Source of the DNA: Paracyclopina nana
Lineage: Eukaryota; Arthropoda; Copepoda; Cyclopoida; Cyclopettidae
DNA length: 64,000 nucleotides
Reading direction: 5' to 3'
Assembly (NCBI GenBank): GCA_019096065.1
Contig: JAGUCH010000004.1
Location: 5,394,001 to 5,458,000 of the forward strand
The notes beneath the pieces were generated by a model. That model was not told the DNA's origin. It saw only the letters and a list, made by a program, of their open reading frames with translations, and searched no databases. A program made the translations under genes and the position numbers. Position 1 is the stretch's first letter. Every line of letters starts with the position of its first letter. Positions 1-64,000 of the stretch are shown in pieces.

Positions 1-3000
1 CGAATATTGGGGAGTGCAAGCGAATCTAGGCTTTTTCTGCACAACGATACCTGCAACAAACGTCAACTCATTTACATTTTAGCATTCAATTTAATTAGCT
101 GACTAATGGCAACTTTCTTCATTGAAGACAACAGTTAGAAAGAAAAGTAACAATGGCACCAAAGCTAGAGGGCATTGCTTAAGCGCAAACCTTATTCCAA
201 AAATGACCCTGGGCTCAAAATTGGTATATGACCACAGCTCTTAAAAAACCTTCAATTATGACAATTCACCTTTTGGTTCAGTCCAATGAAGTTGACATAG
301 GCCTCTTCAGCAGGGAGTAAAAAAAGCAAAGCCTGCCCTTGAAGGCCAGATCGGGCTGTTCTGCCACACCTGTGAACAAATGCTTCTGCATTTGAAGGGG
401 GATCAAACTGGAGGACCCAATCAACTTCAGGTATGTCGACGCCTCGAGCCATTACATCAGTGCAAATCAGCAAGCCATTATCGGCCTTTTTGAAGCTCTC
501 AAAAACCTTATGCCTTTTCGAGCCGCCTTTCTTCCCATGAATGGCGAGGACGTTAACGCCCTTGAGTTGCCTATAACAAAGTGAGAGCAGTCACGACCAC
601 AAATTGAGAACATCGAGTTAAGAATCAAGTACCTTTGCAAAATGAGGTGGAAGTACTCAACACATGCACAAGTTGAAAAGAAAACAATGCATTTGGACTT
701 TTCATTTGAAGATGTTGTTTGCTGCAAAAATGCCAAGAGGTAGGCTAATTTCTGTGAAGGCTTCTCAACGATGCAGTAGTAATTTTGAAGAGTAGATGGG
801 GTTGCCAAAGTGTTGCTATTTTCTTTGTCTTTCACAGCCACCAAAACAGGGTTACGAAGGCCAGCCATTACTAGCTTATCCAGATCTTTGGTCTGTGTGG
901 CAGAAAACAGCCCTGTTCTTCTCTGCTTTGGCAAGTATGCCAAAATGGTAGTAATTGATTTTTCAAATCCGAGGCTGAGCAATCGATCACCTTCATCAAG
1001 AACAAGAACTTCCTAAGGAAAAAAAGAACCGTCATAGCTATTAATTGAATAAAGTTAGTAGACTTACCAATGACCTGACAGCCTGAACAAAAATTGTTTT
1101 CGAAGTGGAATCCGTCTTCCCACTCAGCAAATCCTCCATTCTACCAGGAGTAGCTACTATAATGTTGCCACCTTCCTTCTTGAACTTTTCCACATCCTCT
1201 GAAATGCTGGAGCCACCAATGAATAAAAGCTGCTTCAAGTGAGGCATTCTCTCCAAGAAGCTTGCCAAAACATCACTGATTTGATAGGCCAATTCTCGTG
1301 TAGGGCTAATGATCAAGGCTCCAACTTGGTTGGGTTTCAGAGGAGTTTCCAACTTGGACAAAATCTCCAAGATTGGAATAAGAAATGCAAGTGTTTTTCC
1401 ACTGCCAGTCACTGCTTCTGCAGCAACATCTTTCCTATCCATAAAAAGAGGTATGGCTGCAGCCTGCAATGACGATAAGATTGGTTGCTTTTTATATGCT
1501 ACATTAAAGCTTCAACATATTCATTATTACCAAAATAATGAGCAACTGAATTTTTAACGAGTTAGCTCTTGAGCGAGCAAAGGCTTGATTAATCGTGCAT
1601 TAATTGGGAGCGGGCGCGCGTAGCGCGCTCGCTCCCACAAATCATTCTGACACTGGCAAAAGGCAAAAATTGACGGAACCAATCAGATTTGAGAATTAAG
1701 GCCCAATGAAAATTGATCTTATCAATAGAAGTTTCGGGTGACAAGTTGCATACTGACTGCGAGTTTTAACCTCTTTAAGTAGCAAAGTTGACTAGTAGTT
1801 GATAGGTGAAATTGTTAACTTAATTCTAAACATAAAAAGTAGTATTCTTATGGTGAATTAGAAGCATATTTATCAACAGAATTTTAAACTTCTTACCACC
1901 TTTGTTTGGGCCCAAAATAATAATTTTTGCATCCACAATTTTTCAGACCATATTAAAAACACAACTGCCCTTTTCGGACTACCTACCCAACCTCTAAAAA
2001 TGGCCAAAACTCACCAAATTTAGTAATGAAATGTCATTTTTTCTTATACCAAGTCTTTTAAGGTAGTGCAGTGTTTGGCCTAAATTGGTCACTTAATTTA
2101 TTATGAAAATCTGGCGGGAAATGCCGTGTACTTAATTGTATAAATTGACATCTTAAATTTTTTTATTGGGACTGGGGAGAAGTGCTTGTCCACCATAACT
2201 ACCTAGCAAAGCTATTGACTTTGTAGAGATGAATAGCTGAAATAGTGCTAAACTGGCTGCATGTACGTACTGCCTACAGATATTTGTCCGTTTTGACCTT
2301 TGCTTCAATGGGAATATGGGATTGAATTAAAATACATCACGGTGGTTCAAAAAGCCGTTTTCACGCGCATAAGAAATTCCACCAAGTCGCAAAAATCTCA
2401 TTTTGCCACCAACTTTCACCTTCTTTTTGGGAGAACTTCTTAGCCATGAAAATAGCTCAAATTAGTGAGAAATTATAGAAAAAGGTTGAAATTCATCTTA
2501 AAAATGAAAATTTGTCTGAAACAGTAGGTAGGTGAGTTTCCAGTAGAACAGTCAAGTTTGACTACTTTCAGAATTCTTTAACTTTTGTTTGACATCGAAT
2601 GACATTTAGCTATTATGATTATGATGAAAATCAGACCCCATTTAATGATTATTCAGCAAAATTGGCTGCGGAAATGTGCGGAATTGGGAGCTCTGAAAGT
2701 CAATTTTTAGCTTACAGCCCTATGAAAATTGACTCCAACGATTTCACGAGTTTTTTCCCATCAAGAAGGGATTTTGAACCACCGTGAATACGAATTTCAG
2801 CCAATATGGAGTTCTTTAAGCCAAGCAAGGTAAGGACTTTTGAAACGCCCGCTCCATGCTGTCCACATTGTGGACGCCTAAATCTAGTTTTTATAAGTTG
2901 AACAATAATTACTTGTGTCAAAATACAATGAAAAAGCAAAAATTAAAACTGATAGGCCCAAAAAAGCACTCCATAAAAATACATATTTGCGAAAACAGAA

Positions 3001-3113
3001 GTAGCTCAAAATTATCTGACCTGAACAGGAGTCATCTTTGTGAACTTCAAAGCTTTTAAAGTCTCAAGAATTGGATTGGACAAAATCCCCAAAGCTTCCC
3101 AATCTGAATGCAT
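1..3113 (-). CDS. DDX55: DEAD-box RNA helicase, DDX55/Spb4 type (partial, C-terminus off window)
   Basis: This is an ATP-dependent RNA helicase of the family that acts in 60S ribosomal subunit maturation in the nucleolus. Exons on the minus strand are 3021-3113, 1068-1463, 633-1012, 270-570 and 1-50 (continuing off the window). All junctions are GT-AG and the phases close. The first exon gives a 31-residue start that ends in the Q motif (KMTPVQ). Then come Walker A AVTGSGKT, PTRELA, TPGR, a motif II that reads DEGD rather than DEAD, SAT, and the C-terminal-domain motifs TDVMARGVDIPEV and HRCGRTAR. The stretch CIVFFSTCACVEY is typical of DDX55. Intron 1 is unusually long for this window (about 1.56 kb). 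The start ATG at 3113 was chosen because it is the first in-frame ATG before the Q motif. The family call is firm from motif order and wording. The role is taken from the family. Confidence 0.9.
1606..1637. repeat. GC-rich palindrome in DDX55 intron 1
   Basis: A 31-32 bp near-perfect inverted repeat (GGGAGCG-G-GCGCGC, 3-nt loop, then its complement) lies in an otherwise AT-rich intron. It could form a very stable hairpin in RNA or extrude in DNA. The remainder of the intron (1464-3020) shows no coding signal. Confidence 0.6.
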
Positions 3114-3807
3114 AATGAAGCCTTATGAATAGTTAACCCATATAACACGAACTCCCAGATTTTTGTTTTTGACTTTTTTCACGCTGTTTTGTTTTGATCA
3201 GTGACGTCACTCACACTATACGGCAAAAGGGCGCGAACTTTTAAACGGGTGAATCATTTGATGCTTTCACCGTCCTTCAACTCAAAGCGAACTGGTGTGA
3301 TAGCCGACAACGAAACCAAAATCGTTAACTCCCATATAGCCTGATTAGTACATATCTTATCTAAGTTACTTTATGTACTTAGTTTCCCTTTTTTGGTTAT
3401 TGAAAAAAAGCGCAGAAAAAAGGTTAGACACTTGAACAAAAAAACCATATTTTTTAGCTATTTAATTTTGTTAAATTTATCTTTTACGTGTTTCAATGAA
3501 ATGGAAAAAGGTTCCTGTCACATTCTCGTCGATATTTCCAGATTAAGATAGACGAAATGGACGAAATTATTGCTTCGATTTGGGGTGTTGAAGCTATCTA
3601 TGGAAATAAAGCAAGCTCATTAGTGTTAATATACAAACGAGAAATTGCTTTATTGCCGAAGATCTCTATTCCTAAATTTCATAAATTATTTTCTAATATT
3701 TTTCTTATAAAATGTAGTACATCTTTTTTGATGCCGAGTTGATACCCTTATACCGTTGGTTCGACAAGTGGGCCACATAATTAAGACTCTCCTTTAATTG
3801 TGAATTT
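3114..3807. other. Intergenic region between DDX55 start and HEATR6 stop
   Basis: This AT-rich stretch should hold the DDX55 promoter (reading left). A 61-codon plus-strand frame at 3557-3742 has no recognisable similarity, no splice context and AT-driven codon use, so I do not call it a gene. I see no repeats or RNA genes here. Confidence 0.5.
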
Positions 3808-6323
3808 CTAAATTGAGAGTGCATCAATCAAACTGGATGGGAATATCTCTAGGGCTTCATGTGACTTGAGCTTCCCACTTTCGTGCATGGCAAGGAGATG
3901 CCTTTTCGCTTCAACAAAGATGGTCGTTTTCTCCGGTGAAATGCGAAGAAGAACAGACCTCAGAGAGTCATTGATGAGCTCTGCGTACTCCACCAGGCTC
4001 TCATGCAACGCTGACACGTCCTGATAGGCTGAAATCGACAACAAATAGGCATACGTTGCGCACAACTGGTCAATCAAATCAGCTCTGTGCTGCATTTCTT
4101 CAACGTCGTCCACATTTGTGACAGCAGATTCGAGAGACCTCACAATTGCCGAAACAGTGCTGCAAAACTCATCCCCAAACGAGCTCCTTTCACCGACACA
4201 AGTCAAGGCCAATGACGAATTGATCCTGACTTTGTAGTTGGGACAGCTTTCGAGAGCGCCAACCAGAGCTTTTATCAGGGATTGCCTGAAGTCGTTGCTG
4301 CCAGGCAGCAAATGTTTGGTTTTCAAAATTCCACCCGCTGCATAGCAAGCATTCCACCTGACTTTCATCACTTTGCCAGCAGAAACATTCATGCTGATGG
4401 CATTGACAGCGCTCTGGAACATTTCTCTTACTTCCTTAAAGTCGCTTAATTGGATCCACTTTGTCATTGCATCCAAGCATTGCAGAAGGCTTCCCTGTAA
4501 AGAGGAAGCTTGCTTTTTTCAGCCAACAAAAAAATAAGGAAACTAACTTACTAGGGCTCGAACGCTGTTCGATCTGATATTCATGTGGCTGTTATTTGCC
4601 AGGGAAAACGAAACGGAGGTTCGAATCAGCTCCAGAACAATGTGAGGTGGAAATATGTCGTCAAGGCTTCCCAGGTGGTCGCTGTCATTCGCAGCTCTTT
4701 GCACGTGGTGCTTGGCCAAGGAATCAGACAAGTTGGCCAATGCCCATGTACAGCTAGTGACCACATTTTGATGCGCACATTTCGCGTCCTTAGGCCTCAG
4801 GAGGCTCAAAATGATTGTGGCACTGTCGGTGAGAAATGCAATGTCATTTTGCAGGGTGGGCAAAAACACCATCATGCCAAGGCCTCGCGTTGCTGACGTG
4901 ACTGTTCGATGATCCGAGTCCTTGCACAGCCTGAGCATCAAGGTGATGGCCAAAAGCCTGCGATCAGTTGGGAGGCTGCAAAATATCTTGCCACCAATCT
5001 CAGCGATGCAGTTGCACAAGGAAGCCTTGAGAATGGGACATTCTCTGGCCTCGATCGAATCAATGATAGCTGGCTTGAGGACTCCCAACCAGAAATAGAG
5101 CAACCTATTTTCAGTCTCCAGATGATGAGGGTTGCTTTCCAAGAATATGTTGCCGCATTTCCCAATGGTCTTGATCAAACGCAGGGTGTGTATCACAACT
5201 GACTGGTCTTTTTCCGATCGAATGACGCCTTCGATGGAAGGCTGCAAGGCTGCGACCTTGTCGAGAAACTTTTCAGTGTCCAAGTTGGCCAACAATCCTA
5301 GGTTGTTGATGGACACATATCGAATGTTGTTGTCCACATAGGGCTCATTTTCGGGGAATGTCAGAGTGTAGAACCATTTGAAAAACTCATTGAATTTTCC
5401 CTGGACCTAAATCAGCCATTTTACAGCACAGATCTGTAAGCCAAATGTATCCTTTTTACCTCTCGATGGGGTGGGGTGACGGACTCGATCACGGCTATTA
5501 GCTGCAAAATTGCAATTTGTATCACAGGATTCGAGGACAGCCTCAAGTTCTCTGGGAGGAGCTTGTCAATGACTTCGGTAAGTAGGCCGTTCTCAAGCCT
5601 ATGAAAAGGGACATGCTCAAACAAAACGACAATGGCTTTCGAGGCATGACACACTTGACTTGGCAGATTATCTCTCAGAGCTGCATCAAGGCAAACCGAA
5701 GCACATCGCACCATCCTGAAAGTTAACTTCTTAACTTTATTAAGAAAGTAAAAGCGTGATATTGCACACCTTCCAAGGGCCAGGGCGAAATCTAAGCACA
5801 CCGGTGTGAAGCTTCCAGATTTGCAGTGAGCATTAGCAAGTTGTAAATGGGTGGAAGAGTTTTGAAAGGCAAGCACCATCAAATCCAAGGTTTTCTCCCG
5901 TATCAATCCATCCGGGTGATTGACCAGCTCGAAAATGCCCCTTTTGCACGGACTGAAGGCACAGCCGGGTAGGAAGGTGTACCAAAAGGCAAACACTCGG
6001 GATTTTTTCACAGACTTTATCAGCACAGCCAGGAGCTCCAACGAGGCCAACTTGCACTCAACGCTGCTCCTGGGTTTCAGCGACTCCATCTGTAAGTCAA
6101 CCAAACATATGGAATTCGCCAGTCGGGATGAAGGCAAATCGGGGCTCTCCTTCGGGTCCAGAGCAAGAACACTCAAATGGAACCCCAAGAAGACATTCAT
6201 CAAATCCGAAGCTTTGGACGGGCAAGAGTCGATGAACTTTTTTTGTGCTTCCATCGTTCGAAGGAGACTTCGTCCATAATCCTCCGAGTCAAGAACAACA
6301 AATAATTCCTCCTCTTTATCCAT
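3808..6323 (-). CDS. HEATR6: HEAT-repeat protein, HEATR6-like
   Basis: Four exons (5770-6323, 5460-5715, 4552-5406, 3808-4494) give 783 residues, and all phases close. The protein is helical throughout, with HEAT-type repeats. The C-terminal stretch KVRWNACYAAGG ... KVRINSSLAL is the part I recognise from HEATR6. HEATR6 is a scaffold-type protein of poorly known function. The vertebrate protein is about 1,180 residues, so this one lacks roughly the first third, and it starts at the first ATG after an in-frame upstream TTG. Intron 3 (5716-5769, 54 bp) has no stop and keeps frame, so its retention would insert 18 residues. The neighbouring retroelement begins about 570 bp upstream of this start. 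I am confident of the family and less so of strict orthology. Confidence 0.8.
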
Positions 6324-6896
6324 TTTGCAATCGTGGAATGAGTGCAAAATTGCAAAGATTGAGGCCTTTTTTGTGGGAGATGTTTGTTTACAAATTGGCA
6401 GCGTTACCAGATCCTGCGGTTTTTATAATAACAGCAAGTTTGGGAAAATAGCCACTTCTGTTGATCAAGGAAATAATGGAACAATTGCATTATTTTCATA
6501 AGTGGTTATGTGCAAGAAACTTTAAGAACTTAAAGTTCTAGTGATAAGCTTAGAAATATCTTACGAGAAAAAGTCCAGTGGCATCAATCAGAGATGGCAC
6601 CACTCAAATCACTCAAGAAAGTGTTCAAAATTACGCTCTTCCTCCTTATTTTGCTCTCTTCGTAGTATAACTCTAATACGATTTCCTCGTGTTATAATTC
6701 AGTTTACCGATTCGACTCGGTACATACTAAATACCGCAAACAATCGCACCACAACGAACACTACAAAATACAACAAACTACTAAATACTGCACACTAAAA
6801 ATACCGCACATATACAGTCTGATTCAGAGAATTGTGAACACTTAAAAAGTGTATCTGTGATGGAGGAAGCAGACAATTTGAATGGCATTTATGCCA
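6324..6896. other. HEATR6 upstream region up to the retroelement
   Basis: This region holds the presumed HEATR6 promoter (reading left) and AT-rich sequence. It ends at the left copy of the TAAT target duplication (6897-6900). I see no gene here. Confidence 0.5.
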
Positions 6897-6900
6897 TAAT

Positions 6901-7609
6901 TGGTGTACAATTCGTACTCTCTTCAGGAACCTAGGAAGGTTAAGCATCGGTCCCAAGTCCAGTACTCATTCGCAACACCGGAGCTGCCAGGTCTCACGAG
7001 CCGCTATGCAGAGGCCGCAGCCTCACGTACACAGCTTCTGGCAAGGAACCTCTCGGCACGCTTATGTACAGTTGACCAGTGGTTAAGGCTCGCCCTTTCA
7101 CCCTGATCATTCCAGGGATCAGGACCTCGCTATGAGTTGAGCACTAATATACTTCATTAAGGTCTGATGGTATTTTCTATTCATTAGCTGGCACAACACA
7201 ACATAACAGCTGCTTCTAATCAGAGCTCAAAACAATATATATGACAATAAAGTTTCTTCTCTGTGGCTGTCTCTTCAGTGCTGCACACGTCAAACTTGGC
7301 GAGGATCTTCAGGTTCCAGCTGCTGGCAGAGTTCACACCAGTCAACCTCTAGCTATAAGGTTGACATGTTGCTTCTCTGAAGTCCCCTGAAGAACTCCCT
7401 TCTACCTCGCAATCCTGCCTTGTCCTCCCAAGGCTAACCTCCCTTCACCAGGTAGCTTCATCTTCCTTCCCATATTTCTGATGCAATTCAACAGGGAGGT
7501 TGCGAGGTTATGGTTGATATTTTTGCGTTGAATAGTCATCTTCTTCTTCCTTCTGTTTCTGTCATCCCATTTCCATATCATAACGCCATGATGAACTTGT
7601 CGTCCATCA
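6901..7609 (-). repeat. 3' LTR (left copy)
   Basis: This 709-bp copy appears identical to 30859-31567 in a base-by-base reading. In sense orientation it begins TGATGG and ends CACCA. A TATATATTG stretch on the sense strand could serve as a promoter. The only canonical AATAAA I see is on the plus strand (around 7245), where it could end transcripts running in the antisense direction. Confidence 0.95.
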
Positions 7610-7632
7610 TTACCCCGGCCCAAACTTTTTCA
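7610..7632 (-). other. Probable polypurine tract next to the 3' LTR
   Basis: On the sense strand the 23 bases immediately before the 3' LTR are purine-rich (A5-G-T3-G3-CC-G4-TA). This is the expected place for the plus-strand primer of reverse transcription. The tract is interrupted by pyrimidines, so the exact primer is uncertain. Confidence 0.5.
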
Positions 7633-7728
7633 GCTTTTGTCATCATTTTATGAACTAAAATATGAAAAAAGGTGACTAGATTGCTCAATAGTAAATGATA
7701 AGTGATACAACAAAACTTTAGCTTTATA

Positions 7729-8247
7729 CTAACGTAGCAGCTCCAAGTTTGTTTTTGCACCCATCAGTCCCATTTCCATGGGGTCCTTTTCATTGTCAAG
7801 GCGCCTGGCATTAACCCGCCGGCGCCCAGTTCTTGGTTCAACATAATCAGGCTCTCCACAGCATCTGCGGATTAGTGCCCGACGTTTCCACACTAGGATG
7901 CAGACTAACAAAATTATAATAAAGCCTGAAAGTGTGCTTATAATTAGTATGATTTTCCAATGGTCAAACAAACCCAATGGCTCTTCCTCTGGAAACTTTG
8001 TAAAGAACTTCAAAATGTCACTTTCCCATGGGGAGTCTTCATACCCAGTACTATAACTTCCCATCGTGACCAGGCAATGGCTCAGTACTTGGTACGAGCC
8101 AGGCACTAAAGTTATGGAATTCTTAAAGTCATTTAAGCAAGTCCTGTTTATAGAAGTGTCCTTGATGACGTTCAGGAACCCTCTGTACTCCTGGCAAGCC
8201 ACTTCTTCCAATGTATTATCAGCCAGTGGGACCATGTTACACTCGGA
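7729..8247 (-). CDS. Env-like glycoprotein, C-terminal frame with membrane anchor
   Basis: This open frame has a cysteine-containing ectodomain part, an N-glycosylation site (INRT), a strong membrane segment (about 22 residues from WKIILIISTLSG) and a basic cytoplasmic tail starting KRRALIRRCC. It is the expected C-terminus of a type I envelope glycoprotein, just upstream of the 3' LTR where env lies in retroviruses. It overlaps the preceding frame (8172-8993) and is in the -1 frame relative to it. A CCCTTTT heptamer lies in the overlap at 8247-8253. I do not recognise the glycoprotein family. Confidence 0.7.
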   Translation of the reverse strand, partial: SECNMVPLADNTLEEVACQEYRGFLNVIKDTSINRTCLNDFKNSITLVPGSYQVLSHCLVTMGSYSTGYEDSPWESDILKFFTKFPEEEPLGLFDHWKIILIISTLSGFIIILLVCILVWKRRALIRRCCGEPDYVEPRTGRRRVNARRLDNEKDPMEMGLMGAKTNLELLR

Positions 8248-8993
8248 AAAGGGTCACCCAAAGCTAGGCCCAATAATAACTTGGCACACTGTTGGGCTCC
8301 GTATGGTATTGTAACATGCTTATTACCACACACAGTGACATTGGCATCATGCATATAGCAATCTCCATAAATAGGTAGATCCTTAGTGACATAAGCCATA
8401 TCTTTATATTTTGTTAAGAATGTGTCTGCTAACACTTGTCCATGAACACTTCTAGACACTACTTTAAATGTCACTTCAGGTTCAGGATCCAGACTGTGGG
8501 AACTCATCATTCCCTGAGATACACTATCGCCCACCACTTCAGTATTAGTTAGTGGATCATACACACTATTTGTCACAGCTTGGTTCTCCAAATCACTAGC
8601 TATGTTAACTCGGGGCAGACTGAATCGCTTGTCAACCTGCCTAATGTTTCTAGCAAAGGTTACTATTTGTTCCACCATCGCTAGCACTTCCTTGTAATCT
8701 CCGGGCAAGTAGCCGAGTTTTACAAATGCGTCACTAACCTTTCGTAGCATGTGTACTGCCAAACTAATATTATCCGGAATGACCAGAAGTTTGACTTTCT
8801 TCATCATTCCTTCAGTAAATTTTGTAGTGCGACCAGCTTCAGCAAGGTTATTAAGAGCGGTCAAAGCATGGTTGACCATACTTTTGGCCTTGGACAATTT
8901 ATGGCTGATCCGGCCTTTATGATTAATGGCATATTTATGACGTACACAGATAGTTCCCACTGGGCTTGTGCCGTCAAAGATGTGACGAGGCCT
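8172..8993 (-). CDS. Env-like glycoprotein, middle frame
   Basis: This continuous frame has no start codon of its own that I would trust; the best candidate is a GTG. It contains a long helical, heptad-like stretch early on and later a cysteine-containing region with an NVT site. It lies between the signal-peptide frame (8974-9603) and the anchor frame (7729-8247). It therefore reads as the central part of one glycoprotein whose frame is broken twice. The first break is a +1 change within the 20-nt overlap at 8974-8993. Whether the breaks are recoding, splicing, mutation or assembly error cannot be told here. Confidence 0.6.
   Translation of the reverse strand, partial: RPRHIFDGTSPVGTICVRHKYAINHKGRISHKLSKAKSMVNHALTALNNLAEAGRTTKFTEGMMKKVKLLVIPDNISLAVHMLRKVSDAFVKLGYLPGDYKEVLAMVEQIVTFARNIRQVDKRFSLPRVNIASDLENQAVTNSVYDPLTNTEVVGDSVSQGMMSSHSLDPEPEVTFKVVSRSVHGQVLADTFLTKYKDMAYVTKDLPIYGDCYMHDANVTVCGNKHVTIPYGAQQCAKLLLGLALGDPFPSVTWSHWLIIHWKKWLARSTEGS
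8247..8253 (-). other. CCCTTTT heptamer of the -1 slippery form
   Basis: In the frame of 8172-8993 the heptamer reads C CCT TTT, which fits X XXY YYZ. A -1 slip here enters exactly the frame of 7729-8247. I did not find a clear downstream pseudoknot by eye. Confidence 0.4.
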
Positions 8994-9603
8994 CTACTAG
9001 TTTTTTATCAGTAAACTTCCCTGTTATGCATGGGAACCCAGGTTTGATGGAAGCTTTAGGAACTTCTTTCCATGGAATTCTATCAAACTGAACACGTCCA
9101 TCCAGTGAAACTGGAGAGTTCCCAATGAAACGAAACTTCAAGCAAAACGTGAAGGTAGTCGCAGTATTAGAATCTGCTGCTTGAGTCAAAAGTTCTAATG
9201 TTCTGTCCATGTCAACTTGGTTTTCCGGAATAAACGAGTTAAAATCAAGTCCTAGTGTTTTACACTCCTCATCCAATTTCGTTGGGAGAGCCTTAACACC
9301 CACATATTCTCTATCTTGGTAGGTCACTACATCAGTGGGAGTCTGAGTTGTAGGAACCTCCTCCGTTAATCGTCCCACCCCATCCTCAAGCATATTCACC
9401 GAGTCACGGGTCTTTTCAAGGAGCTGGCGGAAATTACCAGTGTCAATGATCATAGCCTTTTTATCAGGCTTAGGATGATAAACCATGCGCACAGGGACCA
9501 AGGCATGCCCTTTGTGACATACCGGTCCATCTAATAGTGCGTTAGATGCAGCCCGGCTGTTGATTATGGGCACGGACAAAGTTAAAAGCACAAGCACCAA
9601 CAT
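8974..9603 (-). CDS. Env-like glycoprotein, N-terminal frame with signal peptide
   Basis: Starting at the ATG at 9603, the frame opens with a classical signal peptide (MLVLVLLTLSVPIINSRA). A roughly 190-residue ectodomain with several cysteines follows. The stop is TGA at 8974-8976. An upstream TTG in the same frame is a less likely start. A TATA-like element (9657-9667) lies about 55 bases upstream of the ATG, so this gene may be transcribed from its own promoter rather than spliced from the genomic RNA. Position next to the 3' LTR, signal peptide here and membrane anchor at 7729-8247 together support an envelope-type protein. The subfamily is not recognised. Confidence 0.65.
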   Translation of the reverse strand: MLVLVLLTLSVPIINSRAASNALLDGPVCHKGHALVPVRMVYHPKPDKKAMIIDTGNFRQLLEKTRDSVNMLEDGVGRLTEEVPTTQTPTDVVTYQDREYVGVKALPTKLDEECKTLGLDFNSFIPENQVDMDRTLELLTQAADSNTATTFTFCLKFRFIGNSPVSLDGRVQFDRIPWKEVPKASIKPGFPCITGKFTDKKLVEASSHL

Positions 9604-9656
9604 TATTAACTCAGCGAATGTCAAGTAAAAACTGACTAGGCCCCAGGCCTACGCCG

Positions 9657-9667
9657 CCTTTATATGT
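9657..9667 (-). promoter_or_regulatory. TATA-like promoter of the env-like gene
   Basis: The sense strand reads CATATAAAGGC, about 55 bases before the env-like ATG at 9603. A start site near 9630 would leave a very short leader. Confidence 0.5.
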
Positions 9668-9870
9668 ACAACAGGTACTTGTTTCGGGCAAGGCAAGCGA
9701 GCCAGCCTTCCCCACTAAACATTTATTAGTATAGTCAGGTGCGCACAAGACCATATCTTACTTTATAATACCGTATATCTCGAGTCTAACCTACTTAGAA
9801 CCCGAGGTCCAATTAGCAAATTAGATCAAAACTCATAATCCATATCTACAACAAAGTCAAAATACAATGT

Positions 9871-11469
9871 TTAGAATTGGTCAACAAACTCATTTATCGC
9901 CGCTCCAAAGGACTTCAAGTCAGTTGATGATAGCGTCTCCATCTTGGCTACAATTAATTGGCCCAATCGAGCCTTTTCCTTGTCACCCTTGGTACGTTTC
10001 GCTTTTGGAGCTCCTTGTTTTATAGACATGGCCCCAGCAGATTGATTGGTCGCCGCCTCCAAGTAAGTGCGGGTACCTCGACGGTTTTTCTGTGGCCGAT
10101 CCTGTATTTCAGCTACCTTCAGTGAGCGGGCCCCAGAGATGAAACGCATCGCTTGGGGGTTAGAGCGCTCTACTCTTTCCACAAACCTGCCTACCTCGCG
10201 AGGTAGCATGGCAGTCATGTCAACTTTGATATCGATTCTTCGTGGGGCTTGAGCAACCTCATGCATAAGGCAAGACGGGGTTCCAACGTGCAATTGGAAG
10301 TAAGGTGAGCTCACATCCATAAAAAGCCTGGCATTGGCAAAAGACCTATCCAGAGTTGGCTTTAATTGAACAACGCCATGTTTAGCCAGATGCTTGGACA
10401 CCACAACAGGTACCCTGGCACCGTCTCTTCCTTGGACATTGTAGACTGCGTAGCTAAGTGCAGAGGGACTTTGAATCGCAGCCCAATCCCTGACATTAGT
10501 GCGTCGATGATAGGTGTCATTGAACGCAGCCTCCTTTGGCAAATTGAAGACCGGGAGCGTCCCCAACATCAAGAAGACCACCACAAAATCTGGTAGCGGT
10601 CCTCCCTCGCTAACTGGCTTCAATTGTAACTCGAAAGTCTCAAAGTTACACACCTTTAATGGGCGGCGGAAGTCCGGTTGCTCCAGAACCTCGCCATTGC
10701 AGCGTACCGTGATATCAAAGGCTCTCTCACGGCTAACCATCGGAGTATTACTGATAGCCACTTTTAACATGGCCTCGTTAAAGCCCCTCTGGACCAATTC
10801 TCTTACTGCCATTGCTTGACGGTTATACGTCTTGACGGTGTCCGGAAATGGGGGGCGGATCAAGTCCTGATACGCCACAGGATACCTCAGCCTCACAGCT
10901 TCATCCCCAAGGGGGAGCTCAACTATGCAAGGCCTCATCAATCTTGGGTCAGCACGGGCTACCTCAACATTGTGAGTAGGTGCTAGTCCTTCATCATCCT
11001 GATCCATTTTTTCAGTCATAACTCTAGCATTTGGAGCCCGAGTCACAGTAGCAACTTCATGTTCTACATTCTCGTGGATAACCTGGTCACCAGAGTCCTT
11101 CCTTGAAGCCTCACCTCCCCTCACAAGTAAGGGAGGCCCCTCAGCCTCGTCAGCCTCATCACCAGTTTGGGTATCAGCAAAGAGCGCCATCTGGTCTAAT
11201 CCAGCACTTTCTTCGTCCCAAAACTGGGCATTAGCCCGGTATGCATCCTGATCAATGGTACCAGGGGCCACACCCTCAGGTACCTCTTCCATAAGTAGAG
11301 CCTCATGTTCATGATCCTCCAGTTGCGGGATCATGACTACGTCAACCTTTCGGACTTCACCGTTCTTTTTCGGGTCCATCTCGTTTTCAGGCAAAGCTTC
11401 ACCAAGTTTGGCAAGACTGGGGAGGGTGGTATCGGCAGCAGTGTTCATCATAGACTGGAACCTGCTCAT
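9871..11469 (-). CDS. Accessory protein of the retroelement, 533 aa, unrecognised
   Basis: This single uninterrupted frame has an acidic, probably disordered N-terminal third. The central region (roughly residues 160-430) looks folded and is rich in Val, Leu and Arg. The C-terminal tail is basic, containing PKAKRTKGDKEKAR, which looks like a nuclear localisation signal. I see no transmembrane segment and no motif of a polymerase, protease or integrase. The acidic/folded/basic build would fit a nuclear regulator or nucleic-acid-binding protein, but that is inference. A TATA box (GCTATAAAAG, 11481-11490) lies only about 12 bases before the first ATG (11469), so ATGs at 11451 or 11448 may be the real starts. 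It is divergent from the plus-strand gene at 11797. Confidence 0.7.
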   Translation of the reverse strand: MSRFQSMMNTAADTTLPSLAKLGEALPENEMDPKKNGEVRKVDVVMIPQLEDHEHEALLMEEVPEGVAPGTIDQDAYRANAQFWDEESAGLDQMALFADTQTGDEADEAEGPPLLVRGGEASRKDSGDQVIHENVEHEVATVTRAPNARVMTEKMDQDDEGLAPTHNVEVARADPRLMRPCIVELPLGDEAVRLRYPVAYQDLIRPPFPDTVKTYNRQAMAVRELVQRGFNEAMLKVAISNTPMVSRERAFDITVRCNGEVLEQPDFRRPLKVCNFETFELQLKPVSEGGPLPDFVVVFLMLGTLPVFNLPKEAAFNDTYHRRTNVRDWAAIQSPSALSYAVYNVQGRDGARVPVVVSKHLAKHGVVQLKPTLDRSFANARLFMDVSSPYFQLHVGTPSCLMHEVAQAPRRIDIKVDMTAMLPREVGRFVERVERSNPQAMRFISGARSLKVAEIQDRPQKNRRGTRTYLEAATNQSAGAMSIKQGAPKAKRTKGDKEKARLGQLIVAKMETLSSTDLKSFGAAINEFVDQF

Positions 11470-11796
11470 TTCCACCCCTTCTTTTATAGCTCTCAACCAG
11501 GTAACCAACAGCGCCTCACAGCGTTATTATTACCATAATTTCTCTAGCACGTTCATATTATAGTGCGCAATTTTCTCGTTGCCGAGGTGAATCATTTCTC
11601 CCCGCTGAAATCGTTGCTCTTGTCTCCAAGATGCTGAGTCAACAAATTCCACTGCTCAAGTCTCGGTCTTGCAACATACGTCAAGCTCTCTTGCATAAAA
11701 GGCAATGCCCTGGTCAGCTTTCACGCAGTCTTCAGCAGCATATCAACCCTTGAACTTATAATAGCCCAACTTTACAGTTGTTTATATACATAAGTC
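11470..11796. promoter_or_regulatory. Divergent promoter region inside the retroelement
   Basis: Two TATA-like boxes face away from each other: GCTATAAAAG on the minus strand (11481-11490, serving the 533-aa gene) and GCATAAAAGG on the plus strand (11693-11702, serving the mucin-like gene). About 200 bp separate them. This suggests a bidirectional promoter embedded in the element. Confidence 0.55.
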
Positions 11797-12810
11797 ATGG
11801 GTTTCCTCCAGTTGCCCACCACCACTACGGCGGCTACAACTACAACAGCAATGACTAGCACATTGCCAACGACAGTTCGTCCCACTGCAAAGACCCTTGC
11901 AACCACCACTAGGTGGACCTTGCCCGAGTCTTGGACAAGGACTTCAACAATGGCGACTGCAGCACCCCCAACTAGGGTTACCACGGCCTCTACTAGTCCT
12001 CTCCCTGAGGTTGCAACCTCTATGGAGTCTGTTCCAAAGGATACCGCGGTGATCGACCCCTCTGTACCGTCATCCCGAAGTTTCTTCGAATTCGATCAGT
12101 ACAGCGTTCAGGATTGGGTTGGCCTGGTAGCGGCCCTAGTGATCATTTTGGTGAGTCCAATTATGACCATTGAATTTAAGCAAGGCTAGTCATTAATACT
12201 TTTCCTCGCCATCGTAGCTTCTTCTAATCATGGTCACATGCTTCTTGTACCGCCTGTACAAGAGGTGCAAGCGGTGCTGTCTATGCCGAGCCTGCGTTGA
12301 GAACGCAGAGGTCATTGACCAGGTTGAGCTGGAGCCTCTGGCCTTGCCATTGGCAAACCCCTCTTTCCCGGAACTTTACGAAACTATGAGTAGGAGACCG
12401 TTGCCTTCATTGCCATTGTCCAATTTTGATAACATGATCTTGGTACGTGGAGGCACGCCCCCTTACCATGTCTCCACCTTTTCACGCCCATCATTGAACG
12501 AGCCCATCTATGATGTGCTGCGGCCACTGGGACAAGTAAGTAATTGTCCGTTTCCTTAATGGGATCAAAGCTCAATGAAGATGTCTGCTCCATGCGTTTT
12601 GTGTACCTTAAATCCTCATCAGGTGCCCTTTTTTTTTTACAGGGGCAAACAGATGAAAGCCAACGCTCTAAGCGGAGAAGGAACAAAAGGCGCCGCAACC
12701 GGAGCCAGTTCTACGTCAATGTCCCGAGGACCACTGGGGCAGTGATCCAAGAACTACCAAACGAGGCCACCCACGCATTGTCAAGCACTGTAGCAGAGCC
12801 CACCAATTAG
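11797..12810 (+). CDS. Antisense-strand mucin-like single-pass membrane protein (3 exons)
   Basis: Exons 11797-12150, 12218-12535 and 12643-12810 join in phase 0 at both junctions (GTGAGT...GTAG and GTAAGT...TTTTACAG) and give 279 residues. The first ~105 residues are a Thr/Ser/Pro-rich, probably O-glycosylated stalk. The membrane segment is made across the first splice junction (from WVGLVAALVIIL on). The tail begins with a Lys/Arg/Cys-rich patch, likely palmitoylated, and carries Tyr motifs (PELYET, EPIYDVL) and an Arg/Lys-rich run. There is no obvious signal peptide. Positive-inside charge predicts N-out, C-in. The gene lies on the strand opposite gag-pol-env, has its own TATA-like box and ends at AATAAA (12970). 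I do not recognise a family. A missing upstream signal-peptide exon is possible. Confidence 0.7.
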
Positions 12811-12969
12811 TGATCCATGGCGACCTCATCAGACCTCGCGGGGCCCAATAGTCTTACACTTAGTCATCCCACTCGTCAAGTGCAACTTTTCGGGTGGAAA
12901 TTATTCATTTTATGCGGTCTGTTTTAGCACTATGTTATTGTTTTTATTTACATAAGCATTGACAGATCC

Positions 12970-12983
12970 AATAAACTAATAAA
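12970..12983 (+). terminator. Polyadenylation signals of the mucin-like antisense gene
   Basis: Two AATAAA hexamers (12970-12975 and 12978-12983) lie about 160 bases after the stop codon on the plus strand. Confidence 0.6.
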
Positions 12984-13194
12984 AGCACTAATGCCCTAAT
13001 AGTCATATATTCATAACACAAGTTCGATACCGCCAAGTGTGGTAGTTACATCAACCAAGAATGCCGGCATAGCAGTCAGGGCTGCTTTTATGAGCTAATG
13101 CAAGTGTTCCTTTTATTTTGGCACTTTTGGTTAACTTCTTACTCATATAAGTGACAAATTACTTGGTAGCGCTACAGTTAGCATTCTTTCCAAG

Positions 13195-13737
13195 ATGGCC
13201 CCATTTTTGGACGGTTTTTTCGTAAGTGCAAACAGAAATCTTTAAATTCCAGTGCAATCTTATACATAAAACAACATTTTTATGTTTTACAGTCAAACGA
13301 ACAAACAACAGCAGCAGCAGCAGCAACGGCTGCCCCCGCCCACCTTCCCGTCGAAGGGGGGCAGGCCGCGGCCGAGTCCGCGGTCCTGCTGCCCCAGGAG
13401 CCCGCAGGCCAGCTGGCGGGCCTTCAAGGCCAAACCTGCCAGGGGGATGGTGTTGTAAGTTCTTTTCATAACAGATTAGATCCCTTTAGCGATCTTCCTT
13501 TTCATTGCAGGCCGAAGAGATTCTCTAGGGCATCGCCATAAACGTGGCAGCGGCGGCCACCTATTATGGGGTGGTGCTCCCGGGCTTGGTCTGGGTCAAC
13601 CGGGCCAAGCCCCGGGGGCTGTATCGGCTCGTCAGCCGAGTCTGGGCCGAGCCAGAGGAGCTCCCCCGGGTGACCCGCTGGGTCCTCGGCCTCCTCGGGA
13701 TCCCCGAGACCGAGGACCCCCTCGAGGGCGTGGTGTA
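13195..13737 (+). CDS. Antisense-strand small GC-rich gene with in-frame UAG
   Basis: Exons 13195-13221, 13293-13454 and 13511-13737, plus a 3' exon from 13797, have good GT-AG signals. The introns are AT-rich and the exons strikingly GC-rich. From ATG 13195 the spliced frame gives 68 residues (an Ala/Gln/Pro-rich protein) up to a TAG at 13526-13528. The frame stays open beyond the TAG for 69 more codons, with a hydrophobic stretch and proline/arginine-rich end. It then stops at the next junction, where TA joins A to make TAA when spliced. A TATA-like CATATAA (13144-13150) lies about 45 bases upstream of the ATG, and AATAAA (13879-13884) lies in the last exon. No family recognised. The readthrough product is a possibility only. 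Confidence 0.55.
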
Positions 13738-13796
13738 GTAAGTGTCCTTATCAGGATTAATGAAATCACCCTTGACACTGTCTTTTATTTTTGCAG

Positions 13797-13900
13797 AACT
13801 GTCTGGTTTCGAGGAGGGGCGACAGGGCGCACCCCCGGCCCACCCTTCCGCCGGGCCCGGCCTCGCCTCCCTTCAGGCAATAAAGCCAGTTCCACCTTAC
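13797..13900 (+). terminator. 3' UTR exon and poly(A) signal of the small GC-rich gene
   Basis: The acceptor TTTTTGCAG (ending 13796) precedes a GC-rich, apparently non-coding exon carrying AATAAA at 13879-13884, followed by a GT-containing stretch. Confidence 0.55.
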
Positions 13901-14319
13901 TTCTGATATCTGAGTTTTCGCAAATCATTTCGCGTTTTCTGAGCTGAGCAACTTATCATCGTCTGGGCCTCAGCAAAGACTACGGCTTCTTCAAGTGCCG
14001 AATTGCTTTGCCTGCCTCATCTTATCATATCATATTTACGTTAGCATGGCATAACTTGAGCCTTGCCGACTACAATATTCTCATGTGCGTATATAGCTAA
14101 TTCGCACTTTTTCACGCATCTCAGCGAAAAGCTACATTTACAGCGTTCGTCACGCACATTATAATTAGCTCCACAGGTAGAAAGCCATAGCAGAAAATCA
14201 GAGGTTAAGGTCTTATCTCGTCACCTCACGTGAGCAGGTAATAACAATAACCTTCTCGTACTCGGTTCAGCACTTGCACATAAAATTCTGTACGGTGCGA
14301 CGAACAGATTACTTTCCAT

Positions 14320-17060
14320 ATTAGCTATATTAAGGGGCGCTATCGCCCAACAAAAATACGGGTGCGTGGAGGCATCCGAAATCAGGTGTCATAAGCAGAG
14401 AAAAGAAGAAAGTTCAAGCCCATAAACCAAGGGACTAGCCCCTGGAGCATCGCTTTATTCTTCTGATCCCAGATGCCTTACGCACCTTAGCTCAAGCAAG
14501 GGGCAAAACCCAAGCTGAGACTAGGAACAAAAAGTGAACAAAAATATGGTCTGTTTAGCACACACTGCGGTACCATCTTTCCATCAGTCTTATTTTCTCT
14601 TTTGGTAAAAGACGCAGTACATATTAGCCTCGACACCTTTCAAAACTTCAGCAAGGTTCTCGATGCACATTAATAATAAGTCCACATTAAAGCACTGCTC
14701 CTTGGTTCTCATGCCTCTACGCTATAATGGCATGACATTACTGGTGGAATTAATGATTCACGATTACCACCCGTGGCGCCCCCTAGCACTAACACAGCGG
14801 TAATTTATATTCATAACGTTTCGTTCTTAGACTGAGTGCTAAGATGATATTTGCATTCTCATTGGCGCATAAGAAGCACCGGTTATTATCATGAGCTCTT
14901 TTTCACATCAGCACGCTCAGAACTTTTCCAAGTCAATGCCCTCATATCTTATATTTTAATGATAGGGCTCGCTTTTGAGCCCCACAAAAATTAACTGCCT
15001 TCGTGTAATTAGCGCCATTTGCCAAGAGCTCATTTATGAGTCTAACCTGAGGTGGAGAGGCAACTACTCAGCTTATGGCCACTATTACGGCAGCGTCTCA
15101 TTTGGCTTGTAGGGGGCAGAACCCCAAGCACAAACAGAGTCACAAAGTTAAATGCCTTTATTGATGCACATTTTCTTTACGTACAATGTGGCGATATGCT
15201 CCTCGTTTGCACACTTCTCAAGTTATAGCGTGCTACGTAGTTCTTATCCACAAAGCATGTGCGCATTCATGATCCCTCTAGATCATATTTTGTCGATGAA
15301 GCAAATGGAAATAGTTCCTTTGCTACACCTTTTGTATATTGCAAACTTTACTGTCCGTTCCAGCCACTCTTTTGGCTAGCGGCACCATCTAGCGAGCTTC
15401 ACTGCTGTACTAACCTTTATGCTCATAAGGCGCAAGCAAGTAAAATGCCAGCGTACACAGCTTATCTCGCATTCTTTATCGCCATTATCTTAGCGATCAT
15501 TTTGTTGGTGGGCAAGCTTACTTCTTTCACTGAGAAAGTTATTTTCAGCTAAGTCTGGAGCCTCAGTAACACGTTCCAGATCAGATCGCCCCATTTTGCA
15601 CAGTGGTTGAGCCCTAAAATCGAACGATTTACAGGAAGTGCAAAATTATAGTAGCATCATGTCAGCTAGCTTTACTAGCCTCCACGCTTAACATTATTGC
15701 TCATAGAACATGACTTTTTCTTCAAGTTTTTTATAAGCATCATAAGTGTTCTTAGGCCACACATAATACATTATAATGGGCTCGAAGCCCTACAAATATT
15801 GTGTGACTATTAGCAGACAGTGGTCCTATGGCCATAAGCTTATATTAAGCGCTTTCTAACTGGAAGCTTTTAGTAAGATTCCAGTGTACTGCTACATGAC
15901 AGACCACTGAATGCTACTGCACGGTACCTACTCCTGGGGACAGAACCCCAGAAGCAGACAAGCACAAAGTTGTCATAAAGTAATGGTTTGTTCGTACATT
16001 TTTGTTTAGCAACCATCAAACCATTTTCTCATTTACATTGAACATTCTCATACTTGTAGCATGAATAGCCATTTTTAAGCCACCTGCAGCTACAGTAAAG
16101 AAGGCTATGTATTACAGCCCCAAGCACATACCTGCAAAGCTATTATTTCGGGTTTCGCTTCGCAGGCAGGCAGTAATTTTCAGGTGCAGCATAGTCAACG
16201 AGTCATGGAGCGCCCTCTGGCGCAACCCTCAGTACTATTAACCGCAACGTTTGTAACGTTTTACCCATTTACTGTCTGCCGTACCATTGCTTTTTATGGG
16301 CAGTGTCTGCCATTATTTTCATCTTCTAGCAAAACCACACAGCGGGGAAGACGTTCAATAATGTTTTTTGCCAAGCAATAACCATTACTCAACTCATGGC
16401 AGTTCATTGTCTGTTCAGAAGGGTCATTGTCCCTCATCCAACCCAAAACTTCTGGCTCGCTAAAGGCCAACTTTAGGCACAGACACATAACCTGTTTGAG
16501 TACTATTTATTTGTTTCCATGTAATGGTAAACGAGCACTCACTGTTTATCGTTTTCATTGTAAAGCTTTACCTTATAGCTTTGTCTAGTTATCATTAAAG
16601 GCCCAAAATGGGGCCACATAAAATTGTGCGCTTATTTGTGACTGAGTACCAGTACAGATAGCTCGGTTATAGGACGGAAAAGCAAGAGCTACTAGAGCAA
16701 TTATCGGCCTTTTTATAAGGCGCGTACTCTGCGGCATCAGTCACCTTTGCAACTCAATCTGGTCCCAGGGCAAAACCATAGAACCAGACGAGGAACAAAA
16801 AGATAATAAAGTATGGTTTCCAGTAGGTTCTAGCTCAATTCATGACCAAGCATCATGATATCTATCTTTGAATACATAATCAAGTCCGGATGTTTTCTAT
16901 AAACTCCTTGCCAAACTTAGTATTGGTCTGGTCAACTTATTAAGCCATGCATAACGGCACCAATGATGTACTGTTTCAGGTACTAGGTTGTTGCATAAAA
17001 TATGCATCATCCTTGCCACAGTTATATGGGGATAGTCGCGCCCCCTGGAGGCTACGGCTA
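14320..17060. repeat. Four diverged tandem units inside the retroelement
   Basis: Each unit holds three landmarks in the same order. Landmark 1 is a GC hairpin followed by CACAAAAAT-like sequence (14334-14348, 14965-14982, 15778-15790, 16600-16615). Landmark 2 is a GGGGCA(A/G)AACCCC-type motif (14500, 15112, 15936, 16768). Landmark 3 is a CTCF-like motif (14776, 15382, 16210, 17038). Spacing from landmark 1 to 2 is 147-168 bp and from 2 to 3 is 270-276 bp, while the rest has diverged. After landmark 2 come A-rich and ATAAAGTA(A)TGGTTT-like stretches that resemble weak poly(A) sites. Neither strand has a convincing long frame. A 35-codon hydrophobic frame starts at 15445 in unit 2 but is not conserved in the others. 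Confidence 0.7.
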
Positions 17061-17444
17061 CGTCACATACGTTGCAGCCAGCACACTTTTACTGATGGTT
17101 TCAGTGGTCACTGCACCCAAAATATCATAGACAGATTTTTTGATATAAGTCAGCTTTTTTATATAGAAGCTTGTTCAGCTGACCGAGCAAGAACTTTAGC
17201 TTAGTTTACCTTAATGCTCAAATTTCCATACGTGTACATATCTTGTAGGGAAAGTTCTGCAAAGGCTACTCAGCATTTATTAGAATTTGGCAGAATTTTG
17301 ACAAATCCAGTCGCTTTTGGATATCTTTTTCCCGAGCAAAACTACAATGTTTTAGTTTGCAGTCTGCTTATTTTGCAAAATTATCTGCTAATTTAGCAAA
17401 AACGTTTTCAAATGGGCGCGGGCCCCTTGGTCTCTAGGTGGCGC
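14776..17444. promoter_or_regulatory. Array of five CTCF-like motifs
   Basis: Matches to the core GCGCC(A/C)(C/T)CT(A/G)G are at 14776-14789, 15382-15395 (GCACCATCTAGCGA), 16210-16223, 17038-17051 and, reversed, 17431-17444. The first four recur once per tandem unit and point the same way. The fifth is in the opposite orientation just before a TATA-like element. CTCF binding and insulator activity are inferred from the motif only. Confidence 0.45.
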
Positions 17445-17484
17445 CACACCCCTTATATAATTGCACCCTGACGCGGGCCAGGAT

Positions 17485-17790
17485 GTTATAATATAAGCGC
17501 TACGTTTTTCCTATTGGTGTGCATTGTTATAGTTTTAGGGCAGACTGTTCCCTTGGAATTCTTGGGCTGTTTCGGTCTAGACTTCAGCTTGCTTTAACAA
17601 AGGGGTAAAACCGCCTCAAACTAGATGTGGTCGCGTCTGTTTTAAGGTCGCCTCCATTTTTTTTTTGGAATTTTTAGTGACAGCGCGCACTCGCTCTCTG
17701 GCTTGTGCGTGCTCTGGCTCTGGGTACCCCCCCTACCCAAGAAGCTCAGGTTTTGGGAGGAAAATCCTTCCAAAACTTGGCAGTCTTCAG
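17485..17790 (+). promoter_or_regulatory. Plus-strand promoter and first exon with donor site, antisense to Pol
   Basis: A TATA-like GTTATAATATAAGCGC (17485-17500) is followed about 290 bp on by a strong 5' splice site (CTTCAG|GTAAGTATCC, exon end 17790). An 11-bp hairpin (17750-17776) sits just before the donor. A plausible acceptor (GGTCACAG, ending 17855) opens onto the structured repeats below. No coding frame is convincing, so this may be a non-coding antisense transcript. Confidence 0.4.
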
Positions 17791-17878
17791 GTAAGTATCC
17801 TTTTGCTCAGTACTAATAAAATAATAATAATTTTTTAAATAAACATGGTCACAGGACGCTGTGGCCAAGAACGTTTCT

Positions 17879-18107
17879 AAAGTTGCTTAATGCAACGTAA
17901 TCTATTATCGCGCTTGCTCTAGCCCAATTCGGGCAGAGCAGTGCATGAAGAACGGCGACCCGCTTGCAAGGGTGTCGCATCCTTCATTTTTGTCTTCTAA
18001 TTTTTATTTTTAAAGTTGCTTAATGCAACGTAGGCTATTATTGCGCTAGCCCACGCCCACCCATGGCTGGGCAGCGCTGCGATTAAAGAATGGCGACCCG
18101 TTCTTTG
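17879..18107 (+). ncRNA. Duplicated structured repeat, possible structured RNA
   Basis: Two copies (17879-17976 and 18012-18107) share AAAGTTGCTTAATGCAACG, which folds as GTTGC/GCAAC. A GC-rich stem follows, built around GCCCA...GGGC, whose arms and loop differ between the copies while pairing is kept. Both end in GGCGACCCG. The covarying stem suggests selection on RNA structure. The strand is assigned from the preceding acceptor and is not certain. Confidence 0.45.
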
Positions 18108-19606
18108 TTTTATATTGAAATGTCGATTGGCACTTGTCAAGTTGGCCAAAGTCTTTTTGCAGCTTAAGCAGATTGCTTTTCCATCTGGAAGCTTGGCAAT
18201 ATTGTATAGTACACGCTCAGTTGAAAGAGCTGTACGTGGGACAAGAAGAAGTAGCCAAGAGGCGCTACTGAGCTCCCCTATTTTATTCTTGCTCTTTTTA
18301 TCAAATCCATATAGTATGCAAGTATCAGGTGGCAGCCTGATACTTCTCGTCCATGATGTTAAGAATTGATGTGCCCTAGTTGTTCAGCACACACCTTATT
18401 TTATCATTCATTTTATTTATATTACACTACGTGCCAAGTGGCCGATAGTAGTGGTAATCTTATGCGAGTGCCCTTGTTCGGTTCAGTCCGAGGGTGGCGT
18501 ACATTTCGCATTTAGAATTCCAGCAATTATCCTTTATGCTGAACTCTTACATCGCCTCATTAAGATTTTATCAAAGAGGCGGTCAACTCTGAAGTCCATA
18601 ATGGAAGCAAGATTTTTGCTTAATCAACCTTAATCAACCCCATTTGCACTTGCAGTCGCACACTGGTATGGAGCTAGTCACACCAGAGCTGCCCCCAAAA
18701 GGTTGCAAATGGTTTTCACTTATCATCTTTTGGAGACAAATAGTGTTCTATTAAAAGGTAGCAAGACATAAATGCCTTATATTTTATAATATTGTAACGC
18801 TGACGCCAGTGCTATTGTGCTGGCTAAGCATTTCACTGATGAGTAAAAAATCGTAAAAAAGGTACACGAATTTGTAATCATTCGTGACATTTTGTTCGGG
18901 TTATTTTCAAGTTATAAGCTCGAAAACAGTTCCACACATCGTACCATTCGCATCTATGCGTTGTTCAAGGGTTCCATTTGAACATAGCCACAGTGCATCA
19001 GGCACTTCGTTAATTTTATAGTAATATCATCAGTGGGAGTGGCATAAAAGCTGCGCCCCACTGATCACTTTGATCAACCCCACTTGCAACTTCCAATTGC
19101 CTAGGGGCAAAGTTCTGAAAGATTTTATCATACATCTGAAGCCAGCATCCTAAGTTACGCCAAATACGATTTTTATTTGCATGACGTTCTTAGTATACTA
19201 GCTATAACAGTATCAGGGGCCTAATAAGAGGCTCCATTCCCTGGTGATGACATATTACCCTACACACTGATTTTGTTAAATCAGACGCAGCAATATTTTG
19301 TTCACTTTATTTCCATACTTTCTGGCATCTGCCACGGGAGTATTTGGCCTTTGTGCATCACGATTCCCCATATACATAAGTGCTTTATGGTACAAATGTA
19401 TATACTTAGAAAGCATGACCACACTCGGTTATAGTTAAAGCAATAGGCAAAATATAACCTTTTTCTTTACACTGTTAGTATTCCATTACCAGTTACTAGC
19501 TGGTAATGTTTGTTTTCGTAAAAAGCATGGCCACCGTACTTACTATATGAAAATGTGGCATCTTACGAATACCAAATAAAGACCAGATTCTGGTCATTTT
19601 ATCAGG
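18108..19606. other. Hairpin-rich non-coding region downstream (sense) of Pol
   Basis: There is no convincing reading frame on either strand. Strong inverted repeats are at 18320-18345 (10-bp perfect stem), 18865-18886, 19029-19065 (9-bp stem), 19212-19248 and 19484-19508 (9-bp perfect stem). A motif ATCAACCCCA(C/T)TTGCA occurs near 18637 and 19072. The 18320 and 19212 hairpins have similar flanks, hinting at an old tandem duplication of about 0.9 kb. Confidence 0.45.
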
Positions 19607-22600
19607 TTACTTGAATTGTTTATGTACCAGCAGATAGAGTTCGTGGCGGTTCAGCCTCAACTTTTTCAGCTCTTGTACAAAACTATCATTCAAGTGGTCT
19701 AAGCCACCTGCTTCCAGGAACTTGGAGTAATCTTGGACCGTTGCCACGTTAGTATCTTTCCTCCAAGCAGGAACCACCTTCTGTAAAATATATTTTTCAT
19801 TAGGTTTTGGCCTAGGATTCCTGAACGAGTATTTGATCCGGGCCAATTCACGTTCCTCTGGAGTGAGCGCAGACTCACGTGGATGTCCAGGATTATAGTG
19901 GATAGGTAATTTTCTATTATATCGGCGTGTTACCATCGCTTTATAATCAACTCTTGGTTTGTCTCGTAGCCCTTCACGAGGACGCTGGAGAATTTTTAGA
20001 GGTATCGCTGCAGCAGCACCTTCCGGCTCCACTTCATCACTGGCCCCAGGCACTGCGGCTTCCTTAATTGGTGATAACAATTCATCTTCCGGAGAACTAG
20101 TACTAGAAGACTCACTATCATTTTGTAACATATCTGTCTCGTATATTTGTTCCCGTGTGGGGGCTGACGGAATTACATTACTTTTTATACTTTGATTTCC
20201 ATCCTCTTCTTTGTCATTTTTCTTTGGCGACATAGAGAGTTTTTTCTTTAGTAATTGTGAGCCTCGCTTAAAGGCATCTAGAAATCGGTTTTTTGTATCA
20301 GGAGAAAACTTTCTGTTCTCCGCCATTACTTTAGATAGAGTCTCTTCAAAATCTTTCTCAGATTCAAAGGTTTCTAGCACATCAGCAATTGTAGGCTGAT
20401 ATAGTGGTTGGCTGTCTATATATTCATCATCTATGAATTCACCTACATTTTCTAGTGCTGAAGCTAGCGATTCAAGATCCGTATCAAACTTATCTTGATT
20501 TATAAGCAACGAGGCCTCGCTCACTACTTTTGAGATGTCAGCTTCTTCCTGTTCTGGGCTTTTGGGGCTGGGGCGCGGTGACCTTCGACCTCTAAAAGCA
20601 CGAGGAACTGGACTGACATCATCATTCAATAGTGTCCCAGTCATATTAGTAGGTGTACTTATTTGACTGGGGCTGCGTGGTCGAGTGGATTTCGGTACTT
20701 CGAGGAATACCTTCCCTTTTGCAGCCAAGTCTTCAAAAGTGGGTAAATCTTCCGATTGGAGAGACTTAAGCTCCTCGTAGAGGGTAGTCTCATATGTTTT
20801 GCTACTAGATTCGAGTAACTGGTCAATGAGTTTATCAGCCTTCTGTTCATCCGGAGAAAGGTACGAACCTTCCTTCATATGAGCAGAATCAGCAGAATCA
20901 GTCACACCTTCATTAGGCGGTGGTTTAGGTACATAATTGTCCCATTGCTGCTTAACAATTCTACGATTTTCCTCCTGGATGCGACGCACATCAGAGGGCT
21001 TAAACAAATCAGTAGCCTTCTTCCGCAGTATAGATCCAGAATGTTTCAAGGTTTGGTGATCCTTTATGGTAGAGGTTCCTAGCGAAGAAGTAGCAGTAAT
21101 AAGTTCTTCTGTTACGTTGGAAGCCCATTCACTTTTCGCTTCATCTCGAGCGGCAATACTTTGTGACACTCGATTTCGCAATGCATACTCATTTACTTCA
21201 GGCTCATCCTCCTCCAAGAATTTAAGCATTTCATTCCTGGAAAGACGTTGTAACATCTCATCAGGAGTGTAAGGCCGCATAAGCAAATGAGTTATCTTTT
21301 CAGGTAAGAACTTATATAACTCATGAAACCGGTACAACTTTACATGATCCAGACTGACTTCACGAGTTAGTCCATCATGCAAATAAGGTTTTACTGTCAC
21401 AGTGGAGTGGGACCCCACATCAATCACCTCAAATAGATCCTGCATGAATTTGTACCCATGCTTATTCACAGGATGTTTAATAACTAAGACTAATGAACCA
21501 ATTTCAGGTTTAAACGAAGGCCTTTCAGTGGCTTTCATTAGTTCAAAACGTCTTTGCTCTTCCTCATCATACTTCCTCATGACATCCTGCCATTCAGCTT
21601 TATGTATGATGTCCTCACTTTCGCTCAATATTTCAAAGACATCACGTCCAAGGTGGTAACCTGGCATTTTGTCAAAGAATAGAGAGAATGGAGTAGGTAT
21701 TACTTTGACTCCATTCGGGTCAGTATATGATAAATAAGTTAGTGGGCGGTTATTTATGGCATATACAGACAGTTTAAATACTTCACTCATAGGCCGCTTA
21801 TATGACTTGGAGTTTAGTATTAAAGCATTCCTCAAAACACGAACACTGTTCTCAGCATAAGCATTTGAATGTTTGTTTGGTGACAGTGTTCTGTATTGGC
21901 ACAATTCCTGTATTTTATACTTGTCAATCAAGCGCTGGAGGGCATGGTTACTAGTAAGCTGCGCTCCATTATCAGCCAATAAGGTTTTAGGCACACCAAA
22001 CAAGGAGGTTACTTCTTCCATAGCAGTAGCTACCTCCCTGTAAGTGGAATTTAACAAAGGTTTAGCTATTATCATTTTCGAATAAACATCGATAATAACT
22101 AGGCATACTTTGGCATCCTTTCCTTTGACTAAAGTTTGATCAAAGTAAGCAAGGTCAATCATAACAAGGTCAAAGGGCTTATCCGGAATACGGAATCTGC
22201 CCTTACCCACAAACCTTGTATTTGCTTGTCTATACAGTGCACAATGCATGCACGCACCTACAATTATTCTACTTATTCTAGCAGAATAAGTTGAGAACAT
22301 AGACTGTGTAAACAAGGTATTCACCTTCTTACTTCCTAAATGGTTATGTAAAAGGTGAATGCAGGCCATCAAGTAAACACAATTTTGCATGCTCATATAC
22401 ACTTTCGTGTTGGTGGCCTTCGTAAAAGGTAACTTTACATTCTTTCTAATAACAAGAAGTGCACAATCAATGACACGGTACCTGGCCGCAATACTGGTAG
22501 GTACCTCGTGTTCAGGAGTGAGAACTAACATGTTCACTAGTTTTTGAGTTTCCTCACAGTTTTGTTGCAAACGTATGAGAAGGTTGCGTGTAATTCCTGG

Positions 22601-25600
22601 TAAATGTACCGATATTTTACGCTTAACAGTAATTGCGTCAACAATAACATTGTTTTCTATGTCAAAGACAGGGGATTCAGGGTTAGCTTCACCTTCAAAT
22701 GAATGCGAAACCTCAGTTAACCTGTCAACCTCATCATCATCCTTATGACGCGCATGAAGAATAGTGGAAGTGTCATCATGAACAAAAGGTGGAGAGGAAC
22801 CTATTAGTTCAACCCACTTGTCATTCAGACATTGTAATCTTTTTTGTAGTAAAGACTTTGACATAGTACCTGAATTAACCAAAGTGTCAAATACATGTGT
22901 CAAAAGTTCCTGCGTGGTTATTACTTTAGAGGAAATTTCCTCCGGGAGTGGATAAACACCAGCATAAATGTCCTTCGTAATTTGCGATTGAATGGAATAC
23001 GGTGCAAAGAACACTGTATTTCCCTCAGTTTGATGATACTTATTCAATAATATATCAACAATTTCAATCTCAGTTCTTGGCACAGCACGTATTTTCCACG
23101 CTACTGGCAAGGAGTATATTCTCGCTGCAAGTCTGTGCGTAAAAGCATCTTTACCAGTAAATGAGCTAGCCAGTATACTGGCAATCGATAGACAATCAGT
23201 TACTATCACTAACCGCTCATACGCAAAGAGTATACTTTTATAGTGGTGTATCATCATTAATACACCTAATGCTTCTCGCTGAAACGAGTGGTAAGACAAG
23301 CACACTGACAATGGGAATCTAGCACTGTGAGCCCCAACACACACTGCCTTCCCATTGGCATCAATTTCCATAAGTAGAGCTGAGGTACTTATTACACCCG
23401 AGTCTACTACTAAATACGCTTCCTTGAAGTTAGGCAAGGCCAAGGACATTCCTGTCTTTATTTCCTCTATAACCTTGTAAAAGCATTTTTCTTGAAAAGG
23501 GGAGAAGTTAAACTTCCCTGTTTTCCCCTGTTTAGTTGCCATTACATCCAATAGAGGTGCCGTGTAAGTGGCCATGTTAGGACAATATTGGCTTAACCAG
23601 TTGGTCATACCAATGAACTTTTGTAATTGCTTCTTTGTTGAAGGCATCGGGAAGTCATCAAACGCAGTCCTGTATTTATCAGGCATCTGCATCGTCATAA
23701 CTCCATGCTCATCAATTTTTATGAGGTGTCCAAGGACTGTAGCTTCCTTGACCCCTAATTGAGTCTTTTTGATTTGTAATAATGCATTTAGTTCCCTTAA
23801 ACTGTCAAACAGTTTCCTGAGATCACCTAAATGCCTCTTATAATCGTCTAGAGTTGCCGGCTTCGGTTTGTCCGGATTCTTGCAAGAGACCAATAAATCG
23901 TCTACATAGACACAAGTGAAAGGTAATATTTCAGGATTAATTGCCTGAATTAATAAAGATGAAAATTCTCTCACAGCCAAGGCCGTACCCTGCAATATAG
24001 CCTTACTTTTCAAATAAAGGCCTCTATACCTAGACCGTGGTGACGTCACAGCTAGGCAGCACATATCTGCACTGTCAGAATCGACAGGTAAATTGTCATA
24101 TCCTGAGGTGACATCAAAAGATGACATCAAACATGAGTTCGAAAGCATCCCTAATAATGTAGGAATAGGTGGAACAATATGTTCAGATGGCGTGAAAATT
24201 AGGTTCTTATTAAAGGACGTCAGGTCCACTAATAACCTAGGTTTACGTTGTTTCATAGGTAACTTTTCATCGTTTGGCCTTGATGTCAAGAAGCAAGGAC
24301 AAGCAGAGTACCTATTCAAAGACTTATCTACTATCTCAATTAGACCAGAAGATAACATCAATGATATCTTTCTATCCACTTGAGTGGTTTCATATTCAGA
24401 CATGTTAAACACCTTCGGTACCAGGGGTTTATTGTCCTTCAATTGAAACTTTACGGGGTCCACATTCCATAACCTAAAAGATCTCGGATCATCAGAGAAG
24501 ATGTCCTTATATTCTATCAATATATTCCTGTAGTCTTCTCTGACTTCCACTGGTATGTGGTCCAGGTCAAACTTTAAGACGGTGTCAAGTTCCAATGGAA
24601 AGGTGTAGCCAGCTACTCCATTTAGAACTCGATGTGGGTCAAATTCACTAGGGAACTGCAATAAAAGGTTATAAACCTCTTCATACAGCCTCTGATTCTT
24701 TGCCTCGTCTTGCGTTATTTCTAAAGAAGCGGACACTAGGTCCAATTCAGATGGGTTTTTAATTACCGTTTGCCTGACACAAAGATCAGCTATAGGGCCT
24801 TCATATATTGTAGTGTAACTTTTACACACTATCTTAGACCCAGCACGGTTAGCTAGACAAAGAGCACAAGCACAATTTTCTGGCTTAAACTCAAAAGGTA
24901 TAAAACCACCAAACTTTGTCTTTATATCCTCAAATGTAGATTCATGTGGATACATAGGCAAGCCCGATAGTAATAACAATGCAGAAGACACTGCTAAACA
25001 CACAGGTTCTTCTACTGACACATCACCATCCATTAAGGTTCTCACCCATATATTATCAGCCACACATTTGTAACGTAAGTGGCCAAATATATTGTAAACT
25101 AAGGTAGCCATGTAACCAACATCCCTTGATTTGGGGCAAGGCACATGGATCATTAGTTCTATATCATTTGCTATCTTATACATGACGGTGGGAGCACCCA
25201 AGATAGTGAATTCGTAATATTTATCATTTCCATTTCTTTGATAAGCAACAGGAAAGCAATCATAACTATGAACCATGATAGTTAGCACCACTCTCTCCAT
25301 ACCAGCCAGGTAATTCTCTATAGGAGTGAGAGCTATAGTCCTACATTTATCATGAACGTTTTTGTATTTTACCCAAACTACACTTAGTTTTTCAACTATA
25401 GAGTTGAGCTTTAATATAATCCGCTTTTGTTCCCCAGACAATAATTTGTCACTAGGGACAACAACTACCCATGGTAGGCTATTCCAGTTCCATTTACTGA
25501 CAAACTCTATCAATAAGTCATCAGTGATTTCCTCAAAACCATCAGATTGGTTAGAGGCAATGAAAACATGGTTCCAATGTCTGGTTAGCTTTTGTTTAAC

Positions 25601-27088
25601 ATTACCCTTTATGTGAACTTGTTCATTAAAGGTGTGCATGTCAGTGAAAGCTAATCCATTTATGTCAACAAATTGCACCAAAATATGCGTGTCAATAAAC
25701 TCACAATAGCAAGTGTCCACTATATGGTTCAAAGACTTTAAACTGAGGTTTAACTTATGCACTATTTGGGTAGGCTTATAGCGTTGTTTCTTAACAATAT
25801 TAGCCTTTCCTATGATAGAATGAGCCTCAATGTAAATGGGCTCGTCAGAATTATTACCTATCTGCACTGGAAAAGTGCCCTTCCGGGTCACAGAAGTAAC
25901 ACATCCTTCAGCAGTAGCGCTGGTATAATCCTCATCCGGACTAAATTCCAAACACTTATCATGAAAGCTAGAGTAAACGCTTTTACTTTCTGGCTTTACT
26001 TTAACTTCATCATGGTCCACTTCGGCGTCTGAATCACCAAGAATGGGCTCAGCTACCAAAGGTATCTCATGCGGAAAGCTAGCATTAACTGTCACTTCCC
26101 TTCCAGGTAGCACAGTAATACTTTCATTTATAGCTACAGGGTAAAACGCTTCCTTAGTAAGGACTAGGGGAATCTTTTTATATTTTATTCGCCCTGGGAA
26201 ATCAATAAAATGACTTCCATCCCTACTAGTCAAGCGTATGTTGTTATCTACTAATAACGAATTCCCAATCATAAGCAGGGTCTCACAGTCAGAGACTAAG
26301 AACACTGCTTGTCTAATCAGTACTCTATTGTTAAAGGCGACTTGCAGAACCACGCCTTCAGTGCTGGGAAATTCTTCCCCATTGAAATTCTTAATAAGAT
26401 AATTGGTTTGAACTCGCGGTAATGAGTAACCCAATTTTTCTTCAACTAACCTTACTAGTGTGCGAGATATGATTTGAACCATTGCTCCACTGTCAAATAA
26501 GGCATGAAGTCTTATCTGGCCTGTAATTTGGACAGGTATGTAGTACCTTTCACACACATTGTGTAGTTTTAAGGAAAATACACTTAGCGTGTCATCATCT
26601 TTAATGATCCCTTCTGGCTGTACATTTTCATCCGGAGTTTCAATGCAGCCAGCAGTTAGCTTCGCCACATGTACAGGTACATCATACGTGTGGGATGTGT
26701 CTGGGAAAAACCAGCACATACACCAGCATACCATTATTATAATGTATACTATCGCTACAGGCACGACTTGGTCATAATTGTTCAGCCACAGCACCAAAGC
26801 TAGCATCACAATTACCCATAACAATATTCCTTTCCACATCCTAGGTGGGGTTAACCCATCTTTAGTCTCATTCATGTACTGAGAACCAGATATGGCCAAA
26901 ACAATGGCACTTGAGGTTTTTTCATCAGGCCTCTTTGCGCACTGTTTTCTCTTTTCTGAGAGTGCTTTTAGATGATCAAAATACACTCTCCCTACTTCTT
27001 TGTTACATTCTCCACGCATAAATGAGGGCAGAACATAACAATCATCAAGTGTAGTGTCTGTTTTAGGTTCTTCTTCCATTTCAGACAT
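19607..27088 (-). CDS. pol: Pol polyprotein: membrane segments, protease, RT, RNase H, integrase, long tail
   Basis: The frame is open from 27118 (2,503 codons), and the first ATG is at 27088. Residue numbers below count from 27118. Two adjacent hydrophobic segments (about 95-112 and 119-138) precede the protease active site DSG (209-211). RT has FDVTSGYDNLPVD and the catalytic YVDD (1071-1074; bases 23897-23908). RNase H carries D/E/D residues near 1239, 1281 and 1306. Integrase has an HHCC zinc finger (about 1580-1635) and the catalytic triad D1655, D1716, E1756. After integrase a further ~600 residues, Ser/Pro/Lys/Glu-rich, have no domain I recognise. The domain order fits Ty3/Gypsy or BEL/Pao elements. 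Membrane segments before protease and the long tail are unusual. The ATG overlaps the stop of the previous frame as TAATG. Confidence 0.92.
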   Translation of the reverse strand: MSEMEEEPKTDTTLDDCYVLPSFMRGECNKEVGRVYFDHLKALSEKRKQCAKRPDEKTSSAIVLAISGSQYMNETKDGLTPPRMWKGILLWVIVMLALVLWLNNYDQVVPVAIVYIIIMVCWCMCWFFPDTSHTYDVPVHVAKLTAGCIETPDENVQPEGIIKDDDTLSVFSLKLHNVCERYYIPVQITGQIRLHALFDSGAMVQIISRTLVRLVEEKLGYSLPRVQTNYLIKNFNGEEFPSTEGVVLQVAFNNRVLIRQAVFLVSDCETLLMIGNSLLVDNNIRLTSRDGSHFIDFPGRIKYKKIPLVLTKEAFYPVAINESITVLPGREVTVNASFPHEIPLVAEPILGDSDAEVDHDEVKVKPESKSVYSSFHDKCLEFSPDEDYTSATAEGCVTSVTRKGTFPVQIGNNSDEPIYIEAHSIIGKANIVKKQRYKPTQIVHKLNLSLKSLNHIVDTCYCEFIDTHILVQFVDINGLAFTDMHTFNEQVHIKGNVKQKLTRHWNHVFIASNQSDGFEEITDDLLIEFVSKWNWNSLPWVVVVPSDKLLSGEQKRIILKLNSIVEKLSVVWVKYKNVHDKCRTIALTPIENYLAGMERVVLTIMVHSYDCFPVAYQRNGNDKYYEFTILGAPTVMYKIANDIELMIHVPCPKSRDVGYMATLVYNIFGHLRYKCVADNIWVRTLMDGDVSVEEPVCLAVSSALLLLSGLPMYPHESTFEDIKTKFGGFIPFEFKPENCACALCLANRAGSKIVCKSYTTIYEGPIADLCVRQTVIKNPSELDLVSASLEITQDEAKNQRLYEEVYNLLLQFPSEFDPHRVLNGVAGYTFPLELDTVLKFDLDHIPVEVREDYRNILIEYKDIFSDDPRSFRLWNVDPVKFQLKDNKPLVPKVFNMSEYETTQVDRKISLMLSSGLIEIVDKSLNRYSACPCFLTSRPNDEKLPMKQRKPRLLVDLTSFNKNLIFTPSEHIVPPIPTLLGMLSNSCLMSSFDVTSGYDNLPVDSDSADMCCLAVTSPRSRYRGLYLKSKAILQGTALAVREFSSLLIQAINPEILPFTCVYVDDLLVSCKNPDKPKPATLDDYKRHLGDLRKLFDSLRELNALLQIKKTQLGVKEATVLGHLIKIDEHGVMTMQMPDKYRTAFDDFPMPSTKKQLQKFIGMTNWLSQYCPNMATYTAPLLDVMATKQGKTGKFNFSPFQEKCFYKVIEEIKTGMSLALPNFKEAYLVVDSGVISTSALLMEIDANGKAVCVGAHSARFPLSVCLSYHSFQREALGVLMMIHHYKSILFAYERLVIVTDCLSIASILASSFTGKDAFTHRLAARIYSLPVAWKIRAVPRTEIEIVDILLNKYHQTEGNTVFFAPYSIQSQITKDIYAGVYPLPEEISSKVITTQELLTHVFDTLVNSGTMSKSLLQKRLQCLNDKWVELIGSSPPFVHDDTSTILHARHKDDDEVDRLTEVSHSFEGEANPESPVFDIENNVIVDAITVKRKISVHLPGITRNLLIRLQQNCEETQKLVNMLVLTPEHEVPTSIAARYRVIDCALLVIRKNVKLPFTKATNTKVYMSMQNCVYLMACIHLLHNHLGSKKVNTLFTQSMFSTYSARISRIIVGACMHCALYRQANTRFVGKGRFRIPDKPFDLVMIDLAYFDQTLVKGKDAKVCLVIIDVYSKMIIAKPLLNSTYREVATAMEEVTSLFGVPKTLLADNGAQLTSNHALQRLIDKYKIQELCQYRTLSPNKHSNAYAENSVRVLRNALILNSKSYKRPMSEVFKLSVYAINNRPLTYLSYTDPNGVKVIPTPFSLFFDKMPGYHLGRDVFEILSESEDIIHKAEWQDVMRKYDEEEQRRFELMKATERPSFKPEIGSLVLVIKHPVNKHGYKFMQDLFEVIDVGSHSTVTVKPYLHDGLTREVSLDHVKLYRFHELYKFLPEKITHLLMRPYTPDEMLQRLSRNEMLKFLEEDEPEVNEYALRNRVSQSIAARDEAKSEWASNVTEELITATSSLGTSTIKDHQTLKHSGSILRKKATDLFKPSDVRRIQEENRRIVKQQWDNYVPKPPPNEGVTDSADSAHMKEGSYLSPDEQKADKLIDQLLESSSKTYETTLYEELKSLQSEDLPTFEDLAAKGKVFLEVPKSTRPRSPSQISTPTNMTGTLLNDDVSPVPRAFRGRRSPRPSPKSPEQEEADISKVVSEASLLINQDKFDTDLESLASALENVGEFIDDEYIDSQPLYQPTIADVLETFESEKDFEETLSKVMAENRKFSPDTKNRFLDAFKRGSQLLKKKLSMSPKKNDKEEDGNQSIKSNVIPSAPTREQIYETDMLQNDSESSSTSSPEDELLSPIKEAAVPGASDEVEPEGAAAAIPLKILQRPREGLRDKPRVDYKAMVTRRYNRKLPIHYNPGHPRESALTPEERELARIKYSFRNPRPKPNEKYILQKVVPAWRKDTNVATVQDYSKFLEAGGLDHLNDSFVQELKKLRLNRHELYLLVHKQFK

Positions 27089-27315
27089 TACCTTCGTGCT
27101 TGTCTCGACTTCCAGCACGGTAATCCATTTATGACCTTGTGTAATCCTTTACAAGATATACACACAGTGCCATCCTTTTTTAACTCATCCAGTGAAACAC
27201 CTGGATAGTTCTCGCAACTTTTGGCATAGTGGGTCCCATTGCAGAACAGGCATCCACCTGTTTCAAATGGGTTTCCATGGCAGCTTACTAATGTCGATAT
27301 TAAAGGTAGCTGCAA
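27088..27315 (-). CDS. Nucleocapsid-like zinc-knuckle frame
   Basis: This short frame contains CLFCNGTHYAKSC (C-x2-C-x3-H-x4-C), and about 30 residues later CISCKGLHK... C. The pair resembles the twin zinc knuckles of BEL/Pao Gag proteins, which bind the RNA genome. It has no trustworthy start codon and is in the +1 frame relative to the capsid-like ORF it overlaps (27263-27315). It is therefore probably the C-terminal part of Gag reached by frameshifting or splicing. Its stop TAA shares one base with the Pol ATG (TAATG at 27090-27086). Confidence 0.7.
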   Translation of the reverse strand: MQLPLISTLVSCHGNPFETGGCLFCNGTHYAKSCENYPGVSLDELKKDGTVCISCKGLHKVINGLPCWKSRQARR

Positions 27316-28369
27316 TTCTTTTAGATCGCTCAGCCTCAGTCTCGGCTTTTAACGCCGCTACTTCAGCAGTTTGGCGTTCCAATTCTGTATTCTTTCTAGC
27401 CAACTCACCATGCAGAGCACTTATTATTTTGGCACTCTTTGAGCTAACATGTGACATCACTGATAGCATGCTAGCACTGTCCAAATTGTCCTCATCAACT
27501 TCAACCATAGCAAGATGGGCTTTGTGTTTAACAGCTGGGGCCATAGGTAGCCTAGCATCTCTAGCCCCTCTGTCTCGCTCAGTTTTCGGTATGTGAGTCC
27601 CCACATGGCCCCCAATTACCTTGACCATCTCCGATAGAGCGGCCATGCTCCTCAGGGGCGTACCTTGTTTCAACAGATGCTCATGGTATATATTGATATA
27701 CCCTTGGTATTGTTGAGGCCAATGCCTTTTCAGTAGGGCATGTGCATCAGTGATCGTCTCAGAAATGGCATGTGCTTTGCCATCTCCATCCATAGAGTCT
27801 CTATGGATTCGCAACCTGAGTTTATACAATTCCCTAACGGATTGATCAAAAGTCTGGGTGGGGTTCCTGATGATGTTATGTATTCTTACAAACTCATCTA
27901 CCTCCTGGACATTCTTGGTGTAAGCATAGATGTCATTCCAAAGGATCTCTACGCCTTCACTTGCCACACCTCTGAAGTACTCAGCTGTGCTTGCAGTAGC
28001 CCCTTCGCATAAACCTTCAATTATAGCATCATGGCTCCAGTCATACCGGCGGGCCAGTGTGCTCACTGTGCGCAAGAATTCTAGCACACTATCAGCAGTA
28101 TTAGAAGAACTTTGCATATCGAACCTCTTAGCGTACTTTGCTCTGATCTCCTTGAGGGCACTAGTATTGGCAAATTTCAGATGCCCATTAGGAGGCAAAG
28201 GTATATAATCCTTATTGTATTTAGGATCATACACACTTTTCGAATGTTCGGAGTACGAGGGAACAGCATAGCTCACCTCAGGGCTTTTTAAGTGACATTC
28301 CACAAAGATTTTGCGCTGCAATGGGGTGAACTCAGGTCTGGTCTGCAAGGCCTGAAATAGTTTTGCATC
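27263..28369 (-). CDS. gag: Capsid-like Gag frame
   Basis: This is a mainly helical protein. A region around residues 80-220 resembles retrotransposon capsid domains in its helical pattern (FLRTVSTLARRYDW ... LWNDIYAYTK), and a coiled coil lies near the C-terminus. Open sequence starts at 28369 but no ATG lies near the beginning, so expression probably depends on the upstream ORF (28288-29571), with which it overlaps in the -1 frame. No canonical slippery heptamer was found in that overlap. It leads directly into the zinc-knuckle frame, the expected Gag order. Capsid assignment rests on position and helix pattern rather than a sequence match I can name. Confidence 0.6.
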   Translation of the reverse strand, partial: DAKLFQALQTRPEFTPLQRKIFVECHLKSPEVSYAVPSYSEHSKSVYDPKYNKDYIPLPPNGHLKFANTSALKEIRAKYAKRFDMQSSSNTADSVLEFLRTVSTLARRYDWSHDAIIEGLCEGATASTAEYFRGVASEGVEILWNDIYAYTKNVQEVDEFVRIHNIIRNPTQTFDQSVRELYKLRLRIHRDSMDGDGKAHAISETITDAHALLKRHWPQQYQGYINIYHEHLLKQGTPLRSMAALSEMVKVIGGHVGTHIPKTERDRGARDARLPMAPAVKHKAHLAMVEVDEDNLDSASMLSVMSHVSSKSAKIISALHGELARKNTELERQTAEVAALKAETEAERSKRIAATFNIDISKLPWKPI

Positions 28370-29571
28370 TCAATGACCTTTTTTCCAGGTGACAACTCCG
28401 GATCCACCATTTGCAACACAACTCGCCTAGCAGATTCAACATCTATTATTTCATTAATATTGATAGCTTCAATCCTTTCATCCAGTGGGGCATCTTCATG
28501 GTAGACCGACTCAGCCACTGGTACTAATGAATCCTTGGACGCAGCATCAGCTAATTTCAAAACCCGTTCAAGGTTTCGTTCGTAAATATCATTTGGGTCA
28601 GCCCCAAACATGTGCTTTGCAGTCATTTGGGCAGTAGCTATTATTTTATTAGCAGTGCTCGCATCATGCAACGCAGTGTAATGGGCTCGCACCACACCCA
28701 AGTCATATGGACTCAAGGTCTTTCCTTTCAACAATTTCATTACTGTGGTTTCTACCACCTTACCAGGGGGCAGAACCACCGAATTATTTAGGACAGTCAA
28801 GTCTTTCAAAGTCATTTTAGTAGAAGTGAGGATTGATTTTTGGCCATCTTGGAACCCAACCTTCTTGGGGATGGCCGACAGGTCCAATGACTTGTTTTTA
28901 TTAGCATCCTTTGGCGGATCCTCCACTGCAAACGAAGTGGAGATCACTAGTCCTTCTTCCTCATCAGGTTCTAAGAAGAAGTCAGGCCGTAATCCAAACA
29001 AAGCAGCAACAGCATCTAATCCTGTTGCTGGGTTAGTAAGTTTCTCTTTATTAATCATGGTACTCAGAGCTGTTATTATTGGCTCCAATTCCTCATTAGG
29101 GCTAGCAAAGTCCTCTTCACCAGCATCAGTAGACCTGTTAAGAATGATCGTTTTCTTCTCCCTGAATGCTTTATTCAAATACTCCATACCAAAACAATAG
29201 AGGAGCAAAGCACACGTAGCCGAATTGCGATCAGGAGGGTCAATTGCATTGACATACCTGACCACCACCATAATCTGTCTAATAGGATCATCCTGGGGCA
29301 TTTGCTCTATGATTTTCATAATATGCAAATCAAGAGAAAGGGGCTCCTCGGTGTTTAGGACAATAATTTGTGTAGCATTCCATGCCCTTACCACCTCTGT
29401 CTTGGTGACATTCAAGGTACCAGTAGACGTTGGGTACTTGACCCACGATAGAAAGTCCTTCACTGCCTCCCTGCTTCCCCCAGTAGGAGTGCAAGGTTTC
29501 AGCAGTTTCCCCAAAGCAATCTCAGTGACTTCCAAGTGCACTCGAAGTGCATTTTTCAAATCACGAGACAT
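28288..29571 (-). CDS. Gag-region ORF 1, 427 aa, unrecognised
   Basis: This is the first sense ORF after the leader. It starts at an ATG in acceptable context (29571) and ends at TAA (28288-28290). It is a soluble, helical, charged protein with no signal peptide, membrane segment or zinc finger. By position it would be a matrix-like or additional N-terminal Gag part. Because a separate capsid-like frame follows, it is extra compared with most LTR retrotransposons. No family recognised. Confidence 0.65.
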   Translation of the reverse strand: MSRDLKNALRVHLEVTEIALGKLLKPCTPTGGSREAVKDFLSWVKYPTSTGTLNVTKTEVVRAWNATQIIVLNTEEPLSLDLHIMKIIEQMPQDDPIRQIMVVVRYVNAIDPPDRNSATCALLLYCFGMEYLNKAFREKKTIILNRSTDAGEEDFASPNEELEPIITALSTMINKEKLTNPATGLDAVAALFGLRPDFFLEPDEEEGLVISTSFAVEDPPKDANKNKSLDLSAIPKKVGFQDGQKSILTSTKMTLKDLTVLNNSVVLPPGKVVETTVMKLLKGKTLSPYDLGVVRAHYTALHDASTANKIIATAQMTAKHMFGADPNDIYERNLERVLKLADAASKDSLVPVAESVYHEDAPLDERIEAININEIIDVESARRVVLQMVDPELSPGKKVIEMQNYFRPCRPDLSSPHCSAKSLWNVT

Positions 29572-30837
29572 CCTTCCGTTTCGCTAAAGAGAGGTTCTCT
29601 TTAACTCAACTTGTCCTTTAGTTTCGTCAGAGAAGTTAATCTCTAAGACTCAACTAGGTTTTTGTACTAAGTTAACACAAATGCTAACTTTCCGTACAGA
29701 GCTACGTCGCACGACTTAAAAGCACTAGGCCTCTAATCGCACTCAATTAAAAGCTAAAGCTTTTAATCGTAATACTGTTCAAAGCACAGTTAGCTTCCTA
29801 CTTACGCCGGTCAAGTGACTCGGAGAAAAAGTTGCAATTACTATGACAAGTTTTTATTTCAATGATTAGGACCACTTTTACCTAAGTAGTCTTCACCAAA
29901 GACCCACACGCACACAAATATACACACACACACACAAGAATAAAGATGAGCACTTGCTCAGAAGAGATATTACCAAACCTAGGCACCAGATGTCCAACAG
30001 AATCCTAAGTGCCCACAAGCTGAAAAACAAGGGTTGCATTCACTTTTACCAATCCTGAACGCCACTGTGCTGAGCAAGCTCAACAAAGTGAATGGAAAGA
30101 GAAAGAGGTACACACACACACAGGTATACGAAGCTCGCCCAGGCGCGCACTCTTTGCGCCCCAGAAGAGCCCTGGTCCAGAGCACCATACACTTTCCAGG
30201 GTGGCTTCCACCCCAAGCTCCATGCATGCCCTACACGCTCCAGGTTATTCGTTCTTCCATCTGCTTCAGCTTCTAACGGGTTCAACTTTCCAAAATGGCT
30301 CCCATCTTGAGCTCCATTGACCCATTAAAGCCCACAGGGGCAATGACACGCATGCCACCACCCGGCTACCATTTCCGGCTGCTTGGCTCCCATTTTCCAG
30401 CTTAAGACAAGCAAGGACGTCCCCACGGGCCTTCTCCCTTAGGAAATGATAGTACCAAGCCACACAACATAGGAACTTTGTCTGGCTAGGATCCATGGAA
30501 TTTTCTTCACAAACTAGGGCCGTCCATTCATAGATATAGTCTATTTAGGCACAACCTCTAAATGTGGCAACGGTGCGAAATGTACGTGTGCCTTTTTCAT
30601 TGCATTTACCGCTAGACTACACATAGACACTTCCACCGGGATGGCCTTCTTGGCTCGTCAGCCTCAGGACTTTTACAGTATTGACACACCCCAGTCGCAA
30701 CTAAAGTGCCGCCTAACCATCGCAGCCTCGCCCTCGGCAATTCACAGCCACAAATGGGTAACTTCAGGACGCATCCATCCATCTTTTTCCAGGACTTCTT
30801 TTGGTCTTCAAACCACTAGAGAGAGAGTGGCCATTCT
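29572..30837 (-). other. Untranslated leader of the retroelement
   Basis: About 1.27 kb lies between the PBS and the first sense ORF. It contains a short CA-rich microsatellite (around 29905-29940; a second CA stretch near 30110-30122). It has only short overlapping frames on both strands, none with recognisable content. It would be the place for packaging signals, but none can be identified from sequence alone. Confidence 0.5.
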
Positions 30838-30855
30838 ATCCCTCCGGGGCCTCCA
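30838..30855 (-). other. Primer binding site, tRNA-Thr type
   Basis: The sense strand reads TGGAGGCCCCGGAGGGAT, starting 3 nt after the 5' LTR. Its first ten bases are the exact complement of the 3' end of many animal tRNA-Thr molecules (GGGGCCTCCA). This fixes the orientation of the element. Confidence 0.75.
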
Positions 30856-30858
30856 AAA

Positions 30859-31567
30859 TGGTGTACAATTCGTACTCTCTTCAGGAACCTAGGAAGGTTA
30901 AGCATCGGTCCCAAGTCCAGTACTCATTCGCAACACCGGAGCTGCCAGGTCTCACGAGCCGCTATGCAGAGGCCGCAGCCTCACGTACACAGCTTCTGGC
31001 AAGGAACCTCTCGGCACGCTTATGTACAGTTGACCAGTGGTTAAGGCTCGCCCTTTCACCCTGATCATTCCAGGGATCAGGACCTCGCTATGAGTTGAGC
31101 ACTAATATACTTCATTAAGGTCTGATGGTATTTTCTATTCATTAGCTGGCACAACACAACATAACAGCTGCTTCTAATCAGAGCTCAAAACAATATATAT
31201 GACAATAAAGTTTCTTCTCTGTGGCTGTCTCTTCAGTGCTGCACACGTCAAACTTGGCGAGGATCTTCAGGTTCCAGCTGCTGGCAGAGTTCACACCAGT
31301 CAACCTCTAGCTATAAGGTTGACATGTTGCTTCTCTGAAGTCCCCTGAAGAACTCCCTTCTACCTCGCAATCCTGCCTTGTCCTCCCAAGGCTAACCTCC
31401 CTTCACCAGGTAGCTTCATCTTCCTTCCCATATTTCTGATGCAATTCAACAGGGAGGTTGCGAGGTTATGGTTGATATTTTTGCGTTGAATAGTCATCTT
31501 CTTCTTCCTTCTGTTTCTGTCATCCCATTTCCATATCATAACGCCATGATGAACTTGTCGTCCATCA
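30859..31567 (-). repeat. 5' LTR (right copy)
   Basis: This is a 709-bp direct repeat of 6901-7609, apparently without differences. It is followed on the right by the second TAAT target copy (31568-31571). Its transcription would run leftwards, away from WDR43. Confidence 0.95.
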
Positions 31568-31571
31568 TAAT

Positions 31572-32158
31572 AGTTAAACTTAGTGTGAATTGACAATTCA
31601 AGGTTGAAATTTTGCTGCATGCCTGCATCAAAATAGTTTTGAATTTTCCGCCAAATTGTCATAGAAAATAAGGAGCAAAAACTATTTTTCAGGCGGGCAA
31701 AAGTTTTGATTGTTCCATTTATTTTGAATTGATCATTAAAATTTCCAAAAATGAAAATGAATATTCATAAAATGTTATGCTTTTGCTTTCAATAATTTTT
31801 GTAACCTCAAAATTGTCCGATATGTAAGACTAAATGAGTATGAAATTTGTGCTCGGGGTGATTTCCGTTCAGCGCTTCAACAAGCATGTGTCTAGGTGGA
31901 TGTTTTGTAAACAAATCAATGTGTTAGGATCGTGAACTGTGCCAAAATTCACCTTTTCGTCGCTGTTCCATCCTCAAAGTCGAGATTCTTGGCCCAAGAA
32001 TCCATTTTGGATCCACATGCAATTAACTGTGAGTGCAATTTGACCTTGACATCCGAGGAAACCACGAAAAATTTGCTTTGTTTAGGCCATATATCCACGT
32101 GTTGCATTTTATTTTCTTTCAGGTTGCTCAAATTCATTCAGAATCATTGGTATCAAGG
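31572..32158 (+). promoter_or_regulatory. WDR43 upstream region with 5' UTR intron
   Basis: AT-rich host sequence resumes after the target duplication. A probable 5' UTR intron runs from GTGAGT (32029) to TTTCTTTCAG (ending 32122), placing the ATG at 32159 in the second exon. Confidence 0.5.
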
Positions 32159-34559
32159 ATGTCATCCTTGCTAAAATTCAGTTATTCCCCGTGTGGAAGC
32201 TACTTGGCTTTGACCACAAATGATGGCAAGTTGATTGTATTCGACTCCAAAAGTGGGAAACAAGAGCAGCAATTTGTCCCATCTGCTCATTTGTCGTCTT
32301 CTGCATGCTCTTGTCTTTCTTGGATGCCAGCCTTGTCAAGTATACCTACTGACAGCCCCAAAAGGAGGAAGTAAGTAAAAATGAAATAGTGAAAGCTAAT
32401 TTTAAAATTCGTTTGATAATGCAATAGCTTGTCAGTGATGACCCAGTTAATTTTTATTCTGTCACCTATCTTGAATTCTTTTTGCTATGATGTTTTTAGG
32501 AAAGAGAGCATTTTCGAAATTATTGCCTTCTAAGCTCACAAATGGTTATTTTTTTGCTCAAAATGGCATTCATTTTTGAATTCTTTTGAATTTTGACTTT
32601 TAAAAGTCTGCCCAAATATAATAATAATATAATAATCTATTTTTTGTCAGGTCAAGGAAGAGGAAAAATTCTATGTCATCACTGAATGGCAGTGTTGTCG
32701 AGGACGAATTGAAGAAAAGTGAATCTATTGCACTTGGCACTTCATCGGGGACAATTTTGGTTTACTCCACCAAGACTGGAGATGTGAGTTCTACCATCAA
32801 AGATGAAAATGGAGCCATCAATGCTGTGGTAAGCTTCTATTACTCTTTGAACTTTTTCGTCTGATTTTTTTTAGCTATGACTGAAATAACCTTTAAAATA
32901 TTGTTTGCTTGAAAGCTTCGTTTCAATTTTGCAGACATGGAACAAAAGTGGAACAGACATTTTTGCTGGATCCGAGCAAGGCTACATTTCCCAGTTCAAT
33001 GTCAAGAAAGGCCTGAATGTCCTTCGCTTTCGTGCCTCAGTGAGTGAGTCTAGGAAAAAGGCCATCTACTCGTTGGCCTTGTGGCCTCAAAACGAAAGAC
33101 AAATCTTGGTTGGCACAGTAGCCAATATTACTTTATGGGACTTGGAGACCAAAGTTCCACTGAGGAAGTTTGAGGGTGGTCATTTGGGTCCTGTCTCAAT
33201 GATTAGCTTCATTTCTCCACTGAATTTTATCTCAGTTGGCAAAAGTGAGGAAGATCACTCTGTGACCCTGTGGAACATTGAGGATGAATCGGACCTAACC
33301 AGTTTCAGTGCCAATGAGCCTGTGAAAGATGCCTTTGCTCTTTGCCATCAGGAGAATGAGGGAGCTTCAGTTGGCATAATTACCCAATCTGGTTCATTAT
33401 ACTATTACGAGCATCTGAGGAGCTCTAGAAGGAAAAAGAAGCCCATTGGTACCATTCAAGTGGCTACTGACAAGGCCAACAACAACAATGGTGCCAAGGT
33501 GTCTGTGTCACCCATTTTAGCAGGCAAATTCGTAGACAACACCATAGAATTTGCTCATGGATCTCATTTAAGGCCTATATTTGAGTGTCTTAAATGTGAA
33601 GAGGTTAATAAGGTCACATGCCTTGTAAGGCCTGTGCAGGGCCTTAATGGAGATTTGCAGCAACCTTCAAACCTTCAAATTCCCGTTGCAAATGGCGCCA
33701 CCATTTTGGCACCTGGACCCTCGATGCTCGAAAAGCAAACTGGCACCAAAAGGAAGACTTCAGAAAGTGGCAAGACTGATGTCATGTCCATGGCAGATAG
33801 GTTAAAGCTACTGTCACATGATGAGAACCAGAAATCCACGCCTCCAAGGACTGACTCTGTGTTGCAGCTTTTGCTTCAGGGCTTGAACAACAAGGACAAG
33901 CGTATTCTTGAATCGGTCTTAGAGCGAGCTGATGACGACCTCATCAGCAACACTGTCATGCGAATGCCAGTAGAGGCTGTGGTACCACTTGTGGAAGAGC
34001 TCCAGCATTGCATACAAGTACGTTTCTATCTGTATTTCACCTTGAACATGCTTATTCATCATTTATCTAGGGAAGGGGACTTGTCGTGTTTGCACATGCG
34101 AAATGGATGAAGGCAATCTTGAGGCATCACACTTCCTTTCTGATGTCCTCTCCTCACTGTGAAGACATTTTGACCTCTGTCTATGCAATGATTGAGGCAA
34201 AAACCAGAAATTACAACAAGATTCTGCAGCTCAGGGGGAAACTGGAAATGATGGTGCAACAAGTGACATCTCAGCCTGAATCTGTAGCTGAAAGTGTGAG
34301 CGCCAAGGAAGCTCTACTCATCTATCATGACGACTCATCTGATGAGTTGGATGACAAACTGGATGAGATGCTGATGCCAGCCTCTGACACTGACAATGAA
34401 AATGATGACTGGAACAATGAAGAGGATGACAATTCTGATGATGAAGATGTTGTAGAGGTTGATGACAATGATGAAGATGAAATGGATGATGATGATGATA
34501 AACCTGTCACCAATGGAGTGAATGGCTCTTCTGAAGATGACATGGATGATGATGAGTGA
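32159..34559 (+). CDS. WDR43: WD-repeat protein 43 / UTP5, small-subunit processome component
   Basis: Four exons (32159-32370, 32651-32828, 32935-34017, 34071-34559) close in phase and give 653 residues, close to the ~680 of the vertebrate protein. N-terminal WD repeats (FSYSPCGSYLALTTNDGKL, ITLWDLETK, VTLWNIEDE) form the propeller. The C-terminal part has the Utp12-type helical domain (MADRLKLL, LLLQGLNNKDKRILESVL, FAHAKWMKAILRHHTSFL) and ends in a long Asp/Glu-rich tail. In other eukaryotes the protein belongs to the t-UTP subcomplex that supports rDNA transcription and 18S rRNA processing in the nucleolus. AATAAA follows near 34600. The retroelement lies about 0.6 kb upstream of the ATG. 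Confidence 0.9.
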
Positions 34560-34969
34560 AGCAATTTGTACATAAAACTATAATATGTGGTTATTATCAA
34601 TAAATGCCATTGTTTCAGATAGGTTTTTTTGTAACTTTGCAGCTTAAAAGGATAAATGCTTGTGAGTACTACCTTTGTGATCTAGCAAGCAAGCTTCTCT
34701 CCAACCTGTGTTAAAGAGCTCTTTCACAGTATGTTTAAATCATGGCTTAAAATTTTTCTTCATTCGAAGTTCACCCTTAATTGCAGATTCTGCATTATGC
34801 AAGGATGAACCTGCATGTCAAGCACATTATCAGGAATATGTGGTTACTTAAAAGCCTTAAAAGAGTAAGCTCGGTTTCGAGCGCGCTCAACTTTGCGCGC
34901 ACGTTTCATACTCGCGTAGACATTCAGCTGTTGAGACCCGATAATGTAAACAATAACAAAAGTTCGGCA

Positions 34970-35707
34970 ATGTCTCTGCTCGCGCGCACCACTTTTACAA
35001 AATATTGCAGGATCTCGAGTCGCTTTTCTTTTTCAAGTTGTCATGCCGCAAAATTAAGATCTTTGTCAACTAGTCCATCTTATTGGCAGGAAAGGGCCAA
35101 ATCAAACTCCACAGAGGTTTCACATTCTCAAGCTGATGGACAGGTTCAAACCACATTTGCCCAAAAAAGTACACGCTAAAAGTTAAGATCAATTACGCCT
35201 TACTGTTCATTGAAATTTTCAGCCAAGGAAAATGTCAAGACAGCCAGTTATGCAACAGTGATCATAGCAGGAGTAGGTGTGACATGTGCAGTGTTGTATG
35301 TCATTTTGAGAGAGCTCTTTTCTGGCGACAGTGCCAATAACATATTCCAGTCTGCCTCCGAAAAGTGCATCAACCATCCAAAGGTTCAAGATCTTCTTGG
35401 TGAACCCATCAAAGCTTTTGGTGAGGAAACATCCCGACGAAGGAGAAGGCATGTGAGGCAAATGCATTATCAAGATGAGCAAGGCCACAAAGGCCTCAGA
35501 GTTCAATTTCACTTGCAAGGCTTGCGAAAACGAGCTATGGTTGAAGTTGATTCTAGAGAAGTAAAGCAGTTTTTAAAATGAAAGCGGCCATGAATTTAAA
35601 TATTTACCATTTTCCAGGATGACAATGGTCACATGAAAACCAGGTATATCATGGTGATCACTGAAGACATGTACAGAAACACAGTGGTAGTTGAGGACAA
35701 CCGATGA
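34970..35707 (+). CDS. TIMM21: Mitochondrial import inner membrane translocase subunit TIM21
   Basis: Exons 34970-35168, 35223-35560 and 35618-35707 give 208 residues. The N-terminus is a mitochondrial presequence (basic, Ser-rich, no acids). One membrane helix (ATVIIAGVGVTCAVLYVILRELF) is followed by the TIM21 intermembrane-space domain (SEKCINHPKVQDLLGEPIKAFGE), ending VVVEDNR as in animal TIM21. The protein links the TIM23 channel to the TOM complex and respiratory chain. The first donor (GTACAC) is weak but is the one that keeps frame. An in-frame upstream start would lengthen the presequence. It is convergent with rootletin, with only 56 bp between the stop codons. Confidence 0.9.
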
Positions 35708-35713
35708 GTTAAT

Positions 35714-35742
35714 AATAAACAAATGATGAGTATCTTTTATTT
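35714..35742. terminator. Facing poly(A) signals of TIMM21 and rootletin
   Basis: The plus-strand AATAAA (35714-35719) and the minus-strand AATAAA (35736-35741) lie within 30 bp, so the two convergent transcripts should overlap at their 3' ends. Confidence 0.6.
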
Positions 35743-35763
35743 TAAAATGCTGAACATAGGAAA

Positions 35764-38700
35764 TTAGCTACTGTCATCGAAATGCAATGTCCGTCTCGTG
35801 GAATAAGAAGAGGATTTGGGGCCCAAATGAGGTGTGCTGGCTGTCAGCCTACCCAATTTGGAAGGTGTTAATCTTGATACATAATCGGGACCATATCTGT
35901 CAACTGACAGGTTGAGCCTGCCAGCCTCTCTATCTAACGTACGTCCATCAGTGGAGCTATTCACAGTTTGCAAACTTTGGTCGAGATGGTGCCTCAATTC
36001 GGTGATCTCGTTGGCAATCCCGGAGGACTCCATGATGAACACTTGCCTTCTCCTCAGCTCTTTATTGAGCTGGTCCTTGAGTACTCCAACCTGCTGTTCA
36101 AGCCCGTAAATCCTCTCTTTGAATATTTTCTCCCTTGACGATTGAGTAGCCTCCATGTGCCTGACCGATTCTCTTTGTCTTTGGCTCTCTTTTTCCCTTT
36201 CTTTCCTTCGATCCTGGAGCAACTCTTGTACTCGTTTTCCGTGCAGGATTTCCAGCTCGGACAATTGCTGCTCAAGTCCTCTGATCTTCCTCAAAAGTCT
36301 CTCATTTTCCTGCTCCAACAGCCTGATTTTCACATAATGCTCACTATGTGCATGCTGATGATGTATTTTACCTCCCAAAAGAGGTATTTGAGATCTCACA
36401 TGATCAGGTTGATCCAGAGGAGATTTCAAATTTGAGGAGTTGAGGAGCTTTCTTTCAAGGTCTCTCTTGTCACTCTCCAACATTGTCAGCTTTCTGGTCA
36501 TGTCTTTCAGCTTATCTTGCAAAGCATCATTTTCCCTTCGCATCCTTGACAGCTCTTCCTTGATGTAATTGTCCGGGGAACTGCTCTCCAAGGAGGCTTT
36601 ACTGGCTTCCAAAGCCAATTCCAAATGATTTGCTCTGGAAGCTGATTTTTGCAATGCCAGCTCTACTTCCTCAAGATTTTGCTCCAGTGACAACATCCTC
36701 TTTTTGGTATCTTGCAATGAATTCTGTGAGGCCTCCAATTGGTCCTCCAGAAGATTTTTCTCATGCTTAGTCTTCTCCAATTGTCTCTCTAATTTGGCCA
36801 CATGACTTTCAGCCTCATAATTGTGCGAGTTTTTGGCTGAGATGCTCTGGTTCAAGTCTGAGACTCTCTCCTGTAAATCATGCTCATTTTTGAGGCTCTT
36901 TTCCAAATGGCTGTTCAAGCTGTCCACTGTGACATTCAACTCTGTACACTTGTCCTCCAAGTGAGCCACGCCACGTCCCAAATTATCACATTTGCTCTTC
37001 AAGTTCTGAAAATGTAAAATATTGATTCAGTGATAAGAAGATTTATCTCAAGTTTTGCCGCCGCTATCATTTGCTGTAAAAAAGTCAGTACAAAATGAGA
37101 ACTTTCGCAATTTGCGTAGTAGTTTTGGTGGTGAAATCTGCCAATGCTGGAGAGTGGCAAACTTCATCTGGTCAACTGTGCATAGACAAGTGCAAGTACC
37201 ATGACGATGAAAAGTACTTCCATTGGTGTCATGTCTCTGATAATAGTAGGACCTATTCGGATGGGACGTACTCCCAATCATGGTCGATAGATCGTAATGG
37301 ACCCTCGACCCATTTGAAGTGGGACTACTGTGTCCCATCTGAAAGCCTCGAGTACGACAGACCTCCTAATCAATGGGAGAATCAGAAGCCAGAGTAAGTT
37401 GCGTTTGCTTGAGGATTGTCACCTCTTAATCTCACTTATTCAAATCCTTCCTAAAGAGCTAATAAGTTTGTCGCTGAGGTGGCGTCACAAAAACTATCAT
37501 AAATTGAGAAAATCGAATCAAATGCGTGATGTTATAATTATGCGAGTAGATAGGGAGGGTCAAGTGGAGGGTGATGTGACACAGAAAAGTGCGGCTAGTC
37601 AAAACATTTATATTAGTAGATTGATTGCAAGCCATATTTGTAATTTGTACCTGCATCGATTTGAGTCAGTTGAGATTTAAGGGCCAGTACATACATTTGA
37701 GTCAGCAGAAATATTATATAATTGAGTGAGTAGAGAAATGTATTTGAGTCAGAGGAGATGATTGAGAGAGTAGAGAAATGTATTTGAGTCAGTGGAGATA
37801 ATTGAGTGGCTAAATAGTAACTACTAAAAATAGGTATTTTAGTCAATAGAATCATATTTTTGTAGTTTCTCAAGTGCTACCCTACTCAATTAAAAGAAAT
37901 GTCATGAGATTAAGAAGTCTCTACTCTCTACATATGACCTATGTTTTAGTTTCAATCAAGGCCAGAATGACAATGATGGAGGACTAGAATGGCACGATCC
38001 CAATGCACCTGATGACAGCCTAGAAGACGATGAAATCACTGACGAGTCCGTGCCTCACTTAACTCCCAAAGGTCCTTCGTCAGTTCTGTATAGGTTAACA
38101 CAATGCCAAGGTCCTTGCACGTACTCAATGCAAACTGGGGCTAGACCAGTGTGCAAGGTTGATAACCATCCATTGGCATACTTTATAGGCTTTGATACCT
38201 ATTTCTATTGCGTGGATGAAAGAATGCCCGTGAGGCAGCAGCTATCGAGCTTGTACAGGCTCTGGTGTCAAGACTCTTGCCGCAAAGAGACAAGTAGTCA
38301 TTTCTTTTGCTCAACTCTCTACGGAGTGGATCATTGCTCACCCCAACCTAACATTGGCAGCAATGGTGGAAAATGCGCATATCCATGTCAACATTATGAG
38401 TCCTTGGTGGACGAGTACTTTTTTTGCTACACAAAAGCTGACAACTCTTCATGGGAATACTGCGGCAACTGGAATGTTCCCAAGGAGAAAAAGGAGATAA
38501 TTGAATTCACCAGGTATGACTATGTGTGTGCTGACTACTGCAGACCAGACGAGGACAATGAGTATGAATGGTGCTACCATGTGTACTGGGACTACAATGC
38601 TACTTTGAATCAAGCTGACCTGAGAAAAACGTGGGATTACTGCAGAGGCCAAGTGCCACCTTCAATGGCGGGATGGAAAATTGCACTCATAGTTTTGGGA

Positions 38701-41700
38701 GTCATTGGAGCGATAGGATTAATGGTGGGAGGTGTGCTTATCTTTGATAAGTTCTCATCATGAAATAAACGAGCTACCAACTGTTGAGAAAAATAAGAAG
38801 GTGGAAGCACAAACTTTTCGGTGAATGGCTCTTTTTGAGCAAGTATTTTTGGAAAAACAATCACGTGCGAAAACTGTCACGTGATTACGAGCGGCAATTT
38901 GCTTCAAATAATATATTTGATTTTTACTACTCTGGCCAAAAAAGTTTGGGAGAATCTAACAAGTCAGTATTAAGTTTTTTATGTTCAAAAATATGAATGA
39001 GCCATTGATCTCATTTTGGATCATTTTCTAACGTTAATCTTGTGCTTTGATTCAATTGAGCTAATTATCTAATTGATATGAACAAAAATGAAACGACTTA
39101 GTTTAATTACCTGGACTTCTTTTTCTTTGTCACCAAGTGAGGCCAGCAGCCTATTATTCTCACTTTCAAGGCCCCTTTTGGCTACTTCTAGCCTTGACAA
39201 CCTCGTCTCCAGATCCTTGATTTCAGCTTGAAGTTTTCTCCGCTCAGTATCAAAAGATAGAGCTTGATTCTTTGACTTTCCTGACGAAAAGTCAACAGAA
39301 TCATGTGATTTCCGCAGTGTTTCAAGTTGATCCTTGGTCATTCTTAATTGACCTGACAGCTCTCGTAATTCCTGCTCACGTATCGATAATTTTTCCTCCT
39401 AAAAATATGACATAAATTAGGCTAAATTTCGATTTTTTGACTTAATATGATTTTATGAGGTATACGCACTTGAGTGGCAACGTTAGCATCACTTTGGGCT
39501 ACTCTGTTTTCAAGTTTTCTAAGAGCTTCTTCAAAGCTTTTGGACCTTTTCCTCTGATTGTCAACTTGGTCTTCAAGGTTGGATGTGTTTTCAAGTAGCT
39601 CACCGTTTTGCCTTTTGAGTGAAACAACTTGGTGCAAAGCTTCATCTCTTTCCTTGACAGCTAAACTGATTCGTGACACCAAATCACGTACATCACTCCT
39701 CACTTGCTCAATATCAACCTAAGATTAGAGCAAATCAACCAATGCCAAAAGGTCTCTAGGTCCGTGGCCAGAATTCTTGTTATGCATGTTGTTACGAATA
39801 AACAAAAATTATTGCTTGAAGCAACTTATGAAAGGAGCTCTCAAAAAACTTTTCACAAATAGGCATAAAATACGTTTTGCTCTGAATTGGGACAAAACCA
39901 AAAGACCCATCTTGGAAACAAGCCTTATAGGTCATAATTACCTCTGCAGACTCAGAATAGCTCGTGGTCGAAGAGCTTCGTCTTTGCCTTGTCCTTGTTG
40001 GAGTTGGGGGCCTTGACCTCGTATTCGATGAACTACGAACATGATGCAAAAGTGTAGCTATGCTTGACAGCTTGGACTCCGCTTCCTTTTTGGCACTCTC
40101 CAATTTGGCAACTGTTGCAAAAAGCTCACCAAGTCTACCATCCTGGCCATTCAGCTTGACTTGCAAATCTTTCACTTGTTGCTGCGAATTATTGTAGCAA
40201 ATCTCGAGGTTGTGCCTTTGGTCCTCAAGCTTTCGTTCACGACCTCTGATTTCTTCCAGGGTCTGGGTCAATGTTGACACCTTGGTTTGCCAAGCCTGCA
40301 AATCCACAGAGGCTTGACTTTTGGCATTGGAAAGCTCCTTTTCTAGCATGCTTTTAGAGCTTTCCAACTCGGATATACGAAGCCTCAGGTTTTGCAGTTC
40401 TCTACTTTCTTTACTTTTTAGGTCATCTTCAGCCACTTGTTGAGCACGAATGTTGTCAAAATGGATTTCAAGCTCCTTATGCTCACTGAGGAGTGATTGA
40501 TGTTGAGATTGCCAAAAGAGCATTTGCTCCTCATATTCTGCATTGTCGGCCTTCAAATTGTCACATTGATGACGAGTTGACTCCAATTCTTGCCTTAGGC
40601 TGTACAAGCTTTCTTCCATTTGCCTAGATTTGGACTTGACCCGATTCAAGTCTGAGCCAAGGAGCTCCTTATCTTCTTCCAAATGAGCTACAGTTTCCTT
40701 CAAGGAATTTTTAAGCTGATCCAAACGCTCAACTTGCAGCTTTGATTCATCTAGCCTTTTTTCGGTGTCAGTCAAATCCATTAGGACTTGCTGTTTGGCC
40801 TCACTTGTCTCTTCAAGTTTTCTTCTCACTTCAAGGAGCTCACCCTCTAACTTAGAAAATTGTTCAGTAGCCTTTTTCAATGATGATCTTAACAAATCGC
40901 ATTCAGATTCCATTTCAAGCCTGTCTTGCTTTTCTTTGCTTAATGATGCTGACAATGTTGACGTTTCTCGTTCAAGCTGGATTGTTTTATCCTGGAGTAA
41001 TCCTTTGAGCTTGGACAGCTCCATTTGGAGTTCATTAATGCTTGTTCTGTCTCTTTCAAGCTTAGATCCAGCTTCTCTTCTTTGCTTGTCAAGCTCTTTT
41101 TTAGTCTCTTCCAAATCAGCCACAGTTTCTGAAAGCCTTTCTGAAAGTCCTCTGAATTCCTGTTGAGCCATTGTCAAAGCCTGTTGCTTGTCATTCTCAG
41201 TCATCATCACTTCTTCAATGTGATTTTGCTTCAGAGCATTAATGCTAGCCAAAGCTTCCTCTAGCTCAAATTGCAATTTGGCAGCAATTTCCTCTTTCTC
41301 TTTGGTGACTTTTGTTAATTGAACTCTGTGCTCTTGTTCCATGGAGGCCTTTATAGCTTCACGATGCTTGAATGCATCATTTTCGGCCTCTATCAATTCC
41401 AATTTCAACTTATTCAGGGCTTTCTCCATGCTACAACAATAAAACGGGAGCTTAATTTGACACCATTTCATTCGACGGAAAACTGTGGTTTGATGAGAAC
41501 TAAAGAAACAGCTTGCTAGCAACAATTTTAAAAGCGGAAATATGGTATAAAATCATTATTTACCTTTCTTTGATGTCATTCTGTTCTTCAAGCAGTCTGG
41601 CTTTTTCAAGCTCTGCTCTGGCAATTTCGTCTTCCATGCTTCGCTTCAATGCCTTCATTTGCTTGCTCAATGCCTCACTTTGAGCCTTTGCTTCCTCGGC

Positions 41701-44700
41701 TGAATTCTTCCATTTCTCTACCTGATTGACAGCATCATCCAAGTCCAAGTTCAGGTCATCAATTTGTTCCAGAAATCGACCTTTCTCACTCTTCAACGAA
41801 TTGACCAATAGATCTAAGCGTTCAAAATCTTTGGTCACACTTTCAACCCGTATAAAAAGCTCGTTTTTCTCCCTATTCAAGGTGCCATTTTGCACTGAAA
41901 TCCTATCTAAATTGGATCGCAATTCTTGCATTTCTCTCTTCATATGAGCGACTTCATCCTGCAACGCTTCCTTTTGCAAAATCACCGAGATCAACTGGTT
42001 GTCAAGCTCTTCTTTTTGGCTTGAAGCAAATCTCAAGTTTGATTCAAGCTTTTCTCTCAAATCCTCAGTAGCCTTATATTGCTCTTCTTTACTTTTCATT
42101 TCAGCCTCGATTTGCGTGATTTTGTGCTCTTTCGCGACAAGTTGATCCTTCAAAGTTTGATTAGATGTCCTAGCCTCATTCACTTCCATTGTGAGCCTCA
42201 CTTTTTCCTCTTGAATTTTGCTGATGGAAGTCTCCAAATTAAGACATTTAGTCTTCAGCAAAGATTGGGATTTCTCCAATTTGCTCATATTTGCTTCCAT
42301 TTCTAATTCTTTCCTAGACGATGACGCTTCGTGCATAGAGAATTCTTCATGAAAAGATGTAGATGAATCCCTTTTGAATTCCATTTTCTTCTTTTGCAAA
42401 TTGCTTAGTTCTTCCTTAGTGATCATGAGTTCATTTCTGAGAGAACTCCCTACTTGCTCCAATTGACTGATTAAATTTAGCCTCTCTTTGGCCTCTTTGT
42501 TGAGCTTTTTGTTGGAAGCCTCCAATCTGTCAATTTCACCTTGAGCATTTTTTAACTCATGCATGGCACGAGCATGAGCTTCTCCTAAGAGTGCTTTCTC
42601 TTTGGTGATGCTAGATATCTCCTGCTGCAAACTTTCCTTGGACCGTTCTAAATGAGACTTTTCTCCCAAAGTGGCTTCAATTCTCTCTTGCAAAATGCTC
42701 TTTTCCCTCGTAACTTCTTCAAACTTTAATTTGAAGCTGTCAGCATCCATTTTCTCCTTTTCTAACAATTTAGAGGTATTTTTGATGATATCTTCTTTGA
42801 TTTGCAAATTTGATTGAAGCATGGCCATTTTAGCTGTTGTGTTTGCTAAGCGTGATCGTAGATCCTGGATTTGCAATTGTCTTTTGTGCAGAGTCGTTTG
42901 CACAGCTGATAATGTGGTTTCTGTGATAGCAGGCGATGCTGATCGAGTTCGACGCCTTTCGATGCTTTCCACTTTTCTCCTTAAAGCAGGGGACCTATAA
43001 TTTACAATGATGACAAAAATTGAAGTTACAAATTTCTTATCAATCTTACTCAGCTCGCTTCAATAAAGGCTTTGGAGTGGAAAATGCAGCTTGAGTATTT
43101 ATGGCCAAATCAACCACATCAGTATTGGCGTCTTCATCTTCATTGGCCACCATTTGAGCAATATCCATAAGTGATCCTTCCAAAATGTTGTTTTGGTATG
43201 ACAATTCATGTAGCTGAGAAATTTCCTCTTCTTGTTGCTTACTCTATTCAAAAACTGCATAAGATCTAATTTTGAGATTTTTACTTCATTTCTTACCTTT
43301 TTGACAAGTTGATCATTCTCCTCAAGCAAATTGAGCTTGGATCTTTGCTCCTCTAGCATAGATTGCTCTAATGAGTGATGCTTGCTTTTGATGGTGATCA
43401 TTTTCTCTTCAAGGCTAGTGACCTTTTGTTCCAATACCTTTTTCTCAACTCTACATCTTTGTAATTGAGTCCAAAGCTCTTGCTGAGTTCCAATCCTAGT
43501 TTCTCTGCCGTTGATCTTGATGTAATCAGAGTTGGCATGAACATCCAAGCAAGCTGAGGTGACTTTTTTCCCTGCACTTGACAAGTCATTTTTCATTGAA
43601 TTCAAATCCCTTTGAGTAGACATTTTCAATTCAAGCATTTGCCTTCTGAATGCCAGTACTTCATTCCACATTTGAGCCACATGAGCAGACTCATTTGAGT
43701 GCGAAGACTGCTTGGTCTCAGACTGCTTGAGGTTTTCCCAGTGTGCAGTCAACTTTTGCAAATCCAAGCTCAATTGCTGATTGGTATTTTCAGATGTTTC
43801 CAATTGCGCTCTGAGTTCAGCATTAACGTGGTTCAAAGTATGGTTTTTCTCTTGCTGTTCCTCTAGTCTAACTTGGAGGGCTTTCACCTCTGCGAAATGG
43901 CGCTCCTGGAATAAGATTAAGCTAGGTGAGACAAGCATAGCGAAACAAGCTTTCTCTTCATTGTTCAACAACCCTCACTTCACTCAACTATGCATGACTT
44001 GCAATATATGGCTCCAACACGTGCATATGTCAATAATAGGCAATATACTAATTTGAGCACATGTGTGACTTTCCCAAAACCGCAACAATTCATGCCATAC
44101 CTCGGTCATTTTTAGCCTTTCTTCTAGGCTCTGCAGTACTTCAGTGGTATCACCCAACTGGACTTGGGACAAATTGGCCAACTGGTTGACTTCAATCAAC
44201 CTTGTCTCCATTGTGTGACATTGTTTCTTATACTCCTCCAATTTTGACTGTAAAAAATCAAAGAGACTTCATTGCATGGCTTAATAAATAATTTAATTAA
44301 TTAAGTACTTTGAGCCTGTCTATCAAGTTGGCCTGTTTCATTTGGCTTAAATGCGCACTGTTCAGCCTTTTGTCAGCTTCAGCCTTGATATCCATGGCCT
44401 TTTGGTATGCAACTTGAGCAATCTTCTCCTTGTCTTCCTCAGCTTTTGCCAACTGAGCCTTCAGCTCCTTTATGTGGGCCTTCATGATTGCCACGCTTTG
44501 AGGCTCATTGTTAGCTTGCTGAAAGCCTCCTGTAAAAAACCATGAGATGTTTGCACAGTGCTTTTAGATCAATAATATCGCACCTTCGGGAGGCGAGTCC
44601 ATCATTGGAGGTTGTTGAGCATTGGAAGGAACAATTTTCTCCGAATTGGGTGAGGTTGTGGAGGATAATGAGCCAGTACTGCCTCCAAATCTTCTATTGA

Positions 44701-45784
44701 TCTGCTTCTGGATCTTGTTCCACACTTTGCCTCCAGAGCTACCAATGCTGACACGACTACCCGCCCTGTCTATGCCGCTGTCATCGTTGTCTTGGCTGAT
44801 ATTTTGCGCTTCTTCCAAACTCCACGCGTTTATGCTACTCTTAGATTGGATCATCTTCTCTGTACGTTCGAATTCATGTTTCTCGTCAAATGCAATGGCG
44901 TCAAAAGCACCCACATGGTCCACAGTGTCAACATCATTTTTTTCAGCATCATCAAATATTTTAAGGATTCCAGTGCGGACTTGGTTCAATTCAAGCCGAA
45001 ACTTTGCCTGTTTCTGGCTACCCTCACTTGGTAAAGATATACTGAGACTGTTGTCTTCGCTGCTTTCTTTATCGTTACATTCCTGCCCACTGACACCTAT
45101 AAAATAAATGGGTTTTGATCAGCACCATTGATTAGACAAGCACATTTATCAATTTATACGCAACAATGGACTGCTTACTTCTTTCAATCGCAGATAACAA
45201 TGGAGGCTTTGAGGTTGAAGCTTCAGCAAGGGAGGGCCAAATTTCCACCTCAGAAGTGCTGTACACTTCCTCTTTGCTTGTCAAACTACTCGTCTTGTCA
45301 GGTGGCAGCGAGTCATTTTGAAAGTCTGATGAAGGCTGGCCACTATTGCTTAATTTAGCCAGATCGAAATCTTCAATTTCTTGGTCGGGAGGAAGACTGT
45401 CCACGAAAGAAGACATAGGCTCAGTCACTTCTTCCACTGTGTCCAATCTGTTCCTGTCTGGGAAGATTTCGTTGAAGAATTCCTCTATGTCATCCTCATC
45501 TTCGCCCTCATTGTCACCAGCAGTGGTGGTATCTTCATCCTCTTCAGGGTTAGGATGAAAATTGATGAGAATGTCGTCACCTGAAATCATGAGACTCTCA
45601 AAATTTTCACTATTAGATAAGGAAAAAAATATTTACTGGTTGCAGTGGCAGCCGCTGCAGTTTTCACAGTCTCCACATCTTCCTCATTGTCTTCAGATGA
45701 ATTACTCGTGTCATTGGAATCTTCATCTGCAACCAGATACATGGAAGATCGACTCACATGATGAGGATCTTCTTTGGCATCCAT
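35764..45784 (-). CDS. CROCC: Rootletin (ciliary rootlet coiled-coil protein)
   Basis: Twelve coding exons in transcript order: 45637-45784, 45179-45580, 44584-45096, 44309-44529, 44101-44247, 43297-43905, 43050-43243, 41564-42994, 39942-41430, 39470-39718, 39111-39398, 35764-37005. All phases close and give about 2,310 residues. After an acidic, Ser-rich N-terminus the protein is almost entirely heptad coiled coil. A basic SRPPTPTRTR break before the last coils sits where vertebrate rootletin has a Pro/Ser/Arg segment. The ending GLEQQVGVLKDQLNKELRR matches the rootletin C-terminal coil closely. The protein polymerises into the rootlet that anchors cilia and links centrioles. In an arthropod it is expected mainly in ciliated sensory neurons. 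The ATG at 45784 replaces an upstream in-frame TTG. An opposite-strand gene sits in the 2.1-kb intron before the last exon. Confidence 0.88.
37095..38763 (+). CDS. Type I membrane protein with tandem cysteine repeats, nested in a rootletin intron
   Basis: Exons 37095-37393 and 37950-38763 give 370 residues with closed phase. A signal peptide (MRTFAICVVVLVVKSANA) precedes four or more modules of similar pattern: CxxxC, a spacer, Y-x-(W/F)C, a spacer, W-x-YC. Examples are LCIDKCKYHDDEKYFHWC ... WDYC and VCADYCRPDEDNEYEWC ... WDYC. A membrane helix near the C-terminus (IALIVLGVIGAIGLMVGGVLIF) leaves a very short tail. An acidic linker separates module 1 from the rest. AATAAA follows the stop directly (38765). 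I do not recognise a named family. The modules suggest an extracellular disulfide-rich protein. It is transcribed antisense to, and wholly inside, an intron of rootletin. Confidence 0.75.
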
Positions 45785-46806
45785 TTTCCTTCTCAATACA
45801 ACGGCTGCCTTTTTCTCATGTCATTGGATCAACTCTATGATAATAAGAAATTAATGCATAGAACTAGTTTAGAAAAAGCAGGTATTATTGTTGTCAACTT
45901 GAGGAGAGCCGGCTAGTTAAATTGATTTTCTTTTCTATGTACAACAATGCATGTGTGACCATGAAAGAGCTGGGGAAAGCAATCAGCAAAATGAAATGTT
46001 AACCTGGGAAAAGCAATTTCCTCTGTTACATTTAACATACGTTTACACTCGATACATGGGGAGTTGAACAATCATTGCATTGTAATTGCTATCAAAGGAA
46101 AACAATCCGCAAGCTATTTAACGAGGATTTGGACTTGAATTGGTACAATAAAATGCTCAAATTCTGTATTGCTTAGCATAAAATTAAGCAGGTACGACAT
46201 ACTGTTTACATTTACGCTTTCTCGGAAATTTGACATTTGGCAATAATCCTGCCATACTGTCTTGCTTCCAAGAAGCTAAAAAAGCTGAAATTATAGTTAC
46301 AATAGATTTATTAAAACATCAAGCTTTCCTCATTTTCAAATTAAAGCGGTCAAAAAAGTAATTGAAATGTTAGCAATGCACATACATTTCTTAAAATTCG
46401 TGTTTCGATAAAAATACTTCAATTTCAAAAAATAAAAAAATAAGCGATTTTCACATATATATAAGTACTCTCAAAGAAATCGCTAACTTAAAAATATAAG
46501 CGTGAAAGCGGAAAGACGCAACTTCTAAAATTGAATTACCTCTAGATTTTGATGCAAGTAAAAGCAAAAAAATGCAAGCAAACACTGACTTCAACGCAGA
46601 AATTGCTAGTTCACAAGTCAAATTAGTCACAGCGACGACAAAGCCCATCTTCTCATTACCCCAGCTTCAATTCGCGGATTTTTCAAAGCGCAAAACAAAA
46701 CAAAATTCTATCCTTTCTGCGGCGTTACCAGATAGACTTAACCAAATACCGCCATGATTCTTTGAAAAAAGCAATAACTAGTAGTTTATCAAGTTTATTT
46801 CAGTTT
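45785..46806. other. Region between rootletin start and CLPP stop
   Basis: AT-rich sequence with the presumed rootletin promoter near 45785-46000 and the CLPP 3' UTR (AATAAA on the minus strand near 46795). Short frames on both strands around 46451-46757 overlap each other and show nothing recognisable. I call no gene. Confidence 0.5.
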
Positions 46807-47776
46807 CTAGCCTTGAATTGCCAAATCTTGGCCTTTCTCGCCTTCTTTAGGTGGATGTTCAAGGATTTTGTCAATCAACCCAAAAGCCTTGGCCTCAATG
46901 GGGCTCATAAACTTGTCTCTTTCCATGTTGGCTTCGATGAAGGCCAAATCTTGACCGGTGTGCTTCACATAGATCTCATTCAATTGCTTTTTAATCTTAA
47001 TTATTTCTTCAGCTTGAATCTGGATGTCAGTTGCTTGGCCTTGAGCTCCTCCGGATGGCTGATGAACCATAATTCGAGAATTGGGCAACGAATGTCTCAT
47101 GCCTGAAATCATACACTCATAGGTAAATGAAAAAAGTCCTTCATGGATTGAAATGAAGATATGAAGGAATGTGAAATAGACACCCACTTCCGATAATACT
47201 TAAAGGCAGAAACCAGAACTAGGTTACAGACGAGGATAAAAGCAAAGTTATTTGCTACAACAATCGGAGGAAATCCGCTAGATTATAACATTAATAAAGG
47301 ACAAGACAATAGTATTAAGGCTCTTGAAGTTGTACTTTTTTCAAAAGGTTAAGTTGAGAGGTTTTCTCACCAGGAGTTCCAGCAGCGAGCAAAAGGCTGC
47401 CCATGGAGCAAGCTTGACCAACACACCAAGTGGCGATTGGAGGCAAAACGTACTGCATGGTGTCATAGATGGCCAAGCCGGAGGTGACACTTCCACCAGG
47501 ACTATTGATGTACATGTGGATGGGTTTCTTGGCCGATTCAGACTGCAGGAACAGAAGTTGAGCCACCACAATCGATGAAACCGTGTCATTGACAGGGCCC
47601 ATCAGACAAATGATTCTGTCTTTCAAGAGGCGAGAATAAATGTCATAGGATCTTTCCCCACGCCCAGTCTGTTCAATAACAATCGGTATGAGTCCATTAA
47701 AGTGCCTTACACTTGTCTTGGTCTTGATTGAGGACTGCAAAAGCCCATTTTTCAGCAAAGTGCGTGAAAATGACAT
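46807..47776 (-). CDS. CLPP: Mitochondrial ATP-dependent Clp protease proteolytic subunit
   Basis: Exons 47371-47776 and 46807-47102 give 233 residues. A short basic presequence ([14 protein letters not shown]) targets the mitochondrial matrix. The catalytic serine lies in [14 protein letters not shown] and the histidine in [12 protein letters not shown]; the aspartate lies further on, after MERDKFMS. The oxyanion-loop sequence [19 protein letters not shown] is fully conserved. ClpP forms a double heptamer with ClpX and degrades unfolded matrix proteins. The splice junction falls inside the TPG-MRHSLP block and restores it exactly. The ATG at 47776 was preferred to an in-frame TTG four codons upstream. 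Confidence 0.95.
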
Positions 47777-48112
47777 TTTATGCAATATTTGTTTACTTTC
47801 TTGAAGAGCCGACCGCAGATCGAATAAAGACCTCTTCTTCTTATTTATTTCTTTTCGTCCATCTAGATAGCATTGTGAGTAAAAAACTTCATCAAGCTTT
47901 AAAGTTATACTTTATAATTATTAAAATGAGTTTCCTGTCCTTTTCCTTCGTTTTACTCAAACTTTCTGGTGAAAGCACAAGTTTTGTTCAGATACAGCCT
48001 CAATTTTAGGTGTACGCTTCCTTTTCTCAGCATTTTTGAACTGGCTACGAGTACGACAACCAGTTCTCAAGAATTGCTCAGTTCATCCTGGATGATTTCA
48101 TCCTCTGAAAAA

Positions 48113-49861
48113 ATGTTGATCTTATGGGGCACTTTTATTTCTCTGACTATTATAGAAGAAGCGTTTGCTACTCAAAATGCCTTTTTCGATGCAAAATCCA
48201 ATGAAATAGGCAAACCTAGGTAATTTTCTTACCTGAGCATTTTTTTGAGGATTCTAACTCAATTTTTCTTTATGTAGGATCTTACACCACATTGGTCAAA
48301 GTCCTTTCTTGAATTGCACTGAGTTCAAGCAAGATCTCATTGCAAGGAAAAGCAAGTTAAATGCCACTTCTTCAATTGCAAAAAATGAAGAGTCCAAAGC
48401 CAACTCCAAATTACTGGACCTTATTCCTGATTATGACTACAATGTCGATCAGAACGACGTGGTTGTCAATGACCTGTCTGAGTTTGAAAAGTCACAAATC
48501 AAGTTCATCTTTGATCCTCTCAACTTGGAGCTGAACGTTGCAAATGCTGATGACAATCCAGAATTGATATCTGGCTTGACTGATTGCCAATTGGACCATG
48601 TTTTGCGCTGGAAAGAGCTGATTGCAAGGCTGAAAATATCCACAATCAAGACCTTAATGATGGACAAGACCTTAGCTGCGCGGCTGGAAACAAGTATTCC
48701 ATATGCTACCATTGCATCTTTGATTCAAGTGAGGACTCAGTTTGTCAAAAACATCACCGATGACTTTCCTGCTAAACGATTGGTCAAGAGGTTGATCAAA
48801 AGCCGCGAGTTTATCCAAATGCTGCCAGTTCAGTAAGTTCCTCGATGTCTTCATAAAGCACATTTTCAGTATTGAATCCTTTATTTCGCCCCCACGGTTT
48901 CATGGGACATTGCAATTTGCAAAATTTTATAGTGTCCTTTCATTAATTCAGCCTTAGCATTTCATTTTGCAACCATAATAAGAAAATTGCCGTCACAATT
49001 CTTTTGAATTGCACCTTAAATGGAGAAAAATGCAGCTCCATTAAACGCTTTTGTTAGCAAGCCTAATCTATTAACCAAAAAACCTACATGGAAAGCTTTC
49101 AAGCCCAATGTTTTATCTTTATATCAGTGTATGAGTGAATTGTGAGTAACGTGAAGTAATTACCTTTTCTCGGCCATAATTGAGAAGTCTTCTAGTCTCC
49201 ACTTTCGCTCCGAAGCTACTTGGAAATAAGAAATGTCATTGGAAATAAGAAATGTTAGCTTTCCAGCCCTTAGCTGTCGATTTTCATGAGTTATGTACGC
49301 CGTTGCTCGGTTTTTTGGTTTTTTTATCAGTTCTGATTATTTTTTAGGTATATTGCTGATGTGGTTGAGTCTAAGAATGTAAGACACCTTTTGGATGAAG
49401 AATCCATAAGTGTTGCCTTAAGCGCCCACCCAAACTTGCCCGAGTTTTTGAGCCAAGAAGTGCTTGATTTTGGCTCAGTCTTCTTGAGGGAGCAAGAATT
49501 CATCAGTATTCTACCATGTGCGGTTTACATGAACGCTGCCATGAATTCCAGCTTTGTCAACAGAGTTGACACTGCAGTCTTGAGAGCCTTTTCAAGCAAC
49601 AAGCATTTTTGGGGCTGCATTCCTGTGGAAGTTGTGAGATATATGATGGCAACCACCAAAATAGGTGCGAGGCTGACTTTGGATGACATGCTTGTGGCAG
49701 CCACAACTATGGCCAAAGCCAAAAAAATGGACCTGGAGGTGGTCAAGTCCATTTTCAAGATCCAATTTCCTCAAGTTGTGAGCAAAGCTGAGTCCTCCTA
49801 CTATGACTGGTTCAACAACATTGTCAACACCAATTGGGTCAAGTATTACTTTAATTCTTAA
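48113..49861 (+). CDS. Secreted protein of unknown function, 391 aa
   Basis: Exons 48113-48219, 48278-48832 and 49348-49861 close in phase. The first exon encodes a probable signal peptide (LILWGTFISLTIIEEAFA). The mature part is mostly helical and rich in Leu, Val, Ala and Lys, with few cysteines and no second membrane segment. I do not recognise a domain. The second intron is 515 bp, long for this region. The divergent partner CLPP starts 337 bp away, so the two may share a promoter region. What is certain is a three-exon gene with consistent phase; function cannot be assigned. Confidence 0.7.
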
Positions 49862-50075
49862 AAATCAATTATGACTACTGAAAAATAGATAAAAGACTTT
49901 CATTAATTATGTCACACCCTCTATTTAGAAACTACCCATAGAGTGATCCAGAAATTTTAGTATCTGATGTGGTCACTCTTATCAATTTGCTTACAAAACT
50001 AAATTATCAGCTTATGCTCTTTGCATGCCATTTATGTTCAAATTAAACACCCAAACAAACAATCTGTAAATAATC

Positions 50076-51914
50076 ATGGGGAGTGAAAACAAAGAAATAG
50101 CTGAAAGCAAGGCAACTTCTTACGGCACAATTGAACCCAAAGCATCAGTAGCTGCACCAAAAGGTAAGTTAAATCAATAAAAAGATTTAATTCATGAATG
50201 TTTCCAATATTTTTCAGGATGGGGTGCAAGACACACATTTTGTGTTCTGGCATTTTTGCTATTTTTAGTGAACCAGTCATTAAGAATGAACATAACCATA
50301 GCAATTGTAGCTATGGTGGCGCCAAGTAAAAAATTTCGACTGATCCACAAGAGTGAGTATTAACAACAACAACTCTATTTTACAGGTGATTACAGTGCTA
50401 CTAATATTACAACTCAAATTGGCCAAGAGTGTCCATTTCCAGAGGAGTTTTTTACCCAAGTAAGACTGAAAAGAAGGTTCACACAAAAGTAATGCCTCTT
50501 TTATTTTTAGGAAAATTTGTCTTCCGGTTCATTTGATTGGAGCATACAAGAGCAAGGCATAATTTTGGGGGCTTTCTTCTATGGCTTTATTGTCACCATG
50601 ATGCCAGGAGCATACTTAGCTGAGAGAATTGGTGGCAAATGGATCTTGGTGGGTGCTCTGTTTGGTGGCTCTGTTTGCACCTTACTGAGCCCTTTGGTAG
50701 CTTCAAAGCTGGGCTATGAGTCATTTGTGGCACTCAGAGTTATTCAAGGCTTACTGCAAGGACCTGTCAACCCAGCAGGCATGAATTTAATAGCAAAATG
50801 GATTCCAGCCCAAGAAAGAAGCAGATTGGTTACACTCATTTTTAATGGCAACCAGTTTGGCACAATCATTACATTGGCTGTTTGCGGATACGTTGCTCAA
50901 GAGCTAGGCTGGCAGTGGGTATTTTACATCTTTGGCGCCTTTGGAGCCTTCACAGGGTTTTTATGGGTGTTTTTGGTTCATAACTCCCCCAATGATCATC
51001 CCAACATGTCTGAGAAGGAAAAAGACTTCATTTATGGTGACATTGAAGTTTCCAGGCACCACAAAGCCCCACCAGCTCCCTACAAGCAAATATTCTGCTC
51101 TTTACCTGTGTGGTCATTGGTCATTGTTTACTTAGGGTCTGGATGGGTTTATTATGCTCTTTTGACTGAAACTCCCACCTACTTAAATGACATTCAACAT
51201 TTCAACCTTTCTTCAGTAAGTTAAAACCCGTTTCAGTCTTAATTGTAGTTTTTCTAAAGTCATAAGCAACACATTGCATTGATCTTGCTCAATCAAGCTG
51301 AATTTTTATGTTTTAGAATGGATTGCTGTCTGCTCTACCACATTTGTCATTTGTGATTGTCTCCTCTTTTCTGGGCTTTTTGTCCGACTGGTTAGTTTCC
51401 AGTGGAAAACTACAAGTTGGCACCTTAAGGAAAATTATGTCAGCATTGGCTGTTTATGGGCCAGCCCTTGCGCTTGTAGGACTGGCTTTCACTAAATGCA
51501 ATCCAAGTTTGGCTGTGTTTTGGCTCACCTTAGCCATGACATTGGATGCTGGCATGACAGTAGGATTCAATCTTAACCAGTTTGAGCTGTCACCCAATTA
51601 TTCAGGCACAATCAGAGGCATGGCAAGTACATTGTCAAATGTGATGGGCTTTGCCACACCAGCTGTGATTTCTGCCATTATTGATGGAAATGTGAGTGCT
51701 TTTATTGTCATAGATTTTTCACTGATTCCATGAAAATGCCCCTAATTCATTCCAGAACACTCTTGATGCTTGGAAGTGGTCGTACTTATTGGCTGCTCTA
51801 ATGACTGTGACTACAGGCACATTTTTCATGTTTTTTGGTTCTACAAAAACTCAAAAATGGAACACATACTGGTTGCAAGATCATGAAAAAGAAAAGGCTC
51901 AGAACGAAAAATAA
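50076..51914 (+). CDS. SLC17-type anion/phosphate cotransporter (major facilitator superfamily)
   Basis: Six exons (50076-50163, 50218-50325, 50386-50459, 50511-51215, 51317-51691, 51756-51914) give 502 residues with closed phases. A cytosolic N-terminus leads into TM1 (LAFLLFLVNQSLRMNITIAIVAMV). A glycosylated first loop (SATNITT) and then FDWSIQEQGIILGAFFYGFIVTMMPGAYLAERIGGK follow, which is the SLC17 signature. Further matches are the RVIQGLLQGPVNPAG segment and WVFYIFGAFG. The family includes sialin, vesicular glutamate transporters and insect sodium-dependent inorganic phosphate cotransporters. The substrate cannot be read from sequence here. Acts at the plasma membrane or in vesicles. 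Confidence 0.9.
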
Positions 51915-54023
51915 ATCAAAATGTGAATGCTCTTCACTGCTTTTTTCTTGATAACTTTTCAAACATAGAATCTGGAAAAAATCAAAAGCCATTTACATTT
52001 TCATCATATCTTTACAACGAATTACATTAGCCTAATGAGTTTGGTGCTGTTTGGCTTGAGGTAGTTTTCTCCAGTTTATCATTTCCGAGAACAATTGGGT
52101 GGATTTTGACACTTAGGAATGAAAAATAAAAACCAATTCTTGTGAACTTCATTTAAAACAGATTAATTTTGGCAATTTTTCTAGGAAAATTAGCTTTGGC
52201 CTTTCTCTGTTCCTGGTAAAGTGCATGATACCAAAAATACTCGGATGTAAAATAGAAGCTCGCGGTTCTCAAATGTTTGCCGACCTCTCGGGGATTTTTC
52301 TTGGGGCGCCTAATTTGTAGGGGCGGTGGGGATCTCTTACTCCTAGCTTGCATGATCAGCTTAGTGGTTAATTTGAGCCCAAATTGAGCGAAATCGGTCC
52401 AGTATTACAAAATCTTTTTAAATACAAGTATTTTAAAAAGAAGTTTTGCTTCATGTGACCGATCGCTCTATAAGCCTTTTCTTTAAATATTCACGTAACA
52501 TAATCTTTGAATTCTTGAGGCGTATATCTATCATCAACAAGTCTTAACCAAAACCATCCAAGTAGAAAAAGTAATAAACGGGAATAAATTCCAACCAGGT
52601 TTGCTGGAGGATACGAAGTTGACCAAGCAAAAATTGAAAAAAAAGCTGTGGCCAAATAATTATGTATATATAAATAAATAAATGAAATTATGTTAAGTCA
52701 AATTGTTTCTTCTTGTTTAGAAGCTTTCTTAAATGCCCAATTGCAAGATGATCGTAATATTTTGAATTAAGAAAGCTTCAAGGCTTGATTCAAATATTAG
52801 AGACAATTTCAGCTTCTATAATGGTACATAGATTTAGCAAGTTCAAAGTCTTCTGACCTTCAATTATATATTTTTATTTTATTTTGCAAATTCTCCTAAT
52901 TTAGGATATCCTGCATGCGACTAGCTTTCAAGATTAGAGATGAGTAAGTGACGTAGTCGTTCCTTTAAAAATAGGCTCAAATTGTTATTCAGCATGGGAC
53001 GTGATTGCTGATCAATTTCTTATTTCAACCTTTAATAAGTTAAAAGCTAGGATGGTTTTTAGGACTTCTCAGCCTGTGGTCTTATCAATTAAGGATTTTT
53101 GTTTTGAAGCAGAATGTCAGATCGTCAGTTAGCAGCTTTATTGATTGATGGTTAGGACGATGTACAATCGCATGCGCAAATCATGCATTTGGTATACTAT
53201 CTTCCTCTCTGGTAAATTCAATAGCAGTGTATAAATCATGCACGCGGCAGTCGCGCAATGCATGAAGCTAAATAGAATATAGCACACGTGCGCGCAGCAT
53301 TATACACATTTTCCCTTTTTTCGGTCTTCTTTCTCAGCAGCTTTGCTGCTCTATCGCTTTAAGGCAACAGGTCACAAATCCGGACAAATCCAGATTGCGA
53401 TGATGTCTGCAGCCTGCTGCTGCACCACGACCACGTGCGACGTTGTTGGAGGCGCGACCAACCTGGACAATATTGCTAGTACATTCATTTCCACCAAGAG
53501 ATTATTATCCTTCAGACTCAACAGCAAGTGAGCTTGGGTATTTTGCACTTTGGGCTGATAACGTTATCAATCCTCAACGCAAAAGACATTGTGAGCCAAA
53601 AATAATATCATGATGACAGCTCTCTAAATACGTGAACCTCAACCTGGTATACCATTTTGAATTAAGTGGAAAGTGGCTGTGTGTCATGTGACAAGGGGTG
53701 TTTGACTGCTAGTACCAAATCAATTACACTATAAATGTACGCTAGGAAAACTCTCTCCAAAATTGCTGCTGATCCATATTGTACGTCAATTGTTGGCAGG
53801 GAGCACCATAATTATTACATGATATCTACCTCAAGACTGAAAAACGGAGATCAATGCCGAAAATTGCCTGGTCACATTATATCTGCTGTCTGAAAATCGT
53901 TATCTGCTGCTGGAATGAGTCAACCTCAGCAGCAGCAGCAGCAGCGGCAATAGTCGCATTGATTATGTCATAGAAGCATGACAATTACCTGATCTCAATC
54001 AACTGCTCACCCGCAATATCACG
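51915..54023. other. Intergenic region with presumed sulfotransferase promoter and 5' UTR
   Basis: 2.1 kb of mostly AT-rich sequence. It contains a (CAG)n-like microsatellite (53928-53948), a TATA-like CTATAAATG near 53730 and a frame of about 43 codons from ATG 53400 that could be an untranslated or small coding exon. I recognise nothing apart from the possible small gene at 52153. Confidence 0.45.
52153..52353 (-). CDS. Possible small basic protein, 66 aa
   Basis: This ATG-initiated frame encodes a Lys/Arg/Pro-rich N-terminus, then an aromatic stretch (FYFTSEYFWYHALYQEQRK) and a basic end. Its composition is less AT-driven than its surroundings, which is the main reason for listing it. The size and charge would fit a small mitochondrial or ribosomal protein, but I do not recognise it and see no clear poly(A) signal. 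Confidence 0.3.
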   Translation of the reverse strand: MQARSKRSPPPLQIRRPKKNPREVGKHLRTASFYFTSEYFWYHALYQEQRKAKANFPRKIAKINLF

Positions 54024-55668
54024 ATGGCTATGGGAAGATATGTGGTGTTCAAGCTGGTCCTCTGGTTCTACAGACTCCTCAACATCTTGACCAGCTTCAC
54101 ATTTGGATTCTCCCTCTTCTCCGGCCACACGAGAGAGAGGGCGGAGATGTTCACCAGCTATGAGAAGTCCGCTCAGATCCTCAAAGTCAAATGGAGAATG
54201 AGGAAATTCGAGCTGGAAGGGCCCAGCTTGAAAAAGCACTTTTTACTCAGGTCAGCGGTGCTGAACATAATTTTTCTGCTACAACAAGATAAGATAATGA
54301 GTAATTTCCATGTTTGTAGGCATGTCAGATATACTCATCCCGAAGCTGTATTGGCTCCCAATGTGACACTCATGAACATGGATGCTCATTTTGCAGTCTT
54401 TGCAGTCATCCACGGGCCAAACAAGGATGTGCTCAAGCACACCACCGGCCCATTCATGTATATCAACCAGTTCAACTTGTGCTCTGAACTCATTCGGATG
54501 CCACTAGAGTCGTTTCTCAGGCTGGCCGATGAGCTGGGAGATCCAAAGGCCAAATTGGTCATTTTGTCCAACACTGGAAGGTGCGGATCGACCCTGCTCA
54601 CCCAGCTCTTTGAAGACTTGCCCCACACTGTGGCCATTTCTGAGCCCGAAGTCCTCATGGCCTTCACACATGAGGCCACTTTTGACGATGAATTGCCTGA
54701 ACGAAGGCAGCAAATCCTTCAGGTAAATACTTTTATAATTTGCTTAAGAATGGTAGCCCGAGGGAATTTTTGTTGAGGACGAGCGACGCGAGGGCGGTAA
54801 TTCGCTATGATTACTCTTATATACGCGCTTTTTTCAGGCATGCATCAGAGTGTTGTCAAAAAATCACCTTAAGGAAGACACCAAGTGCATATGCATCAAG
54901 CCCAAGGCGCATGCCATTGCTCTGACTAAAGAAATCTACGAGCTGTATCCCGACTCTAGTCACCTGTATTTATACAGGCATCCCGCTGAATACGTCACCA
55001 GCCTAATTTCAGTGTACAAAAGCTTGCTTCATCCTGTGGCCAGAGGGCTGATGATTCACTTGTCTTTTGACATCGATATGACAGACTTCATCATGAGGCA
55101 ATATGCGGACGCGGGCACCAAATACCAAAGTGTGTACGAGGCCAAAATGGTAGAGGCTTTGAGGCATATCAACCTCAAAAATAGGGTCAAGCGATTCGCG
55201 TCCCTTTTCTGCGGCAATCTGCTTGCAATGCTCCAACTGAGCAAAGAAGAACACATTCCCATTCTGGTCGTGAGCTACCATGAATTGAAGGTATGTATTT
55301 CTTATTTTCTCAAATTAAGTCTCTAGATGATTAAAATCAAAGCACATGGCATCAATTGTAATGAAAATAATGCAATGTATTATTTGCAGGTCAAGGAGAA
55401 TACAGATGCCGAGATGAAGAGGATTTTGACACACTGCAACCTCCAGTCATTGCTTGGTGCCAATGGGTCCACCATTCAGCTGCCAGAAAATGACAGCCAA
55501 ACCAATTCTGGGCTGAGCCAAAGTGTACTGAAGTCGTTTCGAGCCCAACTCACCGAGAAGGAAATCAGCCAAATCGATGTGATCCTCAGGAAGTGTGGAT
55601 TTCCCGCGTGTGCACATTTCCCTTTGGACAGTGCAGGCCTCGTCAAAGAATTGGAACTGAACTCGTAA
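54024..55668 (+). CDS. PAPS-dependent sulfotransferase-like protein
   Basis: Four exons (54024-54250, 54320-54722, 54838-55290, 55390-55668) give 453 residues. An N-terminal hydrophobic segment (VVFKLVLWFYRLLNILTSFTFGFSLF) suggests a type II membrane (Golgi-type) protein. The loop SNTGRCGSTLLTQ matches the 5'-phosphosulfate-binding loop. YLYRHPAEYVTSL matches the 3'-phosphate-binding motif of sulfotransferases that use PAPS. The acceptor substrate is unknown. The C-terminal region has no second domain I know. All phases close. Confidence 0.75.
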
Positions 55669-55915
55669 CGCCCACAAAATATGTATCATACAACAGCAAT
55701 TACTGCTACTACAACGAGAGAAAGAGCGCCAGAGAGAGAGGGCTGTATTTAAGCGTCCATTTTTCAGAAGTGTGCCTTTGATGATATGAGTAAATGTATT
55801 AAGTAACCAATCGAGTTACAGGGTGTTTGTGCGCGTATCACAATGCAAGAAGTAGGAGTAATAAAACCTTATTATTGTGATATAAACTTGAAAGTAGTAT
55901 TTGTGTAGTATACAT

Positions 55916-57370
55916 ATGCTTAAATTGTTGTTGTGGCTTGCACCTGCTCAAAGACAAACACCAAATAAAAATGGACAATTTGACAACCATACATTATTAT
56001 GCCATCAATGTAATAATGGCAATTTTGATTACCAAAGCCAGTTCAAAATGACAAGTGGTGGGAACAAAAGCTGCAAAAATATCAGGCTATTCCTGTATGT
56101 ATTTGGAATTTTGGCACTAACCATTCTTCTATTGCTACAGGTATTTTGGATGCTCTTTTAAACTCTAACTTTTGTGGAACCTTTTGTTCTACTACAGGTT
56201 GTTCAATGTATTCAAAAGTTTTTGGCACAGCCTACACTAGTCACTACAGAAGTTTTAAGGCAGCAGGACAATAGCTTTCCTGTATTCACCATTTGCAGCC
56301 ACGAAGGATACAATCCTGCCGCATTAGCTTCACATGGAATTGAATCCAAGGGACATTATGATGGGAGTCATTCCAATTTTACCTGGTCTAGCAACCAAAG
56401 TGGCATAACTGAAAATGACCTGTTTGAGCTCATCTCAGAGGGTTTCCCAGAAATTGTGGACAAAGTTCAAGTCAGGCTCATAGAGACTCTAGAGGAGACT
56501 GGCCAATACTTAATTGACTTGGACTACACAAAAGAGATGAGGCCTTATTTACTGGAGCAAAGAACACACATCAGAGGAAAGTGCTACTCTTGTAGAATGA
56601 ATGAAATCCATTTGTCACATGGAGTCTACTATGTGAAGTTCAGATTGTAAGTCATCGCCTACCCTGAAACTTTTCAGAGACTTTTTGATTTCTCTTTAAT
56701 ATATAGCAAGAAAGATGTCAACCTATATTTGCATGAGGACGGACAGTTCCTAAACCTTGGAGGCAGAATGAGCTACAGAGTTTTTCTCGGTCAACTCGTG
56801 GAGCATCAAGTGGACATTCATGAAATAAGGTACACATGAAGAACAGGTTTTGGAAAAATCCCATAAAAAGTATACCATATTATCAGAAAACTGGCTAAAC
56901 TTGACTCAGGAGGGAATCCCAGCTGCAAAGAGACAGATTTTGACAATTGCCTTTATGCAGCTTTGAAAAGCTTGATGCTTGATGCAACAAAAGCTGACAT
57001 TGATGGGAACTGCACAGCACCTTGGATTGTTACAGAGGAGCCCATCAAAATTTGCAGAAATCCCAGCCTGGCGAAAAAAGCTTTTGATATTTACCATAAG
57101 AGACATGTGAATCAAAGAGGAGATTGTCCTGTGCCTTGCCATGCTCAGATACTCACTCTGAGTGGCAAAAATATTCTCAAATACCATGCAAACCTCTCTG
57201 AGCTATATCTCTTTTTCTCTCCCAAAAATCTGCTTAGTGAGGAGCAACTGGTTTATTCCTTTCTATCTCTTATGGCTGATATAGGAGGCTATTCTGGCCT
57301 CCTACTTGGCCTGTCCACTTATAATTTTCTTGAATGGGCAAATGTATTTTTAAAAAGATTCACAGATTAA
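55916..57370 (+). CDS. DEG/ENaC (pickpocket-like) sodium channel subunit
   Basis: Four exons (55916-56140, 56198-56646, 56707-56829, 56887-57370) give 426 residues. TM1 (LFLYVFGILALTILLLLQVVQC) is followed by SFPVFTICSHEGYNP, the conserved start of the extracellular domain. A cysteine-rich region ends in GDCPVPC. The pore region and TM2 read SLMADIGGYSGLLLGLSTYNFLEW, the family's GxS selectivity-filter area. Such channels serve mechanosensation, salt and pheromone sensing in arthropods. It is somewhat short for the family. The C-terminus ends abruptly: its TAA stop lies within the TTAA that flanks a transposable element (57371-60780), so the original tail may have been cut off by the insertion. 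Confidence 0.88.
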
Positions 57371-58293
57371 GGAAAACCTTCGCAGAATTTTCAATAACTA
57401 CTCTAGCGGCACCGAGAGCTTTTTGAAAATCTTATGGACCATTTTGAGGGGCTACCTCTAGATAGTCACCATGCCAAAGGGTTTTGCCCCTGGGCCCCTG
57501 GGAGGGGAGATATTGGCCCTCAAAGTTTTGGGAAATTCTTATAAAGTAAAACTTTGGGCCCCTCTCACAGCCCTATGAAGCAACTTTTATCTACCCATTT
57601 TTTGGTCATTGTTGGGCCCCCTATGGGTGTCTTTGGAAATGGGATAAAAGTTGTCGCACTGCATGCCCACTGTGCTCCAAGGGGCAAAATGCGAATTTTA
57701 GGGGTTAACTTTGGAGCAAAATTGAGGGAACTCCCCCGGTTGAATTTTGTTCATTTTTTGCACAGAGTCAGTCAAAGATGAGTACTTTCAAATAAAAAAA
57801 TAAAAAAATGGTCCATTTTTGATTGGAGCCAGATATTGTCCGTCAAAGTTTTGCTAATTTTAGCCATAATAACTTTGTTTACAGACTTCAGATTCATGAC
57901 CTAAAATGAAATTTTTATTATAATAATGATATGTTGTGAACATTTTTTATTATAGTCATTTTTTGTTTTGGCAGCATCTGGGGGTACTTCCTTAATAAAA
58001 GTTCTATGATTTTTTGAAAAAAATGGTGTTAGTCAGAGACTTATATAAAAAGAGAAGTGCTATTGGGCGTCGCTTATGGGGGTGCGTTTGCAGATCTGCT
58101 GCACGCCCCAAAAGAGACTACAATGGAATTTTGGTGGAATTTGGGCCGGGGCAGACTTTTGGTTGCTAATAACTCTGAAATGAGTCCACTTAGCCAAAGT
58201 AGTCCTATTTTACGAGGTGCTCAATTTTGCTAGGGCTATCTTTTGTCTTTTATTAATATTTTCCCAACTATTAGGAATTAATAGTTATTTATT

Positions 58294-58472
58294 TCGAGCT
58301 GGGGCACGTAAAGTAGGGTCATTAAATAGCTGAGCGAGGATTTTAAAATGGGAAAACTCGAGTACAGCTTTACTAGCCCGAGCCTGCGAGGGCTGTAATT
58401 GTACGAGTGTTTTTCCATTTTAAAATCCGAGGTCAGCTATTTAATGACCCTATTTTACGTGCCCCAGCTCGG
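58294..58472. repeat. Internal 179-bp palindrome (miniature foldback)
   Basis: Arms of about 80 bp pair nearly perfectly (CGAGCTGGGGCACGTAAA ... TTTACGTGCCCCAGCTCG) around a ~30-bp loop. This is typical of a MITE that inserted into the larger element. Confidence 0.65.
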
Positions 58473-58658
58473 AATATACAATTTTATATTCTGTAATACG
58501 ATTTATGAGTGTTTTAATGAAGTTACCGGGCTGCCCCGTGACCTAGAAAATACTGCTCGGTTTTTAGTTGCTATGTGAATATCACTGGCTCTCATTAGCT
58601 AGCATCCAGAGGGTTGGGAGCAATTAAATAGACTTTTAAAATCCATTTCTTCAGATGT

Positions 58659-58730
58659 GTTCCTGTGGCACAATGGTTAGAGTGCTAGGCTCTTGATTCA
58701 GGAGTCTAGGGTTCAAACCCCGGTCATTCC
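58659..58730 (+). tRNA. tRNA-like sequence (pseudogene or SINE head)
   Basis: An A box (TGGCACAATGGTTAGAGTGC) and a B box (GGGTTCAAACCCC) are at normal spacing, and a T-run follows within 12 bases. The acceptor ends do not pair and no clean anticodon loop forms, so this is a tRNA-derived relic rather than a working tRNA. Confidence 0.4.
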
Positions 58731-58802
58731 TTAACTTTTTTTATTTCTTTATCTGGCTTAAATTATGGTTAAAGTACTATTTTTAACATGCCATTTTCCT
58801 GA

Positions 58803-58875
58803 TGTTTCCGTATCTCAGTGGTTAGAGATTTGGGTTGCTAATCTGACTGTCTGAGGTTCGACTCTTGGATGAACC
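58803..58875 (+). tRNA. Second tRNA-like sequence
   Basis: An A-box-like TATCTCAGTGGTTAGAG and a B-box-like GAGGTTCGACTC are present with a T-rich 3' end. The acceptor stem is not paired. It lies 70 bp after the first tRNA-like sequence, in the same orientation. Confidence 0.35.
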
Positions 58876-60784
58876 TTTCTTTTTCCAACTTCTTTGGAAT
58901 TTGGATTACTTCCATGGAATATGAGGGCATTAAATTACTTAAAATCCCTCAAATTTGATTCAAGGGCTGTTAAGTATTTAATATCCCCCAAATTGCTTAG
59001 AAAGGACTGTGATATAAAAGAGCTGAGTCGGATCGGTAAACTGAATTATAACACGAGGAAATCGTATTACAGTATAAAAGATTTTGCATCACTTAAAGAG
59101 TGGACAAGCTATTTTGCGATCTCAGCGCGTAGACTGAAATTTTATTAGCGTGGGTCGGAATTAGGATTTTGATAAAACGAGCCTACTTATTTGGGCCAAA
59201 AAAATAGCTTGTTTTCCATTAAACAATGACTTAATTTCTTTAATGGAATGGGAGCAAATAATTAAAAATAGTCATAGTAGGGCAACTCCTAACACAAGCT
59301 TTCATTTTCACCATTTTAGTCGCATTTTTGTTAAAAGTTCTGCAAAAAAAATTGCTTGGCTCAGTTCGTCAAACCTTTCCTGGAGCAGCAGCATCTCGGC
59401 GGAACAAATAAGATATTGTCACTCAACTACACTTAAAACAGCTATTAGCGCAGAAAATCGCTGAGCACGGGCTGGCTTTTTTCGACCCACAAAATTGAAC
59501 GTCCGCTCTTTAAGTGATGCAAAATCTTTTTACAGTATATAAAAGTTGTAAAACAGAGGTGCCAGTTGGCGTTTTCCTTTCTGGATCAATGCTGCCCGCT
59601 GACTATTTTATTAGAACAGCTGACCCAAATGTTTTCAAAATCACTTGTAGCACTTGGCGCGCGCTCGCATGCATTGAAAATGCAAGAAGTAGCACTTCTC
59701 TTTCTATATAAGTCTCTGGTGTTAGTTGCAAGAATTAAGTTTGTATGTTACATAATTCATGTTTCACCTTCAAAAATGAAATTTTTATTATAATTATTGG
59801 TTGTGGCAAGCAACTTTTATTTTTACTAAAATGAGGTTTGATAGCGTTTTAAGATACTTTTATAATAAACATACATCAGTCTTGTTTAAAATTATATATT
59901 TGTAATATGAACTTATATATATATATTGAGCTAAAAAGGAAATTTTATTATGAATATGTGGTATATTCAACAACTTTTATTTTTGTCATTATAGTGTTGG
60001 ATCATTTTGGGGGGGTACTTTAACAGTAAATGTATTAGTTTTTATCAAATAACTGCCCCTAAAATTGAGAACACTTAAGTATGACAATAATAAAAGTTGC
60101 TCTTTATACCCCATATTTATAATAAAATTTCATTTCCAGTTCATGCATTTTCATTTTATCATTCAGAAACTAAGGTTTCATAATTAAACCATTTTTTTCA
60201 AAAAATCCTAAAATGTTTATTATAGAAGTACCCCCAGATGCTGCCAAAACAAAAAATGACCATAACAGAAATTGTTCACAACACATCATTATTATAATAA
60301 AATTTCATTTTTAGGTCATGAATCTGAAGTCTGTTAAACAAAGCTATAATGGCTAAAATTAGCAAAACTTTGACAGACAATATCTGGCTCCAAACAAAAA
60401 CGGACCATTTTTTTATTTTTTTATTTGAAAGTACTCATCTTTGACTGACTCTGTGCAAAAAATGAACAAAATTCAACCGGGGGAGTTCCCTCAATTTTGC
60501 TCCAAAGTTAACCCCTAAAATTCGCATTTTGCCCCTTGGAGCACAGTGGGCATGCAGTGCGACAACTTTTATCCCATTTCCAAAGACACCCATAGGGGGC
60601 CCAACAATGACCAAAAAATGGGTAGATAAAAGTTGCTTCATAGGGCTGTGAGAGGGGCCCAAAGTTTTACTTTATAAGAATTTCCCAAAACTTTGAGGGC
60701 CAATATCTCCCCTCCCAGGGGCCCAAGGGCAAAACCCTTTGGCATGGAGTGGTTATTGAAAATTCTGCGAAGTCTTCCCTTTAA

Positions 60785-61107
60785 AAAACACACTCTTCAA
60801 TTTCAAGCAAGTTAACCACATTCTGATAAGGCTTATAAAATGGGCCAGGCTTGATGGCGCGTGAATATACTCCTTTGCCTTAAAGATTTTTATATGATGG
60901 AAAGCAATTTTCGCATGTATAATTCAGTTTACCAATTCGTCTCAGTTCATATTACTATACATATATAAAAGCTCTGACGTTTAACTTTATCAAGTGACAC
61001 GCATTATAAAGTATTTTATAAGGTGTGTTGCTCCTCTGTTTGACCAGAGACCATGATATTGTCCAAGAAGTAAATCCCATGTTAGAAAAAAGGAGAAAAA
61101 ATGCCGA
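60785..61107. other. AT-rich sequence between foldback element and tRNA-like sequence
   Basis: I see no gene, repeat or structured element in this stretch. Confidence 0.4.
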
Positions 61108-61174
61108 GTATGGGGATCAAATCCTGATCATCTAGATTAGGAGTCCAACGCTCTACTGACTGAGCTACCAATAC
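61108..61174 (-). tRNA. tRNA-Arg(CCT)-like sequence with shortened T arm
   Basis: On the minus strand the acceptor ends pair 6 of 7 (GTATTGG/CCCATAC). The D stem is GCTC/GAGC, and the anticodon arm is TTGGA-CTCCTAA-TCTAG with anticodon CCT. The T-arm region is about five bases short and the B box deviates. A T-run follows. It is probably a pseudogene. Confidence 0.4.
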
Positions 61175-61483
61175 AGACAGAATAATTAATGTCAGAATTC
61201 CTTCTTATTCTTATTCTCAGCTGAGCTAAGCTTAGTAGAACAGTAGAGCCTTTTCAGAGGTACCAGACAAAACTTAATCTAACACATCTTTTAGCCCCCA
61301 AAAATGCCAAATTCTAAATGCACAATTTTTTAATTGATTGATTAACGCTTTCTTTTACTCTTGCACTACTTAGTGCATTTCAACACTAGCCTTCCAATAA
61401 TAGGTCAGATGCTTAGTCCAGATCGCCTGGCCTGGTAACATCATTAACATTTGTATTTTACTTTCTATCGTATTGCATCGTAT

Positions 61484-61673
61484 TTATATGTAAACAAATT
61501 ATAAAACAGGCTTACAAAACATCTGAGCTCATTTTGCAAAGTAAAAATCTCGTGGCATTACTTGGCTCTCGCAAGCTCGAGCCCGCAAAAATGCCACTCG
61601 ATTTCTACTTTACAAAATTTGCTCAGCTATTTTATTAGCTTGTTTTATAAATTGTTTACATATATAAATAGAT
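61484..61673. repeat. Imperfect 190-bp palindrome (MITE-like)
   Basis: The arms run from TTTATATGTAAACAA to TTGTTTACATATATAAA and include AGTAAAAATCTCGTGGCATT and its near complement. It is a different family from the 58294 palindrome by sequence. Confidence 0.55.
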
Positions 61674-62039
61674 ACAACCTTTTCTTATAGATGACTTATT
61701 GAAGATTTTTGGTTAGATCTTGAATTGGAATTAGTATATTCGCGAATATATTGAATCGGCTAGACAACCAGGAGCCTACAGGAGCCACTCGCGCATTGAC
61801 CCGCTCAGCTACTGGTTCCAGTTTTGTCAGAAAGTCTCTGCACCCGTTTTCTCTTCATTTTGTTACGCATTGTCCATTTGAAATTAAATAAGTTTCCTTC
61901 TTCAAACAAAATTGGTTTACAAGGTCAGATATTAATTGAGATCGACGGTTTGTTTAATAAAATGCTCATTTGTAGCTCTAAATTAAGGACTTTATTTCCT
62001 ACTGCATTCATGTTTGATCATTTTTGCTATTGATAAATT
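61674..62039. other. Region downstream of the ionotropic receptor
   Basis: AT-rich sequence. A 69-codon plus-strand frame at 61824-62033 has no recognisable content. The receptor 3' UTR should lie here. Confidence 0.4.
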
Positions 62040-64000
62040 TCAATTGTTGATATAATGGATCAAGAGCTCAAAGCAAAAAATAATAATTGACAGGGCTAGG
62101 AAAGCTCCATAGGCCACGAACATCCCAAGAAAATGCCATGGTGATAAGGACACTGAAGATGTTTTGTTCACATAAAAGCTGTCTGCAATATCTAAAATCA
62201 ATCAATAGTAAATAAAACATAAGTGATGGGAGACTTACTCTTGCGAAGGATGAACTCTTGCGATAACTGGTTTATTATTCCTCCATTATGAAGCCTTGCG
62301 ATGATTTTACTCAACTCATCCCTGATGACGAGACTATGTTTGGAAATAGCAAAGCCCGAAATAATCCAGAAAAAGGTCTCATCCAGAAAATGAAATGGCA
62401 TAACACCATGCTTCTGAAAATAAGCCAATGACAGCTTTTTGGCTGTCAAATCTAATGACATGACAGCAAAACCATCATGCAGTACTCTTTGAAGCATTTC
62501 ATCTGTTGGCACGCCCTTTGGATTTAAATATACACTTTTTATCACTTCAATGCTATAATTTCCGCTTGGTCACCTTGAATAGGTAGCCATTTTTATACGC
62601 AAGCTCATAGGTTCTGCGAAAACTTTCTTTATCAGAATATCTTAGGGAATTGATGATTGATGAGCCTTCCAAAAAGTAAACTCCAGCAGGTCTATCCAAG
62701 ACCTCTAAAAATAAGGTTTAAACCAAGAAATATCTTCAAATGTATGGAATATACTACCTCCCACAAAATTAACTTCTTTGGTCCACTCTACTTTAACCAG
62801 AATTGATCTTAAGTTAGACATGTAAAACATGCTAAATGAGCCCGTAAGAAATACCCAAAGCGCCATCAAAAGAAACCCAGAATGGGTTTTCTTGGCACTT
62901 GCCATCCATTGAATCTGCTCAGATGACTGAAAAAGCATTGTAGTCACATTGAAGAATACCAAAGCCTATTAAAGAGCACAGGATCAACTATAGCATCTAC
63001 CTTTAAAAAAGTGTTTAGTTTTTACTTTATCAATCTTGCAAATGCCAACTCTTTCCAGGGATTTAATAGCCAAGAGGCTGAAAATAACTGCCAAGCACAT
63101 GTACAGGCCCCATGAATATATGTCAAAAGGCTGTACGATTTTTGAGTAAGGAGGGGCTATCACAGGCCTCCTGGTGAAAGATCCAATTGCATAGAGGTAA
63201 GTGAAATGAGTGTAGTCAATTATTTTCATCCTTTCAGGAGCATGGCCAATGTGACCAATCCCAATGTCTGAGGTGCCAGCTTGAAGCTAATCAAGTTTCA
63301 TAAAAGCAACAGTTTTTCTCATTAAATTAATTATTATACATCACCCACAGTTCCAGTCCATGTATTGTTGGGAAATGGAATGCCCCAGCCATTTGCAGAT
63401 CTCACTTTTATAGAAAAAGCCAATTCTTGAGTAATTACTTTGAGAATTTTGCAGTCAAGAGAGCTCACTATGCATTCAGGGGATACATAAGGCTGTTGGC
63501 CAAACTCAGATACCATCAAGACTCTGCCCTTGATTTGTTGCCTAGGATGATAGCATGAATCCAAGAAATGATGTAGCAATTCATCAAAATTGTTTGGATT
63601 CCAAATACTTGGCTGGTCACCACAATTGAAATCAACAACATAAAGGCTTGATATCAGCTTAAAAACATTAATAATTGGTCGCAAAAATCTTGCACTCTGT
63701 TCCATTTTTTCAGGCCCAAGTATCAGGTAATAGTTAGCAAAATCTCCTATTTTGTTGGTAAGTGAGGTGATTTCATCCAGCTTTTCCTTGGCTATGATTA
63801 ATTTACAAGGATTTGAAAAGGGCTTGCCTGCACCGTACATCGTAGGGAGATCAAAAATGGTTTCCATTAGCACAAAAGAGCCATCAAATCCATTCATCTA
63901 CATTAAAGAGCCAAAAAATAACATATGCCTTATTTTCTATAAGGATGAGCTTACAATGGCGTTAGACTCTGATGATGTCAAATTTATCAGATGCACTACG
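62040..64000 (-). CDS. Ionotropic receptor (IR), partial at its N-terminus
   Basis: Exons in transcript order: 63955-64000 (continues off the window), 63340-63897, 63026-63286, 62758-62965, 62599-62704, 62239-62552, 62040-62191. All phases close when the donors at 63025 and 62598 are used. The visible part starts in the amino-terminal domain. The ligand-binding S1 region includes GRVLMVSEFGQQPYVSPE and TSDIGIGHIGHAPERMKIIDYTHF. M1 (YMCLAVIFSLLAIKSL), a pore/M2-M3 region (GFLLMALWVFLTGSFSMFYMSNLRSILV), S2 and the final helix (FVAYGAFLALSIIIFCFELL) follow. IRs are variant ionotropic glutamate receptors used by protostomes for odour, taste, temperature and humidity sensing. The 46-bp intron at 62553-62598 is inferred because the frame breaks without it. 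Confidence 0.82.

What the first reader, a model, noticed from the sequence alone, without database searches (positions are those of the whole stretch)
6901..31567. A complete 24.7-kb LTR retroelement with genes on both strands
Two 709-bp LTRs, a TAAT target duplication, a PBS and a G-rich tract delimit one insertion two to four times the size of usual animal LTR elements. Besides gag-pol-env-like frames it has spliced genes on the opposite strand and about 6 kb of repeated, hairpin-rich non-coding DNA. No standard retroelement class I know combines these. The size and target duplication are read directly. Novelty is my judgement.
Basis: partly seen in the sequence, partly recalled or inferred. 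Interest (0 to 1): 0.95.

Follow-up and report, generated by a model that had tools for sequence, protein, structure and literature searches.

The report
Giant retroelement with genes both strands
A retrovirus-like jumping element in a small animal genome is several times the usual size because it also carries conserved extra genes, including two spliced membrane-protein genes on the opposite strand, so it may be a test case for how retroelements gain virus-like accessory functions.

Summary
Window 6901-31567 is one LTR element: identical 709-bp LTRs, TAAT target duplication, a primer site matching tRNA-Thr(AGT), a G-rich tract. It is an element architecture, not a chance capture: 12 close LTR pairs lie in the genome, 11 of them 23.1-24.1 kb apart. 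Related families F2 (51 gag matches) and F3, each read in one copy, and F4, read in part, share the layout as far as read. The RT is Ty3-like.

Sense genes: gag, pol starting at a TAATG stop-start, "orfX" (predicted p53/Grainyhead-like core) and an env-like gene. The opposite strand carries two spliced genes for small membrane proteins. AS2's second half is conserved between families under purifying selection. AS1 forms two sharply different allele groups in copies otherwise mostly 89-95% identical, as if exchanged as a cassette. gag and env of this copy are broken; other copies have them open.

Giant Gypsy elements (Burro) and antisense ORFs (plant Retand) are known separately; nine full-text searches showed no described combination. 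There are no RNA data, so splicing, promoters and functions are inferred.

The parts
30859..31567 (-). 5' LTR of the element (pol strand is minus), 709 bp
   Evidence: Identical to the other LTR; 47 matches genome-wide
6901..7609 (-). 3' LTR, 709 bp
6897..6900 (.). target-site duplication TAAT (second copy at 31568-31571)
   Evidence: read directly; the F2 copy read has CTAG and the F3 copy GTAA at the same place
30838..30855 (-). primer-binding site, 3 nt inside the 5' LTR, complementary to tRNA-Thr(AGT)
   Evidence: tRNA gene in L049 by ARAGORN; 74 exact copies of its 15-mer, 71 of them within 9 kb of a gag match on the expected strand
7610..7624 (-). G-rich (polypurine-like) tract before the 3' LTR
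   Evidence: read directly
27263..29571 (-). gag, split in this copy (ORFs 29571-28288 and 28348-27263), with the CCHC-like stretch downstream in another frame
   Evidence: six of seven other F1 gag loci have one 832-codon frame with a CCHC-like motif
19607..27118 (-). pol, 2503-aa open frame (protease-like, RT, RNase H, integrase)
   Evidence: Pfam; closest solved structure Ty3 RT
26711..26839 (-). hydrophobic stretch at the N terminus of Pol, long enough for two membrane helices
   Evidence: hydropathy: two separate segments in F1, F2 and P0002, overlapping ones in F3 and P0001; no such N-terminal pair in P0003-P0006
13900..19606 (.). long segment without long ORFs, mildly structured, few degenerate repeats
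13195..13797 (+). AS2, antisense spliced gene: exons 13195-13221, 13293-13454, 13511 (proximal) or 13529 (distal acceptor)-13737, 13797 on; AATAAA at 13879-13884
   Evidence: exons conserved and introns not; frame-specific selection in exon 3; tblastn E 1e-30 in F2 and 2e-12 in F4
11797..12810 (+). AS1, antisense spliced gene, 279 aa: exons 11797-12150, 12218-12535, 12643-12810; AATAAA at 12970-12975
   Evidence: spliced frame open in 7 of 7 copies spliced; exon 2 open in 16 of 16 matches; coordinates checked
9871..11508 (-). orfX, 545-aa open frame (533 residues modelled, 11472 down); core fold p53/Grainyhead-like by prediction
   Evidence: dN/dS 0.017/0.26 between copies; models; fold searches
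7729..9624 (-). env-like gene, in three frames in this copy (9624-8974, 8960-8172, 8235-7729)
   Evidence: single 677-aa frame in L025 and L029, 627 aa in L027, 678 aa in F3; N-terminal hydrophobic segment and C-terminal membrane helix in the two checked

Best explanation
It is a recent insertion of an env-bearing, giant Ty3/Gypsy (Metaviridae-like) retroelement that belongs to a whole lineage in this genome. Shown: the LTR, TSD and PBS anatomy, the repeated copies, and the gene order gag - pol - [AS2, AS1 on the other strand] - orfX - env-like in F1 and F2 (F3 without a found AS2; F4 read only from pol to orfX in pieces). Strongly supported: Pol has its own start at a stop-start junction and so is probably made apart from Gag; AS1 and AS2 are real spliced genes on the strand opposite to the genomic RNA. 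Because they lie on that strand, their introns would survive each round of RNA-mediated copying (inference). Inferred: they are expressed from internal promoters and end at their own AATAAA signals. Both are single-pass membrane proteins without a clear signal peptide, probably N-out/C-in. AS2 has a conserved membrane helix plus basic tail that is included or left out by choice between two acceptors 18 nt apart. AS1 has a threonine-rich outer part and a tyrosine-motif tail. I think it most likely that they act at the host cell surface, in host-receptor handling, superinfection control or cell-to-cell passage. AS1's exchange as a cassette would then reflect a conflict with the host. orfX most likely binds nucleic acid and regulates the element. 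Confidence: about 0.95 for one element architecture, 0.9 for antisense coding in F1 and F2, 0.35 for the cell-surface role, 0.4 for orfX as a p53-like regulator.
For: Copies: 12 LTR pairs of at least 94% identity, 11 of them 23.1-24.1 kb apart. Families: LTRs of 918 bp (F2) and 615 bp (F3), identical within the one copy read of each, with 4-bp TSDs. RT: closest solved RT is Ty3 (E 6e-22); F1, F2, F3 and P0001 form a 100/100 clade. Stop-start: TAATG after the 832-codon gag frame in six of seven F1 loci and in F2, TAAATG in F3. AS2 exon 3, window against F2, 68 codons: dN 0.159 and dS 0.79 in the proposed frame; of the five other frames four have dN above dS and one (antiframe 1) has 0.197 against 0.57. 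AS2 in F4: tblastn E 2e-12, 0 of 2000 shuffles. Position: AS2 antisense to gag in 24 of 24 and 15 of 16 places. AS1: 16 of 16 exon-2 matches open, 8 at 94-100% and 8 at 57-61% with none between. AS1 dS is 2.65 between the window and L025, where orfX dS is 0.26. orfX core: pLDDT 82, pTM 0.82; the first eight Foldseek matches are p53 (seven) and Grainyhead-like 2 (one).
Confidence: 0.8

Rival explanations
1. Chance capture of host DNA between two LTRs, or a misassembly.
For: Only the unusual size; introns and own polyadenylation signals on the other strand look like host genes.
Against: The same segment recurs at the same spacing in other F1 copies, and the gene order recurs in other families. 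Of the 16 AS1 exon-2 matches 15 lie between paired LTRs; the other, partial, lies beside an LTR fragment and an orfX match.
Confidence: 0.02
2. The antisense exons are not coding; they are a conserved structural or regulatory RNA, or a source of antisense transcripts that damp the element.
For: AS2 exons are GC-rich and conserved at DNA level; antisense regulatory RNAs are known in retroviruses (PMC10186651, passages). AS2 exon 3 has lower dS between families (0.79) than orfX (saturated), so something beyond protein may constrain it.
Against: Substitutions between families favour one frame. AS1 spliced frames stay open in 7 of 7 copies despite wide divergence. Rfam shows one match at E 0.33, under its gathering score.
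Confidence: 0.08
3. AS1 and AS2 act in the nucleus as regulators of LTR transcription, as HTLV HBZ does, not at the membrane.
For: AS1's last exon is strongly basic; antisense proteins of HTLV and of plant Grande are nuclear (PMC10186651 and PMC11963269, passages).
Against: Each has one hydrophobic segment of membrane-helix length, and AS1's first intron falls inside it.
Confidence: 0.2
4. AS2's early TAG is passed by stop-codon readthrough, not by use of the distal acceptor.
For: The frame is the same on both sides of TAG, and TAG-G is conserved in the F1 copies and the F2 copy compared.
Against: TTCTCTAG|G or TCCTCTAG|G is itself a plausible 3' splice acceptor, exactly in frame (judged by eye).
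Confidence: 0.3
5. AS1's two types arose in place by fast diversifying selection rather than by exchange between lineages.
For: dN is high (0.4).
Against: dS is also near saturation (2.65) while the neighbour orfX has 0.26. LTR relatedness does not follow AS1 type: two copies with 98% LTRs carry type B and one with 96% LTRs carries type A. L025's AS1 is closer to the divergent copies' AS1 (dS 0.79-0.87) than to the window's.
Confidence: 0.1
6. orfX is another beta-sandwich protein (capsid-like or unknown), not a p53/Grainyhead-like DNA-binding protein.
Against: Two separate models both rank p53-family domains first, with Grainyhead-like ones high, over nearly the whole DNA-binding domain.
Confidence: 0.45

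Closest known systems
Burro giant Gypsy elements of planarians (review PMC6431247, passages read)
   Same: Ty3/Gypsy-like, animal, internal region over 20 kb, env-related part, extra domains
   Different: Burro has one ORF1 of about 4,900 aa with Gag, BIR, BCL2 and ankyrin motifs and env between gag and pol; here gag, pol, orfX and env-like are separate ORFs with env last, short LTRs, and two antisense spliced genes
Retand / Grande plant LTR elements (PMC11963269, PMC7264820, passages read)
   Same: Long region between pol and 3' LTR with antisense ORFs and repeats, kept across species
   Different: The plant antisense ORFs mostly encode TRP28 or nuclear proteins, that region is 2.9-6.6 kb, and its sense ORFs show no membrane regions; here spliced membrane proteins, an env-like gene and 12 kb between pol and the LTR
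HTLV HBZ and HIV-1 ASP antisense genes (PMC10186651, passages read)
   Same: Antisense, spliced (HBZ) or hydrophobic and membrane-associated (ASP)
   Different: Those are driven from the 3' LTR, and asp lies over env; here AS1 and AS2 lie internally, apart from the sense ORFs, in a Ty3/Gypsy element
sORF2/FAST-like proteins of MDG1-group elements (preprint PMC11952523, passages read)
   Same: Small single-pass membrane protein with a basic patch next to the helix, in arthropod Metaviridae; AS2 shares this outline
   Different: All sORF2 candidates in that paper are in forward orientation and the Drosophila elements lack env; AS1 and AS2 are antisense and spliced, without the MGxxxS/T motif in the window copy
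Errantiviruses (gypsy group, insect endogenous retroviruses; recalled)
   Same: Ty3/Gypsy with env in arthropods, 4-bp TSD
   Different: About 7-8 kb (recalled), no orfX or antisense genes (recalled); Env relation untested here beyond Pfam (no match)

Membership tests
Ty3/Gypsy LTR retroelements (Metaviridae) | LTRs TG...CA, 4-6 bp target duplication, tRNA primer site, polypurine tract | tested here: met
Ty3/Gypsy LTR retroelements (Metaviridae) | pol order protease - RT - RNase H - integrase | tested here: met
   RT and rve above curated cut-offs, protease (E 0.034) and RNase H (E 0.0003) below them
Ty3/Gypsy LTR retroelements (Metaviridae) | RT groups with Ty3/Gypsy rather than retroviruses or BEL/Pao | tested here: inconclusive
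   Ty3 RT is the best solved match, ahead of caulimoviral-type and retroviral RTs; the tree held no named retroviral or BEL rows
Errantivirus | Env homologous to baculovirus F-type fusion protein (recalled) | tested here: inconclusive
   no Pfam match at E <= 1 for 3 env-like proteins; no fold prediction made
Burro | one giant ORF with Gag, apoptosis/ubiquitin-related domains and env between gag and pol | tested here: not met
   separate gag, pol, orfX and env-like ORFs with env last
Retand | antisense ORF with TRP28 domain | tested here: not met
   no such Pfam match at E <= 1 in spliced AS1 or AS2
sORF2/FAST-like | N-out single-pass protein with basic patch | tested here: inconclusive
   one hydrophobic segment in AS2 and in AS1, followed by basic residues; topology and fusion not tested
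sORF2/FAST-like | forward orientation and N-myristoylation motif MGxxxS/T | tested here: not met
   AS1 and AS2 are antisense; AS1 starts MGFLQL and AS2 MAPFLD in the window copy. The paper notes that some sORF2 also lack the motif
Commissureless (Pfam Comm) | match above the curated cut-off | tested here: not met
   AS1 type A 26.8 bits against 27.0; types B and C 17 and 13 bits; F2, F3 and F4 pieces none
p53-type DNA-binding domain | p53-like beta-sandwich fold | tested here: inconclusive
p53-type DNA-binding domain | zinc-binding Cys/His residues (recalled) | tested here: not met
   no invariant Cys or His among 9 aligned cores

The most novel reading that the evidence does not exclude
A new lineage of large 'complex' arthropod retroviruses in the Ty3/Gypsy branch. 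They use both strands: a sense programme (gag, a separately made and membrane-anchored Pol, env, and a p53/Grainyhead-like regulator) and an antisense programme of two spliced membrane proteins. One of these is swapped between lineages as a cassette, like a surface antigen or a host-receptor adaptor. It would be the first Ty3/Gypsy element known to me with antisense, intron-bearing accessory membrane genes.
Probability: 0.4. Interest if true: 0.92.

Novelty: new variant of a known kind. Interest (0 to 1): 0.8.

Why it matters
It shows an animal LTR element that has stayed mobile until recently at over 24 kb and keeps intron-containing genes through RNA-mediated copying by placing them on the other strand. 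That makes two open questions testable in one genome: how large a packaged Ty3-type RNA can be, and how retroelements gain virus-like accessory genes. The AS1 allele groups point to a conflict with the host, and a Pol with its own start and membrane anchor would be an unusual way to build the particle.

Tried and rejected
Rfam on the element at E <= 0.5: one match, E 0.33, under its gathering score. Bacterial-type promoter and terminator scan around AS1/AS2: no clear excess over shuffles, and not the right model for an animal. Homologs of orfX among 5.8 billion proteins: none at E <= 0.01 among the 8000 candidates scored; of AS2: none at E <= 1 among 56 candidates. Viral contigs with P0001: one pattern match, not a relative. 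First orfX model against viral predictions: nothing at E <= 0.001. Capsid-like or 30K movement-protein readings of orfX were considered; no such match appears in the rows shown, which does not exclude them. AS2 in F3: the tblastn planned in scripts did not run because they stopped early; run, best E 0.14, so not found. AS1 against F3 and F4: no tblastn match at the places I assign by layout. An arginine-rich alternative frame of AS2 was rejected by the substitution pattern. Integrase against solved structures: only weak matches. Host: one contig start reads (CCTAA)n, an arthropod-type telomere (meaning recalled), the other looked at reads (CTGGC)n; species not identified. Nine literature searches answered; in their listings and the passages that I read I saw no described combination of these features. 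One search, a narrow phrase search, found 0 papers.
Full report
What is there. The window is C4:5394001-5458000 of a 92-Mb assembly. Two identical 709-bp LTRs at 6901-7609 and 30859-31567 are flanked by TAAT. pol reads on the minus strand, so 30859-31567 is the 5' LTR. Three bases inside it lies TGGAGGCCCCGGAGGGAT, the complement of the 3' end of a tRNA-Thr(AGT) gene on C2 plus CCA. The 15 bases without CCA occur 74 times exactly; 71 have a gag match on the expected strand within 9 kb (77 of the gag rows used), one is the tRNA gene, and two have the nearest such gag row 13 and 16 kb away. A G-rich tract precedes the 3' LTR.

One architecture, many copies. The LTR has 47 matches in the genome. 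Pairing them by hand gives 12 pairs at 94% identity or more: 11 with starts 23,096-24,091 bp apart and one 36,524 bp. Three further pairs at 90-91% are 22,685-33,330 bp apart; the remaining matches are single or partial. Five F1 copies read in two pieces each contain the same segments. The gag query has 109 matches. Thirteen cover at least 303 of 361 residues at 86-100%. Fifty-one at 44-48% over at least 346 residues I take as family F2; 41 of these lie in frames of 855 codons or more. Matches at 23-29% include families F3 and F4. In the one copy read of each, F2 spans about 23 kb with 918-bp LTRs and F3 about 18.9 kb with 615-bp LTRs, both pairs identical, with TSDs CTAG and GTAA. F4 was read only in part.

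Sense genes. Pol (2503 aa) has RT and integrase above the Pfam cut-offs and protease and RNase H below them. The closest solved RT is Ty3's (E 6e-22), ahead of others including retroviral ones. In a nine-row tree F1, F2 and F3 join P0001, an ENA protein from a 25.9-kb contig, with full support, with P0002 outside them on a long branch. P0001 is not F4 (42% identity to an F4 piece); its source is unknown. After the 832-codon gag frame, which ends with a CCHC-like motif, the stop overlaps the pol start as TAATG in six of seven F1 loci and in F2; the seventh F1 locus has a 773-codon frame that stops earlier. In F3 the junction is TAAATG. So Pol is probably made by stop-start reinitiation. A hydrophobic stretch near the Pol N terminus, long enough for two helices, is present in F1, F2, F3, P0001 and P0002 (the two windows overlap in F3 and P0001) and has no counterpart pair in P0003-P0006. 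The env-like protein is 677 aa in L025 and L029, 627 aa in L027 and 678 aa in F3. In the two checked it has an N-terminal hydrophobic segment and a C-terminal membrane helix and no R-x-[KR]-R site; three proteins have no Pfam match. In the window copy it is split over three frames and gag over at least two.

Antisense genes. AS1 (exons 11797-12150, 12218-12535, 12643-12810) encodes 279 aa: an outer part whose first 107 residues are 37% Ser/Thr, one membrane helix split by intron 1, a Cys/Arg-rich juxtamembrane stretch, and tail motifs YETM and YDVL. AS2 (exons from 13195) encodes 132 aa if the distal acceptor of exon 3 is used, with one helix followed by basic residues, or 68 aa if the proximal one is used. 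Both acceptors and the TAG between them are conserved in the F1 copies and the F2 copy compared. Exons are conserved and introns are not in the divergent copies. In exon 3 the proposed frame shows dN 0.159 and dS 0.79 against F2 (68 codons). Of the five other frames four have dN above dS, and one antisense frame, whose codon positions mirror the proposed one, shows 0.197 and 0.57. Within F1 the same frame gives 0.013/0.11 (L027), 0.086/0.20 (L031) and an uninformative 0.041/0.04 (L025). Exons 1 and 2 were not tested. F4 has an AS2 homolog (tblastn E 2e-12; 0 of 2000 shuffles). F3 has none that I could find. For AS1, F2 gives a weak match (E 1.9e-4 with exon 1; 0.052 with the whole protein). 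In F3 and F4 I assign an AS1 gene by layout alone: a membrane segment interrupted by a candidate intron, antisense, next to orfX. AS2 lies antisense to gag in 24 of 24 F2-type and 15 of 16 F1-type places; that search scored 40 of 72 candidates, and I left out two short fragments of its 42 rows.

A cassette. AS1 exon 2 has 16 matches, none with a stop: 8 at 94-100% to the window and 8 at 57-61% (one of them partial), none between. In L025 and L027 identity to the window is 95% before AS1, 42-64% inside it and 92-94% just after it; further into the noncoding segment it ranges from 75 to 100%. AS1 dS between window and L025 is 2.65, orfX's 0.26. LTR identity does not track AS1 type: copies at C4:9.03 Mb and C3:6.24 Mb (98%) carry the divergent type and the copy at C4:0.84 Mb (96%) the window's type. 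L025's AS1 is nearer to the divergent copies' (dS 0.79-0.87). This points to exchange of the gene between lineages rather than to change in place. Env does not split in this way: the env frames of L025 (divergent AS1 type) and L029 (window's type) differ at dN 0.015 and dS 0.13.

How it may work. RNA from the 5' LTR gives Gag, then Pol after a stop-start, and env by splicing (inferred). The two antisense genes have their own AATAAA signals and presumably their own promoters (inferred). Their introns lie on the strand that is not the genomic RNA, so copying through RNA does not remove them; this follows from how LTR elements replicate. Their shape suggests surface or trafficking roles. AS1's best Pfam match is Commissureless, a Drosophila protein that lowers surface Robo (start of an abstract in the listing), at 26.8 bits against a cut-off of 27.0; it is weaker for the other types and absent from F2-F4. 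I treat it as a lead only. Small membrane proteins are known in MDG1-group elements, where all candidates were found in forward orientation (PMC11952523, passages).

Against what is known. Burro shows that animal Gypsy elements can exceed 30 kb (PMC6431247, passages). Retand shows conserved antisense ORFs between pol and the 3' LTR in plants (PMC11963269, passages; PMC7264820, passages). HBZ and ASP show antisense genes in retroviruses (PMC10186651, passages). The combination found here I did not see described in nine searches. It is a new variant of a known kind.

Noticed in passing
57469-60747: Inverted repeat with 413-nt arms, 99% complementary, 2.45 kb apart, with no ORF of 120 aa or more between: probably a nonautonomous foldback/TIR transposon.
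   Followed up: no
own genome, family F2 (for example L035-L038): A related giant family: 51 gag matches at 44-48% to the query, 41 of them in frames of 855 codons or more, which suggests a recent burst.
   Followed up: partly
L042, L043 (starts of contigs C1 and C2): C2 begins with (CCTAA)n-like and C1 with (CTGGC)n-like repeats, two different end repeats in one assembly.
   Followed up: no
L038 1466-2806 and 5463-6732: Tandem copies of about 130-160 bp next to an F2 LTR that also match copies on the other flank in L035: target-site repeats or assembly structure.
   Followed up: no
L039 7061 onwards: The F3 copy has a different primer site, TGGGGGCTCAACCGGGAT, which looks like a tRNA-Pro match (recalled, not tested).
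   Followed up: no
L022 from about window-equivalent 14950: Identity of this copy to the window drops from 99% to about 40%, perhaps a deletion or insertion in the noncoding segment.
   Followed up: no
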